A stretch of 64,000 bases of DNA, from assembly GCA_029339195.1 (NCBI GenBank), contig JAPTJF010000041.1, positions 1 to 64,000 on the forward strand. The letters are read 5' to 3'. Under the pieces are notes generated by a model. That model was not told the origin of the DNA, ran no database searches, and saw only the letters and a program-made list of their open reading frames with translations. A program made the translations under genes and the position numbers. Source of the stretch: Micractinium sp. NFX-FRZ (lineage: Eukaryota; Chlorophyta; Trebouxiophyceae; Chlorellales; Chlorellaceae). This document shows, one piece after another, positions 1 to 64,000 of the stretch (position 1 is the first letter of the stretch; each line of letters begins with the position of its first letter).

Positions 1-1914
1 CGCGGCTGCACGCCGGGCTGCAGTACTTTGCGGCGCGGCACCTGCAGGCAAGAGGGGCCAGCAGCAGTATGCAGTGCAGAAGTGGGTAGCCAGCACTTTA
101 TATCTTGGCAGCCGCAGACGTGGTGGCAGCGCAAGTCCCAGTGCGAGTGTACCACCTGCCGCACGTTCTGGTGCCGCCTCCGTCGGCGCCAGGCGCAGCC
201 CTGGAAAGCCCCAGCATGCTCACCCGCCACAGCTGCGCAGGTTCCGAGTCTTGCTGCACCCCTCGGCCGCGCACACTCGCACGGCAGCAACAGCAGCAGC
301 CACGGCTGGCGCGGCTGCTTCCGGGACATCTGCTGCCGCCTCCGGCTGCGGGTCATCGGCGTGTGTTGGCGCCGTGTTGCCCGCCGCCGCGCTCTCACCA
401 ACCGGCGTGTCGGTGGCGTGCGCCTGGCCCGCATGCTGCGGCTGACCAGCATTTTCCATTACACGGAGGCCTGCAGCCGCTGCCTGCCTGACCTCCTCGT
501 TGGCGCTACCGTGCAGCTGCTGCAGTGCCGCCGTGCCGCCGGCAGCAGCCACGGCGGCGCTTCGCTTTGGGCTGCCTCGCGCGAGGTTGGTGAGGGCCAC
601 AGCTGCCCGGAACTGCAGGTCGTCGCTGCCGCCGCTGCTGCTGCGCAGGCAGTGCAGCAGGGCATCGATGCCCCCGCCTGCAGCAATGGCTGTGCTGCAC
701 TCTGGGCTGCCACACGCCAAGTTGGACAGCGCAGCGGCTGCGTTGCTCCGCACATCCCCGCTGCCGGTGGTGCGCAAGCGCTGCAGCAGGGCAGCGACTC
801 CGCCCGCCGAGGCAATGGCTGTGCTGCGGGCGGCGCTGCGGGCGGAGAGGTTGCAAAGGACGGAGGCGGCTTGCATGTGGACGAGTGCATCGCTGCTGTG
901 CAGCAGGCGGTGCACCAGCAGTGGGATCGCGCCTGCTGCCGCCACGGCCGCTGCGAATGAAGCTGCGCTGCCCTGCGCGCCGGCGCAGCACAGGTTGGCC
1001 AGCGCCGCTGCTGCGTCTGCCTGCACTGCAGTGCTGCGCTCTGGCTGCAGGCACGCCACCAAGGCCGCAACTCCACCTGCTGCCACAATGGGTGCACTGC
1101 GCTCTGGGTTGGTGGATACAAGATCGGCAAAGGTGCTTGTGATAGCTCGCTGCACCTGCTCGCTGGCGCTGGTGTGCAGGAGACGCACCAGCACCGGAAT
1201 GGCGCCAGCGGCAGCGATGGCCGCCCTCAGAGCCGGCCCCCCACAGGCCAGTGCGTGCAGGGTTTCGGCGGCTGCCGCATGCGCCCCCTCGCCGCTGCCG
1301 CTGCTGCGCAGGACGCCGACCAATGCAGGGATTGCGCCAGCGGCTGCCAGTGCGGCCTGCGTGTCGGGGGCATCTCGACCCAGGGTGCCGAGCACTTGAG
1401 CTGCGTTCTGCACCAATTGCTGGGTTTGCAGATGGCTGCCGCCGCTGCTGGCGCGGCTGCTGATGGTGCGGCTGTTGGTGGTTAGGCAGCGCACGAGCGC
1501 CGGGATGCCGCCAGCCGCGGCGACAGCGGCGCAGCAGGCGGCGCTTCCGCATGTGATCACGAAGAGAGACCCCGCCGCTGATCCTTGCACCGCAATGCTG
1601 GCACGCCCCCGGAGGCACCGCAGCAGCGCTGGTATGCCCCCCGCACCCACAATGGCCGCCTTGCTGTCGGGGTTGTGCCAGGCAAGGGTCGCCAGCACAG
1701 CAGTTGCAGCGAGGAGCAGCAGCTCGCTGCTTCCCGTCTCCAGGCATCTGGCCAGCACGGGAATGCCGCCAGCTGTCACCACCGCCGCGCTGTGCTCGAC
1801 GCTGTCTGTTGTGAGGGCAGCCAGGGCCATGGCGGCAACCGCCTGCTCCGCCTCGCTGACGGCCTGCTGCAGCCGCTGCACCAGCGCTGGGACCGTGCTG
1901 CTTGGCGCCGCCAT
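1..1914 (-). CDS. Armadillo-repeat protein with C-terminal MYND zinc finger (3' end beyond window)
   Basis: Start ATG is at 1914 in a good context (purine-poor but with G at +4). The first exon runs 1914-224 and encodes about 563 residues, nearly all consecutive ~42-residue Armadillo units with the signatures AAGGIPALV and AALSNLACGSPE, followed by an Ala/Pro linker (roughly residues 510-550) and the first MYND half, CAAEGCSKTRNLRSCGG. A GT-AG intron (223-42) joins in phase to an exon at 41-1 continuing CRAAKYCSPACSR, the second zinc-binding half; the rest lies outside the window. ARM repeats form a superhelical protein-binding surface and MYND fingers bind proline-containing peptides, so a scaffold role is likely, but no partner or pathway can be read from the sequence. 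Repeat-rich coding DNA makes the exact repeat number uncertain. A truncated second copy lies at 5.3-6.06 kb. Confidence 0.85.
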
Positions 1915-2552
1915 GGGATGTGTGCGCAGCCAGCAAGAAGCACAAAGTGCAGAGCTGGTAGGTATTGAACCCTGCAAGGGAGCAGGTCCAAGAGCGTGTC
2001 TGGGGTGTGGCACATGAGCTGCTCTGTGGCGGGGCGCGGCAACGTGAAGAGCGGGTCGTCTGCCGCGTGCGGCAGGCGGCGCCTTGCCACGATCGCGACC
2101 CGTCGGCAGCTTATCGCAATGTTAGGAGCCAATAAAGCTGCGGTTCAAGCGCGCTTGAGGTCGCACCTTGGATGATTCGAGGGCCGCGCGCCAGCTTTTC
2201 TGAGAACCGGGGCGCTCACGGCCTGAATGCGCTTGGCTGCTCTTCAGTTGACCCCCTGGATGCATTACCCCCGATAGCTGCACTGCCCGAGCATCAGGAG
2301 GGTGATGTCAGTAGGTGGCAGAGCGCCGCCAGCGGCAGTGGCACAGCAGTGATGTCAACATCCTCCCAATGGCAACTGTGGCAGCCGGTGAGATGACACA
2401 CATGCGCCCCCCATAATCAATGTGGTTATGCGACAGCTGTGTGCGGGGTTAGGCCCCGTGTCCGCGGTCCGCAGGCGGCCGCACAGAGCGGCACACAAAG
2501 ACGGGCGCCAGCAGCAAAACGGCGTGGGGAAACCATCCCAAAATTTCCTCAT
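1915..2552. other. Intergenic, upstream of ARM-MYND gene
   Basis: No gene is supported here. The part next to 1915 should hold the 5' UTR and promoter of the leftward ARM-MYND gene, but I see no TATA-like element I would defend. Confidence 0.5.
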
Positions 2553-2858
2553 GCATGGTAAGATGGTGGTAACATGATGGTCATGTTAACATGGAACAAC
2601 ATAGTGTTGACATGCGCCATGTAAAAACCCAACATGGCTCAACATGGCTCATGTCAACATGAGGCATGTTGCGTTAAGTTGAGATGGCGTCAACATGCCT
2701 CATGTTTGGCAATGTTGCGATGGGGCATCTTGCTGGCATGTTGACCAACATGACACGTCTCTTTGCATGTTGTGATGGGGCGTCTTGCTGGCATGTTGAA
2801 AGCCTTTAACACAGCCCATCTTTTTGCATGTCGGCTTTGGGCATCTTGCTGGCATGCA
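2553..2858. repeat. Left arm of candidate foldback element
   Basis: Irregular repeats of 55-61 bp are built on GGGCATCTTGCTGGCATG, with units beginning near 2723, 2778 and 2839. Upstream of these lie many short CATGTTAACATG and CAACATGGCTCA palindromic words. Confidence 0.7.
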
Positions 2859-4163
2859 CGGGTCCCCAGACTGGCAGATCTGCCAGTACTGGCAGAATGT
2901 ATCAAGAAATCAGGGGGCACTGGCAGAGCAGGGGAACTCTGCCAGGGGGCTGGCAGAAAGAAGTTGCTGCCGGCAGGCACCGCCGCCAGCGGGTCTGACA
3001 AGTCACAGCCTACGTCTGCCACTTCAGTGGCACTAGCCACCCCAAGGCAGCCTCTTTTGCCAGGCAACACGGCCCCTCATCCCATCCAGGCGCCGCCACA
3101 CCGCCTTGATCCCCGCAAGGGGCACAAGCGCCTCTCTGTCCATGGCCCTCCAATTTACCGCCAGTGGAGCAGGCTCTGCTAATGGCCTGCTCACCTCCGC
3201 CAGCGGAACAGGCTCTGCCAGTGGGCTGCCCGCCTCCGCCAGTGCCGCTGCCAGTGCAGGCACGCCCCCTGCGCTCTGGCAGTCTGCATTTTACTGGAAG
3301 AACCTGCTGGCATGCTGAAGTGGCCCTCACGGGAAGGACTGACTGTGTGATGTGCCGAACGCAAAGGCACCAGCAGCCACCTGCTGCACCTGCTGCGCTG
3401 CGCTGTGCACAACTGAAATCATGCCCCGACCCGACCAAGCCCCGACCCGAGCCCGCTATTCCTCAGATCGCTCGTGTACTCAATATTTCGCGCCTAGAGG
3501 CTGGCGGCTGCTTGCGGGACAGCCGTATGACATCCGACGAGCGATGGTTAGGGCAGTTGTTACCCGGCGGGCCGCCCGACACGAGGTGGGCGGGCGCCCG
3601 GAAGCGTTTGCGACTCCAGAGTTAGGGTGGAGGGTCGCGCGCAGCAAGCTGGTGGCTGCGTCGGGCTAGGCGACGGGGCCTTACTCAACCCCATGCTGCA
3701 GGCCAGCTTCTCGCTTGCCCCTGCTCCCTATATGCTCGCTGCAGCACCACGCACAGCCCCGCGCTGCAGCAGATCGCACCGGCTGTCCCCGCCCAACGGC
3801 CGCCACTGCCACCGCCGCCGCCCTTGCGCAGGCCTGCGGGGGCGGGCCTGTGGAGGCGGGCCTGCGGAGGCGAGCCATGGCCACCCCATGCTGCAGAGCG
3901 TGCTCCTCCCTCGCTCTTGCTCCCCATCTGCTCCTACAGCATCATGCACAGCCCCTTGCTGCTGCAGATCGCGCCGACTGTCCGTGCCAAGATCTGCCGC
4001 CGCCGCCCCCGCCACGCACGAAGGCGGCGGGGGCAGGCGGCGGGAGCCAGGCCTGCTGGGGTGCCACCGACTCAGCTCTTGGGCAACAACAGTGGTATTC
4101 ACCACTCCCTTTATGGGAAAATTTTGCAGTGGGAAAAGACGTCGAGGTTGCAGCGAGATGAAG

Positions 4164-4307
4164 CATGTTGATGAGCGCCAACATGGCAGCAAGATGGGGC
4201 ATGTTGATGAGCATCAACATGGCAGCAAAATGGGGCATGTTGATGAGCATCAACACGGCAGCAAGATGAAGCATGTTAAGATGCCGTCAACATGGGCCAT
4301 GTTGACA
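4164..4307. repeat. 36-bp tandem repeat with 22-bp imperfect palindrome, in right arm
   Basis: Units start at 4164, 4200, 4236 and 4272, an exact 36-bp period. The core CATGTTGATG-AG-CATCAACATG has perfect 10-bp inverted arms around 2 nt, and units are separated by GCAGCAAAATGGGG-like sequence. There are no non-repeated spacers and no cas genes, so this is a satellite and not a CRISPR array. Confidence 0.8.
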
Positions 4308-4380
4308 CGACCCATGTTGTGAGTTCTTGTTAACATGGCCTAACATGGACCCATGTTGTTGGCGTTTTAAGTGCATGGCA

Positions 4381-5316
4381 ACACTAGGGGGCAATTTAGG
4401 GATGACCCGGCCCCCCAGCTGCATGGGAAGCTGCGAGCTAGACACCGCCTTGAAAAGGGCCGGGGCGAGTAGAATGTCCGAGGCAGAACCGGACCAAGGT
4501 GTGATGTGGGGTGGGCGTCGCACCGCTGGCGGCACCAGCTGTGCAGTAGCAGGTGCACACCTGAGCTGGCGCCGGCTGACGTAAGCGAGCAGTCGCAGGG
4601 CATTGAAGCTGTGCTCGTGATTGCTCTCCCTGCTACTCAATGCTTACTCAATGCTGCAAGTACTGTGCTGGAAATTGCTCTCCCTTCTAAGCAGTGAACC
4701 CCATGCAGTCCTCAAGCCTGTGCTGCTGCCACCTGTTGTCTACTGCTGAATTGCGCATTGCTCATTACAGGGCTGAACACACGAGAGGCCTGGTGGTTGA
4801 GGTGACTGATGGTTTTCACTTTCACTCCACACACATTGTGTGCCCCAGCAGGACAGCTATGATGCACGGGTCATCAGCATCTCAATCAAGCGATTTGTGG
4901 TGCGCCTCAGCACCCTAGACGGTGCGTGCGGGAGGCGGAGAGCAAGAGAACAAGGGAAGGGTGAGCGCGCGCAGCGGGCTGAGGGAGGCACGCGGGACAG
5001 GGCACTGTAACTTACCCTAACCTTGAAGGTTAGGGGGAGCGCACAACAGTCACACTTTACAAAACAGTTTGCTTAGCTGCTTGGATTGACATCATGCATA
5101 TGATGGGTTGGGGAAGGCCAGGCAGTGCACGCCGCCGGCATGTGCGCCAGCAGGACACTGCCCGGAACCCGCATGCTAGCAACTGGTAGAAAGGGCATGT
5201 GGTATGAGGGCAGGAGGTGGTATCCAATGGTTGAGGCAAACCTCAAAGGGTGGGGGGCTAGAGTGTGCAAGCACCCGCGCCGGCATCACTCCTGGCCCTC
5301 CTTGCAGAACCAAAAC
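4381..5316. other. Intergenic with a telomere-like inverted repeat
   Basis: No gene is supported. At 5015-5035 the sequence CCCTAACCTT-G-AAGGTTAGGG is a perfect 10-bp inverted repeat made of telomere-like CCCTAA/TTAGGG motifs. TTACA at 5057-5061 is a UGUAA signal on the minus strand, 256 nt beyond the stop of the MYND fragment. Confidence 0.5.
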
Positions 5317-6060
5317 TCACATCCCGTGCACAGCGGCAGCTGCGGCGGCTACAAATAGGCGCACGCACTCGGCCTTGTGCGCTGCGGAGTGCGCACGGCT
5401 GCAGGCGTCGCTGCAGTAGCTCACAGCGCCGCACCTGCAGGCAGGCAACGACGTGTGGGCAGGCGGGTGAAGGGGTGAGAAAACTGCCAGAAAGTGGTGA
5501 ACGTCAAGTGCTGGGAAAAGCAGGCAGCATGGCACCCAATTCAGCTGGCGGTTCCCTTTAATAAACAAGCTCATTTGCTTGGTTAGACAAGCTCACTTGC
5601 TGGAGCAACACAACGCAGCTGTGCTCTACTCACCCCCCCTGGCAGTGGCGCAGGCGTCGAGTGTTGCCGCACCCCTCGGCCGCGCACACTCTGGGAGCAG
5701 CCACACTACGGGAGCCCCCGCGCACCACAACTGCACCTGCCGCCACGTCAATGGCAGCAGCTGCATGTGGGGGTGCTGTGCTGCCTGCGGCGGCGGCGGC
5801 CTCGCCCACTGCCGCTGCGCTACGTGCAGCCGCTGCTGCTGTCTCACCAACAGCTGCTGCCTCAGCGTTGCTAGCACCAGACGCGCTGCTGCGCGCACAC
5901 ATGACGTCGAGGGCATGGACTGCTAGGGCTGCCGTCTGCTTGACTGTCTCGCTGCGGCTGTCACGCAATAACTGCTGCAGAGCAGCAGTGCCGCCTGCTG
6001 CATCAATGGCTGAGCAGCATTCCGGGCTGCAACTTGCAAGGTTGCAAAGCGCGCCACCAT
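5317..6060 (-). pseudogene. 5'-truncated paralogue of the ARM-MYND gene
   Basis: On the minus strand an open exon (about 6060-5634) encodes a single ARM unit (ALCNLASCSPECCSAIDAAG, then GGTAALQQLL), a long Ala-rich linker and the MYND half CAAEGCGNTRRLRHCQGG. A GT-AG intron (5633-5435) leads in phase to exon 5434-5317 with CGAVSYCSDACSRAHSAAHK-AEC and stop TGA. All expected MYND Cys/His ligands are present (YCSDAC, HSAAHKAEC), so the finger itself could fold. Upstream of about 6060 the frame loses ARM similarity and no start is evident, against eleven or so ARM units in the neighbouring full copy at 1-1914. The intron position matches that of the neighbour, so this arose by DNA-level segmental duplication, not retroposition. 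A short expressed MYND protein cannot be excluded; a minus-strand UGUAA lies 256 nt downstream. Confidence 0.65.
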
Positions 6061-7669
6061 GCCCGAGCAGGGTCGCCGGACAGTGCCTCGTCGCCTTCCT
6101 CTCTGATTCTGTTGCCGCTGGCTGCTTTCCCCTGCCTGGTTGGACGCTCCACTGAGCTCTGACTGACTGACTGAAGGTGGGTTACACGTCATTTCAGCAC
6201 AAACCTGTGCTGCTTAATGAATAAAGCCTGCATAATGAATGACACATTGAGCTGCGAGCGCGAAAGCATCGCAGGACGAGAATGGAGCTGCTTACCCAAG
6301 GCAGCACGGCAGGGAGACGGGCAGGCACAGCGGCAAGGGGACCCAAACCGGGCGGCGCCCTGCCTTCCCGCTGCCGTGAGCTAAAGCCAGAAGAGGTGTC
6401 ACGGAGCTCTGGTGCCCAAGGGCAGGCTGCTGCCGGCGTTGACGGCTATGATCGACAGCCTGGTTGGAACGGCACACCCCGGCTCCCCTCCGTCCTCCTC
6501 CTTCTCCTCCCGCCCGCCCTTCCCCCTCCATTTGTTCTCAGTTCCTTCCCTGGGGCAAAAAAAACCCTCGGCTGTGAATCTTACAAGTGAACTGTGAATC
6601 TTACAGGTGGTCCGCACGTTAACGTGCTGGGGCTGAGCCCTCTAACCTGTTCAAGCAATACCTGTGGAGGGAGCGGTGGGTGAAAGCGGCACAGCAGCGC
6701 ACAGGCTGGCCAATCGGGCGCAGAAAGGGGCAGGAGAGCGGCGGGCGCCTGGGAGCCACCCCCGAGAACACGGGCATGCTAGGGCGAGCGGGAGGCAACA
6801 TGCGGTAAGGCGGCAAGGGTCGCATAGATCGATACATCAACACCACCTTCAACGGCACGCAAAACAACCGCTGCCCGGGGAAAGCAACAAAAAGGGAGAG
6901 GAAAGCGGAAAGCAACACCCCGCCAACAAGGGCACCACCAAGAATGCAACGACACAGCCGGCCCCGGCACAAGAGCTGGTAAAAGCGTCCAGACAGGCAA
7001 GCAACGGCCGCGGCAAAAGAAGGCAACACTCAAGAAGGCAGGGGACGGGGCGCGCCAAGGGCGACGAGACCCCGCCGAGAGACCGCAGGGAACACGCCAA
7101 GCAACAGATGCACAGCCGAAGCAGCAGCCAGCACCCACCCCGGCACAGGAGCTGGTAAAAGCGGCCAGACAGGCGGACGGGAAGGCAACAGACACGGCGG
7201 CGCAAGGGGTGCAAAGACGGGCTCACGACAGAAGGCGGGGCGGCGACAACACAAGGCGCGCGGGGGGTAGGGCAGCCAGGAAGGCCGAGAGGGGCGAGGC
7301 ACGAGGCCAACGGGAAGGGGAGCCGGAAAGCGGGAAGATGGGAGCAGGCACAAGGGCCTGCAGTCTGGGAAGGGGGGAGGCGCACGGGGAGGGGCTCACG
7401 AGTAGGGCTGGGCAGGAGAGGGCGGGACAGCGAGGCAAAGGGGGGGGGAGGGGGCTGGGACAGCAGGCCGTGAGGGGGGTCAGCAAGGGGGCACGAGGGC
7501 ATAGGGAAAAGGGGTGCAGGGGCGTCGACCGCCGCCGCGGGGATGAGCGGGCTGCTGCGGCGGCGGGGCCGCCACCACAAGTGCTGCTGGTGAGGCATGC
7601 AGAACTGTGGAGAGTGGTTTTTATGCATGTAAGATGTTTGGGGTGACTGGTGATGTCTCTTTCAGCGGC
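6061..7669. other. Intergenic; no gene supported
   Basis: Long open frames occur on both strands but have skewed, proline- or arginine-rich translations without domains, as expected in GC-rich DNA. The only structure I see is a 176-bp-spaced repeat at 6965-7200. Confidence 0.6.
6965..7200. repeat. Direct repeat, period about 176 bp
   Basis: CGGCACAAGAGCTGGTAAAA at 6965 recurs as CGGCACAGGAGCTGGTAAAA at 7141, followed in both by a related GCG(T/G)CCAGACAGGC stretch. Surrounding sequence contains further shorter AAGCAAC repeats. Confidence 0.6.
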
Positions 7670-7741
7670 GATGCCGTAGTGTAGTGGTATGCACGCTCGC
7701 CTTCCAAGCGCGTAGCCCGGGTTCGATCCCCGGCGGCATCA
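7670..7741 (+). tRNA. tRNA-Gly (UCC)
   Basis: A 72-nt cloverleaf: acceptor stem GATGCCG/CGGCATC pairs perfectly, discriminator A at 7741, D arm GTGTAGTGGTATGCAC containing box A, T arm CCGGG-TTCGATC-CCCGG containing box B. The anticodon loop CTTCCAA at 7701-7707 gives anticodon TCC (7703-7705), so it reads GGA and probably GGG glycine codons. The anticodon stem CTCGC/GCGCG carries one T-C mismatch. No intron and no encoded CCA. Confidence 0.93.
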
Positions 7742-8469
7742 TGTTGAACAAGCGATTTGCCGGAGACCTTTTTTGCTCGAGTCCGTACAGCAAGCGCGGC
7801 ACGTGTTTTCGTTTTGGGTAGTCCTAAGGCCAGGTTCAGGGAACAGACCATTACTGCATGGGGCTGGGCGTTCGAGAAAACTGTGTGTCTGTCGCCTCGG
7901 CAGGGGCACCCCTGCCCTTGTGCGCCCCGCGCCCCGCCCCCCGCGCAGTTCGCCCTGCCCAGTGCATCGCCCCTTCCTTTCGCTTCGCAGCTATTTCCCC
8001 ATTTGGATTGCAAGATAGACTTCAGAGAATGCAAGCAGAACTCTAAGCGTTAGAGGCACCCCGAGAAGGCTAGGTGTCTTGCCATGCCCTGCATGGGTCA
8101 ACATTTCCCATTTCCCATTTCCTTGCATGGGTCAACAAAGTTTTGGAGGACGGCAATTTCGCTTCCAAAACGCATTGGATGCCTTCTAACGCGGCGCGGC
8201 TTTACACCTCGGAATGTCGCGGATCAGCCCGCCGCCGGCTCTAGCGTACGTGCATTGCTACAACACGGCGGGGCGGCGTCGGCGTCGGCAGGCGACGGAG
8301 CGGAAGAGCAGGAAAACCAGCGGCAGATCCGCTCAGCCACTGATGCTTAAAGTCCGAAGCCAGCATGGGCCCCCGGGCGCCGAAGCAGAGCGAGGCGGAG
8401 GCACGGCGCGAGGATGCAGAGCGGCTGGGTGCTGCTGTGTTGCGCCGCCCAATCAGCCCCGGCAGCTGT
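7742..8469. other. Intergenic; no gene supported
   Basis: Nothing with coding or RNA character was found. A short direct repeat GCATGGGTCAACA occurs at about 8092 and 8125. Confidence 0.5.
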
Positions 8470-8771
8470 CAGAGAGGGGTCAAGGAGAATGATCCCCTTA
8501 AGGGCGGTGCGCCGGAAGGCCGCGCTACTTCCTATCGATGTAACACGGGCATGTGAGCTGAGAGCAGCGTCGCAGAGGCCAGAACAGAGAGCTACCACCG
8601 TGCCGAAAATGGCCGGTCACGCGCGCCCCGCCTGGCCGCCGGCTGGCCTTTAATTCAAGTAGATTACACCTTGGGGAGCACGGGGAGCTATTTACATGTG
8701 GAATCCGTGCAGTATTCAGCGCGGCATGGGCCGCCGCCCTTAAGGGGATCATTCTCCTTGACCCCTCTCTG
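8470..8771. mobile_element. MITE-like element with 38-bp perfect terminal inverted repeats
   Basis: The 38-bp sequence at 8470-8507, beginning CAGAGAGGGGTCAAGGAGAA and ending CCTTAAGGGCGG, is repeated exactly as its reverse complement at 8734-8771. The 226-bp interior has no open frame with recognisable product. Flanks GCAGCTGT (left) and the reverse of GCAGCTCTGA (right) are themselves similar, so the inverted similarity may extend beyond 38 bp; I could not assign a clean target-site duplication. About 300 bp with long terminal inverted repeats is typical of a miniature inverted-repeat transposable element. Confidence 0.75.
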
Positions 8772-9932
8772 TCAGAGCTGCAGCCCTCGAGGCGGCTGTG
8801 CGGGCACGGGAGGACAGCAGCTCCGGCCCTGCTCTAGTCTGATAATATCCTTTCTTCCTTCCTTCCTTCCTTCCTGTTACACCGTGTACACTGAAGGCCT
8901 CTTATCCAAGCCGGCCGGGCCGCCAAAGGCGGCCGGACGGCCCGACCGCCGGCCACGCGGGCCGCGGCCGAGCCGCCAACCGCTGGGCTCTGTGTGGGTG
9001 TGCTCTGTTGGAAGGATGGATGGATGGATGGATGGATGCTGCATGTATGGTATCATAAATGACCCCTGCCCCATCCTTGACCCCACCCGCCCCTTTTTTT
9101 CAACCGTTGACCGGCGGTCAACCACCCGCCGCCGCTGACGGGCGCCCCCGAATGAACCACGCCAGTGCAGCGTTTTTACGTTCTCATCGCCTTTTTTGAC
9201 AGCCTGGTGAGCAAGAATATGTATTTTTTATGCTGCACTGCGCGTTTTTGATGGGTCAAATTGAGATGTGAATTTGGCTAACCCCGCCGTCCCTGGCACC
9301 GCCGCCGCCCGGGGCGACGGTATGGGGTATGGCGTCCCCCTTGACCCGATGCAAGCCCCCCGCGAACCTGTTGCATTGCACCCAACAGCTGTGGTGTGCT
9401 TTCTCCCTACACTAACATTGCAATCCCCCCTTTTTGCTGCCCCCTCGTCTTTTGCCTTGCTCTTTATCAGCCAGCTGCATCGGTCAGCCCGCTGTGCTTT
9501 CCTGCTCCCCCTCCCTTGCTTGCCTGGCAGCCCCTTGCTGTCCCGGGGTCTGTGTCGCACTTTGTTTGCGGGATTCAGACTGTAAACCCCCAAAAGCAAG
9601 GGCTGGCTGGCTGGCTGGCTGCTGGACCACCAGGCGCGTCCATCTTGGCTCGTCCAAGACCTGCCAGCCTGAGGGGCTCGTCTTGGTGCAGCAAAAGCAG
9701 CCGGCCCCACGAAGCCAGGGCGGCAGGTGAGAGGGTTGGGTCGTAGGGCTGTGAGCAGTCGTGGGCCTGCTGCGCCAGCAGAATCCTTGGCTACAGTGCC
9801 TGCCAAGGTCAGTTGCGCATGCCTGGGGGCTGTCTGGGAGGTTGAGGCAGGTCCGAGGCCGCCCCGTCCTGTTGCCCAGGCCGCCAACGCCTGCCCCGCC
9901 CGCCCTGGCCGCCACACCTGCGCAGTGCCGCC
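8772..9932. other. Intergenic with tetranucleotide microsatellites
   Basis: A (TTCC)n tract lies at 8853-8875 and a (GGAT)n tract at 9014-9038. No gene is supported; the region next to 9932 should contain the promoter and 5' UTR of the rightward gene. A long minus-strand open frame across 9.2-10.2 kb has no domain. Confidence 0.55.
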
Positions 9933-12900
9933 ATGCTCGTCAAGGACATCCTCAGGAGCTGGCCAGCATCGGATGAGCCGCTTGGCGAGGAGTGGCTGCG
10001 GTCGGCGGCTATGATATGCGTGCAGCAGGTTGGGCTTTCTGGCTGGCCGCCCGGCTTGGCTTGACGCCAGGCACAAAAAGGCTGGCTGGACAGCCGGCAG
10101 ACACAAAGGGAGGAGGCTGGCAGGCTGGCTGGCAGCCAAAACGAACCTGCCTCCAAAGCGCTCCCACTTCCCGTGCCCTAACTGCCCCACCTGGCTGCAG
10201 ACCGCGGCCATGCCACCTGACTGCAGCATTGCGGCTGTAGTGAGCTACCTCACACCGGTGTTGGAGGTGGCCTGCCGTATGGTAGATGCGTTCGTCACGC
10301 TCCAGTGGGTACTAGCACAGAGCCATGAGGCATGCAGCGCTGGCGGCTGAGTGCTGGAAGCTGTGTCCTGGCGGGTGTCTTGCCGGCTGGTGGCTGGCGG
10401 GTGTCTTGTCGGCTGGCAGCTGGCGGCGGTGTGCTGGCGGGGTGCTGGCGGCGGTGTGCTATTCCTGGTGGTGATGCGAGTCCCCCAGCCCACCAACTGC
10501 CCGCTGCTGCCCACCCATCTGTACCCCTGCCACCTTGCAGGCCCCAGCAGCAGCGCCCCGCTGTCATGGCCTACTTGCTGCCAGTGGTGCAGCCCGTGCT
10601 GCAGCTCACCGCCCGCTGCTTAGCCAGCGAAACCAGCGGCAGTGAGAACATGGATGAGGGCTGGAAGTTGGCGCAGCGGGTGCAGGCCCTCATCCACACA
10701 GCCTGGTGCACGCTGGGCAACGTGGAGGTGGAGGTGGCAGCGGAGCAGCTGGCGCGGGCGCAGCAACAGGAGCTGGGCGCGGCCGCGGCGGAGGCGCGGC
10801 AGCCCGCTCGCCCAGAGCTGCCGCGCGGCAGTAATCTTGGGCAGTGTGACGGTTACCTGGGCTTGCAGCAGGGCACTCTGGCCAGCCTGGGATTTGCGCT
10901 CGTGAATGCGCCGCTGGCGGCGTACTTTGACGAGCGGCTGATGTCGCTGGCCTTCTTTGCAGCGGAGGCGCTCAAGCTGCTGGGGCAGTGGGGCAAGCGC
11001 CCCATGTTTGCCCTCTACTCAAACTCCCCTGCCTACACAGACCCCGTGTTTGGCGAGTTTCTGAAGCGCATGTTCATGGCGATGCGCCTGCTGGTGTGGC
11101 CTGCGCTGGGAGGCGACCAGGCGCCTAACATGGTGGGTGGGCGGCCTTGGCCCTAGGCGTGCATGCGTGGGCCTGGTTGTGCATGGGCCTGCTACCTAGC
11201 CACCTGCTTGCACAGCATGAATTTCTGCCCCCCTCCCCACTCACTCTTTGTTGTTATGCTTGTGCCCCTCTACCTTCCCTCTTCCCCATGCCAGGTGGAG
11301 CTCTTCATCAACCTGCACCACCACACAGCGCAGTCACCCCACCACGACACCCACAAGGGTCAGCGTCTGGTGGACACGCTGTTGGCGCTGTTCTCAGAGC
11401 CAGGCGCATACCGTGGGCTGTCGCTGCACCTGGCAGCCTCCAGCACTGTGCCTGCTGCAGCCGCCATGCTGGAGACGGGTTCTCAGGGCAAGGCGGTGCT
11501 GGGCGACACGGCCGGCCTAAGTGAGGGCGCGCATGTGGATGGTCGCGCCCTCAAGCACGCAGCTGGCAGCGGCCTCAGCACCATCAGGTGGGTGAGGCAG
11601 GAACCGGTGTTGGCGCAGGCTGCTTGGTGCCTGCTGCACCGGGCATCACCCGGCTGCCTGCGGCTGTCTGCTGCGCAGCCTGCAAGCAGCAAACCCTGGT
11701 CCTGTTGCGTTCTCACAAGCTTTGTGCACAAGCTTCCGATGCCCTCCCCTCCCCTCCCCTGCCCACTCCGTAGCGTTGTATCCAACAGGGCCAGTGCATG
11801 TGCAGGCAGCAATCGCCACCGCCTGCGGACCCAGTGCATCGAGCTGGCTGGCCTCTGCAGCTTCCTGCAGCGGCCCATAGAGGAGGTGCGGCTCTGGATG
11901 CTAGAGGCGCTGCCCCCCACCATCTATGGCGTCCAGCTGGACGATTCGGGCGCCCCCGTCTCCATCCGCAACATCCAGCTGGTGCGTGCGCAAGCAGGCC
12001 ATGGGCTGCGGCAGATGGGCCTAGAAGCGCCACAGGCGGGGGCAGGGTCTCCTGTTGCGATGCAGCCGCCGCCGCCGATGCCTCAGCAGCAGCAGCAGCA
12101 GCTTGATGGAGCTGCACAGGAGGGCGCGACGTGCGGGGATCATCCGGCAGCTGGGGCATCCCAGCAGCAGCTGCTGTCGCGGCCGCCGCTGTCGGCGGCG
12201 GAAGCCGGCGCTGACCAGTCTGCTGGTGAAAAATCGGCTGTGAGACCCGGTGGCGGCGTCCAGCAGGTGGGCAGTGTGCTGGTTCATGAGGGGGCGCAGG
12301 GGTGCGCTGCCTTGCCCTGCCCCGCCTCCCACCCTAGCACCAGCCCATCGCGTCTGCACCCACCCTGCTCATTGGCATGGCCCAGGTTCTCTGTGCAAAT
12401 GCTATGTGCCACAGCTCTGTGCCACTGCTCTGTGCCACTGCTCTGTGGTCTGTGCCACTGCTCCCCTCTTCGACTTGCTGGGCACTCATTTTTCTCATTC
12501 CTTCCGGCTGCCCCCAGGAGCCTGCTAGTGACGAGGCGGCACTGCCTGCCGCCGCTGGCCCGGGTGTCGACATTGACCGGAACGATGAGGACACTCCCGG
12601 CAGCCTGGAGGTGGGATGTGTACAGGCCTCCGCTCTGCTGCTGCCAGGCGTGCAACATAGGGGCTTGCTAGCTGCCTGCACTTTTATGCATTCGCTTCAC
12701 TCAAAGCCTACGCTTTTTGAAGCCACCAGGTCCCACCCACTATCCTGCAGGTCCCAATCTTTGATGACCCCTTCAGCCTACCCGGCATCACCAGGGAGAA
12801 GTTTGTGGGATCCATGTGCTCGTTCCGGCCCTGCAGAGATGGCGCACCTCCCCGGCTGCGCCAGTTCCACAACTCTGCTGCCTCGGGTGGGGACCAGTGG

Positions 12901-15476
12901 CTAGGGCCGAGGGAGGGACGAGAGGGCGCCAGGCAGGTGGCGCACACATGCATGCATGCAGCTGGCCCCTGGTCTATGGCCTGCTTGCCTTGCTAGTACC
13001 TTGCAGGCTTTCTGTGCACGATCTTGCCCATTATTGCTGCCTTTCTGTCCGGCTGGACCCTTGCCTGCTCTCCGGCCTATGTGGCCATCTGCCTTGCTTT
13101 GTGTGCCTTGCACCTGTGCAAGTTCCTGCCCATCAGTGCTGCCTTCCTTATTGGTCCTGCTTGCTCGCTGGCCTGCAGGGTCAGTCGGCGTCAACATGCT
13201 GCAGGACAAGCCGGAGTCGGAAGTGCTGTTGCAATCTGCCCACATGTATGCCCTGGCAGGCTTCACCTACCCGGTGGCCTCTGCCAAGGCACTCAAAGGC
13301 GCCGAGACCAGGCGCCAGCAAGCAGGTGCCGGTTGCTGTTGTGTGCTGGTTGCATTCCGCTTTGTGTGCTGTTGTGTGCTACTGTGTGGAAGGCAGTCAG
13401 CCCTTCCTTCATTTGATCATATATGCCAGGCATCCACGCAGTGCGCTGTGTTCCGACAAGCGTTGGCCATGTCGGGCCTGACTAGCTGCCCCACCTCCTA
13501 TCTGCCGCAGGTTTTGATGAATGGTTTGAGGCACATCACAAGAAGCAGAAGGACAACTCCACAGCCCCCATCCAGGCTGATGCGCGCCGTCGCCTACAGG
13601 CCGAAGGTCCCTCCTGCGCAGCCGCTAGCCATGCCCTCACGAATTCGAAATCCGGGCAGCGGTGCTCTCTGCCAAACCAGCATGCCTCTCCTCCTCATGC
13701 CCCACCCTCCAACAAGGGCACCTCTCAACCGACTGTTTGCCAACCGCAGACCCTGCTGCGCTGGAGCGCCGCGATGCCGCCTGCCAAAAGGGAAGCAGGA
13801 AATGGGGACGCCTTACTGACCAGGAAGAGGTGGGTGCTGCGGCACAAAGGGTTGACAGCAACAGCAACCTCTGGCCACTCTTGATGGGAGGTGATGGCCA
13901 ATGAAGGGTGTTGTACCACCCGCCCTCATGGGGCAATTTAGGGTTGCCTCAAACCATTCATCACGGCCATTCGACTCGTATTTCTGTCCACAACGCCCCA
14001 TATGAAAGTGATTTAGCCAACCTGCTTCGCCCACACCTCTTGCGCCCACACTTGCTACAGGATGAGTTCATGGCTAGCCATGTACAGCTCAACCCCGACA
14101 TCACGCTGCGCCGCATGGCTGAGCTGCTCTTTGAGAACTTCCCCCGAGGCTCGGTGGTGTGCTTGGATGGCCCTAGGTATGACAGGTGGCGGCGACGGCT
14201 GCGGCGGCAGCTCGCGAAGCGCAAGCAGCTCAACGGCAGCAGTGGCCAAGGTGCAAGCCAGCCACAGCCGGCGGGGCAGCAACCAGCTGGGGTGCAACAG
14301 CTGTCCAAGTTCAAGCGCCAGCGGATACGCGTAGAGCTGAGCGCTGCCGCAACAGAGGGGCGGATTGGGCCGGCGGGCGAGGGCGCAGAGGTTGTGGTGG
14401 CGGCAGCGGCAGCGGATGGCCGTTGGGGGGATGGACCGTCTGGGGTTGCGGCCTGGCAGGCACAGGAGCTGTACAACAGGGAGCAAGGTGCACTTGCCTT
14501 GAGCGGGGGGTTGGGTGGCTTTGGCATGCGGTGACTTGCATTGCCCTTCATTGGCCTTGCTGATATCCAATGTAGTTGCCCTTGCGCCCCGCCCCATTCC
14601 ACCCGCAGAGCTCCGCCCCTTGCGCTCCGCCCACCCCGCCTGTCCCACTCCCGTGTCTCATGCAGGTCCCGATTGGCCAGCAACCTTTCAGCGCCTGAAG
14701 GAGGAGTTTGAGCGGCGCTCAAGCGACCGCAAGGGCACGAAGCGGATGCCGCGCAACCCCCTGGTCACGGCAGAGGAGGTGGGTGGTGCTACCCCTCATG
14801 GTCCTGCCCGATAGCAAGAGCTTCCTTTTCCCCTGTCCCACTTGCCTGCTTGCTTGCTTTGCTTGTTTTTGCTTTACATCTTTTTACCCGCAATGAATCT
14901 TGCGATAAAGATGCCTAGGTTTCTGCCTGCAAGGACCTGACTGGTCTCCGTCTATCTCATGCTTGCCTGCCCGCCTGCATACATGAGGACAGTTATTATT
15001 CAGGGGGTGCGCAGCTGACGTTCGCAAATGCACAAGCCACGCATGCTGGTCCCACCTGTCCTCCCTACTCCTAGACCATCCGGCCGCCCCAGTCCGCTTG
15101 TCAGGCCGGTAGTACTCTGCAATTGCTGCAGGAGAAGACGTTGAAGGACTTGTTCCGTGTGAATTCTTGCGCCGGCCCACTGGCCATGGCACAGCGGCTG
15201 TACGAGGCAGAGCACGAGGCCATTGCGCTGTTCGCAAGCCCCGTGCAGCTAGCCAACCAGAAACAGCGCATCCACCGCCTCCTGAATCCGGAGCGCACTC
15301 CTCCCAGCCGCACGTCTAAGGGCCAACAGGCATACCGGTTGAGGGGAACAGCAGCGGCGCCAGCCACCTGCAGCACTGCCGGCGGCTCTGCCCAGCCACT
15401 GCCGCGGCCGCCCACGGTGGAGCAGCAGCAGCAGAAGCAACAGCAGCAGGTGCACCCCAACCAGCACAAGCGCTGA
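9933..15476 (+). CDS. Large multi-exon protein of unknown function (~1,060 aa)
   Basis: I do not recognise this protein. Exons supported by splice sites and phase: 9933-10028, 10201-10304, 10541-11132, 11295-11587, 11774-12266, 12518-12610, 12751-12886, 13179-13325, 13511-13829, 14061-14514, 14666-14778 and 15132-15476 (stop TGA). The junction 13829/14061 is out of phase as drawn, so that donor or acceptor is wrong. The N-terminal third (starting MLVKDILRSWPASDEPLGEE) is helical and amphipathic, e.g. VVSYLTPVLEVACRMVDAF then AYLLPVVQPVLQLTARCLAS, with no signal peptide. The middle is Gln/Ala/Pro-rich low complexity. A conserved-looking segment, QLNPDITLRRMAELLFENFP, is followed by a basic helix WRRRLRRQLAKRK that could be a nuclear localisation signal, and the C-terminus is Gln-rich. 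A nuclear or cytosolic scaffold is possible but is only inference. Start chosen because it is the first ATG giving an in-phase helical exon. Confidence 0.62.
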
Positions 15477-15536
15477 CTGACGGTGGTGGCAGCAGCGCCA
15501 GTGCCAACAGTGCTTATTTTCTGCTAATTTGTGCTC

Positions 15537-15541
15537 TGTAA
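15537..15541 (+). terminator. Candidate UGUAA polyadenylation signal
   Basis: TGTAA lies 61 nt beyond the stop of the unknown gene ending at 15476. UGUAA is the usual polyadenylation signal of green algae. Confidence 0.6.
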
Positions 15542-16198
15542 ATCACAAGTTAAGTCATTTTACTTTTACGGTGTCCCCCCCCCCCCTCCTCCCTCACCAG
15601 GCAGCGACATGGGCTTCAGGGACCCGCAACCTGTGTGCAGTCGGTACTGTGTGGAATTGCCACCCATTTCCCTCCCTATTCGTCGAAAATTCTTCTTTCT
15701 AGTTACATCATGATATCGAATCACAGGAAACTGGTCTGAAACTCCCAGCATTCGCCCGCCCAGGCAGCAAGCACCCAGCGCGGCAGGGTGCGGCCTCAGC
15801 CTGCGGCAGCCGGGGCACTGCACGCGAGCCTTTGTGTCGTCGGAGCCTTCTGTGCTCTGTTGAGGGTGTTTCCCTTCCTCTGCATGCACAACCAACACTT
15901 CCGCTGCGCTCTGGAAGCCGCGTTCCGGACCTCCCAAACCCGCCGCCCCTGGAGGTTCCTCCTCCGAAAGCTTCGCTGCCCAGTGCATGTGTTCGGTTTG
16001 CGTTTTGTAGTAAGTGTCGCGAAGGGCGGGGGGCTGCTCGGTCGCAAGCGACCCCATCCCACTCCAGGGGCACCCCCACGCCACGTCACCCGCATCCCAC
16101 ACTCCCAGCCGGCCTGGTTGCTTGCGTTGCAGTGAATTTCCCGCGACACAGATCCCAGATGAAGGGTTTGAAGTCAAGGGGCAGCCAAGCAGGCATTA

Positions 16199-16203
16199 TT
16201 ACA
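16199..16203 (-). terminator. Candidate UGUAA polyadenylation signal (minus strand)
   Basis: TTACA on the plus strand reads TGTAA on the minus strand, 363 nt beyond the stop of the VWA gene at 16566. Confidence 0.45.
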
Positions 16204-16565
16204 ATACAGAAACAGGGCAGGGCATTGCAAGACGCCAGACGCAGCTTGCCGCTGCCGGCGCCGCACGTCACCGGCTGCCGCAGCCGCGGGCGCAGCCACC
16301 CCTGGCGGCGGCTGGGCAGCCGCCTGTCGCCGAGCTGCCAGCTGAAGGAGCATGCTGCGAAGCGAGCGGGGCGGCGATGGCGCACCGCCATCTGCGGCTG
16401 CAACTGCCACCGTGGCCGGCAGCGCAGTACCAACGGGGTCTCACCAGCTGCCGGATGCCTCATGAAGCTGCAGCCGGCCTGCAGCCGCTACCAGCTGTTC
16501 AGCCGGGCTGCGCCCCTTTTGCAGCGGCGTGCCGCAGCGCCGCCCCCCGTGCCGCCACCGCGTCC

Positions 16566-19500
16566 TCAGCCCAACGCAGCAGCAGAGTGTCCTGCGCCTT
16601 GCACCAGTTTATGCAGCAGCGCCACCTCCTGCCGCATCTCTGCGTCCCCCAGGGCCGCCGCCTCCCCCTCCACATACGGCAGCAGCTGGGACAGCGCCGC
16701 CCGGGCCTGCTCCCCCACCGTCAGCGGGCGGGACACGCGCTCCCACCCGCCAAACAGCGAGCGTGCCTGCGGGGCACCAAACAGCGTGCCTGGTGCCTGC
16801 AGTGCTGGCGCGGGGCAGCCCACGCCTGAGCCCTCGTGCGCGCTGGGTGGCAGCAGCGGGCAGCCGGGGCGCAGGAGGCGCCGGGGGGGCGTGGTGCCGG
16901 CAGTTGCGACAGCGGGCGCCTGCCGGGAGGTTGTCGGTGGGAGGGTGCAGGGGGCCGGGGGCCTGAAGGCGCCGCCTGTGGTCAGGGTCTCCACCTCGCT
17001 CGGCTGCCAGGCGCTGCTGTCATCGCGTGCCGGCGGGGGAGAGGCCCACTCATCCAGCAGCCTGCAAGGCATAGGGGGGATGGCGGGAAGTAGGATGGCT
17101 TGCTGGGCACGAGGCGGGCGGCTGGGCAAGGCAGAGCGAGGCAGGCGGCCGAAGAAGAGGCAGGGACGCAGGCGAGCAAGCAGGCGGTGACCGGCGCTCA
17201 GCAGCGCTCGTACACCGAACTCCATCCCCACACCAGTACTGCAGGTCATCCAAACCAAGCGGGCCAGCAGGCAAGCAGCTAAGCAAGCAGAGCTTTCAAC
17301 TACAGTGGTGCCAGGAGATGCAATCAGTGTCGTCTCACCAGCACTGCAGGGCGTCCACCAGGCGAGCCAGCAGCACCGCCTTGCGCACTCCGCTGGAGTG
17401 GAAGAAAGTGCGGCCGGCGGCGGCGGCCTCGGCGGCCGCGGCAGGCACCTCCACGACGCGCAGCGTGTTGTAGTGTTGCCCCGACCTGCGGGGGGCGCAC
17501 CCAGGGGATGCTAAGGTGACAGGAGCGTTGTGGGGTGCTCTGAGGCAGGGTGAACAGGGTACAGGGGGCTGGGACAAACCCCGCTGGCGGCGCCCAGCTG
17601 GCAATTCTCGGCTTGCTTCGTGCCCTGCAGCTCCCCCGACAGCCTGCCCGACTGCCCGGGCCTGCAAGCCGCCAGGCTTACATAACCACAGCAGCCACAC
17701 ATCCGGCAGGAGTGCAGGGCGCACCTGTCGCAGTACCGCGCTGCCAGCCTGAGGGGCGGCGCGGTGGCAGCGGTGGTGCCAGGTGGCGGGCGCATGCGGA
17801 GCAGCACCACCCCGCCCTTGATGCCCTCCTCGGTTTTGGGGGAGGGGAACAGGGTGTTGATCTGCAGGGAAGGGATCAAGGAGGGAGAAAGGAATTTAAG
17901 GAGATGGGCAGGAGCTGATGTGCACCCGCAGGCGGCATTGATTCTGGGCCCAGAGCAGGCGGGGCTGGCTGCGGCAGGGTCGGCAGATACGGCAGGCGAG
18001 TGGGCACCCGTGTGCCCCACCTGGTCCTGCCCGCCCACAGCCGGCCCACACACACCTCCACTGCCCTCCCACCCCCAGGCAGCCGCTTTCCCGCCCAACG
18101 CGCTCACCCGCATGATGGTGCCGCTGCCCGACAGCCGCCGCTCCTCGCTGTCTGGAGAGCCGTACACGTGCACCACGGTCCAGCCGCCAACTGGCACAGA
18201 GGCGCCTGCCTGCGGCTGCGCGACGGCACCTGCAGCATCGCCCCCCGCGGCCGGTGCCTGCGCTGCACCCTGGCCACCTGCGCCCTCACTCCCTGGTGTG
18301 GCGGTACTGCCGCCCTCGCCGCCATGCTCTGCCTGCACCTCCTCCCACTCCGAATCCTGCTCCGCCTGCTGGCCCTGCTGGCCCTGCTGCGCCTGCTGAG
18401 CTGGCGGGGGTGCCAGGCTGGCGGGGTCCACCCTCAGCTCCAGGTCGAAGACCAGGGGGGCCACCGAGAAATCAAACTCCTCCTCCAGCCGCTGCTTGAA
18501 CTCGCCTGCGGGCAGGGGGGGCATGCAGGACAGCAGGCGAGCGGGCAAGTCGAGGCAGGGCAGGGGCCTGCAGAGTGCTCTGAACTCGTGGCCCCAGCTT
18601 GAGCGCACCTGCAGCAGCACAGCAGAGTGTGTTGTGGGACGCAGGGCGGGGGTCTCCTGCACCCGCTGCCTACACTTGGCTGCCCAGTGCGAGCGACGGC
18701 ACAGCCCGGGGACGCGGGGTGCTAGTCGCAGCCAGCAATGATCACAAAGCAGCGCCCGAGGGACTAGCTTCCTCGTTCTTACGACTGTTGCCCCGCAGCA
18801 TGCCTCTCTCCTCTTGCCGCATTGCAGCGTGCCCCTGTGCCTGCCCTTGGCTGTGGGAACTGGGCGTGTCATTGCAAGGTGCCCTCACCTGGCGTGTGCA
18901 CCGAAAAGTAGTTGGCTCCCTTGACTTTGGTGATGGCGTCCACCAGCTGGGTGTTGAAGTCGAGGCCCACGCCTGCCCAGGGGAGAAACCGCAGGCGGGG
19001 CAGCGAATCAGCAGGGCAGATGTGGCCTCCACCGGTGCTGTAACCAGGGCAGGAAAGCAGGAAGAGGCCGGGAGCAGCGACAACCACGACACATGGCAGG
19101 CAGGCGGGCAGGCATGCAGGCGGGCAGGCGGGCAGCAACCAGGAGCAGCAGGGCGCCTCACCCACGATGGTGGTGTAGAAGCGGTCGGCTGCATTGGCCT
19201 TGAGGCGCGCCACCAGGCCGGCCTCTGAGATGTCCCCCGTGTTCGTCTCTGCGTCTGCAAAACATTGAAAGGTTGATCATGGCAGACGTGGAAGTTGCCA
19301 AGCCTTGAGTGAAGGGTGTGGTAAGGCACCAGCAGGCAGAGAGTGCGGTGCGGGATGGGGGGGCGGAGGGGAGGCACAGGGCCCGGGCAGCTGCCGCGAC
19401 GGTCACGCCACCGCTCAAACTGCCGCCTTGGCCAGCTGCTGCGCTAGCGCTCGCTCCCCTGCTGCCCTCAGGCACCGCTGATGCGATGCCGACGTGGCAG

Positions 19501-22500
19501 CTGCTGCTGACATCAGCATAGCACCCCGCAGGCATGCCGGCTGGGCACCGCTGATGGAATGCTGACTGGCGGCTGATGCTGACGTGGCGCTCACCTGTCA
19601 GCACAATCACCCGGTTCTCGGTGGTGGCGGGGTCCCCATCAACGCAGTCGGCATAGCCGCGCAGCAGGCGGGTCGCCTCATCCAGCCCCGCCTGCATATG
19701 GGGATGTCGGACATGAGGACTTTGATTGAATTCAGTGTTTCGGATCAGGCCAAGTTCCGTAGCTGCGTGGCCGTCCCCTTTCAGCTCCGCCTTGCCGAGA
19801 AGAAGAGGGCAGGCTACCGACAGTGCTTACATGAAGCCACCCTCTCCCGATTCCCGGCAGTGAGCCGGCGGCGCCACGACCCACCCCACCACTCTGCTTC
19901 CCTCCTTGCATGCACCTCCTCATTCTCTAGCTGGCTGTTGCCCCCAAGCTTGCAGGCCATTGACGCCAGCCAGCCATGCTGCCTCACCAACCTGCCCCGT
20001 TCCACCTTTCCTGGCCCTACTAGGATGGTGAGCACCAGCATGGCCAGCATACCTGGAGGTCGGCGCCTCCGGAGGCACTCAGCTTGCCAGTGCCAGCCAC
20101 AACTGCCTTCCCACCGCATCCCGACCCACCCCAACACACAGTTGCACAAGTAGTCACAGCACCTGGAAGTTGGTGCCTCCTGACGCCCTCAGCCCGTCGA
20201 TGCCAGCCAGTATGCCGGCAGCGTCGGCGGCGCCCCACCGCCCCATGCGCTTGGGCGAGGCGGCGGCGGTGTTGAACAGGCAAATGGCCACTGCAAGGTC
20301 GGGGCCAGCGTGGCATGAAGGTAACTCACGACATGCATGACATATGTATGCCGCCCGAGTTCATATATTTGTTACTTACATGCCTGCGTGACTTCAGTGC
20401 TGGCGGCAACGGATTAAGAGGCAGCGTGCCACTGCCCCCCAGGCAGCCAGCCACAAACCTTGCCTTAAGACCAGCACCAGTAAGGTGCTTTTGAATGATG
20501 AAGCATTAACATTAATTCTCACCTGAATCCTCGGGCCCCAGCTTGCCCAGCATGCCCTTCATCACCTCCTTGGCCACATCCAGCTTGCTGCGCTTCTCAT
20601 CTGCACACAAGTGGCGAGGGAGCAGGAGGCTCTCTCGGGGGCGGGTTTCAGACACGGGAGGGTGTGGCCAGTAAGAGGGCGGGCTGTGCTACAGGCAGGT
20701 GGCTACCCCGCTGTGCCCCGTGCAAGGGCGGGCTTCAGGGGAACGGACGCATGCCTGATTCTGCCATGCCACATGCTGCCCCACTCTGCCCCTCCTACCC
20801 TCGGCGCTCATGTCCCGCCTCTGCCGCGCCCCGCTGGCGGCATCATAGTGGTAGGAGTCAAACGTGGCCTGCATGCTGCCGCTGATGTCCAGCAGGATGA
20901 CCAGGTTGAGCCTGGGGCGGCGGAAGTCTGTCAGCCCAGAGTCGAGGCCCACGGCAAGGAACACGTCAGCGGCGGCGGCGGGTGCCACGTCAGCAGCGAC
21001 GGGTACCACGTCAGCAGGGGGCGCCACGTCAGCATGCGCCACGTCAGCAGCGGCTGCCGCCAGCAGGGGGTCGGGTGCCAGGGCGAGGGAGTAGGTGGGG
21101 CAGAAGAGCTCGGTGCAGGGCGGCGGCGGGCTGCAGGGCAAGCAGCGGGAAGAGGGGAGATGGGGCGCAGGCAGGTGGGCATGACCTGATCAGGAGGGGG
21201 GACAAAGCGCACGAGGATGGAGAGTGCCTCTGCCCCCGCACCTCACCCCTCCCGTTGCCTGCCTGGAAGCAGCGTTGCAGGGGGCACCCCTGCGCACCCC
21301 TGCCTGCCACCCCCGGGCACCCCCAACGAAGCGTGTCCCCTTGTATCCCCAAGTCCCAGACCCCGCCGTCATGCGCTGCAGCCCCACCTGCCCCCCTGCC
21401 GCCTCAAAGCAGCGACTCCCTCACTCCACCCGTGCCCTGCACCGGAGTGTCAGGCACGCACACAATTCCTCGCCCTTGGCCCGCCCCCTCCCGCACGGCA
21501 TGCTGTCGACGCCCCAGTGTAATACAAATGCATGCACATTTTTTACCTGTCCCCTGTTGCGTCAAAAAAATAGTCCTTGACCACCCCTTCGAACGTCACG
21601 TCCTGCGCCGCCGGCAGCACCCCCGCCGCCACGTTCTCCCTGAAGTTGGCTGCGTCCTGGGCCCCTCCTGCGTGTGTGGGGCGGGAGTTGGGAGCAGGCA
21701 AGTGAGGGTGGGGAGGTGTCAGCAACAGGAGGCGACCTTGCCGTCACTTGCTCCCTAACGCTTGCAGCCGCGTGCCGCCTGTGGGGTGAGCTGCAGGGGA
21801 GGCGCCTGTGGGGGTGAGCTGCAGGGGAGGGCAAGGCTGCAAGAGAGACGACCATGATGATCCGGGAAGGCAGCGAGCACGCCCACCAGCCGAGAGGGAG
21901 GGACACGAGCTGTTTGGCCTCCCAGGCCTCCCAGGGTCGGTCCAGGCGCCCCCTCACCTGTTTTGAAGCCAATGGCGCCGCCGCCCGAAGGCGCACAGGC
22001 TGGTGCGCTCGCAGCTCCGAAAGCCATCATGGGTGCTGCGGCCGGTGCTGCCATGCAGGCGGCCATTCTGGGCGCGAATGTCGCCTTCTCCGCCATTGCC
22101 ACGCGCGGCCGGGCAGCGCCGCCGGCTGCCGCTGCCCGGGGCGGCCCGCTGGGCGGCGGTGCGCCGCAGGCGGACACCATCATCTGTGGCGGGGCTCCAA
22201 AGCCGGCGGCCGAGTGGTGGCCCTGGAAACCGGCTGGGGGGCCTGCGGGGGGGTGCAGCGGGGCAAGAGTCCCTGGAATCAGCAACAGAGCTAAGCATGA
22301 ATGTACAATTCACGCAGAGCACTAGTTGGCAGAGCACCAACCAGCCAAAAAATTAAAAGGAGCGGGACGCTGCTGCTAAAGGTACCGCCGCGGCCCGCTC
22401 ACCCCACTGAGGCATGATGACGGGACCGTAGACCAGAGTGTTCAGTGCTTCTGGGTCCCACGTGTTGGGATCCTGCAGGGTTGTGTTGGGGAGTGTGGGA

Positions 22501-22839
22501 GTTGGCAGGGGGGCAGAGAGAGAGCGCATGGGTGCCAAATCCGCCGCCGCTCAGCTGCCGCTGACGACGCAGTGTTGCAATTTGTGCGCGAGGGTTGCTC
22601 TGCGGCGACTCCGGCTCCCAAGATCGTGTACCAGACACATGCCGAGGCGGTAGAAGAGCCCACAGGCGTGCAAGCGGCACAAGGCGACGACGCGTCAGGG
22701 CGCGCGGCCCATGAGGAAGGCTCACCTGGCCCTCCTCCTGCTTCTCCTCGTCCTGCTTCTCCTCCTCCAGCTCCATATGGTTCGTGTTCTGAGCAGGCGG
22801 GGACAATGTCCCCCGCAGCTTGCCCGCAAGCGAGAACAT
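16566..22839 (-). CDS. VWA-domain protein (bacterial/protist-type, MIDAS intact), 859 aa
   Basis: Fourteen phase-consistent exons: 22839-22726, 22472-22403, 22242-21958, 21667-21547, 21130-20799, 20600-20523, 20290-20163, 19691-19595, 19254-19162, 18972-18889, 18505-18108, 17861-17725, 17485-17339, 17061-16566. After a Met/Ala-rich N-terminus comes FRENVAAGVLP...VKDYFFDATG, then TELFCPTYSLAL, then the VWA core (about residues 270-470) with the metal-ion-dependent adhesion motif DISGSM and blocks CLFNTAAAS, GGTNFQAGLDEATRLL, NRVIVLTDAETNTGDISEAG, FYTTIVGVGLDFNTQLVDAI and GANYFSVHTPGEFKQRLEEE. This order matches secreted or cytosolic VWA proteins of bacteria and protists often labelled Ca-activated chloride channel-like. 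A VAPLVFDLELRVDP beta-domain and Pro/Ala-rich tail follow. An Ala/Asp/Val-rich insert encoded by CCACGTCAGCA repeats precedes the MIDAS strand. No signal peptide or membrane span. Substrate unknown. Confidence 0.88.
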
Positions 22840-23488
22840 GTTTCGTTTCGAGCGCAAGGGTGGGTCGGCGGCTGAAGTCAGCACGGCGGGAACTGAAGCT
22901 GGTTGATATGATGTCGGATGGAGCGGCAAGCGACTGGAAGAGCCTGAGAGGAGGGACTTGGGAGTGCTGATGTGGCAGAGCACGCGGGAGCTGGGCGAGC
23001 AGCTGACGTTGGCTCTGGGGTGGAAACCTGTGGATAATGCTTGATGCATTGCCTGCATCGATTCTTACCGGAGTTCACTAAAGCTCCACCCTATATGCAT
23101 TGTCGGTATCAAAGGCATAAGAGGGCTGCGCAGCGTTGGCGCAGCACCTCAGTGGTACCGCACGACAGCCAGACATTTGTGCACATTGGACAGGAGGGCG
23201 TGATTCATCAGCTAGCTCACCCCGCAGCACAGCACAGCACTCTCACTGTACAGCGTCGCCCTGCATCAGCCATGCCCCGTTGCTCAGCTGGCCCCTGCCC
23301 CCCTACGTCAATGCAGACCTCGTCACAGCAGGGTCATAGCGGTGAGCGAACGGGAGCGGTTTCACCGACATATCAAGGTGCCACATCTTATCACACATAT
23401 GCATTACATGAATGCGTGATGCACAGTGACAAGTGCTGGTATGGTTTCCCTAGATCGACCATTCATGTGTGCTGCATGGCCTGCCTGC
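22840..23488. other. Spacer between VWA gene start and kinase gene end
   Basis: Holds the promoter side of the VWA gene and the 3' UTR of the leftward receptor kinase, with a minus-strand UGUAA at 23404-23408, 81 nt past the kinase stop. No gene supported. Confidence 0.6.
23404..23408 (-). terminator. UGUAA polyadenylation signal (minus strand)
   Basis: TTACA on the plus strand, 81 nt downstream of the kinase stop codon at 23491-23489. Confidence 0.6.
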
Positions 23489-26400
23489 TCAGACGCCTGC
23501 GTCGAGCAGCTGCTGCAGCACCTGCCCCGCCGTTGGGCGCTGCCCCGGCTCGGTGGCCACACACCGCTTTATCAGCTCCGGCACACCCTGCACGGGAAGA
23601 TTGGGAGTCGGGGAAGCTCAAAAACATAGGAAAGCCGTCGTGATTTCCAGCACAAACACGGCTAGTTGAGCTCGCTCCCTCCACGACTGCCAGCGGTGCC
23701 GCTGAATGCAACACACGCCCTCGCATCAGGGCACTGTGGATGCCTCCCTTCAGCGTCTACCATAGCCGCGACAAGAGAAAACGACAGACACACAGGTCAA
23801 CACAAGCAACTCGCCTCTGGGCACTCTGCCGGCGCCTCTGGCAGGCGCCAATCGCCGCGCCGGTTTGCCGGCCTCAACGTGGTGAGCTCCGCAAGCAGCA
23901 CGCCGAAGCTGCATGGTGGCGGTGGGAGGGGCATCGGGGGAGGCGCTGTTTGTCTGCTGTCAGCGCAGGTAGCGCAGCTCCTGCATGCAAGCCTTGCAAG
24001 AAGTCCCGCCCCCCCCCCTCCCCGCCCCCGCCCGCTGTTGGCTGCAGTGCAGTACATAGCACAGCACAGCACAGCACAGCACAGCGCAGCGCAGCGCAGC
24101 ACAGCACAGCACAGCACAGCACAGCACAGCACAGCACAGTACAGCACAGGCACAGCACAGTACAGCACAGGCACAGCACAGCACAGCACAGGCACAACAC
24201 AGCACAGCACAGGCACCGGCACCGGCACAGCACCGGCACCGGCGCAGCGCAGCACAGCACAGCACAGCACAGGCACAGCACAGCACAGCACAGGCACAGC
24301 ACAGCACAGCACAGGCACCGGCACCGGCACAGCACCGGCACCGGCGCAGCGCAGCACAGCACAGCACAGCACAGCTCCGGCACAGCACAGGAACGGCACA
24401 GGCACAGGCACAGGCACCGGCACCGGCACCGGCACAGCACCGGCAACGGCGCAGCGCAGCACAGCACAACACAGCACAGCACAGCACAGTGCAGCGCAGC
24501 ACAGCACAGCGCAGCACGGCACAGGCACAGGCACAGCACAGGCACAGGCACAGGCACAGCATGGCACCGGCGCAGGCACAGGCACAGGCACTGGCACAGC
24601 ACCGGCACCGGCACAGGCGCACCTGTAGATGTCGGCTGCATACGTGCACTGGTGCCCAAACAGTAGCTCCGGGGCTGCAGGGCGAGCTCGAGTGGGTGCA
24701 TATGGGGCGGTCAGGCAAGGCAGCAGGGGTGGGCTGGGCAGGCAGGCAGGCTGGGACGCGCACATGTACGGGCGATGGGAGGTGAGGAGCAGCGATGGGG
24801 CAGGGGCACGCAGGGAGGGAGGCTCTTGAAAGGCAGACGCGCTCGCTCACATCTGTGGCGGTGGTGAAGCGCAAGGGGCAGGGCAAGGCTTCCAGAACAG
24901 CAAGCCATTGTTGGACAGCATGCCACTTGCTACAAAGCATGATCAGCGGTGCACAAGCGTGCCAGTGCTGTTCGTGCGCACCCGCGTGCGTGATGGTGTA
25001 GCCTCCCCCCAGCCCCGAGACGCTGCCCAGCACGCGCGCCGCGCCCAGGTCTCCGATGCAGGCGCGCATGTCCTCGGTTAGCAGCACATTCCTGCACCAA
25101 AAGGGAGGGACCAGTTCAGTGCTGGGCGGTGCCATGCCCACGCCGCTGATGCAGGCATGGCCGTCCTTTGCCCGGCAAGAGGCAGCAGCGCAGGGCGGCA
25201 GGCAGGGGACTCGCGTTTGCTCGTAACAAACACGACCTAGCTCATAACAGTCGGTTTAGGGTTAAGGTACCCCAAACCCCTAACCATAAACCCTCTATAG
25301 GCACATGTCTTCCCAGAGTGGGGAAATGACAGGGGAGCCAGCTCGCCTGGGCTTCAGGTCGCTGTGCAGCACTTTTGCCTCGGAGTGCAGGAAGGCCAGG
25401 CCCTCAGCAATGTCCAGCGCCACCTGGCGCCCCCTGCAGCATGCACAGCAGGCGAGGTGCAGCAGGCACAGCAGCATGCCAAGTCAGCAGCTCAACAGGG
25501 AGTCAGGTGGCGGGAAACGCCCAGCAGCACCACCAGGCGGGCACGGTGGGCACAGCAGGCACAGCAGGCCAGAGCAGCAGCTAGGAATGCAAGGTCCACA
25601 CATGCACTTGATTGCAACCTGGCACCAAGCGGGCACAGCAGGCACAGCACGCCAGAGCAGCCGCGCATGAAGGCCAGCCCTCCTCAACGCCCAGGCGACG
25701 AGTCCTTGCACCAGCGGCGCGGCAGGCCAGGTCAGCAGCCGAAGCGCCCGCGGCAATTCCAGAGCGGCAGCCCCGCCCAGCAAAGGCAGGACGCGATCTC
25801 ACCCTGCCGCCCAGCCCAGCTGTGTCCTTGCATCGTGGGCGTGCAGCGCTGACGCCAGGGATCCGCCCAGCATCAGCTCCGTTGCCAGCATCAGCAGCGG
25901 GCCCTGCATGCAGGGTGTTGCAGAGCAAGCTTGGGCAGTGTGCGAATGCAAACTGGAACTAGAGCTGCCAGCATCCCTGGCGGGCTGACATGACAGCAGA
26001 AGGTAGCTGGGGGGGTAGAAGCCAGGCCCGGGACTGCCCGGTGGCATATGCCTTGAGACAGCTTTGTCAAACATCAGCACAAACAGCACAGTACGATGCA
26101 CAGGTGAGACACACACCCGATTTCCCACCTCGGCACGCCGCAGAGGCGCATGCAGGCATGTGCGCTCAACCAGCAGCGAACAAGCGGCCTGCACCATTGT
26201 TTGCCCCCTACACAGCAGCACGGGCATGGCCTCACCCTGATGGCGACTCCATACAGGGGCACGATGCGCTCGTGCACGCACTTGCGCAGCAGGCTGGCCT
26301 CGCGCCACACCGCGCCCGACTCCATGCCTTGGCTGCGCAGCTCAAACACCTGCGGTTCATACACACCAGTGAACGAAATGCTCATTATGGGGTAGAGGAA

Positions 26401-29400
26401 GGAATTGACAGGCAATGGCGAAGGGCTGCTTCCCAGCTTACACAAACCAACCCCATGCCCAGTCATATGCGCCGGCCCCCACCGGCAGCCAGGCGGCGCA
26501 TGCTGCGATGCAGATGTGCAGAGCATCGGCTGCTCCTCCACTTCCCCCTAGCAGCCCCCCCTACGTGTGCACCCTCATGCCACTGCCACCCTGAGTGGCA
26601 TTGTCCGCATGCGCCGCCGTTGGTTGATTGATGGGCCGCACTCAAACATACCATCCAAGAATTCACAAACAGGTGTTTGCATTTAGCAGGACTCGAGGCT
26701 ACGCACGTATCTCTCACGCATGCAGACGTACTCTGCTCACCTTGACCGCAACCTCTTCGCCGCCCAGGCACCCCAGGTAGACCACCCCCTGGGCGCCCTG
26801 CCCCAGCACCACCAGCCCGCCGTCATCACCAACGGTGAACTGCAGAATCGGGTGGGAACGGGGAGGAGGAGGAAGTCGGGGGGGGGAGGGGAAGGGGGGA
26901 TGACGGGCCGGTGAGGAGATGAAGAGGCACAGCCACTTGCTGCCGCCGTGGCGGAAAGAACGCCTCAACCAATGCCCTAGGCACACCGGAATAACCGACA
27001 GTACACACCACAGGCTCACATACACGCCAGCTGGTTCCAAAAGGGGGCAGGGAACATGGAAACAATGCCACATGGCGAGGAAGCACGTGTGGACAGAGCG
27101 CCCACCTCCAGCTCATCAGGTGGCAGCTGCAGGGAGGCGGTGCTCAGGCGCCATCGCCGGCTAGCTTGGGGCAGGCCGCTGCGCCTGGCACGGCTGGCCA
27201 GGCGCTGGGCCGGCGCATCGCCGCCTCCCGCGCCTGCTGCTGCTGCCCCACGCCTGTGCCCTGGGTCTGCATCCGGCAGCAGGGGTGCGTCCTCTGGCAC
27301 CTGATCCATTTGGTGGGTGAGCAGCCCTGGCATGGCATCCAGCCGTTGCATGCTCACTGTGCCGCGCACGTGCAGCTGGACAGCCAGCAGGGCTGCCAGT
27401 CGTGATCGGATGGTGGAGGAAGATGAGCAGGCACTGCCCAAGATGGCACCCCCTGAGCCGTTGCTGTGAAGCCGCCGCTCCTCCTCCTGCGGGCCTGGCA
27501 GCTGGAGCTGCATCTCTTGCTGGTGCTGCGCCCTGCGCTGCCGCATGCGGCGCCGCCACAGCACGCGCCCCGCGGCGCCCGCCCCCACCAGCGCAGCCAG
27601 CGGCAGCAGCGCGGCGACGCCGCGCACCGCAGCCGCGTGCGGCGTGGCCGGAGCGGCACCGGTGCGTGTGGCCTTCTTCTCCATGCGGCGGGCGATCTGT
27701 AGGGCGGCAACGTCTATGTCTGGATATTCCAAGGAGTTGAGAGATGCCCCCGCGCATGGCGGCAGCTCCGGCAGGGCCGACAGGTTCCCAAGCTCCCTGC
27801 ACCGGGCGGCAGGAGCGAGCGCAGCAGTTGGTGGTGCAAAAAACGTGACTACTCCCAAGCAACCAGCGGGCAGGTGGGCATTCAGGCAGGTGGTCGGACG
27901 GGAAGGCAGTTGCAGGCAGGGGGAGAGGAGAGAAGCGCAAGGGCAAGCAGGCAAGCGGATGGGCAGGGCAGAGACAGCCAGCGCTTGCACGCTGCGCAGG
28001 CCAGCGGGGGTGCGGATCGGCCGGCTCAGGAAAGCGACTGAAACGGACAGCCAACATCAATACATGGAAGCCCACAAATCCAGCAGGATACTTTTGCTCA
28101 ACAAAAAGCGACTCACACGACGCGCAGGCTGTCTACAAAGGGGCCGACACACCACGCTTCGGGCACAGCTCCGCTGACGCCCGTCTTGCCTAGCAGCCTG
28201 CAGCACAGGGCAGGGGCCACTGAAGAGTGGTCAGTATTGCACACGCCTGCTGCTGCCGCATGGCACGATGCGGCAGCAAGGAGCGGGCATAGCTGAGCCT
28301 GGCTCCCTGTGCCCGCTGCCACATCAGAATGCCACCATCCTCCGCGCCCGCCTGCCGCAGCCCCGCCCTACCCTCGACCAGCAACAACCCTGCACACTGC
28401 CAGCCGCCGTCCCCCTCATCCCCACATCCCCCGCACGCACAAGGTCTGAATCTTGGGCCATGGCAGCGAGGGAGGGAGGGAGCCGACGAGCTGGCGGTTG
28501 CCTGTCAGGTCCAAGTCCCTCAGCAGCGGCATTGAGCCAGGCTGGATCCAGCTGGCAGGGAAGGCGGGGCCTGACAGGGAGTTGTTGGCCAGGGAGAGCT
28601 GCGCGATCTGCAGGGGAGCAGGCGGCAGCAAGGGAGGGGAGCGGGCACCGGGGCGGGGGTGGGCGCGTAGGCCGGGGCGCGAGCGGGGGAGGCGAGGGGG
28701 CACAGTGGGTGGGATGGTCACAGGGCCCTGGGCTGGCATGTGGTACCAGAAGCAGGCCAACAGCAGTACGCCCTGCGCATGCAGGAGCTGTTGCTGGGTG
28801 GCTGCAAAGCAGGCGTGCAGGGCGGCGGTTGCACCTCACCTCAGCGTCCGCCCACTCTGCCGGCAAACCCCCTGTCAGTCGGTTGCCGTCCAACCGAAGA
28901 GTGGACAGCTTGGGGTGGCGGCGCAGCAATTGCCGCGGCAGGCTACCCGTCAGGTGAGACAGGGACAGGTCTCTGCACCGCTCACATGGAACAAGAGCGT
29001 GGCATGGAGTGAGGCGGGAGGCGGGGCTGGGGCAGCGCTTGCGTGCATCCCTGTCTGCTCAGGGCCGCTGCGCAGGCTGCCTCCCCACGCGGCCCGGTGG
29101 GGCAGCGCCTGTGGGCATCGCTGTTTGCTCAGAGCGGCTGCGCAGGTTGCCACCCCTTGCGGCCCGCCTGTGGGCATCCCTGTAATACGCAGCCTGACTC
29201 CCCATGCACGCATGCGGCCGTTCTCGCACTCACAGCCATGCGAGCGCCGGGAAACCCTCCACCCAAGCGCGCGGCAGCGTGCCCGCCACGCCCAAGTTGA
29301 GCAACACGAGCTTCTTGAGCTTCTGAAAGCCGAGCGCTGCTGCCCATCCTGGCGGCAGCTCCTGAGGCCTGCGGGATGGGCCACCGCTGGCTGCCGCCGC

Positions 29401-31106
29401 CGCCGACGTCGCCCCTTGCACCGCCACAAAGAGCTGCGCCATGATTTGGCCTGGCACCTGGACGTGCGTGCTCGCCAGAGGGTCACTCCCCTCTGTGCTC
29501 CCGTTCAGGGCTGGCGGCAGGTTGGCAATGGACAGGGTCGTCAGGCTGGGCAGGCCGCTGGCCCAGCCGGCGGGCAGGCCGCCCTCCAGCTGTACCAGCA
29601 CCACCAGGAGATCGAGCGCGGGCAGGGAGGCGGGGCCGGCGCCCCAGCTGGGAGGCAGGGTGGTGCGGAGCCCCCGGAATTCCAGCTCGAACTCCTCCAG
29701 CTGGCGCAGCGCCCCCGGGGGGATGTCAAACAGCGGCGTTGCCAGGGAGCGCGCCTTGAGGGACAGCCTGCAGCAGGGGGGCACGGGGGCGGGGCGGGTG
29801 CAGGCGTGCGGGGGAGGGTGTGGGAGCAAAGGGGCGGCGGGAGGGGGGAAGAAGAGGGGCCCGCCGCTCAGTGGTGGCGGTGCTTGCAGCAGCAGTGGTC
29901 GTTACAAACACCACACCCAGGCAGGTCCTCGTGCGGCAGGGCAGGCGGGGCGCCTGGCAAGGCGGTGTGCAGGTGGCGGGCAGGGCGGTACACCGCCTCT
30001 GGTGTACCGCGGGCAGGGCGGTACCGCCTCACCGTGTGAGGCGGGGGAAGGCGGTGGGGGAGAGCCAGGCTGGCGGGATGCCGGCCCAGCAGGCCGCGCT
30101 GCGCACGACTTGCAGGCTCTGCAGCCATGCGAGCGATGCCAGCTCAGGAGGCAGCTGGGTGCACGCGCTTGTATTGGCGGGCGTGGGGGAATAGCTTGTG
30201 AGTTCGCTGCACCCAACAAACGACGAAAAAGGGAAGAGGGGGCAGGGCGGGTGCAGTGTGAGCTGCATGTGCATGCTGCCTGCACCCAACAAACGGAAGG
30301 CCGGGTGAAGAGCGGGAGCAAGAGAGCACCCGTGCAAGCTGCGCACGAGGGGCAGTGCTGTAGGTGCTGGGACCGCCTGGCACCGTGCGATCACCCCCAA
30401 GTGAGCACCCAGCTGCCAGAGCATGTTGCGCTGCGCTGCGCTGCGCACAGGGCAGGCACATGGCAAGCAAGCAGCAAGCAAGCAAGCAAGCAAGCAAACT
30501 GCATGCAAGCAAGCAAGCAAGCGGGCAAGCACCCAGGCACCAAGCACACACACATTGTTGTCACGCGCTGGTGGCGGTCGCATGCCACTCCCTCCCAGGT
30601 GCAGTGGGCATCGGTGTTGAGCGGCAGCCAGCCGCTGTGCTGCCCCCGGCTCAGGCGGTGGGTGCTGGTCCACTCCCGGTCGGATTCCCACAGCGCCTGG
30701 CGCACGCGGCGCAGGATTGCACCGTCTGCAGAGCACACAGCAGGGTGGGAGGGGTGGAAAGGGGAACAGAGAGAGATGTGCGCAAGCCTCCCGGTGATGG
30801 GCTGTACTGATAAGTCTGGTGGTGACATCAACAAGCAGCGGATGAAGGCCGTCCCGCCCATGGCAGCGGTGCACCCAGCGCACATGGGCCAGGTGCTGCT
30901 AAGCGTTGACTTTAAGGCCCTGTCTGTCCCTCACCATCTGCGCCATCAGCAGCCGTGTTGATGTTGGCAGCAGTCGCGCCGGGCAGTCGCACGAGCAGCA
31001 GAAACAGGGCCACGCTCGTCGCCGCCCGTGCCGGCGCTGCCCAGCCCGCCGCCAGTGCGGGTGCCCTCGTCCGCTTGTCCAGGACGCCCTGCGCCCTGCG
31101 CCGCAT
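23489..31106 (-). CDS. LRR receptor-like protein kinase with HSD/DLG active-site variants, 959 aa
   Basis: Sixteen phase-consistent exons: 31106-30935, 30725-30554, 30206-30033, 29767-29234, 28972-28840, 28607-28441, 28197-28117, 27796-27106, 26839-26741, 26349-26236, 25903-25803, 25433-25347, 25091-24982, 24674-24623, 23908-23815, 23587-23489. Signal peptide (VALFLLLVRLPGATA), LRR N-terminal cap with CTWEGVACDRHQRV, then LRR segments (LSTLRLDGNRLTGGLPAEW; LRDLDLTGNRQLVGSLP), a hydrophobic span near residues 536-558 followed by RRRMRQRR, and a cytosolic kinase from about 709. Kinase motifs: glycine loop GQGAQGVVYLG, lysine in EEVAVK, helix-C glutamate in AVWREASLL, catalytic loop HSDLKPRN (Arg of HRD replaced by Ser), DLG for DFG, APE, and C-lobe CVATEPGQRPTAGQVLQQLL. 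Likely plasma-membrane receptor of TKL type; ligand unknown. Two introns (after 25347 and 23815) need GC donors to keep phase. A 570-bp satellite fills one intron. Confidence 0.88.
24055..24621. repeat. CAGCA/CACCGG satellite inside kinase intron
   Basis: About 567 bp of pentamer CAGCA interspersed with hexamers CAGGCA and CACCGG. On the gene's strand it begins within a few bases of the splice donor at 24622 and fills most of the 714-bp intron between kinase subdomains VIII and IX. It is open in all three frames on both strands, which creates spurious long reading frames. Confidence 0.95.
25253..25295. repeat. Head-to-head telomere-like motifs in kinase intron
   Basis: GGTTTAGGGTTAAGGTACC is followed by CCAAACCCCTAACC and TAAACCCT: plant/algal-type TTTAGGG motifs on one side and CCCTAA(A) on the other, meeting at a GGTACC palindrome. 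It lies in the intron between exons 25433-25347 and 25091-24982. Confidence 0.7.
29032..29168. repeat. ~70-bp tandem duplication in kinase intron
   Basis: GCAGCGCTTGCGTGCATCCC at 29032 recurs as GCAGCGCCTGTGGGCATCGC at about 29102, with the following CTGCTCAG...GCTGCGCAGG...GCGGCCCG also repeated. Confidence 0.7.
30461..30530. repeat. (GCAA)n microsatellite in kinase intron
   Basis: About 70 bp of AAGC tetramers, interrupted once by CTGCATGC, between exons 2 and 3 of the leftward receptor kinase. Confidence 0.9.
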
Positions 31107-31464
31107 GCGTTCCTATGGCTCACAGAGGCATAATGACACGCTGTGAGCCTGAATTTGTGAGACCCGAGCGACCGCTGCCATCGCTTCCACCAAAAAGGGG
31201 CGGCTCGCGGCCTTGCATCGCGGCTTTTTAAGCTCCGGAGCACATAACTAGCGCAGTCAGCGGGTGTGAAGTTTGCGAGAAGTACGTTCGGTCCTGTACT
31301 GTGGTCTGGCAAGGTGACCCAACTTCAGTTGGAAGCTCATTTTTCAAGCTCAAGCCATCCTCACTCTCCTCATCTCAGGTGACTAGCTCTACAGCCGCCT
31401 ACTTAAGTGATAGTACACTACAGTGAGTCTCAGAAGAGGGCGCCATGTGCCTGCGCACGCCACA
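31107..31464. promoter_or_regulatory. 358-bp spacer: kinase promoter side and MnmG 3' UTR
   Basis: Both flanking genes run leftward. The spacer must hold the promoter of the receptor kinase and the end of the MnmG transcript. No TATA-like box and no UGUAA motif was recognised. Confidence 0.4.
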
Positions 31465-34400
31465 TCAAACTGCCGCCAGCGGTGCCACAGCTGCCTCAAC
31501 CCCCGCCTCGTCGCCGCTGCTGCTGCCGCCGCCCTCGCTTGACGCTACTGCCGCCGTGGCCGCCGCTGCCATGGCCTTGCGCTGCTGCTTCTTGGTCGGC
31601 TGCTGCGCCTGCTGCTCCCCGCTGGCAGCGGCTGCCCCCCGCCGCCGCGTCTCCAGATGCACCAGCAGGTTGGAGATGTCCGATGGGTTCACACCCCCGA
31701 TGCGGCTTGCCTGCCCAATGTCGCGCGGCCGGATCCTGCGGGGAAGAGGGCGGGCCACAGGCGGTGCCAGGGCAGGAGGACGGGCGGGCAGACAGGAGGA
31801 CGGGAAGTGAGCCGGGCTGCAGCTTTGAGGAGGGGTTCGCCAGGCTGGCGGGGAGGCGCACAAGCAGGGCAGATGGGTCCTGGCTGCTGCTGACCAAAGC
31901 AACCCACCCAACCCCCGGAGCCCATGAAGCCGCCACTCACTTGGCCAGCTTCTCCCTGGCTTCCATGCTCAGCGTGTGGATGGAGCGGTAGTCAATGTCG
32001 TCGGGGATACGGCGCGCGTGCTTGGCCGCCACCGAGGCCAGCTGCTTGGCCTGAAAATGAGGAGGGGGAAAGTAGCGCAACTAAGCTTTGCTCTGATTAA
32101 ATGTACATGTAACGGCAACAGAAGCCAGCTGCTTGTGCTGCGGGGGTGCAGAAAGAGAGAGTGGGAGACAAAGTAGTGTGCCAAGCTTTGCTCTGATGGT
32201 ACCAGCAACCCAGCACCAACACAGCAGCAGCAGCAGCAGATCAGCAGCATCAATCAGAAGCAATCCGGAAGCTTAAAGTGATGCCAACGGCACCGCTGTT
32301 GTGACCCACAGCACAACACAGCACAGCACAGCACAGCACAGCACAGCACAGCGTGGCACGTCGCAGCACAGCGGGCCCACCTGGCGCCGGATGAAGCCCT
32401 CATACTTGATGTCGATCTCCACTGCCTCCTTCTCAGCCGAACTCAGAACCCCCACTTCTGCTGCTGTGCCGCCGGCTGCGCCTGTTGTTGCCTCCAATGC
32501 TGCCGGGCTGCCTGCTGCCGCGTCAAATGCTGCTGCACTGCTGCTTGGCACCTCGCCTGCGTCGCCGCCAGCACCACTGCTGCTGCCCCCGCTGCTGCCC
32601 CCGCTGCTGCTGCTGCTGGGGCCTGCCCCCTCTGCTGCTGCCGCCCCCATGCCGTGCACCTCCAGCAGAGGGTAGTGCACGTGCGGCCGCCTCAGCAGGT
32701 CGGCCAGAGTGGCCAGGCCAGGCACCCCCTGCCCGCTCACAGCCTCGGTCGCCTGCGCCAGCGGGTGCTCAGGCGTGACGCGCACCCGCTCCAGCCGCTG
32801 CCGCTCGCCGTCAATCCGCGCCTGCTTCTCCTGCACACGGATGGGGGAACGGGCGGCGGGCGGGGCGGGCAGCCGGAGCGGAGTGTATGCGTGAGGAGTG
32901 TATGCGTGAGGAGTGTATGCGTGAGGAGTGTATGCGTGAGGAGTGGGGAGCAGGGGTGCAGCCGATGAAACTGCAGCTCGCTGGCGGCACATGCCAATAG
33001 GAACCTTAACCCTATTCTCAAGCAGACGGGCGGGCGGGAGGGTTGGGAAGGTATCGGCAGTGGGGAGTTGAGGCGCGCCAGGGGTATGCGGTGCAGGGGG
33101 CGGGCTTGCACGGCTGCACAACCAGAGCTTGATGGCATGACAGAGCCTCCCGTGCCACCCACAGCCGGCGCGCTGAGACCACCCACCCCCACTGGTCACC
33201 TTCTTGCCCACCAACACTTCGTGGACTTATGATACACACCCAGCCGTAGGCACACGCCACGGCCTGACAACACACAGGCGGCGCCCACTTGGTACAGCTG
33301 CCAGCGCCGGTCGTCCACCATGGTGCCGCCCACCCAACCTGCTGGTCTCCCTCTTGCCCACGAACGTCTCCAAGTGTTGATCGATCAAGCCCAGCCCAGC
33401 CGTAGGCACACACCACGGCCTGACCACACACAGGCGGCCCTCACCTGGTACAGCTGCCAGCGGCGGTCACCACCAATGGTGCCACCCCACCCACACCCCC
33501 TGCTGGTCTCCCTCTCGCCCACCAACCATCTCCAAGTTTTGGTCAACAAAGCCCAGCCCAGCCGGCACACACCACGGCCTGACCACACACAGGCGGCCCT
33601 CACCTGGTACAGCTGCCAGCGGCGGTCGTCCACCAAACCCAGCTGGCGTCCCAGCGGTGTCAGCCGGCGGTCGGCGTTGTCGGAACGCAGCACCAGGCGG
33701 TACTCAGACCTGCAAAGGGGGGTGGGGGGTGGGGGGCACACACACGGGTGGGAACAATTGTTACGTACAGTGCAGCGGCTGATTATTTTCATGAAACTCA
33801 TTTCTACTGTAAAAAATAAGCCCGAAAAAAGAAATCCGCATTTCCCACAACTCACGCCTTTGCACGGTACCACTCTTCCATCTCCCGCCCCACCCAGGTC
33901 TGCCCACCTGGAGGTGAGCATGCGGTAAGGCTCCCGCAGGTCTTTGGTCACCAAATCGTCCAGCAGGGTGCCAATGTAGGAGGACTCGCGTGGCAGGACC
34001 ACCGGCTGCTGCCCCGCCGCACGCCGCGCAGCGTTCATGCCCGCCACCAGGCCCTGCGCTGCCGCCTCCTCGTAGCCTGCACAGACGGGGGCGGGGGCAG
34101 GAAGAGAGGGGTGGATCACACAGGAGGGGGGTGCGAAGGGTGCCAGAAACACTTGTTGCGGCCCGCCAAAGCAGAACACAAAGCTCTCAACATGTAGCAG
34201 CTTGTGTGCAAGACGCAAGGGCGTTGTTCCTGTACATTACCGCCCAGATGAGCCAAGGCCCGCTCAACGCCAAAGGCTGTCAACCAAGTAGCAACTCAAT
34301 TCCAGGGGAGCAAGCGCGCTGGTCCCTGTACAGTATCATCCCCAGCCCACCCGTGGTTCCGTTGAGCTGCCCCGAGAAGAAGAGGCCCGCCACGCGCTTG

Positions 34401-37400
34401 GTCTCCAGGGTGGCGTGGCACTGGTGGGCGGGCAGGTAGTCGTACTCCACTGCGCATGAAGCAAGGCAGGACGGGGGGTGAGGGGGTGAGAAGGGCGGGG
34501 GGTGGAGGGGCAGGCAGGGGCGGGGGCGCTTCACGGGCGGCGTGGCCCTGCGTGCCCAGCTGCAGAGAGCGGCGGGTGTGTGAGGGGCCCCGGCGGAGGC
34601 CCAACCACCTTTGCCCCACTGAACACCCCACCTGCATATGCGGGGCGCAGCATCTTGTAGCCCTCCCGGCCCCCTTCATCCACAAACCAACTCGAGCGTA
34701 AGTGAAATCAGCACGCCCACCTGCGTATGCTGGGCGCAGCATCTTGCAGCCCTCCAGCCCGGGCAGGCTGTGCAGCAGCGCCAGCTGCAGCCGCTCGGGC
34801 AGGCCCGTGGAGAAGCCCTGCACATACATCTCTGGGGTGGTGCGCCCCTCTGGCTCCAGGAAGATCTGCGGGGCAGCGTGGGATGAGGAGGGGTTGCTGA
34901 CTTTGGGTGGTGTGGTGCCGGGGAAGCCCTGCAGCCAGGTTTTGCGTTGACGGCGTTCTGAAACGCGGATCAGCAGCAGTCGGCAGCCCCTGGCGTGAAC
35001 CGATGCGCCTCTTCGTTTCCATGTAAGGTGCACGTTGGGCGAGACGTCTTTGAAGACAAGCTCCTGGGTGGCGCACCCATGCCAGCAGATTTCCCCGGTT
35101 GTTGTCCCCACCCAGTTGCTCTCCTGGTCTGCAAACTGTGCGCACAGTCTCGCACACCTGCGCAAGCTGCTTCCCGCTTGCCCTTCCGAAATCGGCTCAC
35201 CCCAGCCCACCTGGTGGCTCTCCTTGTCCCCAAACCGCACAATCTTGTCCTCAGGGGGGGGGTAAAGACAGAAAGAGGGAGACAGCAGGCCTGGTCGCCA
35301 ACAGACACACAGCCCACCCCACTGCCGTGGCTCCTCCTCTTCTTCTTCCTCTTCCACATACGATGTGGAACAACTGTGCCCACCTGGTGGCTCTCCTGTC
35401 AGCGAACCGCACACTCACGTCCACACGGGCAAAATGAGACGGGAAGACAGGCGCCGCAGGCTCGCTCGCGGGCAGAGGCACGGCCCACCCCCCATCCCCA
35501 ACCCACTGCCGTGCTCCCTCAACCACACACCCCTCGTAACCTTTCTTCCATAAGCGAAGCTGCCCACCTGGTGGCTCTCCTTGTCGGCAAACCGCACAAT
35601 CTTGTCCTCGATGGAGGGGCAGTAGCGGGGGCCCTTGGCGTCCACCCACCCCCCGTACACCGGCGTCTCGTGCAGGTTCTCCTGGTGGTGAGGAGGAAAG
35701 GGGGGCGGGGGGGAGGGTGAGCGGCGTGTGTGTGTATGTCACATGAGAACAAGGCCCATGTGCCGAACAAGGCGTTTCGAGCAGCCCTACCCTGCCTGCC
35801 CCATGCACCCGCCCCCGGGTCTGCCCATGCTCTGCCCGCAGGGCGTGGTGGATGTCTCCCGTGTCAGTTAGCAGCATCCCAACCTGCCTGCCCTCTCCTG
35901 CCTACGCCATTCTCCCCGTGCCTGCCCACACGTATGCCTCCTACAAGCCTCACCCTCAGTGTGCGCTTCTGCCGCGGTGCGTCGGGTAGCTGCTGCCCCC
36001 CCTGCCTGCCTGCCCCTTCCTCATCCCCTCCCCCTCACACCCCAAACGACCTCAGCATGCACACCATCACTCACCCTCAGTATGCGGTGCGTCTCAGCGG
36101 TGGTGTGCGTCAGGTAGCAGCTGAGCTGGTCGCGGGGCTGGTGGACGGCGGGGTCGAAAGAGAACCAGCGCACCTCGGCGTCGCCAGGCTGCTCCTCCAG
36201 GCCTGGTGGGGCAGGGAGCGGGGGAGGGTGGGAGGGCGGGAGGAAAGGGGTGTGAGCGGGCTTGAAAGTGAGGGCAGAAAGGGAGGGGGTTTGCATGGCA
36301 TGAGAGCAAGCGCACCGCTGCGTCCCCTGGATTCCCGCCAGGGAAGCTGGGAGGGAGGGCAGGGGATGCAAGGAAGGATAAGGGGGGTGGGGGGGACTCA
36401 CAACCTCCTCAGTGCGCCTCCGGGCCCTGGCCTGTGCACATACACCGCTTGCACGCCTCCTGATTCAGGCGTGCGAATCCAGCCCGCCGCCCGCCTGCCC
36501 CAACCTCCTAAACAACCCACCCACACCCGCACCCGCAAAGTTGACCGTCCTGCGGTCCACGCGGGCCGGCGTCCCCGTTTTTAAGCGGTCCGTCTCAAAC
36601 CCCAGCTGAACCAGGCGCTCGGTGAGCCCTGTTGAGGGCGCCTCGCCTGCCCGCCCCGCCGCCATGGACATGCGCCCCACCCAGATCTGTGGTATTACGG
36701 GGGAGGGGAGGGGGCACACAGGGCAGCAGGTCGGGGGGGGTGCGGGCGCAGGTGGGGGGCGGGGTGAGGTGAGGGGCGGATCCAGGCTGGCAAAGCAAAC
36801 CAGCCTGTGCTCCTCTCTCCTCCCGCCCACATGTCCTCCCCCCTGCCTTGTCGATCCGAAAGAAAACCAGAGGCAGCTGTGCAGGCCGAGAAGGCAGCCC
36901 ACCTGGCCGTTCATGAATGTGCCCGTGGCAAGCGCCGCCCCTCTGCTGCCCCGTCTTCCCACTCACCCACTCCCTCGCCCCCCCTCTGTGTACAACACAC
37001 ATAAGAACACACAGCACGACACAGAAGGCAGCCCACCTGGCCGTTCATGAATGTGCCCGTGGTGAGCACCGCGGCCTTGCAGCGGAAGGTGATGCCAAAG
37101 TAGGTCGTCACGCCCGTCACCTCCTCGTTGGGCCCCACCTCCACGCTCGTCACCATGCCTGCGGGCATACAGCATGGGACGGGGGATGGGGTGAGGTGGC
37201 ACCGACGGGACTGGTGCCGAGAGGATGGCGGATGTGAGGCCGCCTCTCTCGCCATGCTGGATGCTTAAGATTTGGGTGCTCCGGCACGCTCGCCCCCCAT
37301 GGCAACAGCCCCCCAGGCCAATACCACCGCCCTCGAGGTACTGACGTCGCTGCCCCTCGCACCAGTGCGACCCCAAGCCATTACCAATGCCGATTCAGAC

Positions 37401-38264
37401 GCTGCTGCCCCCTGCGCCCGCCAGTGCACCCCGCTACACTCACCCTCGCGAATGCTCAGGTTGGGCGTGGTCTCCAGCACGCGCCGCATCACCGCCGCAT
37501 ACTCAAGCTTGTCCGTCTGCGCGCGCAGCGCCCACACCGCGGGGCCCTTTGAGCTGTTCAGCACCCGCTTCTGGAGGTAGCTGCGGCGGCGCAAGGGGGG
37601 AGGGGGGGAGGGGCAGCAGCTTGAGGAGGGGTGAGAAGAGTACGGCACGTGTGGAAGCGGATGGCAACCAACCCAAGTGCAGGGCAGGGTGTAAGATGGA
37701 GAGGGAGGGGGGAGTGTGTGCCAGCAGCGCTGACCACGTCTGCCCCCTGCCTGCTGCTCCCCACCCCCCTTCCCAACATCGCCTCAGGTGCCCCCATCCT
37801 GTTTCCTGCCTACCTTCAAACGCTCAACAGCTGCAACCCGGGCCCCTCCGCTGCCACCTCTCAGCCTGCAGCCCACCCCCAGCCCTTGCCAGATTCCTGG
37901 CGGCTGCGCTGGACCGCTCCACGCCGCTCTACGCCCTGGTGCCTCAGCTACCCCCCTCTAGCTTGCAGCCCGCCACCCGCCTCACGTCTGGTCCGCCACC
38001 TTGCCAATCTCCCCGCCCAGCGCGTCGCACTCGTGCACCAGCTGGCTCTTTGCCGGACCCCCCACAGCCGGGTTGCAGGGCTGCCACGCGATGCGGTCCA
38101 AATTGAGCGTCAGCAGCAGGGTGCGAGCACCCAGGCGGGCAGAGGCCAGCGCCGCCTCGCACCCCGCATGCCCCCCGCCCACCACCACAACGTCGTACTC
38201 CTCCTCGTGATCCTCCCACCCCCTGCCGCTGCTGCTGGCTGGGCTGGCGGCGGCGGCGGCTGGG

Positions 38265-38304
<40 letters not shown>

Positions 38305-38701
38305 CATCCGCCCCAGCGGTTGCGCCCGCCGGGGCGTCGCTGGCATGCGCTGCTGCGGCGCTGACCTGCGGGCGGAAGGATTGTGGGGGGTGGTGTGGCC
38401 ATGAGGTGCGGTTCAGGTAGAGGCGGCATGTAGGGCGACGGTGGGGAGCGGAAGGGTGTGTTGCGGCGTGCAGCGGGTGGCTGGCGGCAGCGGCGCTGGC
38501 GGCGCTCAGGCGGGGCGCCAGCCAGCCACCCACCTGCCGCACGCCCACGGGGCCGCTGCTACGGGTTCTGCGCCAGCTGTGCAACTGCCGTGGCGCGACG
38601 CTGGGCCGTGCAGGCGCCCAGCTGGGAGGCGCGCAGGTGGGAAGTGCCGAGCGGTTTCCGAGGCACGGGGCCAGTGGACCGTTGACACTCGTGCAACTCA
38701 T
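31465..38701 (-). CDS. mnmG: tRNA uridine-5-carboxymethylaminomethyl modification enzyme MnmG/GidA (organellar), 850 aa
   Basis: Fourteen phase-consistent exons: 38701-38534, 38365-37986, 37580-37444, 37158-37037, 36686-36533, 36202-36075, 35681-35568, 34865-34721, 34449-34351, 34076-33908, 33709-33604, 32830-32381, 32050-31941, 31735-31465. With MnmE, MnmG builds the carboxymethylaminomethyl group on wobble uridine 34 of certain tRNAs, using FAD and methylene-THF. Visible hallmarks: FAD Rossmann motif [132 protein letters not shown] and the C-terminal [17 protein letters not shown]. The roughly 56-residue Ser/Arg/Pro N-terminus resembles a chloroplast or mitochondrial transit peptide, followed by a polyserine run (CTG/CAG repeat near 38273-38309). 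Compared with ~630 residues in bacteria there is a Ser/Gly/Ala-rich insert in the 450-nt exon and a basic Ala-rich tail. Introns carry many junction duplications. Confidence 0.96.
32307..32353. repeat. CAGCA pentamer tract next to MnmG splice donor
   Basis: About nine CAGCA-type pentamers begin some 27 nt inside the intron that follows exon 32830-32381, the same motif and the same donor-proximal placement as the large satellite in the adjacent kinase gene. Confidence 0.85.
32879..32943. repeat. 15-bp tandem repeat, four copies
   Basis: GAGTGTATGCGTGAG repeated four times head to tail, just upstream (on the gene's strand) of MnmG exon 32830-32381. Confidence 0.95.
33286..33640. repeat. Three copies of the end of MnmG exon 11, period ~157 bp
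   Basis: The end of exon 33709-33604 (GGTACAGCTGCCAGCGGCGG on the plus strand, with the splice donor) recurs at about 33445 and 33290, with the intervening CCCAGCCCAGCCG...CACACCACGGCCTGACC also repeated. Confidence 0.92.
34627..34760. repeat. Duplicated end of MnmG exon 8
   Basis: Plus-strand CACCTGCATATGCGGGGCGC at about 34629 duplicates CACCTGCGTATGCTGGGCGC at 34718, the real donor and exon end; the match continues through CAGCATCTTG(T/C)AGCCCTCC. Confidence 0.9.
35109..35609. repeat. Three to four copies of the end of MnmG exon 7
   Basis: The real exon end CACCTGGTGGCTCTCCTTGT (from 35565, donor included) recurs at 35381 and 35208, with AACCGCACAATCTTGTCC following, and as a weaker copy near 35109. 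Confidence 0.9.
36890..37071. repeat. Duplicated end of MnmG exon 4, period 134 bp
   Basis: AAGGCAGCCCACCTGGCCGT followed by TCATGAATGTGCCCGTGG occurs at 36891 and identically at 37025; the latter contains the working donor at 37036. Confidence 0.93.
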
Positions 38702-39133
38702 GGCTGCACAATGCTTCAACCGGGCCGCCGAGAGTGAGGCTACACGTGTGCTCGAGGCCGAGGTGGGCAGCAAGCGCAGGATCCGTCGTCTGTAGGGCCT
38801 GGACGCAGGTGCGTCACCCTGCGACTTGCATATGCTCGTTGCTCACTGCATACGGGCAGCCATCCGGCTAGCTGCGGTGCATGCTGTGAGTTGAGGGCGC
38901 AAGGTGCTGCCTCCGCCACAGGCCCTTGCGCCATCGTGAAGCTCCACTAATAGCTTTGAGGGCCCTCACAAACCCGATCGGCAAACCGGCCTTGCAGAGC
39001 GGGGCCCTCCAGCAAGCGCTGGCGCCAACCGTGGGTAGTCTTCGTCCCGCTGCAAGGGCCGCTGCCCGCTGGCTCTCGCTAGCTCGCCGCCCACCTCCAG
39101 CCACTGCCGCACACTCCAGTCGCCCAATACAGC
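38702..39133. promoter_or_regulatory. Divergent promoter spacer, MnmG / bestrophin
   Basis: 432 bp separate the leftward MnmG start (38701) from the rightward bestrophin start (39134), so both promoters and 5' UTRs must lie here. No individual element recognised. Confidence 0.5.
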
Positions 39134-42100
39134 ATGCAGGCGCAGCTGCAGGCGCAGGCAGGGCCACATGCCAGGCTGCCGTCGGCAGTGGCGGCACGGC
39201 AGCGGCAGCACGGGCGGCAGCCTGCCACAGGCCTGCTGCCCCTGATCCGGCGCTACCAGCGCAGCGGCCTTGGCAGCGGCAGCAGCAGCTTCACCAGCAG
39301 CAGCAGAACGAGCACAGCCAGCCTGTTTGGCAGCAGCAGCGGCAGCGGCGGCAGCGCTCACGCCCGCGGGCGGCACAGCCTGCGCGTTGCGGCAGAGGCC
39401 GGACCCCAGGAGCGGCGGGCCACCATCCAGCAGCGGCGGCTGGACACGCTGTCAAACATTGACAACCTGTTTGACGAGGAATTCAAGCAGCTGGACACGG
39501 TACGGTTGGGGGGGAGGGGGCATGCTGTGGGAGCTTGCCTGCGCAGCTGAGAGGGGCAGCCTCATGAGAATGATGCAGCTGGCCGGACTTGCTGTCCACG
39601 CCCTTGCATGCCTGTGGTTGCCTGTTTCCCCATCGTGCCTGCCGCTCCTTCCCCTCCTCCACAGAAGGATTTGTGAAGGGGCAGGGTGCCTTCAAATAGT
39701 AGTAACAATAGTGCTAAAAAATCAAAACCTGCTTTGTGGCCTTCCATACAGGCAAGATGTGAGCAACAATCACTCCCCCCTCCTCCCCGTGCAGAACCTT
39801 GTCAAGGAGCTGGTGGCTGACGACTTCAAGGAGCAGGACCGCAAAAAGCTGAGGGTGGTGAGGGGGCGGCGGGGCCTGCTGGGTGCACACTGTGGCGGCA
39901 GTACCACCGCAGGAGGCTGAGGGCGGCGGGGCCTGCTGGGTGCACACTGTGGCGGCAGTACCACCGCAGGAGGCTGAGGGCGGCGGGGCCCGCTTGGAGT
40001 TGAGACATGTGTATGTGTTTGAGTGTGCACAATTTGTAGGGGCAAGGCAGGAAGGGCGGTGAGGGGGCGGCGGGCGTGCTTGATGAGTGTGGGCATGTGT
40101 GGCACATTGTGGGGCAGGACCAGTGTCGGAAGCCGAGGATGGTGAGGCGCTGAGTGCATGGGGATCACAGGTGTGAGCGTGGGTGGGTGTGTCCTCCCCA
40201 GGGGGCAGGTCGCATGCTGCAAGCAGCTGCTCCTCACCCCGCCCGCGCCCAAACCTGCCCCCTCCCCTCCCCTCCTCCCAATCTGATCCGCCAGGTGTTT
40301 GACTTTGACCGCTGGCAGCGCCACCGCTCCTCCTCCCGCTACTTTCGGCACATGACCGGCCTCCTCACCTCCCGCTCGGTACGCAAGCAGGGCAGTTGGG
40401 GTGCGGAAGTGGTGGGGGTGCCATCGTGGCAGTACACGGGAAGCAGTGCAGGAACTGTTGGGTGCCGCACGTTGGCTGCAGTCTGTGTCGGTTGGTTCAT
40501 TTCCGCTCGTAAGCAAGCAGGCCAGGTGGGTGGGCGGTGAGTTGTGGTGCATTGTGGCGGCAGCACAGGGGGAGCAGTGCAGCCAATGAGGGGTGCTGTG
40601 TGATGGGGGGCAACCCCCGTGACTTGGCTCTGTGCTTTGCTGTGAGTGGAGTGGCGGAGGGTGCGGAGGCAGTGGCGTGTGGGACGCCCACATGGCAAGT
40701 GGGGGCCAGGCTGAGCTCACGCCCCGCAGCTCAAGGGGTGTACGGGTTCCGCTCTGTATGTACGGGTTCCGCTCTATGTGTATGGGTTCCGCTCTATGTG
40801 TATGGATGTGCTGCGCCCCCGTCTGACTCACCTCCCTCTCGGGTGCCGCCTTGTGGCTCACCTCCCGCCCCCTGCAGCTCAAGTGGATGGGCGCCCCCCT
40901 GGCCTACACCGTCTCCGTGGCCACCGCTGTGGGGCTGTACTACACGCTGGCAGAGGTGGGCATCCCTGCGCGTGTTCTCCGCTTGACTCTCTTTTCGGTT
41001 TGAGGGTGGGGTGGGGTGGGGTGGGGTGGGGCTCTCCCTCGCTTCCCCTCGCGCCGCCTGCAGAGCGGGTCCCTGAGGTGTCGCGCATCAATTGACCTTG
41101 CAAGTTGGGCAGCGGCACCGCACTCAGCACCACGGTTTGCCCAGCTTCCCCCTGGCTCCGCTTCCCCCTGCAGGCCGGCTTCCTGCCCGAGGTGCCCGAG
41201 ATCAAGACCAACGCCGTGTTCAGCCTCACCTCCTTTGCCCTCGCCAACCTCCTGGTCCTCACGTGAGCCTGGCCCTGGCTGGGGACCCCTGCTGTGCTGC
41301 TTCAACAGTGACTCTGGGCCATCTACCAGGCAGAGCCGTTCCAGGCTTCCCAGTGCAGGCCAATGTCCCGGTTCTCTTTTTAACCTGGCTTGGGAGCCCT
41401 GCTGTGGTTGCCTCGAGTTCTGCCTGTGCTTGTTTTTTTTCGTTTTGTTTTTCACACTTTTTTACATTGCCTCGAGTTCTGCCTGTGCTTCTGTTTGGGA
41501 GCGCCTGTGTTGGGTGTGTGCTCTGGGGCGGCGCCCCCGGCGCCGCCCGCCACCTCCTGGCCACGCTGCCAGGCCCTCCCCCCTCCCCTCCCTGACCCTC
41601 CTCCCCACCTCTTCCCCTGTCTTCCCCTGCAGCACAAACACGGCGTACCAGCGCTTTGATGAGGCCCGCAAGATGTGGGGGCTCGTCGTGAACCGGTCGC
41701 GAGACGTGACGCGCCAGGTGGGGCGGTGTTGGGGGGAGGGGGAGGACGGCCTGCTGCGGAAATGCAGGGCAGGGCAAGTGGACAGGCAACAGGGGGTAGG
41801 AGGACGGCGTGCTGTGGAAATGCAGCAGGGCAAGTGGACAGGCAAGTGCAACATGGGGTGGGGTGTCTGGCCGCCACCCCATGGCGCAGGGCAGACGACG
41901 GCGCACTCGCTTCACGCACGGAGGGCACCATGCCCACTCCTCAAGCATGCCTGTTCGCATGCGCAGGCGCTGGGCTGCATCCCCCGCTTCCATCCCAGCC
42001 AGCACAGCACAGCACCCCGCTCCCTGCGACACACTCGCTCTGACTGGCCCTCATCTGCTCACCCATGTCCCCCTGCCAAACACTCAATGTGTGCCCCCGT

Positions 42101-44765
42101 GCCTACTCGTCTCCCTCGTCCATGCGCAGGCGCTGGGCTACATCCCCGACAGCCAGCCAGAGCTGCAGGAGATGCTGTGCCGCTGGGTGGTGGCCTACAG
42201 GTGGGTACTGCCACTCAGTACTGCCTAGTGATACTGAGAGTAGTTGAGCTGTGTTGCGCAGCTGCTGGGTGGGGGCCTGCAGGGCAGGTCAAGGGTTTGC
42301 TGTTCGTACTTTCCATGCGTTGTTCTGCCGATACAAGTGGTGGCTTGCAGGTGAGCGTTGCTGTCTGCTAGCTCCACACGCTTTGTGTGGCAGCATGGCT
42401 GCATAAAATGCAGAAGGGGTTGGGGCGCTGGTGCTGGATGTTGGCCTGCAGGTGGGGGCCCTCCCTTCTGTGAGTGTTTGTCCTGTCTAGTCACCCGTCC
42501 CCATCCTGTTTGCTGACCGGCCAAGCTTGGCGCTTTGCTCTTCCCCCTGCCCCCCCTGCAGCCGCTCCCTGCAGTGTCACCTGCGCGCTGGGGAGAACGT
42601 GGAGCACATATATTTTGAACTGAAGACACCAATCATCTGCTTCCCCCCTTCCCCACCCCTGCAGCCGCTCCCTGCAGTGCCACCTGCGTGCTGGGGAGAA
42701 CCTGGAGCGTGAGCTGCTGGGCAAGCTGCCCCCACACGAGCTGCAGGCCCTGCTGGCGGCCACCCACCGACCAAACTACACGGTGCAGGTGCGCTGCTCT
42801 GGGTTTTATATATCTCGTGCTGTTTCCTGTGTTGGGGTGCATGGCAGGGCTTCAGGGCTGGGGCTGGGCTGCCTGCACCCTTTGACCCGCCGTCTTCCCA
42901 CCTCCCCCAGCACACCACAACCCAATACCATTTACCGTGCCTGCTGTGCCTGCTGTGCCTGCTGTGCCCCCTCATCACCCAAGGTGATTGCCGAGATCCT
43001 GCGGCGCGCCAACCTGCCGGGGGCGGAGGTGCTGCCCACCGACTCCACCGCCAACGTCAAGGCCTCCGCCTTTGTGCGCATGGATGAGCACCTCACCGTG
43101 TTTGCGGTGAGTGTGGGGGTTGGTGGGTTGGGTCCACATGCAAGGGACCGTGGGAGCCATGCAAATGCGTTGCCAAAGCGGCTGACAAGCTGGCGGGTAC
43201 ATTGGGTGACGGGGCACTGCCTCCGCCTGTGTGCACATGTGCAAGCACCTGCCCGTGTGTGCGGCGAGTTGGTCTGTGCACGGCAGCAAGGCAGGCGGAG
43301 GGCAGACTGTAGCAGGGCGACATGGCCCTGCTGCACCTGGCAGCGTGCAGGGGTGACCGCTCTGCGCTGACCCCAACCCTCCCTGTGCTGCATTTCAATC
43401 TCACTGTGCTGCATCCCCTCTCTGCACTGCATCCCAACCGCTCTGCATCGCAACCTCTCTGCACCCCACACCACCCCTGCCCTGCCCTGCCCCTGCCCCT
43501 GCCCGCAGGATGTCACCGGCGGCTGCGAGCGCATCCTGCGCACGCCCGTGCCCCTGGCGTGAGTCTGTCAGCAGGTCACGTGCTGTGTCAGAGGGAACGC
43601 GCCTGCTTTGCCAGTGCAAGCCTCCATCCCTCCACCCCGTCCCGCCCACCCTCACCCCCCTCCCTCCCCCTCCCTGTCCCGCAGCTACTCCCGCCACACC
43701 TCCCGCATGCTCACCATCTGGCTCACCTTCATTCCCTGTGAGGGCAGCCTGCCTGCCTGGGTGGATGTGTGTGTGTGTGTGTGTGATGGGTGTGTGGAAC
43801 TGTGTGTGACTGGCAGGCAGGCCTGTGCTTGCCCCCACCATCTGACCCACCTGCGTGCCATGTGAGAATCAGCGTGCTTGGGTGGAGCTGTGATGGCCGG
43901 ATCTGTGGGTGACAAAACATGTGGGCCCGTGCTTGCTCCCTGTGTCTGCTCACCATGCAGCCTACCTGGGCTGGGACACCTGCCCCTGGGCCAATCGCGC
44001 CCCCTCCGTCCCCCCTCCTCCTGCCCGCATGCTCATCTGTCTCCTCCGTGCCTGCCCCCTCCCCCTCCCCCTCAGTCTCCCTGTGGGACAACTGCGGCTG
44101 GGCCACCGTGCCCATCACCGGCATCGTCGCTTTCCTGCTGCTGGGTGAGTGAGTTGGTTGGGGTGATTCAAGTCGAGTTGAAGTGGCAGCTGAGTGAGTT
44201 GGTTTGGGTGATTTAAGTTGACTTGAAGTGGCGGCTGAGTGTGAGCATGTGTTGTATGCCCCGAGTGCCCCCTACGTTTACAGCGCCCCTTCCTGCAGGC
44301 CTGGCAGCACGCCGGGCTCAGTGTGGGGCAGCCCGCCCCTCCCCTTCCCCTTCCCCCCCGGCTTGGCTGACTCAACCAGCAGCGCTTCTATGCTCGCCGG
44401 TGCAGGCAACCAGGTGTTTGGTATCATCCCTGCGTAGCTCTTTATGCCACCAATCAGTGTATGATTCATACCTCTGCAAGACGAAGTGTGTTCTCCCCTG
44501 TTTCCCGGGTGCAGGCATCAAAGAGATTGGGCTGACTGTGGAGGAGCCCTTCTCCATCCTGCCCCTGGAGCGCATCTGCGACACGATCGAGGGCAACGTG
44601 TGGGAGCTGCACAGCGCGCACAGCGCGGAGGGCGCCAACGCGGGGCGGCGCAAGCGCGCGCAGGCGGGCGGGGTGGCAGTGGAGAGCATGGATGCCGAGG
44701 ACCTGGTGGGGATGGCGGTGGAGGGCCTGCCCACGCTGGAGCCGGCGCTGGCGGGGAGGCGGTAG
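39134..44765 (+). CDS. Bestrophin-family anion channel, plastid-type, 501 aa
   Basis: Thirteen phase-consistent exons: 39134-39499, 39795-39857, 40295-40378, 40878-40955, 41174-41262, 41633-41717, 42130-42200, 42665-42788, 42984-43106, 43509-43558, 43685-43737, 44076-44144, 44516(44515)-44765 (stop TAG). Bestrophins are pentameric anion channels; in chlorophytes and plants, thylakoid members carry chloride (VCCN) or bicarbonate (BST1-3 of Chlamydomonas, carbon-concentrating mechanism). Family signatures: VFDFDRWQRHRSSSRYFRHM, membrane segment LAYTVSVATAVGLYYTLA, FSLTSFALANLLVLTTNTAY, then QRFDEARKMWGLVVNRSRDV, HLRAGENLERELLG, the cytosolic RMDEHLTVFADVTGGCERIL, RTPVPLAYSRHTSRMLTIWL and FLLLGIKEIGLTVEEPFSIL. 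The Arg/Ser/Gly-rich N-terminal ~90 residues look like a transit peptide. The C-terminus is acidic/Ala-rich. Chloride versus bicarbonate cannot be decided. Exon 2 could end at 39854 instead of 39857. Confidence 0.92.
39845..39985. repeat. 57-bp tandem repeat starting at bestrophin exon 2 donor
   Basis: GCTGAGGGCGGCGGGGCCTG and the following TGCTGGGTGCACACTGTGGC are repeated with about 57-bp spacing, beginning with the exon end CTGAGGGTG and its donor; later fragments occur near 40050 and 40130. Confidence 0.88.
40738..40810. repeat. ~22-bp tandem repeat, three copies
   Basis: TGTACGGGTTCCGCTCTGTA and variants repeated three times in the intron before bestrophin exon 4. Confidence 0.88.
41745..41852. 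repeat. ~60-bp intronic duplication
   Basis: GGAAATGCAGGGCAGGGCAA and GGAAATGCAGCAGGGCAAGT, each followed by GTGGACAGGCAA, lie in the intron after bestrophin exon 6. Confidence 0.8.
42562..42716. repeat. Duplicated start of bestrophin exon 8 with acceptor
   Basis: GCAGCCGCTCCCTGCAGTGT followed by CACCTGCGCGCTGGGGAGAA at about 42558-42600 duplicates the true acceptor and exon start at 42661-42705, about 102 bp downstream. The upstream copy keeps a usable AG and stays open for many codons. Confidence 0.92.
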
Positions 44766-44896
44766 TAGGGCACATGTCCCGCCCGGCAGGGCACCGGTAC
44801 TGCCTAGTAGGGCATTTGGCCGCCCGGCGTGCACCCTAGCAGATCCCCTGCACTAGTGCCTGCTGCCCTCCGGTGGGGGTGGCGGTGGATGGTGCA

Positions 44897-45605
44897 GGCA
44901 GCTCCCAGCCTGTGCTTGCGCGGCAGCGGTTACCGCACCTCTCTGCTCCTCCGCCCTCCCGCTGCTTCGCCCTGCCCCACCCCACAGCGCACCAAGCTTC
45001 ATATGCGGCAAAGCGCATGCCTGCCCACCCGGCATCGCGCATGTCGCGCGTGCCTGCCCTCCTCCTCTGGAGCGGCCCCCTCACTCCCCCCTGTAGATGC
45101 GTATTTCAACAGGTGGCACTTACGTGTGCTGACCGCCGCGCTCTGTGTCCTGTCTTTCTTCCCCGGACTTCCCCCAACCGCATGTGCTTTCCTTTCTGCG
45201 CCTGGTACTAACTGCATTCAATTCATCCCTCACTGCCGAGCTGCCCCCTGCGGGCCACCTGTTTCCCTCCCCTCCTGGGCATTTTCGGAGCATTCTTTCT
45301 CATCAGCAGTGCCTTCTGCACCAACACTGATTCCCAACGTACAAGCACAAGTGTAAAGCGACGAACCAGCACGACATGGCCGGCCTGGCATGAACAAGGC
45401 GAGTAGGCCCAGCGCCCTGCAGCAAGCATGAAACGGAACCTCGTAACAACCAATGATGGCGCGCACCCAGAACCAGTAGGAAGCGGTCAGTGGGGTGTGT
45501 GGCAAGAGCAAGGCCGAGCGCGGCAGCAGCAATGGTGGTGCAACCCTGGCAAGCTCTGAGGGGCGCCATGCACATTTGTGGGTTTGCACGGCACAGCTTC
45601 CACGC
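44897..45605. repeat. Dispersed repeat copy A (in bestrophin 3' region)
   Basis: Shares blocks with 52768-53300 in the same order and orientation: GTAGATGCGTATTTCAA, GACATGGCCGGCCTGGC, TAGGCCCAGCGCCCTGCAGC, CAGAACCAGTAGG, GCAGCAATGGTGGTGC. Divergence and indels are high between blocks. It contains a TGTAA signal (45352-45356). No protein domain on either strand. Confidence 0.82.
45352..45356 (+). terminator. Candidate UGUAA polyadenylation signal of bestrophin
   Basis: First clear TGTAA downstream of the bestrophin stop, 587 nt away. It lies inside dispersed repeat copy A; copy B keeps a matching TGTAA near 53024. Confidence 0.4.
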
Positions 45606-46407
45606 CGCCCACACCGATCCCCCCCGGGCTGTGCATGGGGCCGCTGCTGCTTGTGCGCCTCTGGCAGCGGACATGGTGACTACTCGTCTCCCCGCCCTGC
45701 ACAGTGACCCTTCCAGCGGGAGAGAGGGGAAGGGGCTTCGGGAGGGCGCAATCATCGGGGAATGCGCGAGGGCAAGGGGGAGGCGGCGTTGTGGCAGGCG
45801 GTGGGGCTGCCCTGCCCACTTGTCGGAGCGCCTGGCCCAGCAGACACAAAAAACACTCGTGCGGTGGGAGAGGTAACATTGTCCCCATCGGCCGCTGGCT
45901 GCCTCGATATTGCCACATTTCCCTTCCAATCAATGGCGTGGAGCATAGGATGGGTGTCGCAGGCAGGAGCAGGCGCAGAGGGAGCAAAGACAAGAAGACG
46001 AGAGCTAAGAAAGCAATCATGCTCTGAGAAGGGGCGTGGTATGTGCGGCGAGGAATTGTCCTCTGCAGCTGGCAGCGTACTACGCTAGTAGCGTCCAACG
46101 CCAGTGAGCCGCTGATGTTCAGGGCCGTTGAGCTGCTGTTCAGGGCCGCGGCCTGCTGCCTGCCCCCACGAGCCACCTGCGCCAGGGTGGAGCAGCATGT
46201 TGCACCCAGATTTGGGTCTATCTAGATGCGCAGTAGCGCCGATGCACCCGTCTGCGGGTATCAGAAGGCGCTGTGCTGCTTCGCCAGGTGCCAAGGCAGG
46301 CACACATGCAGCGCTGGCGTGGCAGCAACTCGGCATGCTGTGCTCAGGCATAGCAGCTGCCCTCGCTAGCTGCAGCATGTTGCTTCTACTGGTTGCAGCG
46401 TTCAAGC

Positions 46408-49400
46408 CTACCAGTTGATCACGTCATCTAGCTCCTGTTTGCTGAGCTTGTGCCCACCTGTGGGTGGCAGCAAGAGAGCATGGCTCGCAAACATGCTGGA
46501 AAGGAGGATGGTGGGTCGCCGCGCATCTTCCTTCCACCCTTGTTAGTGCAGACAGCGGGGCACCAGCATTGGGCCGATCACCCAGGAAGAGGGCATTGCT
46601 GCTGCTATGCAACCCACCAGTGTAACTGAACCGCACGGTCAGGGAGGGCAGCTTAAGGCTCTGTGGAGCATGCGTGAGGGTGGGAACGGAGCGAGGCGAC
46701 GTGTCAGTGGGTGGGTCGATCAGTGGGTGGGTCAGCCAGGCGATCGGCTGCCGCTCTTGAACATGCCCCAAAAGCCACCCAAGCGAGGAGCACACCAAGG
46801 ACGGCTAGCAGACCATAAACACTCGAGCCGCGCTGAGCCACAACGCCGCGAGCGAACGGCGTGCCAGCTGCACGCAGGCAAGGCCTGAGCCGTCTTGGGG
46901 TTGGACCCACCTTCAGCTCAGTCACTGCCGGCGCGAGCTCTGATGGAGGCGACAGCTTGTCATCCTTGGCCGTGCTGATCCACATGTGAGGTTTGTTGTT
47001 CACGTTCATCCAGACCGGCTGGTTGTGCAGGTCGGCACAGGCGGTGAACTCTGGGAACCAAAACCCGACAGCCGGCGCCATGGAGGCACCAGCTGCGATC
47101 AGGAGGAGGACAGGCAACGGCAAGAAGGGTTGCCAGGCTGGTGGTGGGGCAGCAGCGGTGGTCGGGCATGGCTCGCCGCAGCCCGGCGGCATGGCATGCA
47201 CAGGCAGGCAGCCTCGCTCGCAGCCCCGCAGCCTGTTGTGTGGGGAGGCAGACGCACAGCTTGGGCTGGCCCACCTGAGAAGCCCATGACCAGGATTGAC
47301 GATTTGTTGGCGCTGATGCCCGCCACAGCAAGTGACTGCCGGAAGCAGTCCATGATTTCAGCGCGCTCCAGCGTGGACCAGCCGTCTGGACCCCACGACG
47401 AAGGTGCCACTAGAAAGAACTTCAAACACACGCGGAAAGGGATGCCGGGGAGACGCTTCCTCATGCATGTTTGCACGAGACCAATAGGCTTTGTTTTTTC
47501 CAGCCTAGCCTTCGAAGGGCCGCCTACCCCCGGCTGCACTCTGCCCGGGCAGAGCCTTCCTTGCGGCATGCACCTCGCCATGCATGCCCAAGCATGCACG
47601 CCACTGCCCTGCCCCTCTTCAACGCAACGCAAGTGGCCCACAGACACCTTGTGAGCTTGCGCCAGAGGCTTGAGGCTGTTCAGGAAGGCTTCTCCGTTGC
47701 CGCCGGACCCGTGCAGCGCCAGCATGACACGCAACGGACGGTCCAAGTTCTTGATGGGGCCAGGCAGGTAATAGCCGCCACGCCGGAACGCCCCGCTTGA
47801 GCAGACGTCAACAGGCACGAACGCTGCATGCAGGGAAGCGGGGAGTGGGGCCTGCAGCTCTGGCATGCCGCTGGCATCGAACGCCTTTCGATGCTGAGCA
47901 GGGACTGCGTGGCACCGCTGGTTGGCCGGGGACGGCAGGGCAGCCAGCAGCGTGAAGGTGGGCAGGGCACAGGGCGGGCTTGCGCTCGAGGCGCGGCAGA
48001 GCAGAGCAGCTGGTCTTGCAGGGCTGGGCAGGGCAGTAGGGCTCCGGGACAGCAAGCAAGACAGGCTGAAGCACATAGACGGCAGCCACACTCAGCGGAC
48101 CCTGCACGCACCTGATGGGGAGCACTCAAACCTGACAGGGTCACGGAACGGCGGCACATTGCAGCGCTGGCCGGAACCGCAGTTGGCATCCTTGAAGCAG
48201 CTGCAGCGGGCGCAGCGCAGCTTTTAAGGAGTGAGGAAAGCGCCGGCCGTCGCCTTACCACTCCTTCGTCAAAGCACGCGCCGGGTGGCATAACCACGTG
48301 CTGTGGCGATACACGGGCAGGCTACATGTCCAGCAAACCTGCAGCTGCAACACCTTCGAACAGCCCGGCATCATGCTGCTGGCAGGCCCCCGACCCAGCC
48401 ACGCACTGTCGGCAGATCGGGACGCCAGGCATGCCGTTGTCCGCGCCACAGACCATGCCCCCGGGGCACTGGCTGGACTTGGTGCTGCGTGAGGTGACCA
48501 CAGAGGAGGAGATCGAGAGGAGCAGGCTCACTGTAGAGCATCAAGGCATTGGATGGATGCCTCATGCCTCAAAGGCCTGCCTGCCAAACGCCTGGATGGA
48601 TGCCTCATGCCTCATGCCCCAAAGGAAATAAGGAAGGAAGGAAGGAAGAAATGCAGGTGTGACATCCGTACGACTAGTCACCTCATGCAGGTGTGACATC
48701 CGTACGACTGGTCGCTCACCAGAACGTCAGCATCCTGCGCTTCCCACCGACTGGGAAGGTAGCCCTGAAGACTGTGTCCAGTTGGTCAGCCTGAGGGCAG
48801 GGAGGCGCACCCTCTCGTGAGGCACATTGAAAGCAGGGCTTGCAAGGGCTCAGCTGCATGCATGTGTCTTGTTAGAGGGGTGGAGAGCGCTGGCGGATCG
48901 CCTTGTTGGGCAGGGAGGGGGCACCCAGCAGCCGGGGGGAAGCCACGCATGAACAGCGCAGACCCAAACCGGCCGCGCTGCCTGCTGCAAGGCCGCGCTG
49001 GCCGGGGCGCAAGGCAGAGGAAGGGCGCGCCGTCAGGCGACGCGGGGGGGAGACTGGGCTCTCGGGGACGAGGGGGCATTGTGGTGGGGCACTAAGTATA
49101 ATAATTATCTATAAATAATTATGTAAGGCTCACCACAAAGATGGCTGTGAAGGGGCCTTGGATGGCGCCGACGCCCAGGGCAGTTGCCACCTGCAGGAGC
49201 CGAACTCAGCTTTTGTGAGACGCAGCAGCCGGAGGGTGGGCGTGCCGGCCAGGCAGGGCCTTCAAGCTGAAGGCTGCTGGCCGCCCACCCATCCAGTCCA
49301 CCACCAACAACCGCCCGCTGCGTGCGAGAGCGTGTGGCGCAGCCGTCCGGTGTGCATGGTGTGCATGCAACACATGGTTGCAGGCAGAGAACAAGAAGAA

Positions 49401-52255
49401 GAAGAAGAAGACAGCTCGAAGGCGTGGGGTTGAGGAAGCCAACATACAGCCAGCCAGCCATGCCTGGCGCTCACCCCGGAGCTCAGCGTTGCTCCTCGGT
49501 CGAACCGCATGCGCACTGCGGCACCGTACACCCAGGCAAAGATGTCCAGGGAGGAGATCTTGGTGCCGGGCGCCAGGGTGCTGAAGCGGTTGAGCGCGAG
49601 CGCAATCGAGGGGTGCAGTTTGGCGGCGAGCCTCAGATCCAGCAGCCCTTCGGCGTGCACCCACATGCCGTTGGCAGGGCCGGCCGGGCCGACGGTGACC
49701 ACCGGCTTGGCGATGCTCCTGCCGGCGTGAGCAGCAAGTGACACCAATGAGCATTGCCTGATGGCGTGGATCAATACTGCAGTGCGGCCGCCGCGGCAGC
49801 CTGCCGGCCGTGTGGGCCAGCTGAGCGCTCCGCGCATTCGCACACGCGCACGGGCATGCAAGCCGGAGCTTCTTTGCAGGAGCACAGGCGCGAAGCAGTG
49901 GCCACGTGCCGCTGGCTCACCTGAGGTCCAGCTTCATCTTGCCCCACAGGTCGATCAGCGGCCCCTGCTGAAGGTCCAGCACAATCTTGGCATTGTTGTT
50001 CCACAGGAGCGTGACGGAAGGCTGGCGGCCCAGTGTCGCGAACAGCACGTCTGTGCCAGGATTGCCGTCAAACTTGGCTCCCAGCAGCGTGCCGGTGAGG
50101 AAGGCTTGGCCGAAGTTGGGGTTGGGCTCTGTGGTGCCTGCGGGCAAGCCGGGGAAGCATGCTAGAGGCTGCTGTGGGGCTGTGAGGATGTGCTGCCGCC
50201 AGGACTGGAGCTCAAGCAGCCAGGCACACAGATGAGAGGAGCGCAGGCAGCCAGGCAGGCAGATAACACACTGGAGGGAACTCCATCCGGAGGGAGGCAG
50301 CTGGGTGCTGGGCGAGCAAGGGGGCGTGCGTGTGGACTGCCAGGCAGACCTCCTGGCGGGCAGGCGGACGGGCAGCCGGGCAGGCAGGGAGTGCAGCAGA
50401 GTGGCCCGCGGACGGGCCGGCGCTGTGCGAGTGGGCGGGCGGGGAATGCAGCTGGGTACCTTCCGACAGCGGGTCTGTGGTGTCGGTGCTCCACAGCGGC
50501 GGCAACGTGGTCTTGGCCCACTGCTCAGGTACGGCCCTCCAGTTGGAGGAGTAGGCAAAGCCTGTGAGGTTGACGTCCAGGCTGTCAAAAATGTCGTTCT
50601 GCAGGGGAGGGTTGGTGGGGCAGGGGCAAGCTGGCAAGGAAGCACTCCTAGCCCTTGTTCCATGTTTTCAAGGGGACATAGCCAGCCAGCTGGTCCGCTG
50701 TTGAAGCTGCGCCTGGGTGTTCATCACAATGTCCAGCTGGCCTGCAGACGGCCTGCCTTGAAAGCACATCTGGCGTGCATCAAGTGACCACCGCAAACCT
50801 GCTCAACCCCTGCCTGCAGGGTGCCTACCCTGAAGCTCAACCCCTGCCTGCAGGGCGCCTACTCTGACGCTCAACCCCTGTCTGCCTGCAGGGCGCCTAC
50901 CTTGATGCTCACGGCGGACTGCAGGCCCGTCACCCCCAGCGCCAGCGCCATGTCGGTGCTGTCGCCACAGGGCTGCACTCCCAGGCACACCGACAGGCCC
51001 GGGCCGTGCCGCTGCATGGCAGTCACGAACTTGCGGATGCCTGGGAATCCGGCCAGCTGGCCCGAGGTGAGGGATTTCAGCCTGGGGCAGGGGGGGCCAT
51101 CCGTGCATTGCACCGACAGAATGTGAGCAGTCGCAGGGCGGGCCAGCCGGCACATCGTATTCCACAGGAGGGTGGGTTAGCCCTAACGTTAGATGAGAGC
51201 TCCTCCAAAGTAAGTTATGCACCAGCGCATGCATGCTGATGCCAGACCGCGCCCTACCCCTCAAAGCCACGGGGCACCCGGCCTTACGGCGGCAAGGCGC
51301 CGGCGAGGTAGGAGCTGGTGTTGTTGAAAGGGGCACGGGGACAGGCAGCAAACACCGGGTTTGAGCGCAGCGAGTCCAGCTGCAGGCAGGTGGCGGGGGT
51401 GGGGTGATGACGTAGGCGTGACGCCAGGGGCCGCGGAGCAATGTGGCTGCAGAAGCTGCAGGCACTGGACACGACACGCCCCGAAGGGCCGCGCAACCAT
51501 TTCTAGGCGCCTGGGCTCACCTTGGCTCCTGAGAACAGCGGGATTGGGCACTGGGATAGCGCCTGGCTCCCTTTGGCCGCCTTCAGCCTGCGCAGCCGGC
51601 GAGGAGCTGCCCCCAGCCTGAGCAGGCGAGCGAGAGTGGCTGACCACGGGGCTGGCGGGCTGGCAGCCTGCTTCGTCGCGCCATCCTGCATGCCTGCCCG
51701 CCAGCCCCATCATGCACAGCTGCCCAGATGCAAACAGCCCCCCATTCCTGCCCACCACCCCAACGCTTGTTGTGCACAGCGCCCCAGGCTGCTCACCATG
51801 CAATGGTGTCTCCCAGGGGCAGCAGGTCGAGCAGGTTGACGGTCGTCTTGGCCCCGCTCTTCATGGGCAGCAGCAAACCTTGATCAAGCACAAACTTCAT
51901 CCACTTGGACTTCGCCTCCAGCTCACTGGGCGTCAATCCTGCACTGCCGTCTTCTGGCAAGCACTCGGTGCCGGTGCCGAAGTAGGGGCAGGCGCCTGCA
52001 GCGGGCCACCCACGCAACCAGGGCTTGAGCGGCGTTAGGGCACGTGCGGGGCGAAGCTGCAACAACGACATCTTGCGGAGCGGCAGTGGTTCCAGGACTT
52101 AAAAACTTGACATACAGGTCAATGCAGCAGTCGGGTGATCGGAAGAAGGGCTCCAACTACATTCAACCTCAGGGTGCACCTGCCGCGGCGACCGACGCCG
52201 GCGCCAAGACGACGGCAGCGGCGGCGGCCAGCCAGAGAAGTGCGGCGCTGCGCAT
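46408..52255 (-). CDS. Secreted protein: novel N-terminal region, Cys-rich linker, PHB-depolymerase-like esterase
   Basis: Exons: 52255-52180, 51995-51797, 51587-51521, 51379-51288, 51081-50901, 50598-50460, 50137-49921, 49718-49475, 49190-49134, 48790-48720, 48484-about 48350, 48300-48259, 48190-48112, 47823-47648, 47419-47275, 47092-46911, 46660-46618, 46457-46408 (TAG). All junctions keep phase except the one after 48484, whose donor is unresolved. Signal peptide ALLWLAAAAAVVLAPASVAA. About 420 unrecognised residues follow (e.g. VLFATLGRQPSVTLLWNNNA; FGQAFLTGTLLGAKFDG). Then Cys-rich CTKSSQCPGGMVCG and CGSGQRCNVPP. The last ~210 residues are an alpha/beta hydrolase of the PHB-depolymerase/feruloyl-esterase type: oxyanion region LALHGSGGN, nucleophile elbow GFSAGAS, acid KDDKL, and catalytic His in YTGGHKLSKQELDDVINW. 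Probably an extracellular or vacuolar esterase; substrate unknown. It could be two genes, but the phase-correct Cys-rich bridge argues for one. Confidence 0.75.
50803..50901. repeat. Three tandem copies of an exon end with donor (esterase gene)
   Basis: CTCAACCCCTGCCTGCAGGG plus TGCCTAC/CGCCTAC is repeated at about 30-40 bp spacing up to the real donor at 50900. Each copy carries a GTAGG-type donor look-alike on the gene's strand. Confidence 0.88.
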
Positions 52256-53766
52256 GCAGCTGCGCCCCACACCGAAACGATATGTGTGCATCTCGAAGTC
52301 ACGGGGGCGGGGGGAGATCGAGTGGCGAGCAGAAGGCTGGTCCCGTCAAGACCTGCTGTCACGCTCAGCACAGGCTGTCGGGATGCGGTGAGTTACGGAG
52401 ACGCAAAATGAAGCAAATTGAAGAAATCTCGCAACGGGTGAGAGGGATGCCGCGAGAACTCTGAGTTTGTCTTGCCACCGCCGTTGTGCGGCGACGTCGC
52501 AACGCACGACGTCTCTCTTTGCAAACCCCAGCTATGCTTAAAACGAGTAGATCTCAGTGCATAAGGGTCGAAACAAGTGTCCAATATCGCAGAGGAATAC
52601 GGGAGGAACACAGGAAGAGCAGGGGCGCCGAGCAGGAGCAGCGCTGCGACCCGGCCCAGGCGGGCCGCCCAGCAGGGCAGGGAGGAGCAGACCGGCCGCA
52701 GCCCCGGCCATTAACACAGCTTATCTTTCTGAGATGGCCGCCTGGCGCGGCCCCGGTCATGTGACGGTGCAGCCTGTGCTGGCGGGGCAGCGGTGGGCGC
52801 ACCTCGTTCCCGCTCCCCGCCACCCCACCCCGCCCCGCCTTGCTCCACATTGCGCCCATTTTCACGTGTGGCTACACGCATGCGCGGCCCACCCCAGTTG
52901 CGTGTGGCGCACGTGCCTGCCCACCTCCCCGGAGTCCCTGCTCACCCGCCCTGTAGATGCGTATTTCAAACAGAGCATACTTTAAAACAGAGCGCGGTTG
53001 TAAGGACTGCCTCACAGCACGAGTGTAACGAGACGAGCCAGCATGACATGGCCGGCCTGGCTTGAGCAAGACAACTAGGCCCAGCGCCCTGCAGCAGGCA
53101 CGAGTTGTACTAGTCATCAATCAAAGATGCTGTGTTGGCCAGAACCAGTAGGGAGCGGTGAGTGGGTTGCACAGCATGGGTCCAGGGCGAGCGGGGCCGC
53201 CGCAGCAGTGGTGCTCCAGACCTGGCGCGCTTCAAAGGGCGCTGTGCACACCTGTGCTCCTTGCACACATATGCACTTTGCGCAGCTGATTCCAAGTCTC
53301 CCTCACCGGGCCGTAACCCCCTGTCCTCGCCCCACCTGGCTTGTGCCGGGCAGGAGTTGCCAGCACACGCAGGCCGCCATACGGCAGTGCTGGCACGCCA
53401 TGCTGCGCTGCCGCTGTCTAGACTGCCAGGAACAGACTGGCAGCCGGTCCTGCCTGCTCGTGGCGTAACGGAGGCAGGATACGTGGGAGGAGAGCAAAGG
53501 GGTGGCATGTGCCCAAGACCACCTGGGGAACGGGAGGGGCAGAGAGCGGCGGCGGGCGGGCGGCCGGGAGTGGGTCAGGGGGGGAACACCTTGCGGGGGC
53601 TGTGCCGCGCTCAAGGCGTCCGCTGCGGCACAATCGACTCTGCGCGCCAGTCACACCCAAGAACAGCCCTCGCTGTCCTGACCCTTCGTGCATGGGGACC
53701 TCGCAGCAGGCAAGCCATCCGCTCTCTATTTCCGGGCTGCCGCCCTGCACGCCCTCCATACGTGAC
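52256..53766. promoter_or_regulatory. Divergent intergenic spacer, esterase / second kinase
   Basis: Separates the leftward esterase start from the rightward kinase start and should carry both promoters. It contains dispersed repeat copy B. No specific promoter element recognised. Confidence 0.4.
52768..53300. repeat. Dispersed repeat copy B
   Basis: Collinear and co-oriented with copy A (44897-45605): GCCTGTGCTGGCGGGGCAGC, CCTGTAGATGCGTATTTCAA, GACATGGCCGGCCTGGCTTG, AGGCCCAGCGCCCTGCAGCA, GGCCAGAACCAGTAGG. About 530 bp, shorter than copy A through deletions. Confidence 0.82.
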
Positions 53767-56700
53767 ATGCGAGGCTCTGCGGTTCTTGTGCTGCTGGCGC
53801 TGCCGCTTTTGGCGGCGGCCAGCGGCCAGCAGCCCGCGGCCGAACAAGGTGAGCCCGATTGGCCCTTCCGGCGGCCCCCTCTGGCCTTGGCATGCCCACA
53901 CAAAGGCCATGGCAGCGGCAGCCGGGCCCCGGGCGACACTCCTTCCTAGCCAGCTTCCGCCCACCGCCGGTGCCTGTGCAAGCGGGCGGTACTGGGGTGC
54001 GGGCGCCTCCCGCCCGCCTTTATTCGGCGAAACGACCCTTGCCTCCCTGCCCTGGCCCCCAACGCTGCAGCCGAGCTACTTTTGTCGCTGCCCAGAGCCT
54101 GCTCAGCCAACTGGGAGCAAGCGACGGCAGAGAAGCCGGGCGCACCGTGGGTGGCGGGCACGCCGCCCTGCGGCGCCCAGGGGGCACAGCCATGGAAGGG
54201 GGTGACGTGCAACGAGCAGGGCGCGGTGACAAAGCTGTGAGTGGGCGCTGGCTTGCGTGCTGGTTGCAGTGTGCGCAGCGGAGGCCCAGCCGGGCGCACT
54301 TGCGCGCCGTTGCCGGTACGCCGCCACCCGCCCGCCGTTTGAAACCCTCTTTGCCGGGCGCCCCGCCCCGTGCACCCTCCACCCCCCTGCAGCGCCGTGG
54401 GCGGCGTCAAGATCCAGTGCACCGGCCTGCCGCCCGAACTCGCCCAGCTGTCCACCCTGGAAATGCTGGACCTGAAGTGCAACGCCCTGGTGGGCAGCGT
54501 GCCGCCCAGCTGGCGCGCCGTGGGCGCCTTCCCCGCGCTGCAAAACCTCAACTTGGCAGACAACCTGCTGACCGGCGCGCTGTCCGACTTCACGCTGCCG
54601 GGGTCGCAAATGATGGCTGCCCAGGTGTTCAACGTGTCGCGCAACCGGTTTGAGGGGCCCATCCCGCCCGCCTGGCACTCACCCAGCCTCCAGGTGCGAC
54701 TGCGGGGCACGAGGCAGTGGGGCACTTGTTTGCTGCACCCATATGGCATTGGGTGTGTTGGGATCTTGGCTGCAGGATGGAGACGCAATTGTGCCCATGC
54801 GTGCGGCAGCTCATGCGCCCGGAAGAGGAAGCAGCGGGAAGCGGCGGCAGATCAGGCTTCACAGTCTCAGTCGTCGCCCTACCGCCCTACTGCCCGCTCA
54901 CCTCCATCCCTACCTCCCCCTGAATGCGTGCCCCTCAACAGGTGCTGGACATCTCGCTCAACCAGGTGCACTCGGTGCTGCCCCCGGCCTGGGCGGAGCC
55001 TGTGGATGGCCAGCGCTCCGCCTTCCCCGCCCTGAGCCTGCTGGCGGTGCAGGGCAACAACTTGACGGGTGAGGGAGGGGGACGTGTGGGTGTCTCTGTG
55101 AAGGCAGGGCAGCAAAGGCAGGGCAGCAAGCCAGTGGCCACCGGTGGGGCGGGCATGGGGGACGCGGTGCGGGATGCAGGCGGCACGGCGGGGGCGGGGG
55201 GTGTGGGGAGGGGCAAGCCACCCGCGGGCTGGAGCTATCTGCCACGTAAAGCAAAAGCCCCTCCTCACCCTGCAATCCACGTGCGGCTGTCATCCCAATT
55301 GTGTGTGTGCCTCGTGCTCCTGCGAGACCTAACCCATCCAACACTTGCCCTGTTGACATCACCTGACCTCCACAGGTCCCTACGACCCTTGGCCCGCCGG
55401 CGGCGCCGCCGCGTTTGCCCCCGACTTTGCCATCATCGCCCGCCCAGGCAACGGCTTCCTGGAAGGCGTGCCGCCGTTTGCCTCCGCCAGCCAGCCGGCA
55501 GACGGCGGCGGCGGCGGGCTGTCGGCCGGCGCGATTGCAGGCATCGCCGTCGGCGCGGCGGCAGGCGCAGGTGTGTGTGGGGCGTGCGAGGTGTCAGGCG
55601 GCAGCTTTTGAGCGCGTGGCCGTGCATGCTCTGGGTGCAGGCAGGCATGTTTACTATGCTACCCAGGCTGCGCTCTGTCGCTGTGTGCTCACCCCTGTGT
55701 ACTCACCCCTGCCTCCCCCGCCTCCCCCCAAATCCCTCTCCCGCAGCCCTGCTTGCGCTGGCCGTGCTGCTGGTGGTGCGCCGCCGCCGGCGCTGCTCCG
55801 TGGGCGCCGGCGCGGCCACGCCTGCCTCTGAGGGCCCATCCTTCAAGGGGGGCTGGGGCAAGGACCTGGAGTGTGGGGGGCTGTCCCGCGGCAGCCCCAC
55901 CTCGCCACGGGAGAGCGCGTGGGATTCCTTGGCCGGCAGCGCCAAGGCGCCCAGCTCGCCGCTGGCTGCCGCTGGGGCAGGCGGGGGCGCTGGGAGCCTG
56001 CGGGATAGCGCCATGGGCTCCAGCGCTGGCAGCAGCGAGGGAGGGGACAGCGGCATTGTGGGAACAGTCCGGAGCAGTACGGGCGGTGGCGACGGCGATG
56101 GCAGCAGCCAGGGCCGGCGGGCGAGCAGCGCCGGGGTGGACACCGACACGCGCCGCCTGCCCTCTGATTGGAGCACCATCAAAATCGAGGAGCTGGAGCT
56201 GAGCCACGTGCTGGGGCAGGGGTCATTTGGGTCGGTGCACCTCGCCAAGTACTGCCACACCACAGGTGAGAGGGAGAGCGGTGGGCGGGAGCTGCAGGCG
56301 TGTGTGTTTGTGCGTTGTTAAGTGCACGTGGTTGTTGGAGGCCAAGGACTGCCACACCACGGGTGAGAGCGGCGGGCGCAGCGCATGTGCCTGCTCTTCC
56401 CAGTGTGAATGACAGGCGGGCCTGGTGACCAGTGGCCGACCTTGTTCTCCTTCCTCAACCTCGTCTCTCCGCTGCAGTGGCGGTCACGATGCTGCCCATT
56501 GTGCCTTTGGCTGACCCTTGCTCTAATTCCCTAACTGGCCCACACTGCTTGCAGTGGCGGTCAAGATGCTCACAGGCGTGGAGCGGCCGCCGCCCGCAGC
56601 CGCCGCCTCCACCCCCGCCCACCACCACTCCTCCCTGGTCTCCCAGCTGGAGCGGGAGGCGGGCCTCATGCGGGAGCTGCGCCACACCAACGTGTGCATG

Positions 56701-58575
56701 TACATGGGCGCGGTGCTGGAGCCGCCCTGCCTCGTCATGGAGTACTGCAGCAGGCGCAGCGTGGACAAGCTGCTGGCCGCGGGGCTGCGCGATGCAAAGG
56801 TGGGCCGCTGCTTCACGGCCATGCTGGGCGGTGGTGTGGTGTGGGGGCGGTGGTTGGCAAGTTATGCAGGGCCTTTGGTTGAGCGGCTCGTCTTTTTTCA
56901 CTGCCCTCGTGCCCTTCCCCCACGTGGCGCACATAGCCTGCCAGCTCAGCATGGCACTGGTAGCCGCTCGAGGCGTGCTCTCCCCCGGCACACACCCCTG
57001 CTCTGCGCCTCACCCACGCCTGCTGCCCTGCTGCCCGTGTGCCCGCCCGCCTCCCCCCACCCCCCCCACCCCCAGGTTGCCCGCCAGCTCACCTGGCCCC
57101 GCCTGCTCAGCATGGCGCTGGACGCGGCCCGGGGCATGCTCTACCTGCACACCCGCTCCCCTGCCGTGTACCACCGGGACCTCAAGTCGGCCAACCTGCT
57201 GGTCACCTCCTCCTGGCAGGTCAAGGTGAGGGGGTGGGCGTACTGCCTCGGGGTGCGGGGCGTGCTGCCTTGGGTGAGGGGCCGTACTGGGGCCTGGGGC
57301 GAGGGGGCGCGCACAGCCTCGGGCCTGTGCCTGCTCCTCGGCCCCCGCCTGCCCGCCGCTTGGGTGCCTGCGCTGTTTGGGCTGTATGCCGTTGCGACCT
57401 GGATTTTGCAAGAGGCTCGGGTGGCGGCCGGGGCAGGCTGCGCCTGTGCCAAGCCCTGGACAGCAGCGGTCTGATGCCGTGTGTGTGCCCCCCAGTCAGC
57501 ACGCTCACACGCGCCTGTTATATGTGCCCCTGTCCCGCTGCCCCGCAGGTGGCCGATTTCAACCTCTCAAAGGCCCTGGAGACCAGCGGGGTGATGTCAT
57601 CGGTGTGCATCCAGAACCCACGCTGGTTGTCGCCCGAGCGCCTGGCGGGCGGCTGCGGCGGCCTGTCCAGCGACGTGTGGGCCTTTGGCACATGCCTGTG
57701 GGAGCTGCTCAGCTGGGAGGCGCCGCACGGGGAGGCAAATGCGTACCAGGTGCGTGTGTGTTTATGTGTGTGTGTGGCAGTGTGTGTGTGTGCATGCGTG
57801 TGTGGCAGAGTGTGCTTGCTTGGTGCGCTTGTCGTGTGTGTGGTGCAGAATGGGCGGGCGGGGTGTGGTAGGGCGGGGCAGGCGCCGGCGCAGGTGTGAG
57901 GGGGATGTGTGGGCGGGGGGGAGTGGGGGCGCCTGCTGCCGCCGCCCTGCGGCTGTACTCCCACAGCGCAGTGCCCAGGGGCCTGCCGCCCACCTCGCGC
58001 CCCTCCCAGCGCCGTCGCCCCACTCCCCACCACCCTCACCCCCCCGCTGCCAACCCCTCTCCTTCCTCCCCCGCCCCCGCAGATCATCCACTCAGTGCAG
58101 GGCGCTGCTGCCGGCTCCGGCCTGGCGCCGCCCCCCCGTGACCAGCTGCCAGCGGGGCCGCTGGCTCAGTACGACGAGCTGTGCGCCCTCATGCAGGCAA
58201 GCAGTGCTGTGCCGTGCGCAACCCACCGCAGCTGGCTCGGTGTTTTTTGCTGCATGCATCCATTCATGCATTCATTCATTGAGCAGGGCCATCTGTATCG
58301 GTCCCCTTTGCGTGGCACTCGTTGTTACCTGCCCTGCTGACCTGCATGCGCCGCCCTCTGTCTTAGCATCGATCGTTATGTTAAGACTCCACGCGTGCTC
58401 CTCCCCTCTGCAGGCGTGCTGGAGCCGCGACCCCGCCCAGCGGCCGGGCATGGAGGAGGTGGTGTCCCGCCTGCGGGCCATCCTGTCTGCCGGTCAGTGC
58501 CTCTTTCTTGGTGTACCACACTACACTTCGCCTTACTGTAGTGGGGTTTAGGTTCATGAGTAGTAGAGCTCGTCC

Positions 58576-58623
<48 letters not shown>

Positions 58624-59620
58624 GCGCACCAGCTGGTGCCGAGGCGCTGGGTGGGCGTGCATGCTCTGGGGACAAGGCTGGAGAGCCTGCTCGGTGGGGT
58701 TGATGTGGCCCTGGGTGCAAGCGTTGGCGGCATGCCGCTGCGGGCGAGAGCTGCCATGGCTGTCCCTTTACGCCACCACATGTTTACCGCCCCTCGCCCG
58801 CCCCTTGCCCACCCCGCCCACCCACCCCCCACCACCCACCCCTGCCTGCCTCGCCGCAAACTGCTCTCTCCCCCCTGCAGAGCTTGGGCGCCCGCTCAGC
58901 ACCCGGCCCAGCGCCGGCGAGACCGCCAGCCAGCCGCGCACCGCGGCAGGCTCAGCAGCGGGCGGCGGGACGGCCGACCAGCCCTTCCTCCTGAGCCCCG
59001 GGGACAGCGGCATCTCCCACTTTGGCGCCCAAGGCAGCGGGCCATCCCCTTTCTGCGGGGCCTCACCCTTTGGTGCCCCGCGGGATCGCCCCGCTTTGCC
59101 GCCCCCCGCACACGGCGGCCAGGGGCCGTCACCTGTCGACGCGGCAGGCGAATCTGGTGCCCCCTCCCCCTTCCTGGCAGCCGCTGCGCTGGCTCCCGCC
59201 CCCTCCCTCACCGGTGCTTCCCCATTCATGGCGGCAGCAGCGCTGGCCCCCGCCGCCTCTGGCACCGACACGCCGTCGCCGTTTGCCGCCGCGGCCGTCC
59301 GCCTGGCCAGCGCCAGCCCCAGCCAGCTGTCCCGCCAGCTGTCCCGCCAGCCCTCACAACAGGTGGCGGCGCAGGGCGTGCAGGTCGTGCGCGCCAGCTG
59401 GGCGCCCGCTGAGCCGCTGCCACAGCCAGAGGCAGCGGCAGAGGCGGAGCAGGCTGCAGCCAAGGTGCGCGGCAGCCAGGAGCAGGAGGGGCAGCCCGCT
59501 GCCGGCTTCGATGAGCTGGCAGATTCTGTGCTGGCCTCTTTTGCGCGCATGGAGCAGGTGCAGCGCCAGCTGTCGCGCGCCGTCAGCGCGCAGGCGCCGG
59601 CGCCAGAGCGCTCCACCTAG
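53767..59620 (+). CDS. LRR receptor-like protein kinase with DFN motif, 960 aa
   Basis: Twelve phase-consistent exons: 53767-53848, 54107-54236, 54393-54693, 54942-55068, 55376-55570, 55747-56265, 56555-56799, 57076-57225, 57549-57749, 58083-58196, 58414-58492, 58881-59620 (TAG). Signal peptide (VLVLLALPLLAAASG), LRR cap APWVAGTPPCGAQ...WKGVTCN, LRR segments (LAQLSTLEMLDLKCNALVGS; LQNLNLADNLLTGAL; LDISLNQVHSVLPPAW), membrane span near residues 264-290 (AIAGIAVGAAAGAALLALAV) followed by RRRRR, a Ser/Gly-rich juxtamembrane region, kinase about 425-714 and a 245-residue Ala/Pro/Ser tail. Kinase motifs: GQGSFGSVHLA, VAVKML, helix-C EREAGLMREL, YHRDLKSANLL, VADFNLSKAL (Asn for the DFG glycine), SPE for APE, ACWSRDPAQRP. 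TKL/Raf-like. The intron after 58196 has a GC donor (CAG|gcaagc). Introns around exons 6-8 hold decoy junction copies. Ligand and substrate unknown. Confidence 0.9.
56247..56572. repeat. Duplicated donor and acceptor junctions around kinase exons 6 and 7
   Basis: AAGTACTGCCACACCACAGG at 56247 (true exon 6 end and donor) recurs as AAGGACTGCCACACCACGGG at 56344; CTGCAGTGGCGGTCACGATG at 56470 pre-copies the true acceptor and exon 7 start at 56549. Confidence 0.92.
56936..56998. repeat. Degenerate upstream copy of kinase exon 8
   Basis: GCCAGCTCAGCATGGCACTG...GCTCGAGGCGTGCTCT resembles the true exon 8 (GCTCAGCATGGCGCTGGACG...CCCGGGGCATGCTCT, from 57108) with an internal deletion. Confidence 0.7.
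58578..58621. repeat. (TG)22 microsatellite in kinase intron
   Basis: Uninterrupted TG dinucleotides in the intron between exons 11 and 12 of the second receptor kinase. Confidence 0.97.
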
Positions 59621-60418
59621 CTGATGAGCTGACCTGGCGAGGGGGCGGCGCGGCGGTGCCCGCCGCCCGCTCCTCATGGCCTGCCCGGAGGCCGCACGTG
59701 GGGCACCGCTGCTGCCTGTGTCTGGCCCACGCCGCCTCTCCAAGCTTCTAATGTCACCTGCCCACTTTCAACAAGACGATGCACCCTTCCCTCTGTGGTC
59801 TGTTTTCTTTTCCCCCCGCGCGTTGGTTTTGTTTGTTTTCCCGACGCGCCCCAGCACCCCACCCCTGCTTTTCCCTGGCACCAAGCAAAAACCTGCCCCC
59901 CATGTCTCCTCGTGCCCCACCCCGCACCCCTCACTTGTCCCGCAGCCGCTCACCGCTGGCCCCAGGAACCCCCGCACCTGCCTCGCTGTTGTTTCCGGCC
60001 CCCCCTTCTTCAACCTCTCCCTTGCACTCCCACTTCTTTCGACGCCATCCACTCCTCTGTCCGCGCCCTCCCTTGCAGCACTCTTGCAAAACCCATTTCA
60101 GTCGGCATTGCTCCCAATTCTCACCGGCTCTCACCCCACCCTCCCATGCACTCACCCCAAGTCTCCCTGCCCTCCCTCCCCCTATTGGTCAAGACCCCCA
60201 TGCCCCCGCGTGCGACTAAGTTATTATTATTGTTATTCTTGTTTTTAATCGGCGGTGCACCACAAGGGGCCGCCCAATGATGCGTTCTTGCGCTCCCGCA
60301 CCCCCCCAAACCAGGACTCTGGGTCCCCCCCGTGCAACCCTTGGCGCAATCATTGCATGCTCCCACTCCAGGCTGCCCATCTGCGCCGTTGCTCCAAGCT
60401 CTCCCCCGCATTTGGTGG

Positions 60419-60440
60419 CACACACACACACACACACACA
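60419..60440. repeat. (CA)n microsatellite
   Basis: Eleven CA dinucleotides in the 3' region of the second receptor kinase. Confidence 0.95.
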
Positions 60441-60502
60441 TGCTGCCCACATCTTTCTTCTGCCAGCGCTGCCAGCCGCCCCCTTGTGCTGGCAGGCCTG
60501 TC

Positions 60503-60507
60503 TGTAA
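60503..60507 (+). terminator. Candidate UGUAA polyadenylation signal
   Basis: TGTAA 883 nt beyond the stop of the second receptor kinase (59620); the first such motif seen on this strand after the stop. Confidence 0.45.
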
Positions 60508-60730
60508 GCAGATGACCCCCCTGGCCCCCCTGTGCGTACGTCACTGACAGGCCGGGCTACTTCACAGTGCAGGATGTCGGGTGACCTCCCCACTGGCATC
60601 CCCACGGTGACACCGCATCTCCCTTGGGTGCTGCACATGCCGCTGCTCAAGTTGCATGCTGCGTGTGTGACGAGGGATGGGGGCGTTGCAAGGGCCCCAG
60701 GAAGGGGGTGCCAGGGTGGAGGGCGGAGGG

Positions 60731-60812
60731 TCGATCAGGGGCGATGATCAGGGGCGATGAGGGTCGATCAGGGGCGATGATCAGGGGCGATGAGGGTCGA
60801 TCAGGGGCGATG
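60731..60812. repeat. 33-bp tandem repeat of GATCAGGGGCGAT units
   Basis: TCGATCAGGGGCGATGATCA begins at 60731, 60764 and (partly) 60797, an exact 33-bp period, with GATCAGGGGCGATGA occurring twice within each unit. Confidence 0.95.
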
Positions 60813-61123
60813 CCAACATGTAGCGAATGAGATGTAGGTTACCGAAGTAATAATCCTGTTGAGATGAAGGTACTTGAAGTGCCAGATGGTCCTAGGTAAC
60901 TGAAGTGCCGAATGAAGTGCTGTGCAGTCCTGCGTTACCACTATGAAATGTGCGCAGAAACGCTTGGGGATGCCCAGGCTCGAGGCAAGCGAGGTGGGAG
61001 CCGCTTAACCTCGGAGAGCCAGTCATCAGCGTTGAACTAAAGTCGAGCAATAGTAGAAAGTTTACCGGGGCCTCCCTCCAGTTAGTCATCAGCTTGCACC
61101 ACCACCCGCCACGTTGAATCAAG

Positions 61124-64000
61124 TCACATTGAGAAGGGGCTGGGGCGGAGCTCCATGGCCTGCTGTGCCGGGGGCGCCGCCACAGCCGCCGACGCCGCTA
61201 CCACAGCGGGACCTCCGCCTGCCCCCTGAGCCTCGCTCCCTGCTTGCGCCTCAGCCGCCCCCTCGGCTGCTGCCTGTGCCGGTGGGGCGCCGCTTGCGGC
61301 GGCGGCGCCGTGCCCCCTCCCCTCCTCCACGTCCTCCAAGAGGCTCTCTGCTGCGCCCGCTGTGGTCGAGTCGTCGCAGAAGCCGGGGCCGCACCAGCGC
61401 ATGTCGGCGCAGCCGGTGAAGAATGGCACGCTGCGCCCGCTCTGCACGGCGTGCGGGATGGCGGGGTTGTGCAGTGGGTGGTGGCAGAGGACGCGGTTGG
61501 GTGAAGGGTTGGTTCTGTGGTTGGGTGCTGCCACAGGGGGCGGTGGTAGCGAGCTGCAACCCGCACCGCGCTTGCCCCCATGCCAGTACCACTAACACTA
61601 TTGCACCTCCATTACCAGGAGCCGCCACCCCTGTCCTCCCACCCTGCCCGCCCATGCCGAGGTGGATGCCGCCCCCTCACGCAGTCACCCACCTGGCTGC
61701 TGCTCCTGCTGGGCGGCGGTACGCCTATGACGGTGGGCAGTACCGCCGGGTCTTGCAGGGATGCCAGGTCAGCGCCACGTAGGCACAGCGCGCGACCCAG
61801 GTCCAGAGTGAGGGCCAGCTCTCGGGCCCCCGTCATGCCACCTGGCAGCGCCTTGCTGGGAGTGAACTGAATAGCCAGAGGGGGAAGGCGACCATCGACT
61901 CATCTGGCTTTAAAGCTAGGGGCAGGGATGAGGGGGCATTGTGTTGCCAATGGCACAAACCTGGTCCTTCCAATATTCAACGAAGAACACAACCCAAGGC
62001 ATCAACCAAGCCACCCACCTGGTATTTGGTTGCCATGGCGAGGGCCAGGGCGTAGCGCGGCAGGCGGTGGTGCGAGGGGACGCCGCCAGACCTGCGGGCA
62101 GCCACATCACGGCACGTGCAGTGTCAGGCAGCATGCAACAGGATGACTGAGAAAGCGAGGGCAAGGCCAGGCCGGCAGCCGCGCAGGATGGCAACATAGT
62201 GTGAACACAGCCACGAGCACATACCCCTAGAAACACAAACCAGCGCCTGTAGCCGTCATAGGCACACAGCCACAAACACGTGCCATGCACAAACCAGCGT
62301 CTGTAGCCGCCATAGGCACAGCAGGGGGCAGGGGCCCGGGAGAGTAGCTGCCATATCTGCCTCGGGCTGTGGGAATGCCTTGCCCACCTGCCCACACACC
62401 CCATGCACCGCTGCAGCAAGCCCACGCACCGGCACACCCACGCGCTGATCTGTTGACTGAAATCTCCCACACCCCGCACACCCCGCGCACCTCTTCACCA
62501 CAGAGCGCTCAAAGAAGGTGGGCCGCACAATGAGGTCGCCCCGCCCGTTGACCAGCACCGGCAGGCCGCAGCGGCGGAAACCTGCAGGCGCAGCAGGCAC
62601 AGCAGCGGCGGCCCGCCGTGGCGCGCATACATGTCAGGCCGTGGCGGGCAATGGTTGCGCGGGCAGCTGCTGTTGCAGACCCAGGAGCAGGCTAAACTGC
62701 TGAAAAGGGGCAGGAGAAGGGCCACCGTGGGCCCGACTGCTCTCAAGTCGACTGTTGCAAACCCCGCACCTGTGCCCGCTGGCACGCGCGGCACCGGATC
62801 TTGGTCGTTGACCTGCCAGGTGGCGGCGGCATGGCGGGCAGGGACGACGTTAAGGGCACGAGGCAGGGGCAGCGGGGGGGAGCCAGGAAGCATCAGTGCC
62901 AGGCAGGCAATACCACAGTGCACCAGATCTTCACCACGGCTGCCTGCCCAGCAGCTTTGGGGATCATGCATTAGATATCACGGAAAGCCAAGCCCGGTAT
63001 GCCGCCCAGGTGGCCCAAGCCGGCACCAGCCGCAGGCATGCACCGCCAGCCACATGCAGTTGCTGCAAGGACGTGCAGGGCGAACAGGTAGCAGGCAAAG
63101 CAGGGCTCACCAGGGACCAGCTGTCTGGCACCAGGTCGTGGAACTCTGCCGCAAAGGCGGCGTTGCCAACCTGGCACAGCAGGGCACAGCAGGCAGGTGT
63201 GTTAATTTACTGCATATGCGTGGTGGGTGCATGATGGTGCGCCTGCGAAGGCGGCGTTGCCAACCTGGCACAGCAGGCACGATGCTACATGCTCCACGGC
63301 TTTCTGAGGCAATTCGGCATTGCCGAGGCTTTGGACAGCATGACGGACCACAGCAGGCACAGCAGGCACAGCACATTGCTTGTGAGCCAGAAGGCACGGC
63401 GGCGCTGCCAGCCTGACGCAGCTTGCACAGCCAAGCGTGCAGCCATCACGAGCACCCCTCCTTTACTTTTTCCACTCCCTTCGTCTGCATTAGTTCTCAC
63501 CTTGGGCGCCCCAAACGTGTAGCAGACGAGGGAGGCGGTGGGGTAGGCCCGCGCCAGGTCAGAGGCAGCTAGTACCGTCAGCGCCCCGCCCAGGCTGTGC
63601 CCTGCGTTACGGCATGCGTGGAGAGGGAGCGTGAGGCACTCTTGCATCAGTGACAGGCACAGGCACCACAATGACACATGGACCGTCGGCGCGTCGCCAA
63701 GGCTGCGCCCTGCCTCGGGGCATGTGCAACCAGCAAGCGTAAGGCCCACTTGCATTCGGCACAGGCCGCAAGTTCCCCCCCATTCCCACAAAGCACAGCC
63801 GCAAGCACGCACATATACCACCGACATCCCCATTCCCACAAAACACAGCCGCAAGCAAGCACATATTCTCCCAACACCATGGCATGATCACACATGACTT
63901 GACGGCAGGCGGGCGCACCTGTGAGGTAGATGGTGAGGCCCTGCGCCCCGCCTATGAACCCGGACACCACCTGGGCAGCAGAGGAAGCAAACATGGCAGG
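61124..64000 (-). CDS. Class 3 (fungal-type) triacylglycerol lipase, C-terminal part; 5' end beyond window
   Basis: Exons in phase: 63970-63919, 63601-63501, 63170-63111, 62812-62770, 62581-62491, 62091-62019, 61866-61693, and a last exon ending at 61124 (TGA) whose start (about 61574) is uncertain. The first visible exon is internal (acceptor CCCAG before VVSGFIGGAQGLTIYL). Lipase_3 hallmarks: nucleophile elbow TGHSLGGALTVLAASDL, YPTASLVCYTFGAPKVGNAA, catalytic acid in VNDQDPVPRVP, and probable catalytic His in SGGVPSHHRLPRYALALA. These enzymes hydrolyse ester bonds of glycerolipids; plastid or lipid-droplet location cannot be judged without the N-terminus. The last exon encodes a Cys-containing segment (CHHPLHNPAIP; CADMRWCGPGFCDD) and an Ala/Gln-rich tail that are not part of the usual lipase fold. 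An intron carries a decoy copy of the VGNAAF exon start (63243-63275). Confidence 0.85.
62234..62320. repeat. 54-bp intronic direct repeat
   Basis: CACAAACCAGCGCCTGTAGC at 62234 and CACAAACCAGCGTCTGTAGC at 62288, each followed by CG(T/C)CATAGGCACA. Confidence 0.9.
63150..63275. repeat. Duplicated acceptor and exon start (lipase gene)
   Basis: AGGCGGCGTTGCCAACCTGG with CACAGCAGG occurs at about 63155 (true exon start and acceptor) and again at about 63247; both carry an AG acceptor on the gene's strand. Confidence 0.9.
63781..63872. repeat. 50-bp intronic direct repeat
   Basis: CATTCCCACAAAGCACAGCC and CATTCCCACAAAACACAGCC, each followed by GCAAGCA(C/A)GCACATAT, lie 50 bp apart in a lipase intron. 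Confidence 0.9.

Follow-up and report, generated by a model that had tools for sequence, protein, structure and literature searches.

One of the closest described counterparts of the pattern reported here comes from the potato RdRp gene, where Ma, Lan and Niu (2016; PMC4974935) described a genomic segment duplicated in tandem across an intron-exon boundary; they also report a tandem duplication of 83 bp within the first intron. As their account of the duplication presents it, this is a single case in which a new intron and inserted exonic sequence were created. Tandem duplication near sequence resembling a splice site is also the basis of Rogers-type intron gain, in which an AGGT-bearing exon segment is duplicated, so that the source is exonic and the ends of the new intron resemble the flanking exons (as reviewed in PMC3443670). 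Other intron-creation work, as cited in PMC3443670 and PMC4974935, involves short intragenic duplications, including duplications of intron-bearing segments. Introners, as they are characterized in PMC9860276, form dispersed families and affect many introns through a genome-wide process.

In the alga Micractinium sp. NFX-FRZ, we analyzed a window of 64,000 nucleotides at the start of one contig (C41), within a sample of 314 kb of the 66-Mb genome (0.5%) taken from that contig and two others (C1 and C10). Two marks of a boundary duplication are present: in 65 of 512 introns a direct copy carries exon sequence together with the splice site and part of the intron, and the locus is longer by one whole unit (median length of 369 nt, which becomes 243 nt after subtraction of d, the distance between copy and source, against 244 nt in other introns). 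Unlike the potato case as described in PMC4974935, many junctions are affected on both sides of introns, the old junction is kept and no new intron is seen. The short intragenic duplications recall the intron-creation work cited in PMC3443670 and PMC4974935, but in the alga the duplicated junctions become intron interior. The resemblance to introners (PMC9860276) lies in a process of genome-wide type that hits many introns, here sampled at 314 kb, whereas each algal copy derives from its own junction. No sequence of at least 150 bp recurs in at least three genes of the 314 kb at E 1e-15, and swapping junctions between introns yields less than one match per side. In the literature that we searched, chiefly outside subscription journals, we found no report of junction copies as a pervasive feature of a genome.

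The preliminary description of this DNA had proposed that such duplications might capture introns in the course of birth through duplication of AGGT-bearing segments. This part of the proposal did not hold for recent events. Rogers-type gain predicts intron ends that resemble the neighboring exon ends, and an anchored comparison found this in 0 of 486 introns at 70% identity on either side, and local alignment at score 30 identified 1 and 0 of 486. Recent births by this route are thus unsupported, although old births that have drifted would escape detection. The data show how introns grow, not how they are born.

For the MnmG gene on the minus strand, a model made by hand, without the copies, agrees in protein alignment with the proteins of six algal relatives. 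At score 28 or above we recovered the donor-side copies that had been reported for exons 4, 6, 7, 8 and 11, including an exact match of the 38-nt identity noted at 36891 and 37025. The exon 4 donor junction is copied at 36889-36938 (source 37023-37072; 36 nt of exon and 14 nt of intron; 47/50 identical; d 134), that of exon 6 in diverged form at 35949-35995 (source 36070-36123; 40/54; d 128), and that of exon 8 at 34627-34666 (source 34716-34755; 37/40; d 89). The exon 7 donor junction has three copies, at 35377-35422 (source 35561-35607; 41/47; d 185), at 35205-35261 (source 35562-35619; 53/58; d 358) and, diverged, at 35107-35150 (34/44; d 452). Two copies of the exon 11 donor junction lie at 33425-33476 (source 33584-33636; 51/53; d 160), within a 156-bp tandem array, and at 33270-33320 (47/51; d 315). 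The acceptor junction of exon 6 is weakly copied in the preceding intron, which follows exon 5, at 36302-36357 (source 36160-36218; 43/59; d 139); this copy has a score of 31, near the threshold. Two MnmG stretches match only themselves genome-wide, and the genome yielded no further copy of this region that could serve for dating.

At score 32 or above, copies were likewise found in the predicted genes for bestrophin, the second kinase, the esterase and the lipase; of the genes named earlier, only the first kinase (about 23797-31106) gave no passing match with the present gene model. Bestrophin (plus strand) carries copies in four introns, comprising acceptor-junction copies at 41958-41984 (source 42121-42147; 26/27; d 163) and, with pyrimidine tract and AG, at 42544-42605 (source 42645-42708; 58/64; d 101), and donor-junction copies at 42433-42456 (source 42182-42205; 21/24; d 251), at 43219-43269 (source 43062-43112; 41/51; d 157), where GT has become GC, and at 43836-43866 (source 43712-43742; 25/31; d 124). 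The second kinase (plus strand) has copies in three introns, one of which holds both a donor-junction copy at 56341-56369 (source 56244-56272; 27/29; d 97) and an acceptor-junction copy at 56473-56493 (source 56550-56570; 20/21; d 77). Its other two copies repeat exon sequence just inside the border, at 56937-56984 (source 57098-57145; 38/48; d 161) and at 57453-57488 (source 57573-57608; 28/36; d 120), beginning 22 and 24 nt into the exon, respectively. On the minus strand, the gene first named an esterase has a donor-junction copy at 50810-50854 (source 50882-50925; 37/45; d 71), and the class 3 lipase gene has acceptor-junction copies in two introns of the window, at 63245-63277 (source 63151-63183; 32/33; d 94) and 63682-63724 (source 63574-63616; 34/43; d 108), with more beyond the window. 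One further minus-strand gene (16566-19697), outside the range described earlier, has a donor-junction copy at 17231-17270 (source 17336-17373; 33/40; d 103).

To assess frequency, we scanned the 512 usable introns of 582 predicted in the sample, with low complexity masked beforehand, and compared the matches with swapped, reverse-complement and reversed junctions. Direct copies of an intron's own exon border, exon sequence included, occur in 75 of 512 introns, about one in seven, and any match in 87, of which 12 hold intron sequence only; the swapped junctions gave 0.5 matches per pass with both sides summed. In an earlier set of 428 introns, where counts of whole junction windows include some intron-only matches, 47 donor and 41 acceptor junctions were matched at score 30 or above, against 0.35 and 0.58 expected from swapped junctions. 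At score 30, neither reversed junctions (0 of 428) nor, on either side, reverse-complement junctions (0 of 428 each) gave a match; at score 26 the reverse-complement junctions gave 4 and 3. Junction copies are thus far above chance, and they are not peculiar to the window, with exon-bearing copies in 30/172 introns of C1, 9/84 of C10 and 36/256 of C41, a rate that holds outside the window's contig. The earlier word "pervasive" is borne out for the sampled 314 kb, but as a claim about the whole genome it goes beyond the sample. The copies come from the junction of their own intron, neighboring introns serving as source in only 1-3 of 386 per test. A comparison that could have dissolved the pattern, by showing junction copies to be no commoner than copies of other segments, instead found copies of the exon end for 21/155 and 21/160 exons, as against 1/155 and 1/160 for the exon interior; whole junction windows were copied in 24/155 and 22/160, counts that include some intron-only matches, of which the exon-end counts are free.

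That gene prediction, low complexity or assembly produced this signal is very improbable. The gene models are ab initio, from a finder whose training used this very DNA with MnmG as the starting point, and two false mini-exons, 39 and 9 nt long, were predicted by it from copies in MnmG, the longer being the stretch 35211-35249 within the second exon 7 copy. Against an artefact stand the agreement of the MnmG exons with six relatives and the expected Pfam domain in three of the four other affected window genes examined, the esterase-like gene having no Pfam match. In addition, exon-bearing copies persist in 62 of 400 introns whose flanking exons are both at least 60 nt long, the masked scan leaves all three controls near zero, and the divergence of the copies from their exons, about 3-28%, is not that of collapsed reads or haplotypes. 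Genuine mini-exons as an explanation of the copies are rejected, since no enrichment of acceptor or donor was found at the far edge.

The typical copy holds about 35 nt of exon and lies about 110 nt from its source, and the two sides are equal, with 36 donor and 35 acceptor spanning matches in the 512 introns. Pair statistics were taken from rows with score of at least 34, at least 14 nt of exon, intron side of at least -12 and d of at least 60, which retained 73 of 85 rows, from 65 introns, and left out some exon-only matches; a few of the 73 pair a copy with a copy misread as a mini-exon (MnmG 35250, and perhaps a 30-nt exon near 156 kb of C41). Median intron length is 369 nt in the 65 introns with a copy and 244 nt in the 447 without. 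The difference vanishes when d is subtracted (p 0.20) but not when only 45 nt are subtracted (p 1e-7), an increment that is read from medians over introns and not from single events. The gain per event is therefore one whole unit, about 110 bp, which is what a tandem duplication across a coding/non-coding border would give. The claim of local duplication across junctions on both sides that lengthens introns is supported by these counts and by the increment. Two weak associations were also seen: GC content is slightly reduced in copy-bearing introns (p 0.014 and 0.05), and the exons that precede donor copies are longer (p 0.02).

The increment bears on a different reading, in which short pieces of the junction are inserted into the intron with unrelated filler and no tandem unit exists. 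Its attraction is that matches end a few nucleotides into the intron (median 7 nt past the splice site) and that 44 of 70 pairs lack significant homology in the intron half. Yet 26 of 70 pairs do show homology of the intron half at an unchanged offset (p<=0.05), where 3.5 are expected, introns lengthen by d, and about 75 nt of filler would be required per event. Template switching commonly gives inverted copies, and these are absent (0/428 per side at score 30). We regard templated insertion as rather unlikely.

We consider it probable, at roughly 0.6, that the copies are explained by local tandem duplication across coding/non-coding borders, tolerated inside introns. Short duplications, typically of about 110 bp, would arise locally, the unit consisting of an exon end and the intron start or the reverse, such that the outer junction stays intact and a second junction comes to lie inside the enlarged intron. 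The copy is presumably removed with the intron; the protein would then be unchanged, so that the duplication is tolerated and the event can reach fixation. The exon original is under purifying selection, so its intronic copy would stay recognizable, whereas the unit's intron half would drift beyond recognition.

When we simulated neutral, uniform tandem duplication, however, it failed on three points. Exon parts longer than 60 nt were predicted in 39-48% of detected events but observed in 5/79 without and 2/73 with the intron-side filter, so the exon part is too short. With the exon part capped, the intron part is too diverged, with matches reaching at least 24 nt into the intron in 4/73 against 41-55% predicted, and a recognizable intron half in 24/63 against 68-86%. 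Finally, junction events exceed intron-only events by 75:32, about a two-fold excess over the predicted ratio of 1.14-1.35 (binomial p 0.006). Also unfavorable to the explanation are that pairs of high exon identity are no richer in intron homology than the others, that start-codon borders lack copies, and that only two of the four matches at stop-codon borders are clear. Because of these misfits we add two putative steps to tandem duplication. Exon definition would ignore copies whose exon part is shorter than about 58 nt and that lie more than about 70 nt away, longer or closer copies being purged by such a splicing filter, and occasional gene conversion from the exon may refresh the exon part of a copy.

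In a stronger form, which is tentative and in our view improbable, exons would act as master copies whose short conversion tracts (35-50 nt) repeatedly rewrite the intronic copies amid free drift of the intron. This would jointly explain the junction excess, the sharp end of the matches and the fact that intron homology does not rise with exon identity, being present in 9/25 high-identity pairs and 17/45 others. In a three-copy array in the C1 intron at 52622, the two intronic copies agree over 17/18 nt of an intron stretch, yet 8/32 positions distinguish their exon parts. The nearer copy has only 3/32 mismatches to the exon, as conversion would leave it; against this, the farther copy shares 18 nt exactly with the intron adjoining the true junction. 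The nearest copy is the more similar one in 11/14 cases by identity and in 14/14 by score, MnmG exon 7 being an exception. Paralogues at 90-98 kb of C41 have mostly unalignable introns and give no measure of the intron rate, because their silent sites are, by estimate, probably near saturation.

The excess at junctions could also reflect a mutation specific to them and coupled to splicing or transcription, for instance through polymerase pausing or RNA-templated repair, which would place copies of 30-60 nt about 110 nt away. We find this doubtful. The contrast between exon ends and interiors, the two-fold excess over the neutral model and the many young-looking copies without detectable homology in the intron half all favor it, as does the lack of copies at start-codon borders (0/46). 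Stop-codon borders, by contrast, gave 4/52 matches, two of them clear on reading and with flanks that are also homologous, and these two imply that splicing is not required for duplication. Copies are moreover never inverted at score 30, and introns lengthen by d instead of by the copied piece. Copying from spliced mRNA was rejected as a source, with 3/428 nominal cases (one a CAG coincidence, one weak and one credible), so that credible spliced-junction copies number at most 1-2 of 428. The credible case lies in the C41 intron 112927-113367, in a gene with internal repeats.

Whether the copies are used bears on a last explanation, that they are decoy or regulated splice sites under selection. 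As the preliminary description anticipated, the copies leave a second GT or AG behind, with GT kept in 24/28 and AG in 23/29 cases that align there (10/67 do not). The 47/57 kept overall slightly exceed the 72% expected at 15% divergence, the exon part and distance are narrowly distributed, and exon parts seem better preserved than intron parts. The excess of kept sites is not significant (p 0.10), however, and copies drift without codon constraint, mismatches being nearly alike at the three codon positions (0.127/0.154/0.174). In the sampled introns the copies are unrelated to splice-site score and to their place along the gene, their far edge shows no enrichment of acceptors or donors, and d modulo 3 has no firm bias (donor 6/11/17, acceptor 13/15/11). 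A function of this kind is quite improbable.

Local duplication across junctions offers a countable and visible route of intron lengthening, with about 110 nt gained per event in the sample. Each copy can be dated against a nearly unchanging exon, and how duplicated splice sites arise, decay and are tolerated can be measured within one genome. For gene finders the copies call for caution, as those in MnmG were predicted as false mini-exons. If exons do rewrite their copies, intronic copies would outlast what neutral drift allows. The abrupt upper bound on how much exon is copied may reveal the shortest exon that the splicing machinery of this alga accepts.

Extra direct copies of an intron's own exon-intron border exist within introns of Micractinium sp. 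NFX-FRZ. The 314 kb sampled represent 0.5% of one genome (66 Mb in 838 contigs) and comprise 164 kb of contig C41 (JAPTJF010000041.1), including the window (C41:1-64000, 65% GC), with 100 kb and 50 kb of two other contigs, C1 and C10, the latter numbered within its sampled stretch. A custom gene finder predicted 582 introns across this sample; its starting set was the hand-built MnmG exons, so that their exact recovery (9/9) is not an independent test. In the first 264 kb, each junction (40 exon and 25 intron nt) was compared with the remainder of its own intron; at a score of at least 30, donor matches occurred in 47 of 428 introns versus 0.35 for swapped junctions, and acceptor matches in 41 versus 0.58, while reverse-complement and reversed junctions gave none (0/428). 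Over all 314 kb, 87 of 512 usable introns had a match, 12 with intron sequence only and 75 with exon sequence (C41, 36/256; C1, 30/172; C10, 9/84), and junction-spanning copies were present in 65 of the 512. Twenty passes of swapped junctions gave a mean of 0.5 matches, never a junction-spanning one. Of 400 introns whose flanking exons both measured 60 nt or more, 62 held exon-bearing copies.

Most of the genes named in the preliminary description, i.e. MnmG, bestrophin, the second kinase, the esterase-like gene and the lipase, do carry copies, but the predicted model of the first kinase has none at the threshold used. A long AGCAC / 102-bp tandem array (24058-24602) lies inside a predicted intron of this kinase, and a tRNA-Gly (anticodon tcc) occupies 7670-7741 on the plus strand. 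The 38 nt cited at 36891 and 37025 are exactly identical. In MnmG, modelled by hand on the minus strand, donor-side copies follow exons 4, 6, 7 (three), 8 and 11 (two). Its spliced exons encode a single uninterrupted protein with 93% identity to Micractinium tetrahymenae and 92% to Chlorella sorokiniana, and alignment with six algal MnmG proteins, two of which are without part of the N terminus, shows no insertions at copy-bearing junctions; a short insertion in C. variabilis is away from them. The gene models are imperfect, and in MnmG they turn two copies into mini-exons, one of 39 nt and one of 9 nt. The former (35211-35249, intron after exon 7) is a copy with AG before and GT after, predicted as in-frame, and is absent from the six related proteins. 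Pfam matches confirm bestrophin, the second kinase, the class 3 lipase and a cobW gene, and found no match for the esterase-like protein.

The copies are anchored at the junction, and the proposal that junctions are copied more often than random segments held up in matched subsets. Whole donor junctions were copied in 24/155 cases and the exon's last 65 nt in 21/155, versus 1/155 for exon interior (40-105 nt inwards); on the acceptor side the counts were 22/160 for junctions, 21/160 for exon heads and 1/160 for exon interior. Intron-interior windows were copied in 4-16 of 155. The copied exon part has a median of 35 nt (5-95% range 18-56), the distance d between copy and source junction a median of 110 (76-184), and the spacer a median of 75. 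Two copies occur at 14 of 73 junctions, the nearer being more similar in 11 of the 14.

The suggested lengthening of introns is borne out: where a filtered copy is present (65 introns), the median length of 369 falls to 243 after subtraction of d, compared with 244 for the remaining 447 introns (p 0.20); subtracting 45 nt instead leaves 324 (p 1e-7). The gain in length therefore equals d and not the copied piece, which fits duplication of a whole unit rather than insertion of the copied piece alone. In 26 of 70 pairs (24/63 by a second method), homology at the same offset can be recognised in the unit's intron half, where alignment gives short matched blocks interrupted by indels.

Splicing is not required for duplication. 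Stop-codon borders matched in 4 of 52 windows at a score of at least 30 (0.25 expected), and start-codon borders in 0 of 46, the predicted starts being judged less reliable than the stops. At a score of at least 28 there are five matches. Those at C41 near 76535 (d 206) and C10 near 44210 (d 83) clearly duplicate sequence across a stop codon; the remaining three comprise a probable missed donor, a 37-bp repeat and a weak match. The local repeats that contain the two clear cases align over 272 and 156 bp, and these tandem duplications cover the predicted stop codon and 3' flank (C41 76151-76603 and C10 44178-44400, beyond the window).

Other repeats were seen beyond the window. An intron at C41 112927-113367 appears to contain a diverged version of its two flanking exon ends, fused as they would be after splicing (57/75 match; the gene has internal repeats). 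Self-complementary palindromes of about 165-198 bp with 85-92% identity lie at C41 84583-84747, C10 16617-16814 and C10 17592-17774. Tandem paralogues at C41 90796-98690 have alignable exons and mostly unalignable introns, and a stretch of about 60 nt ahead of one acceptor seems conserved to an exon-like degree. A 1.28 kb inverted pair (C10 4416-5667 and 29235-30497, 92% identity) is possibly a mobile element.

The copies drift. In 67 pairs, mismatch by codon position was 0.127, 0.154 and 0.174, and single-difference codons were synonymous in 90 cases and not in 147 (38% versus 30% under random change). The copied GT is retained in 24/28 aligned cases and AG in 23/29 (10 unaligned), and the joint 47/57 is not a significant excess over the 72% expected at 15% divergence (p 0.10). 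Splice score and position within the gene are alike for junctions with and without copies; GC is slightly lower in copy-bearing introns (p 0.014 and 0.05), exons preceding donor copies are slightly longer (p 0.02), and the copy rate varies among genes (p 0.004).

Simple neutrality, as simulated by uniformly placed tandem duplications with the exon frozen, does not explain several features. Among detected simulated events, 39-48% have an exon part longer than 60 nt, versus 5/79 observed (2/73 filtered). With the exon part capped, 41-55% of simulated matches reach at least 24 nt into the intron (observed 4/73), and 68-86% have a recognisable intron half (observed 24/63). Junction and intron-only events with d of at least 60 number 75 to 32, against a predicted ratio of 1.14-1.35 (p 0.006); we read some intron-only events as copies of copies. 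Intron homology is no commoner at high exon identity (9/25 versus 17/45).

Recent intron birth by AGGT duplication, a proposed route of intron gain raised in the preliminary description, is not supported (0 of 486 introns). Tandem genomic duplication is an accepted intron-gain route (PMC3443670), and the nearest report concerns one potato gene, where tandem duplication across an intron-exon boundary produced a new intron (PMC4974935). The partly accessible literature yielded no account of duplicated junctions as a widespread source of intron lengthening.

We favour, and commit to, the reading that local tandem duplication arises across coding/non-coding borders. With the outer junction left in place, the copy would be spliced out as part of the intron, which would account for the tolerance of such duplication. 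Gene conversion may refresh the exon part of a copy with the exon as template, and would then account for the younger look of exon parts relative to intron parts. Exon definition is a candidate reason for the tolerance on both sides, the minimum distance and the limit on exon length: splicing would ignore an exon end whose copied length is insufficient for an exon.
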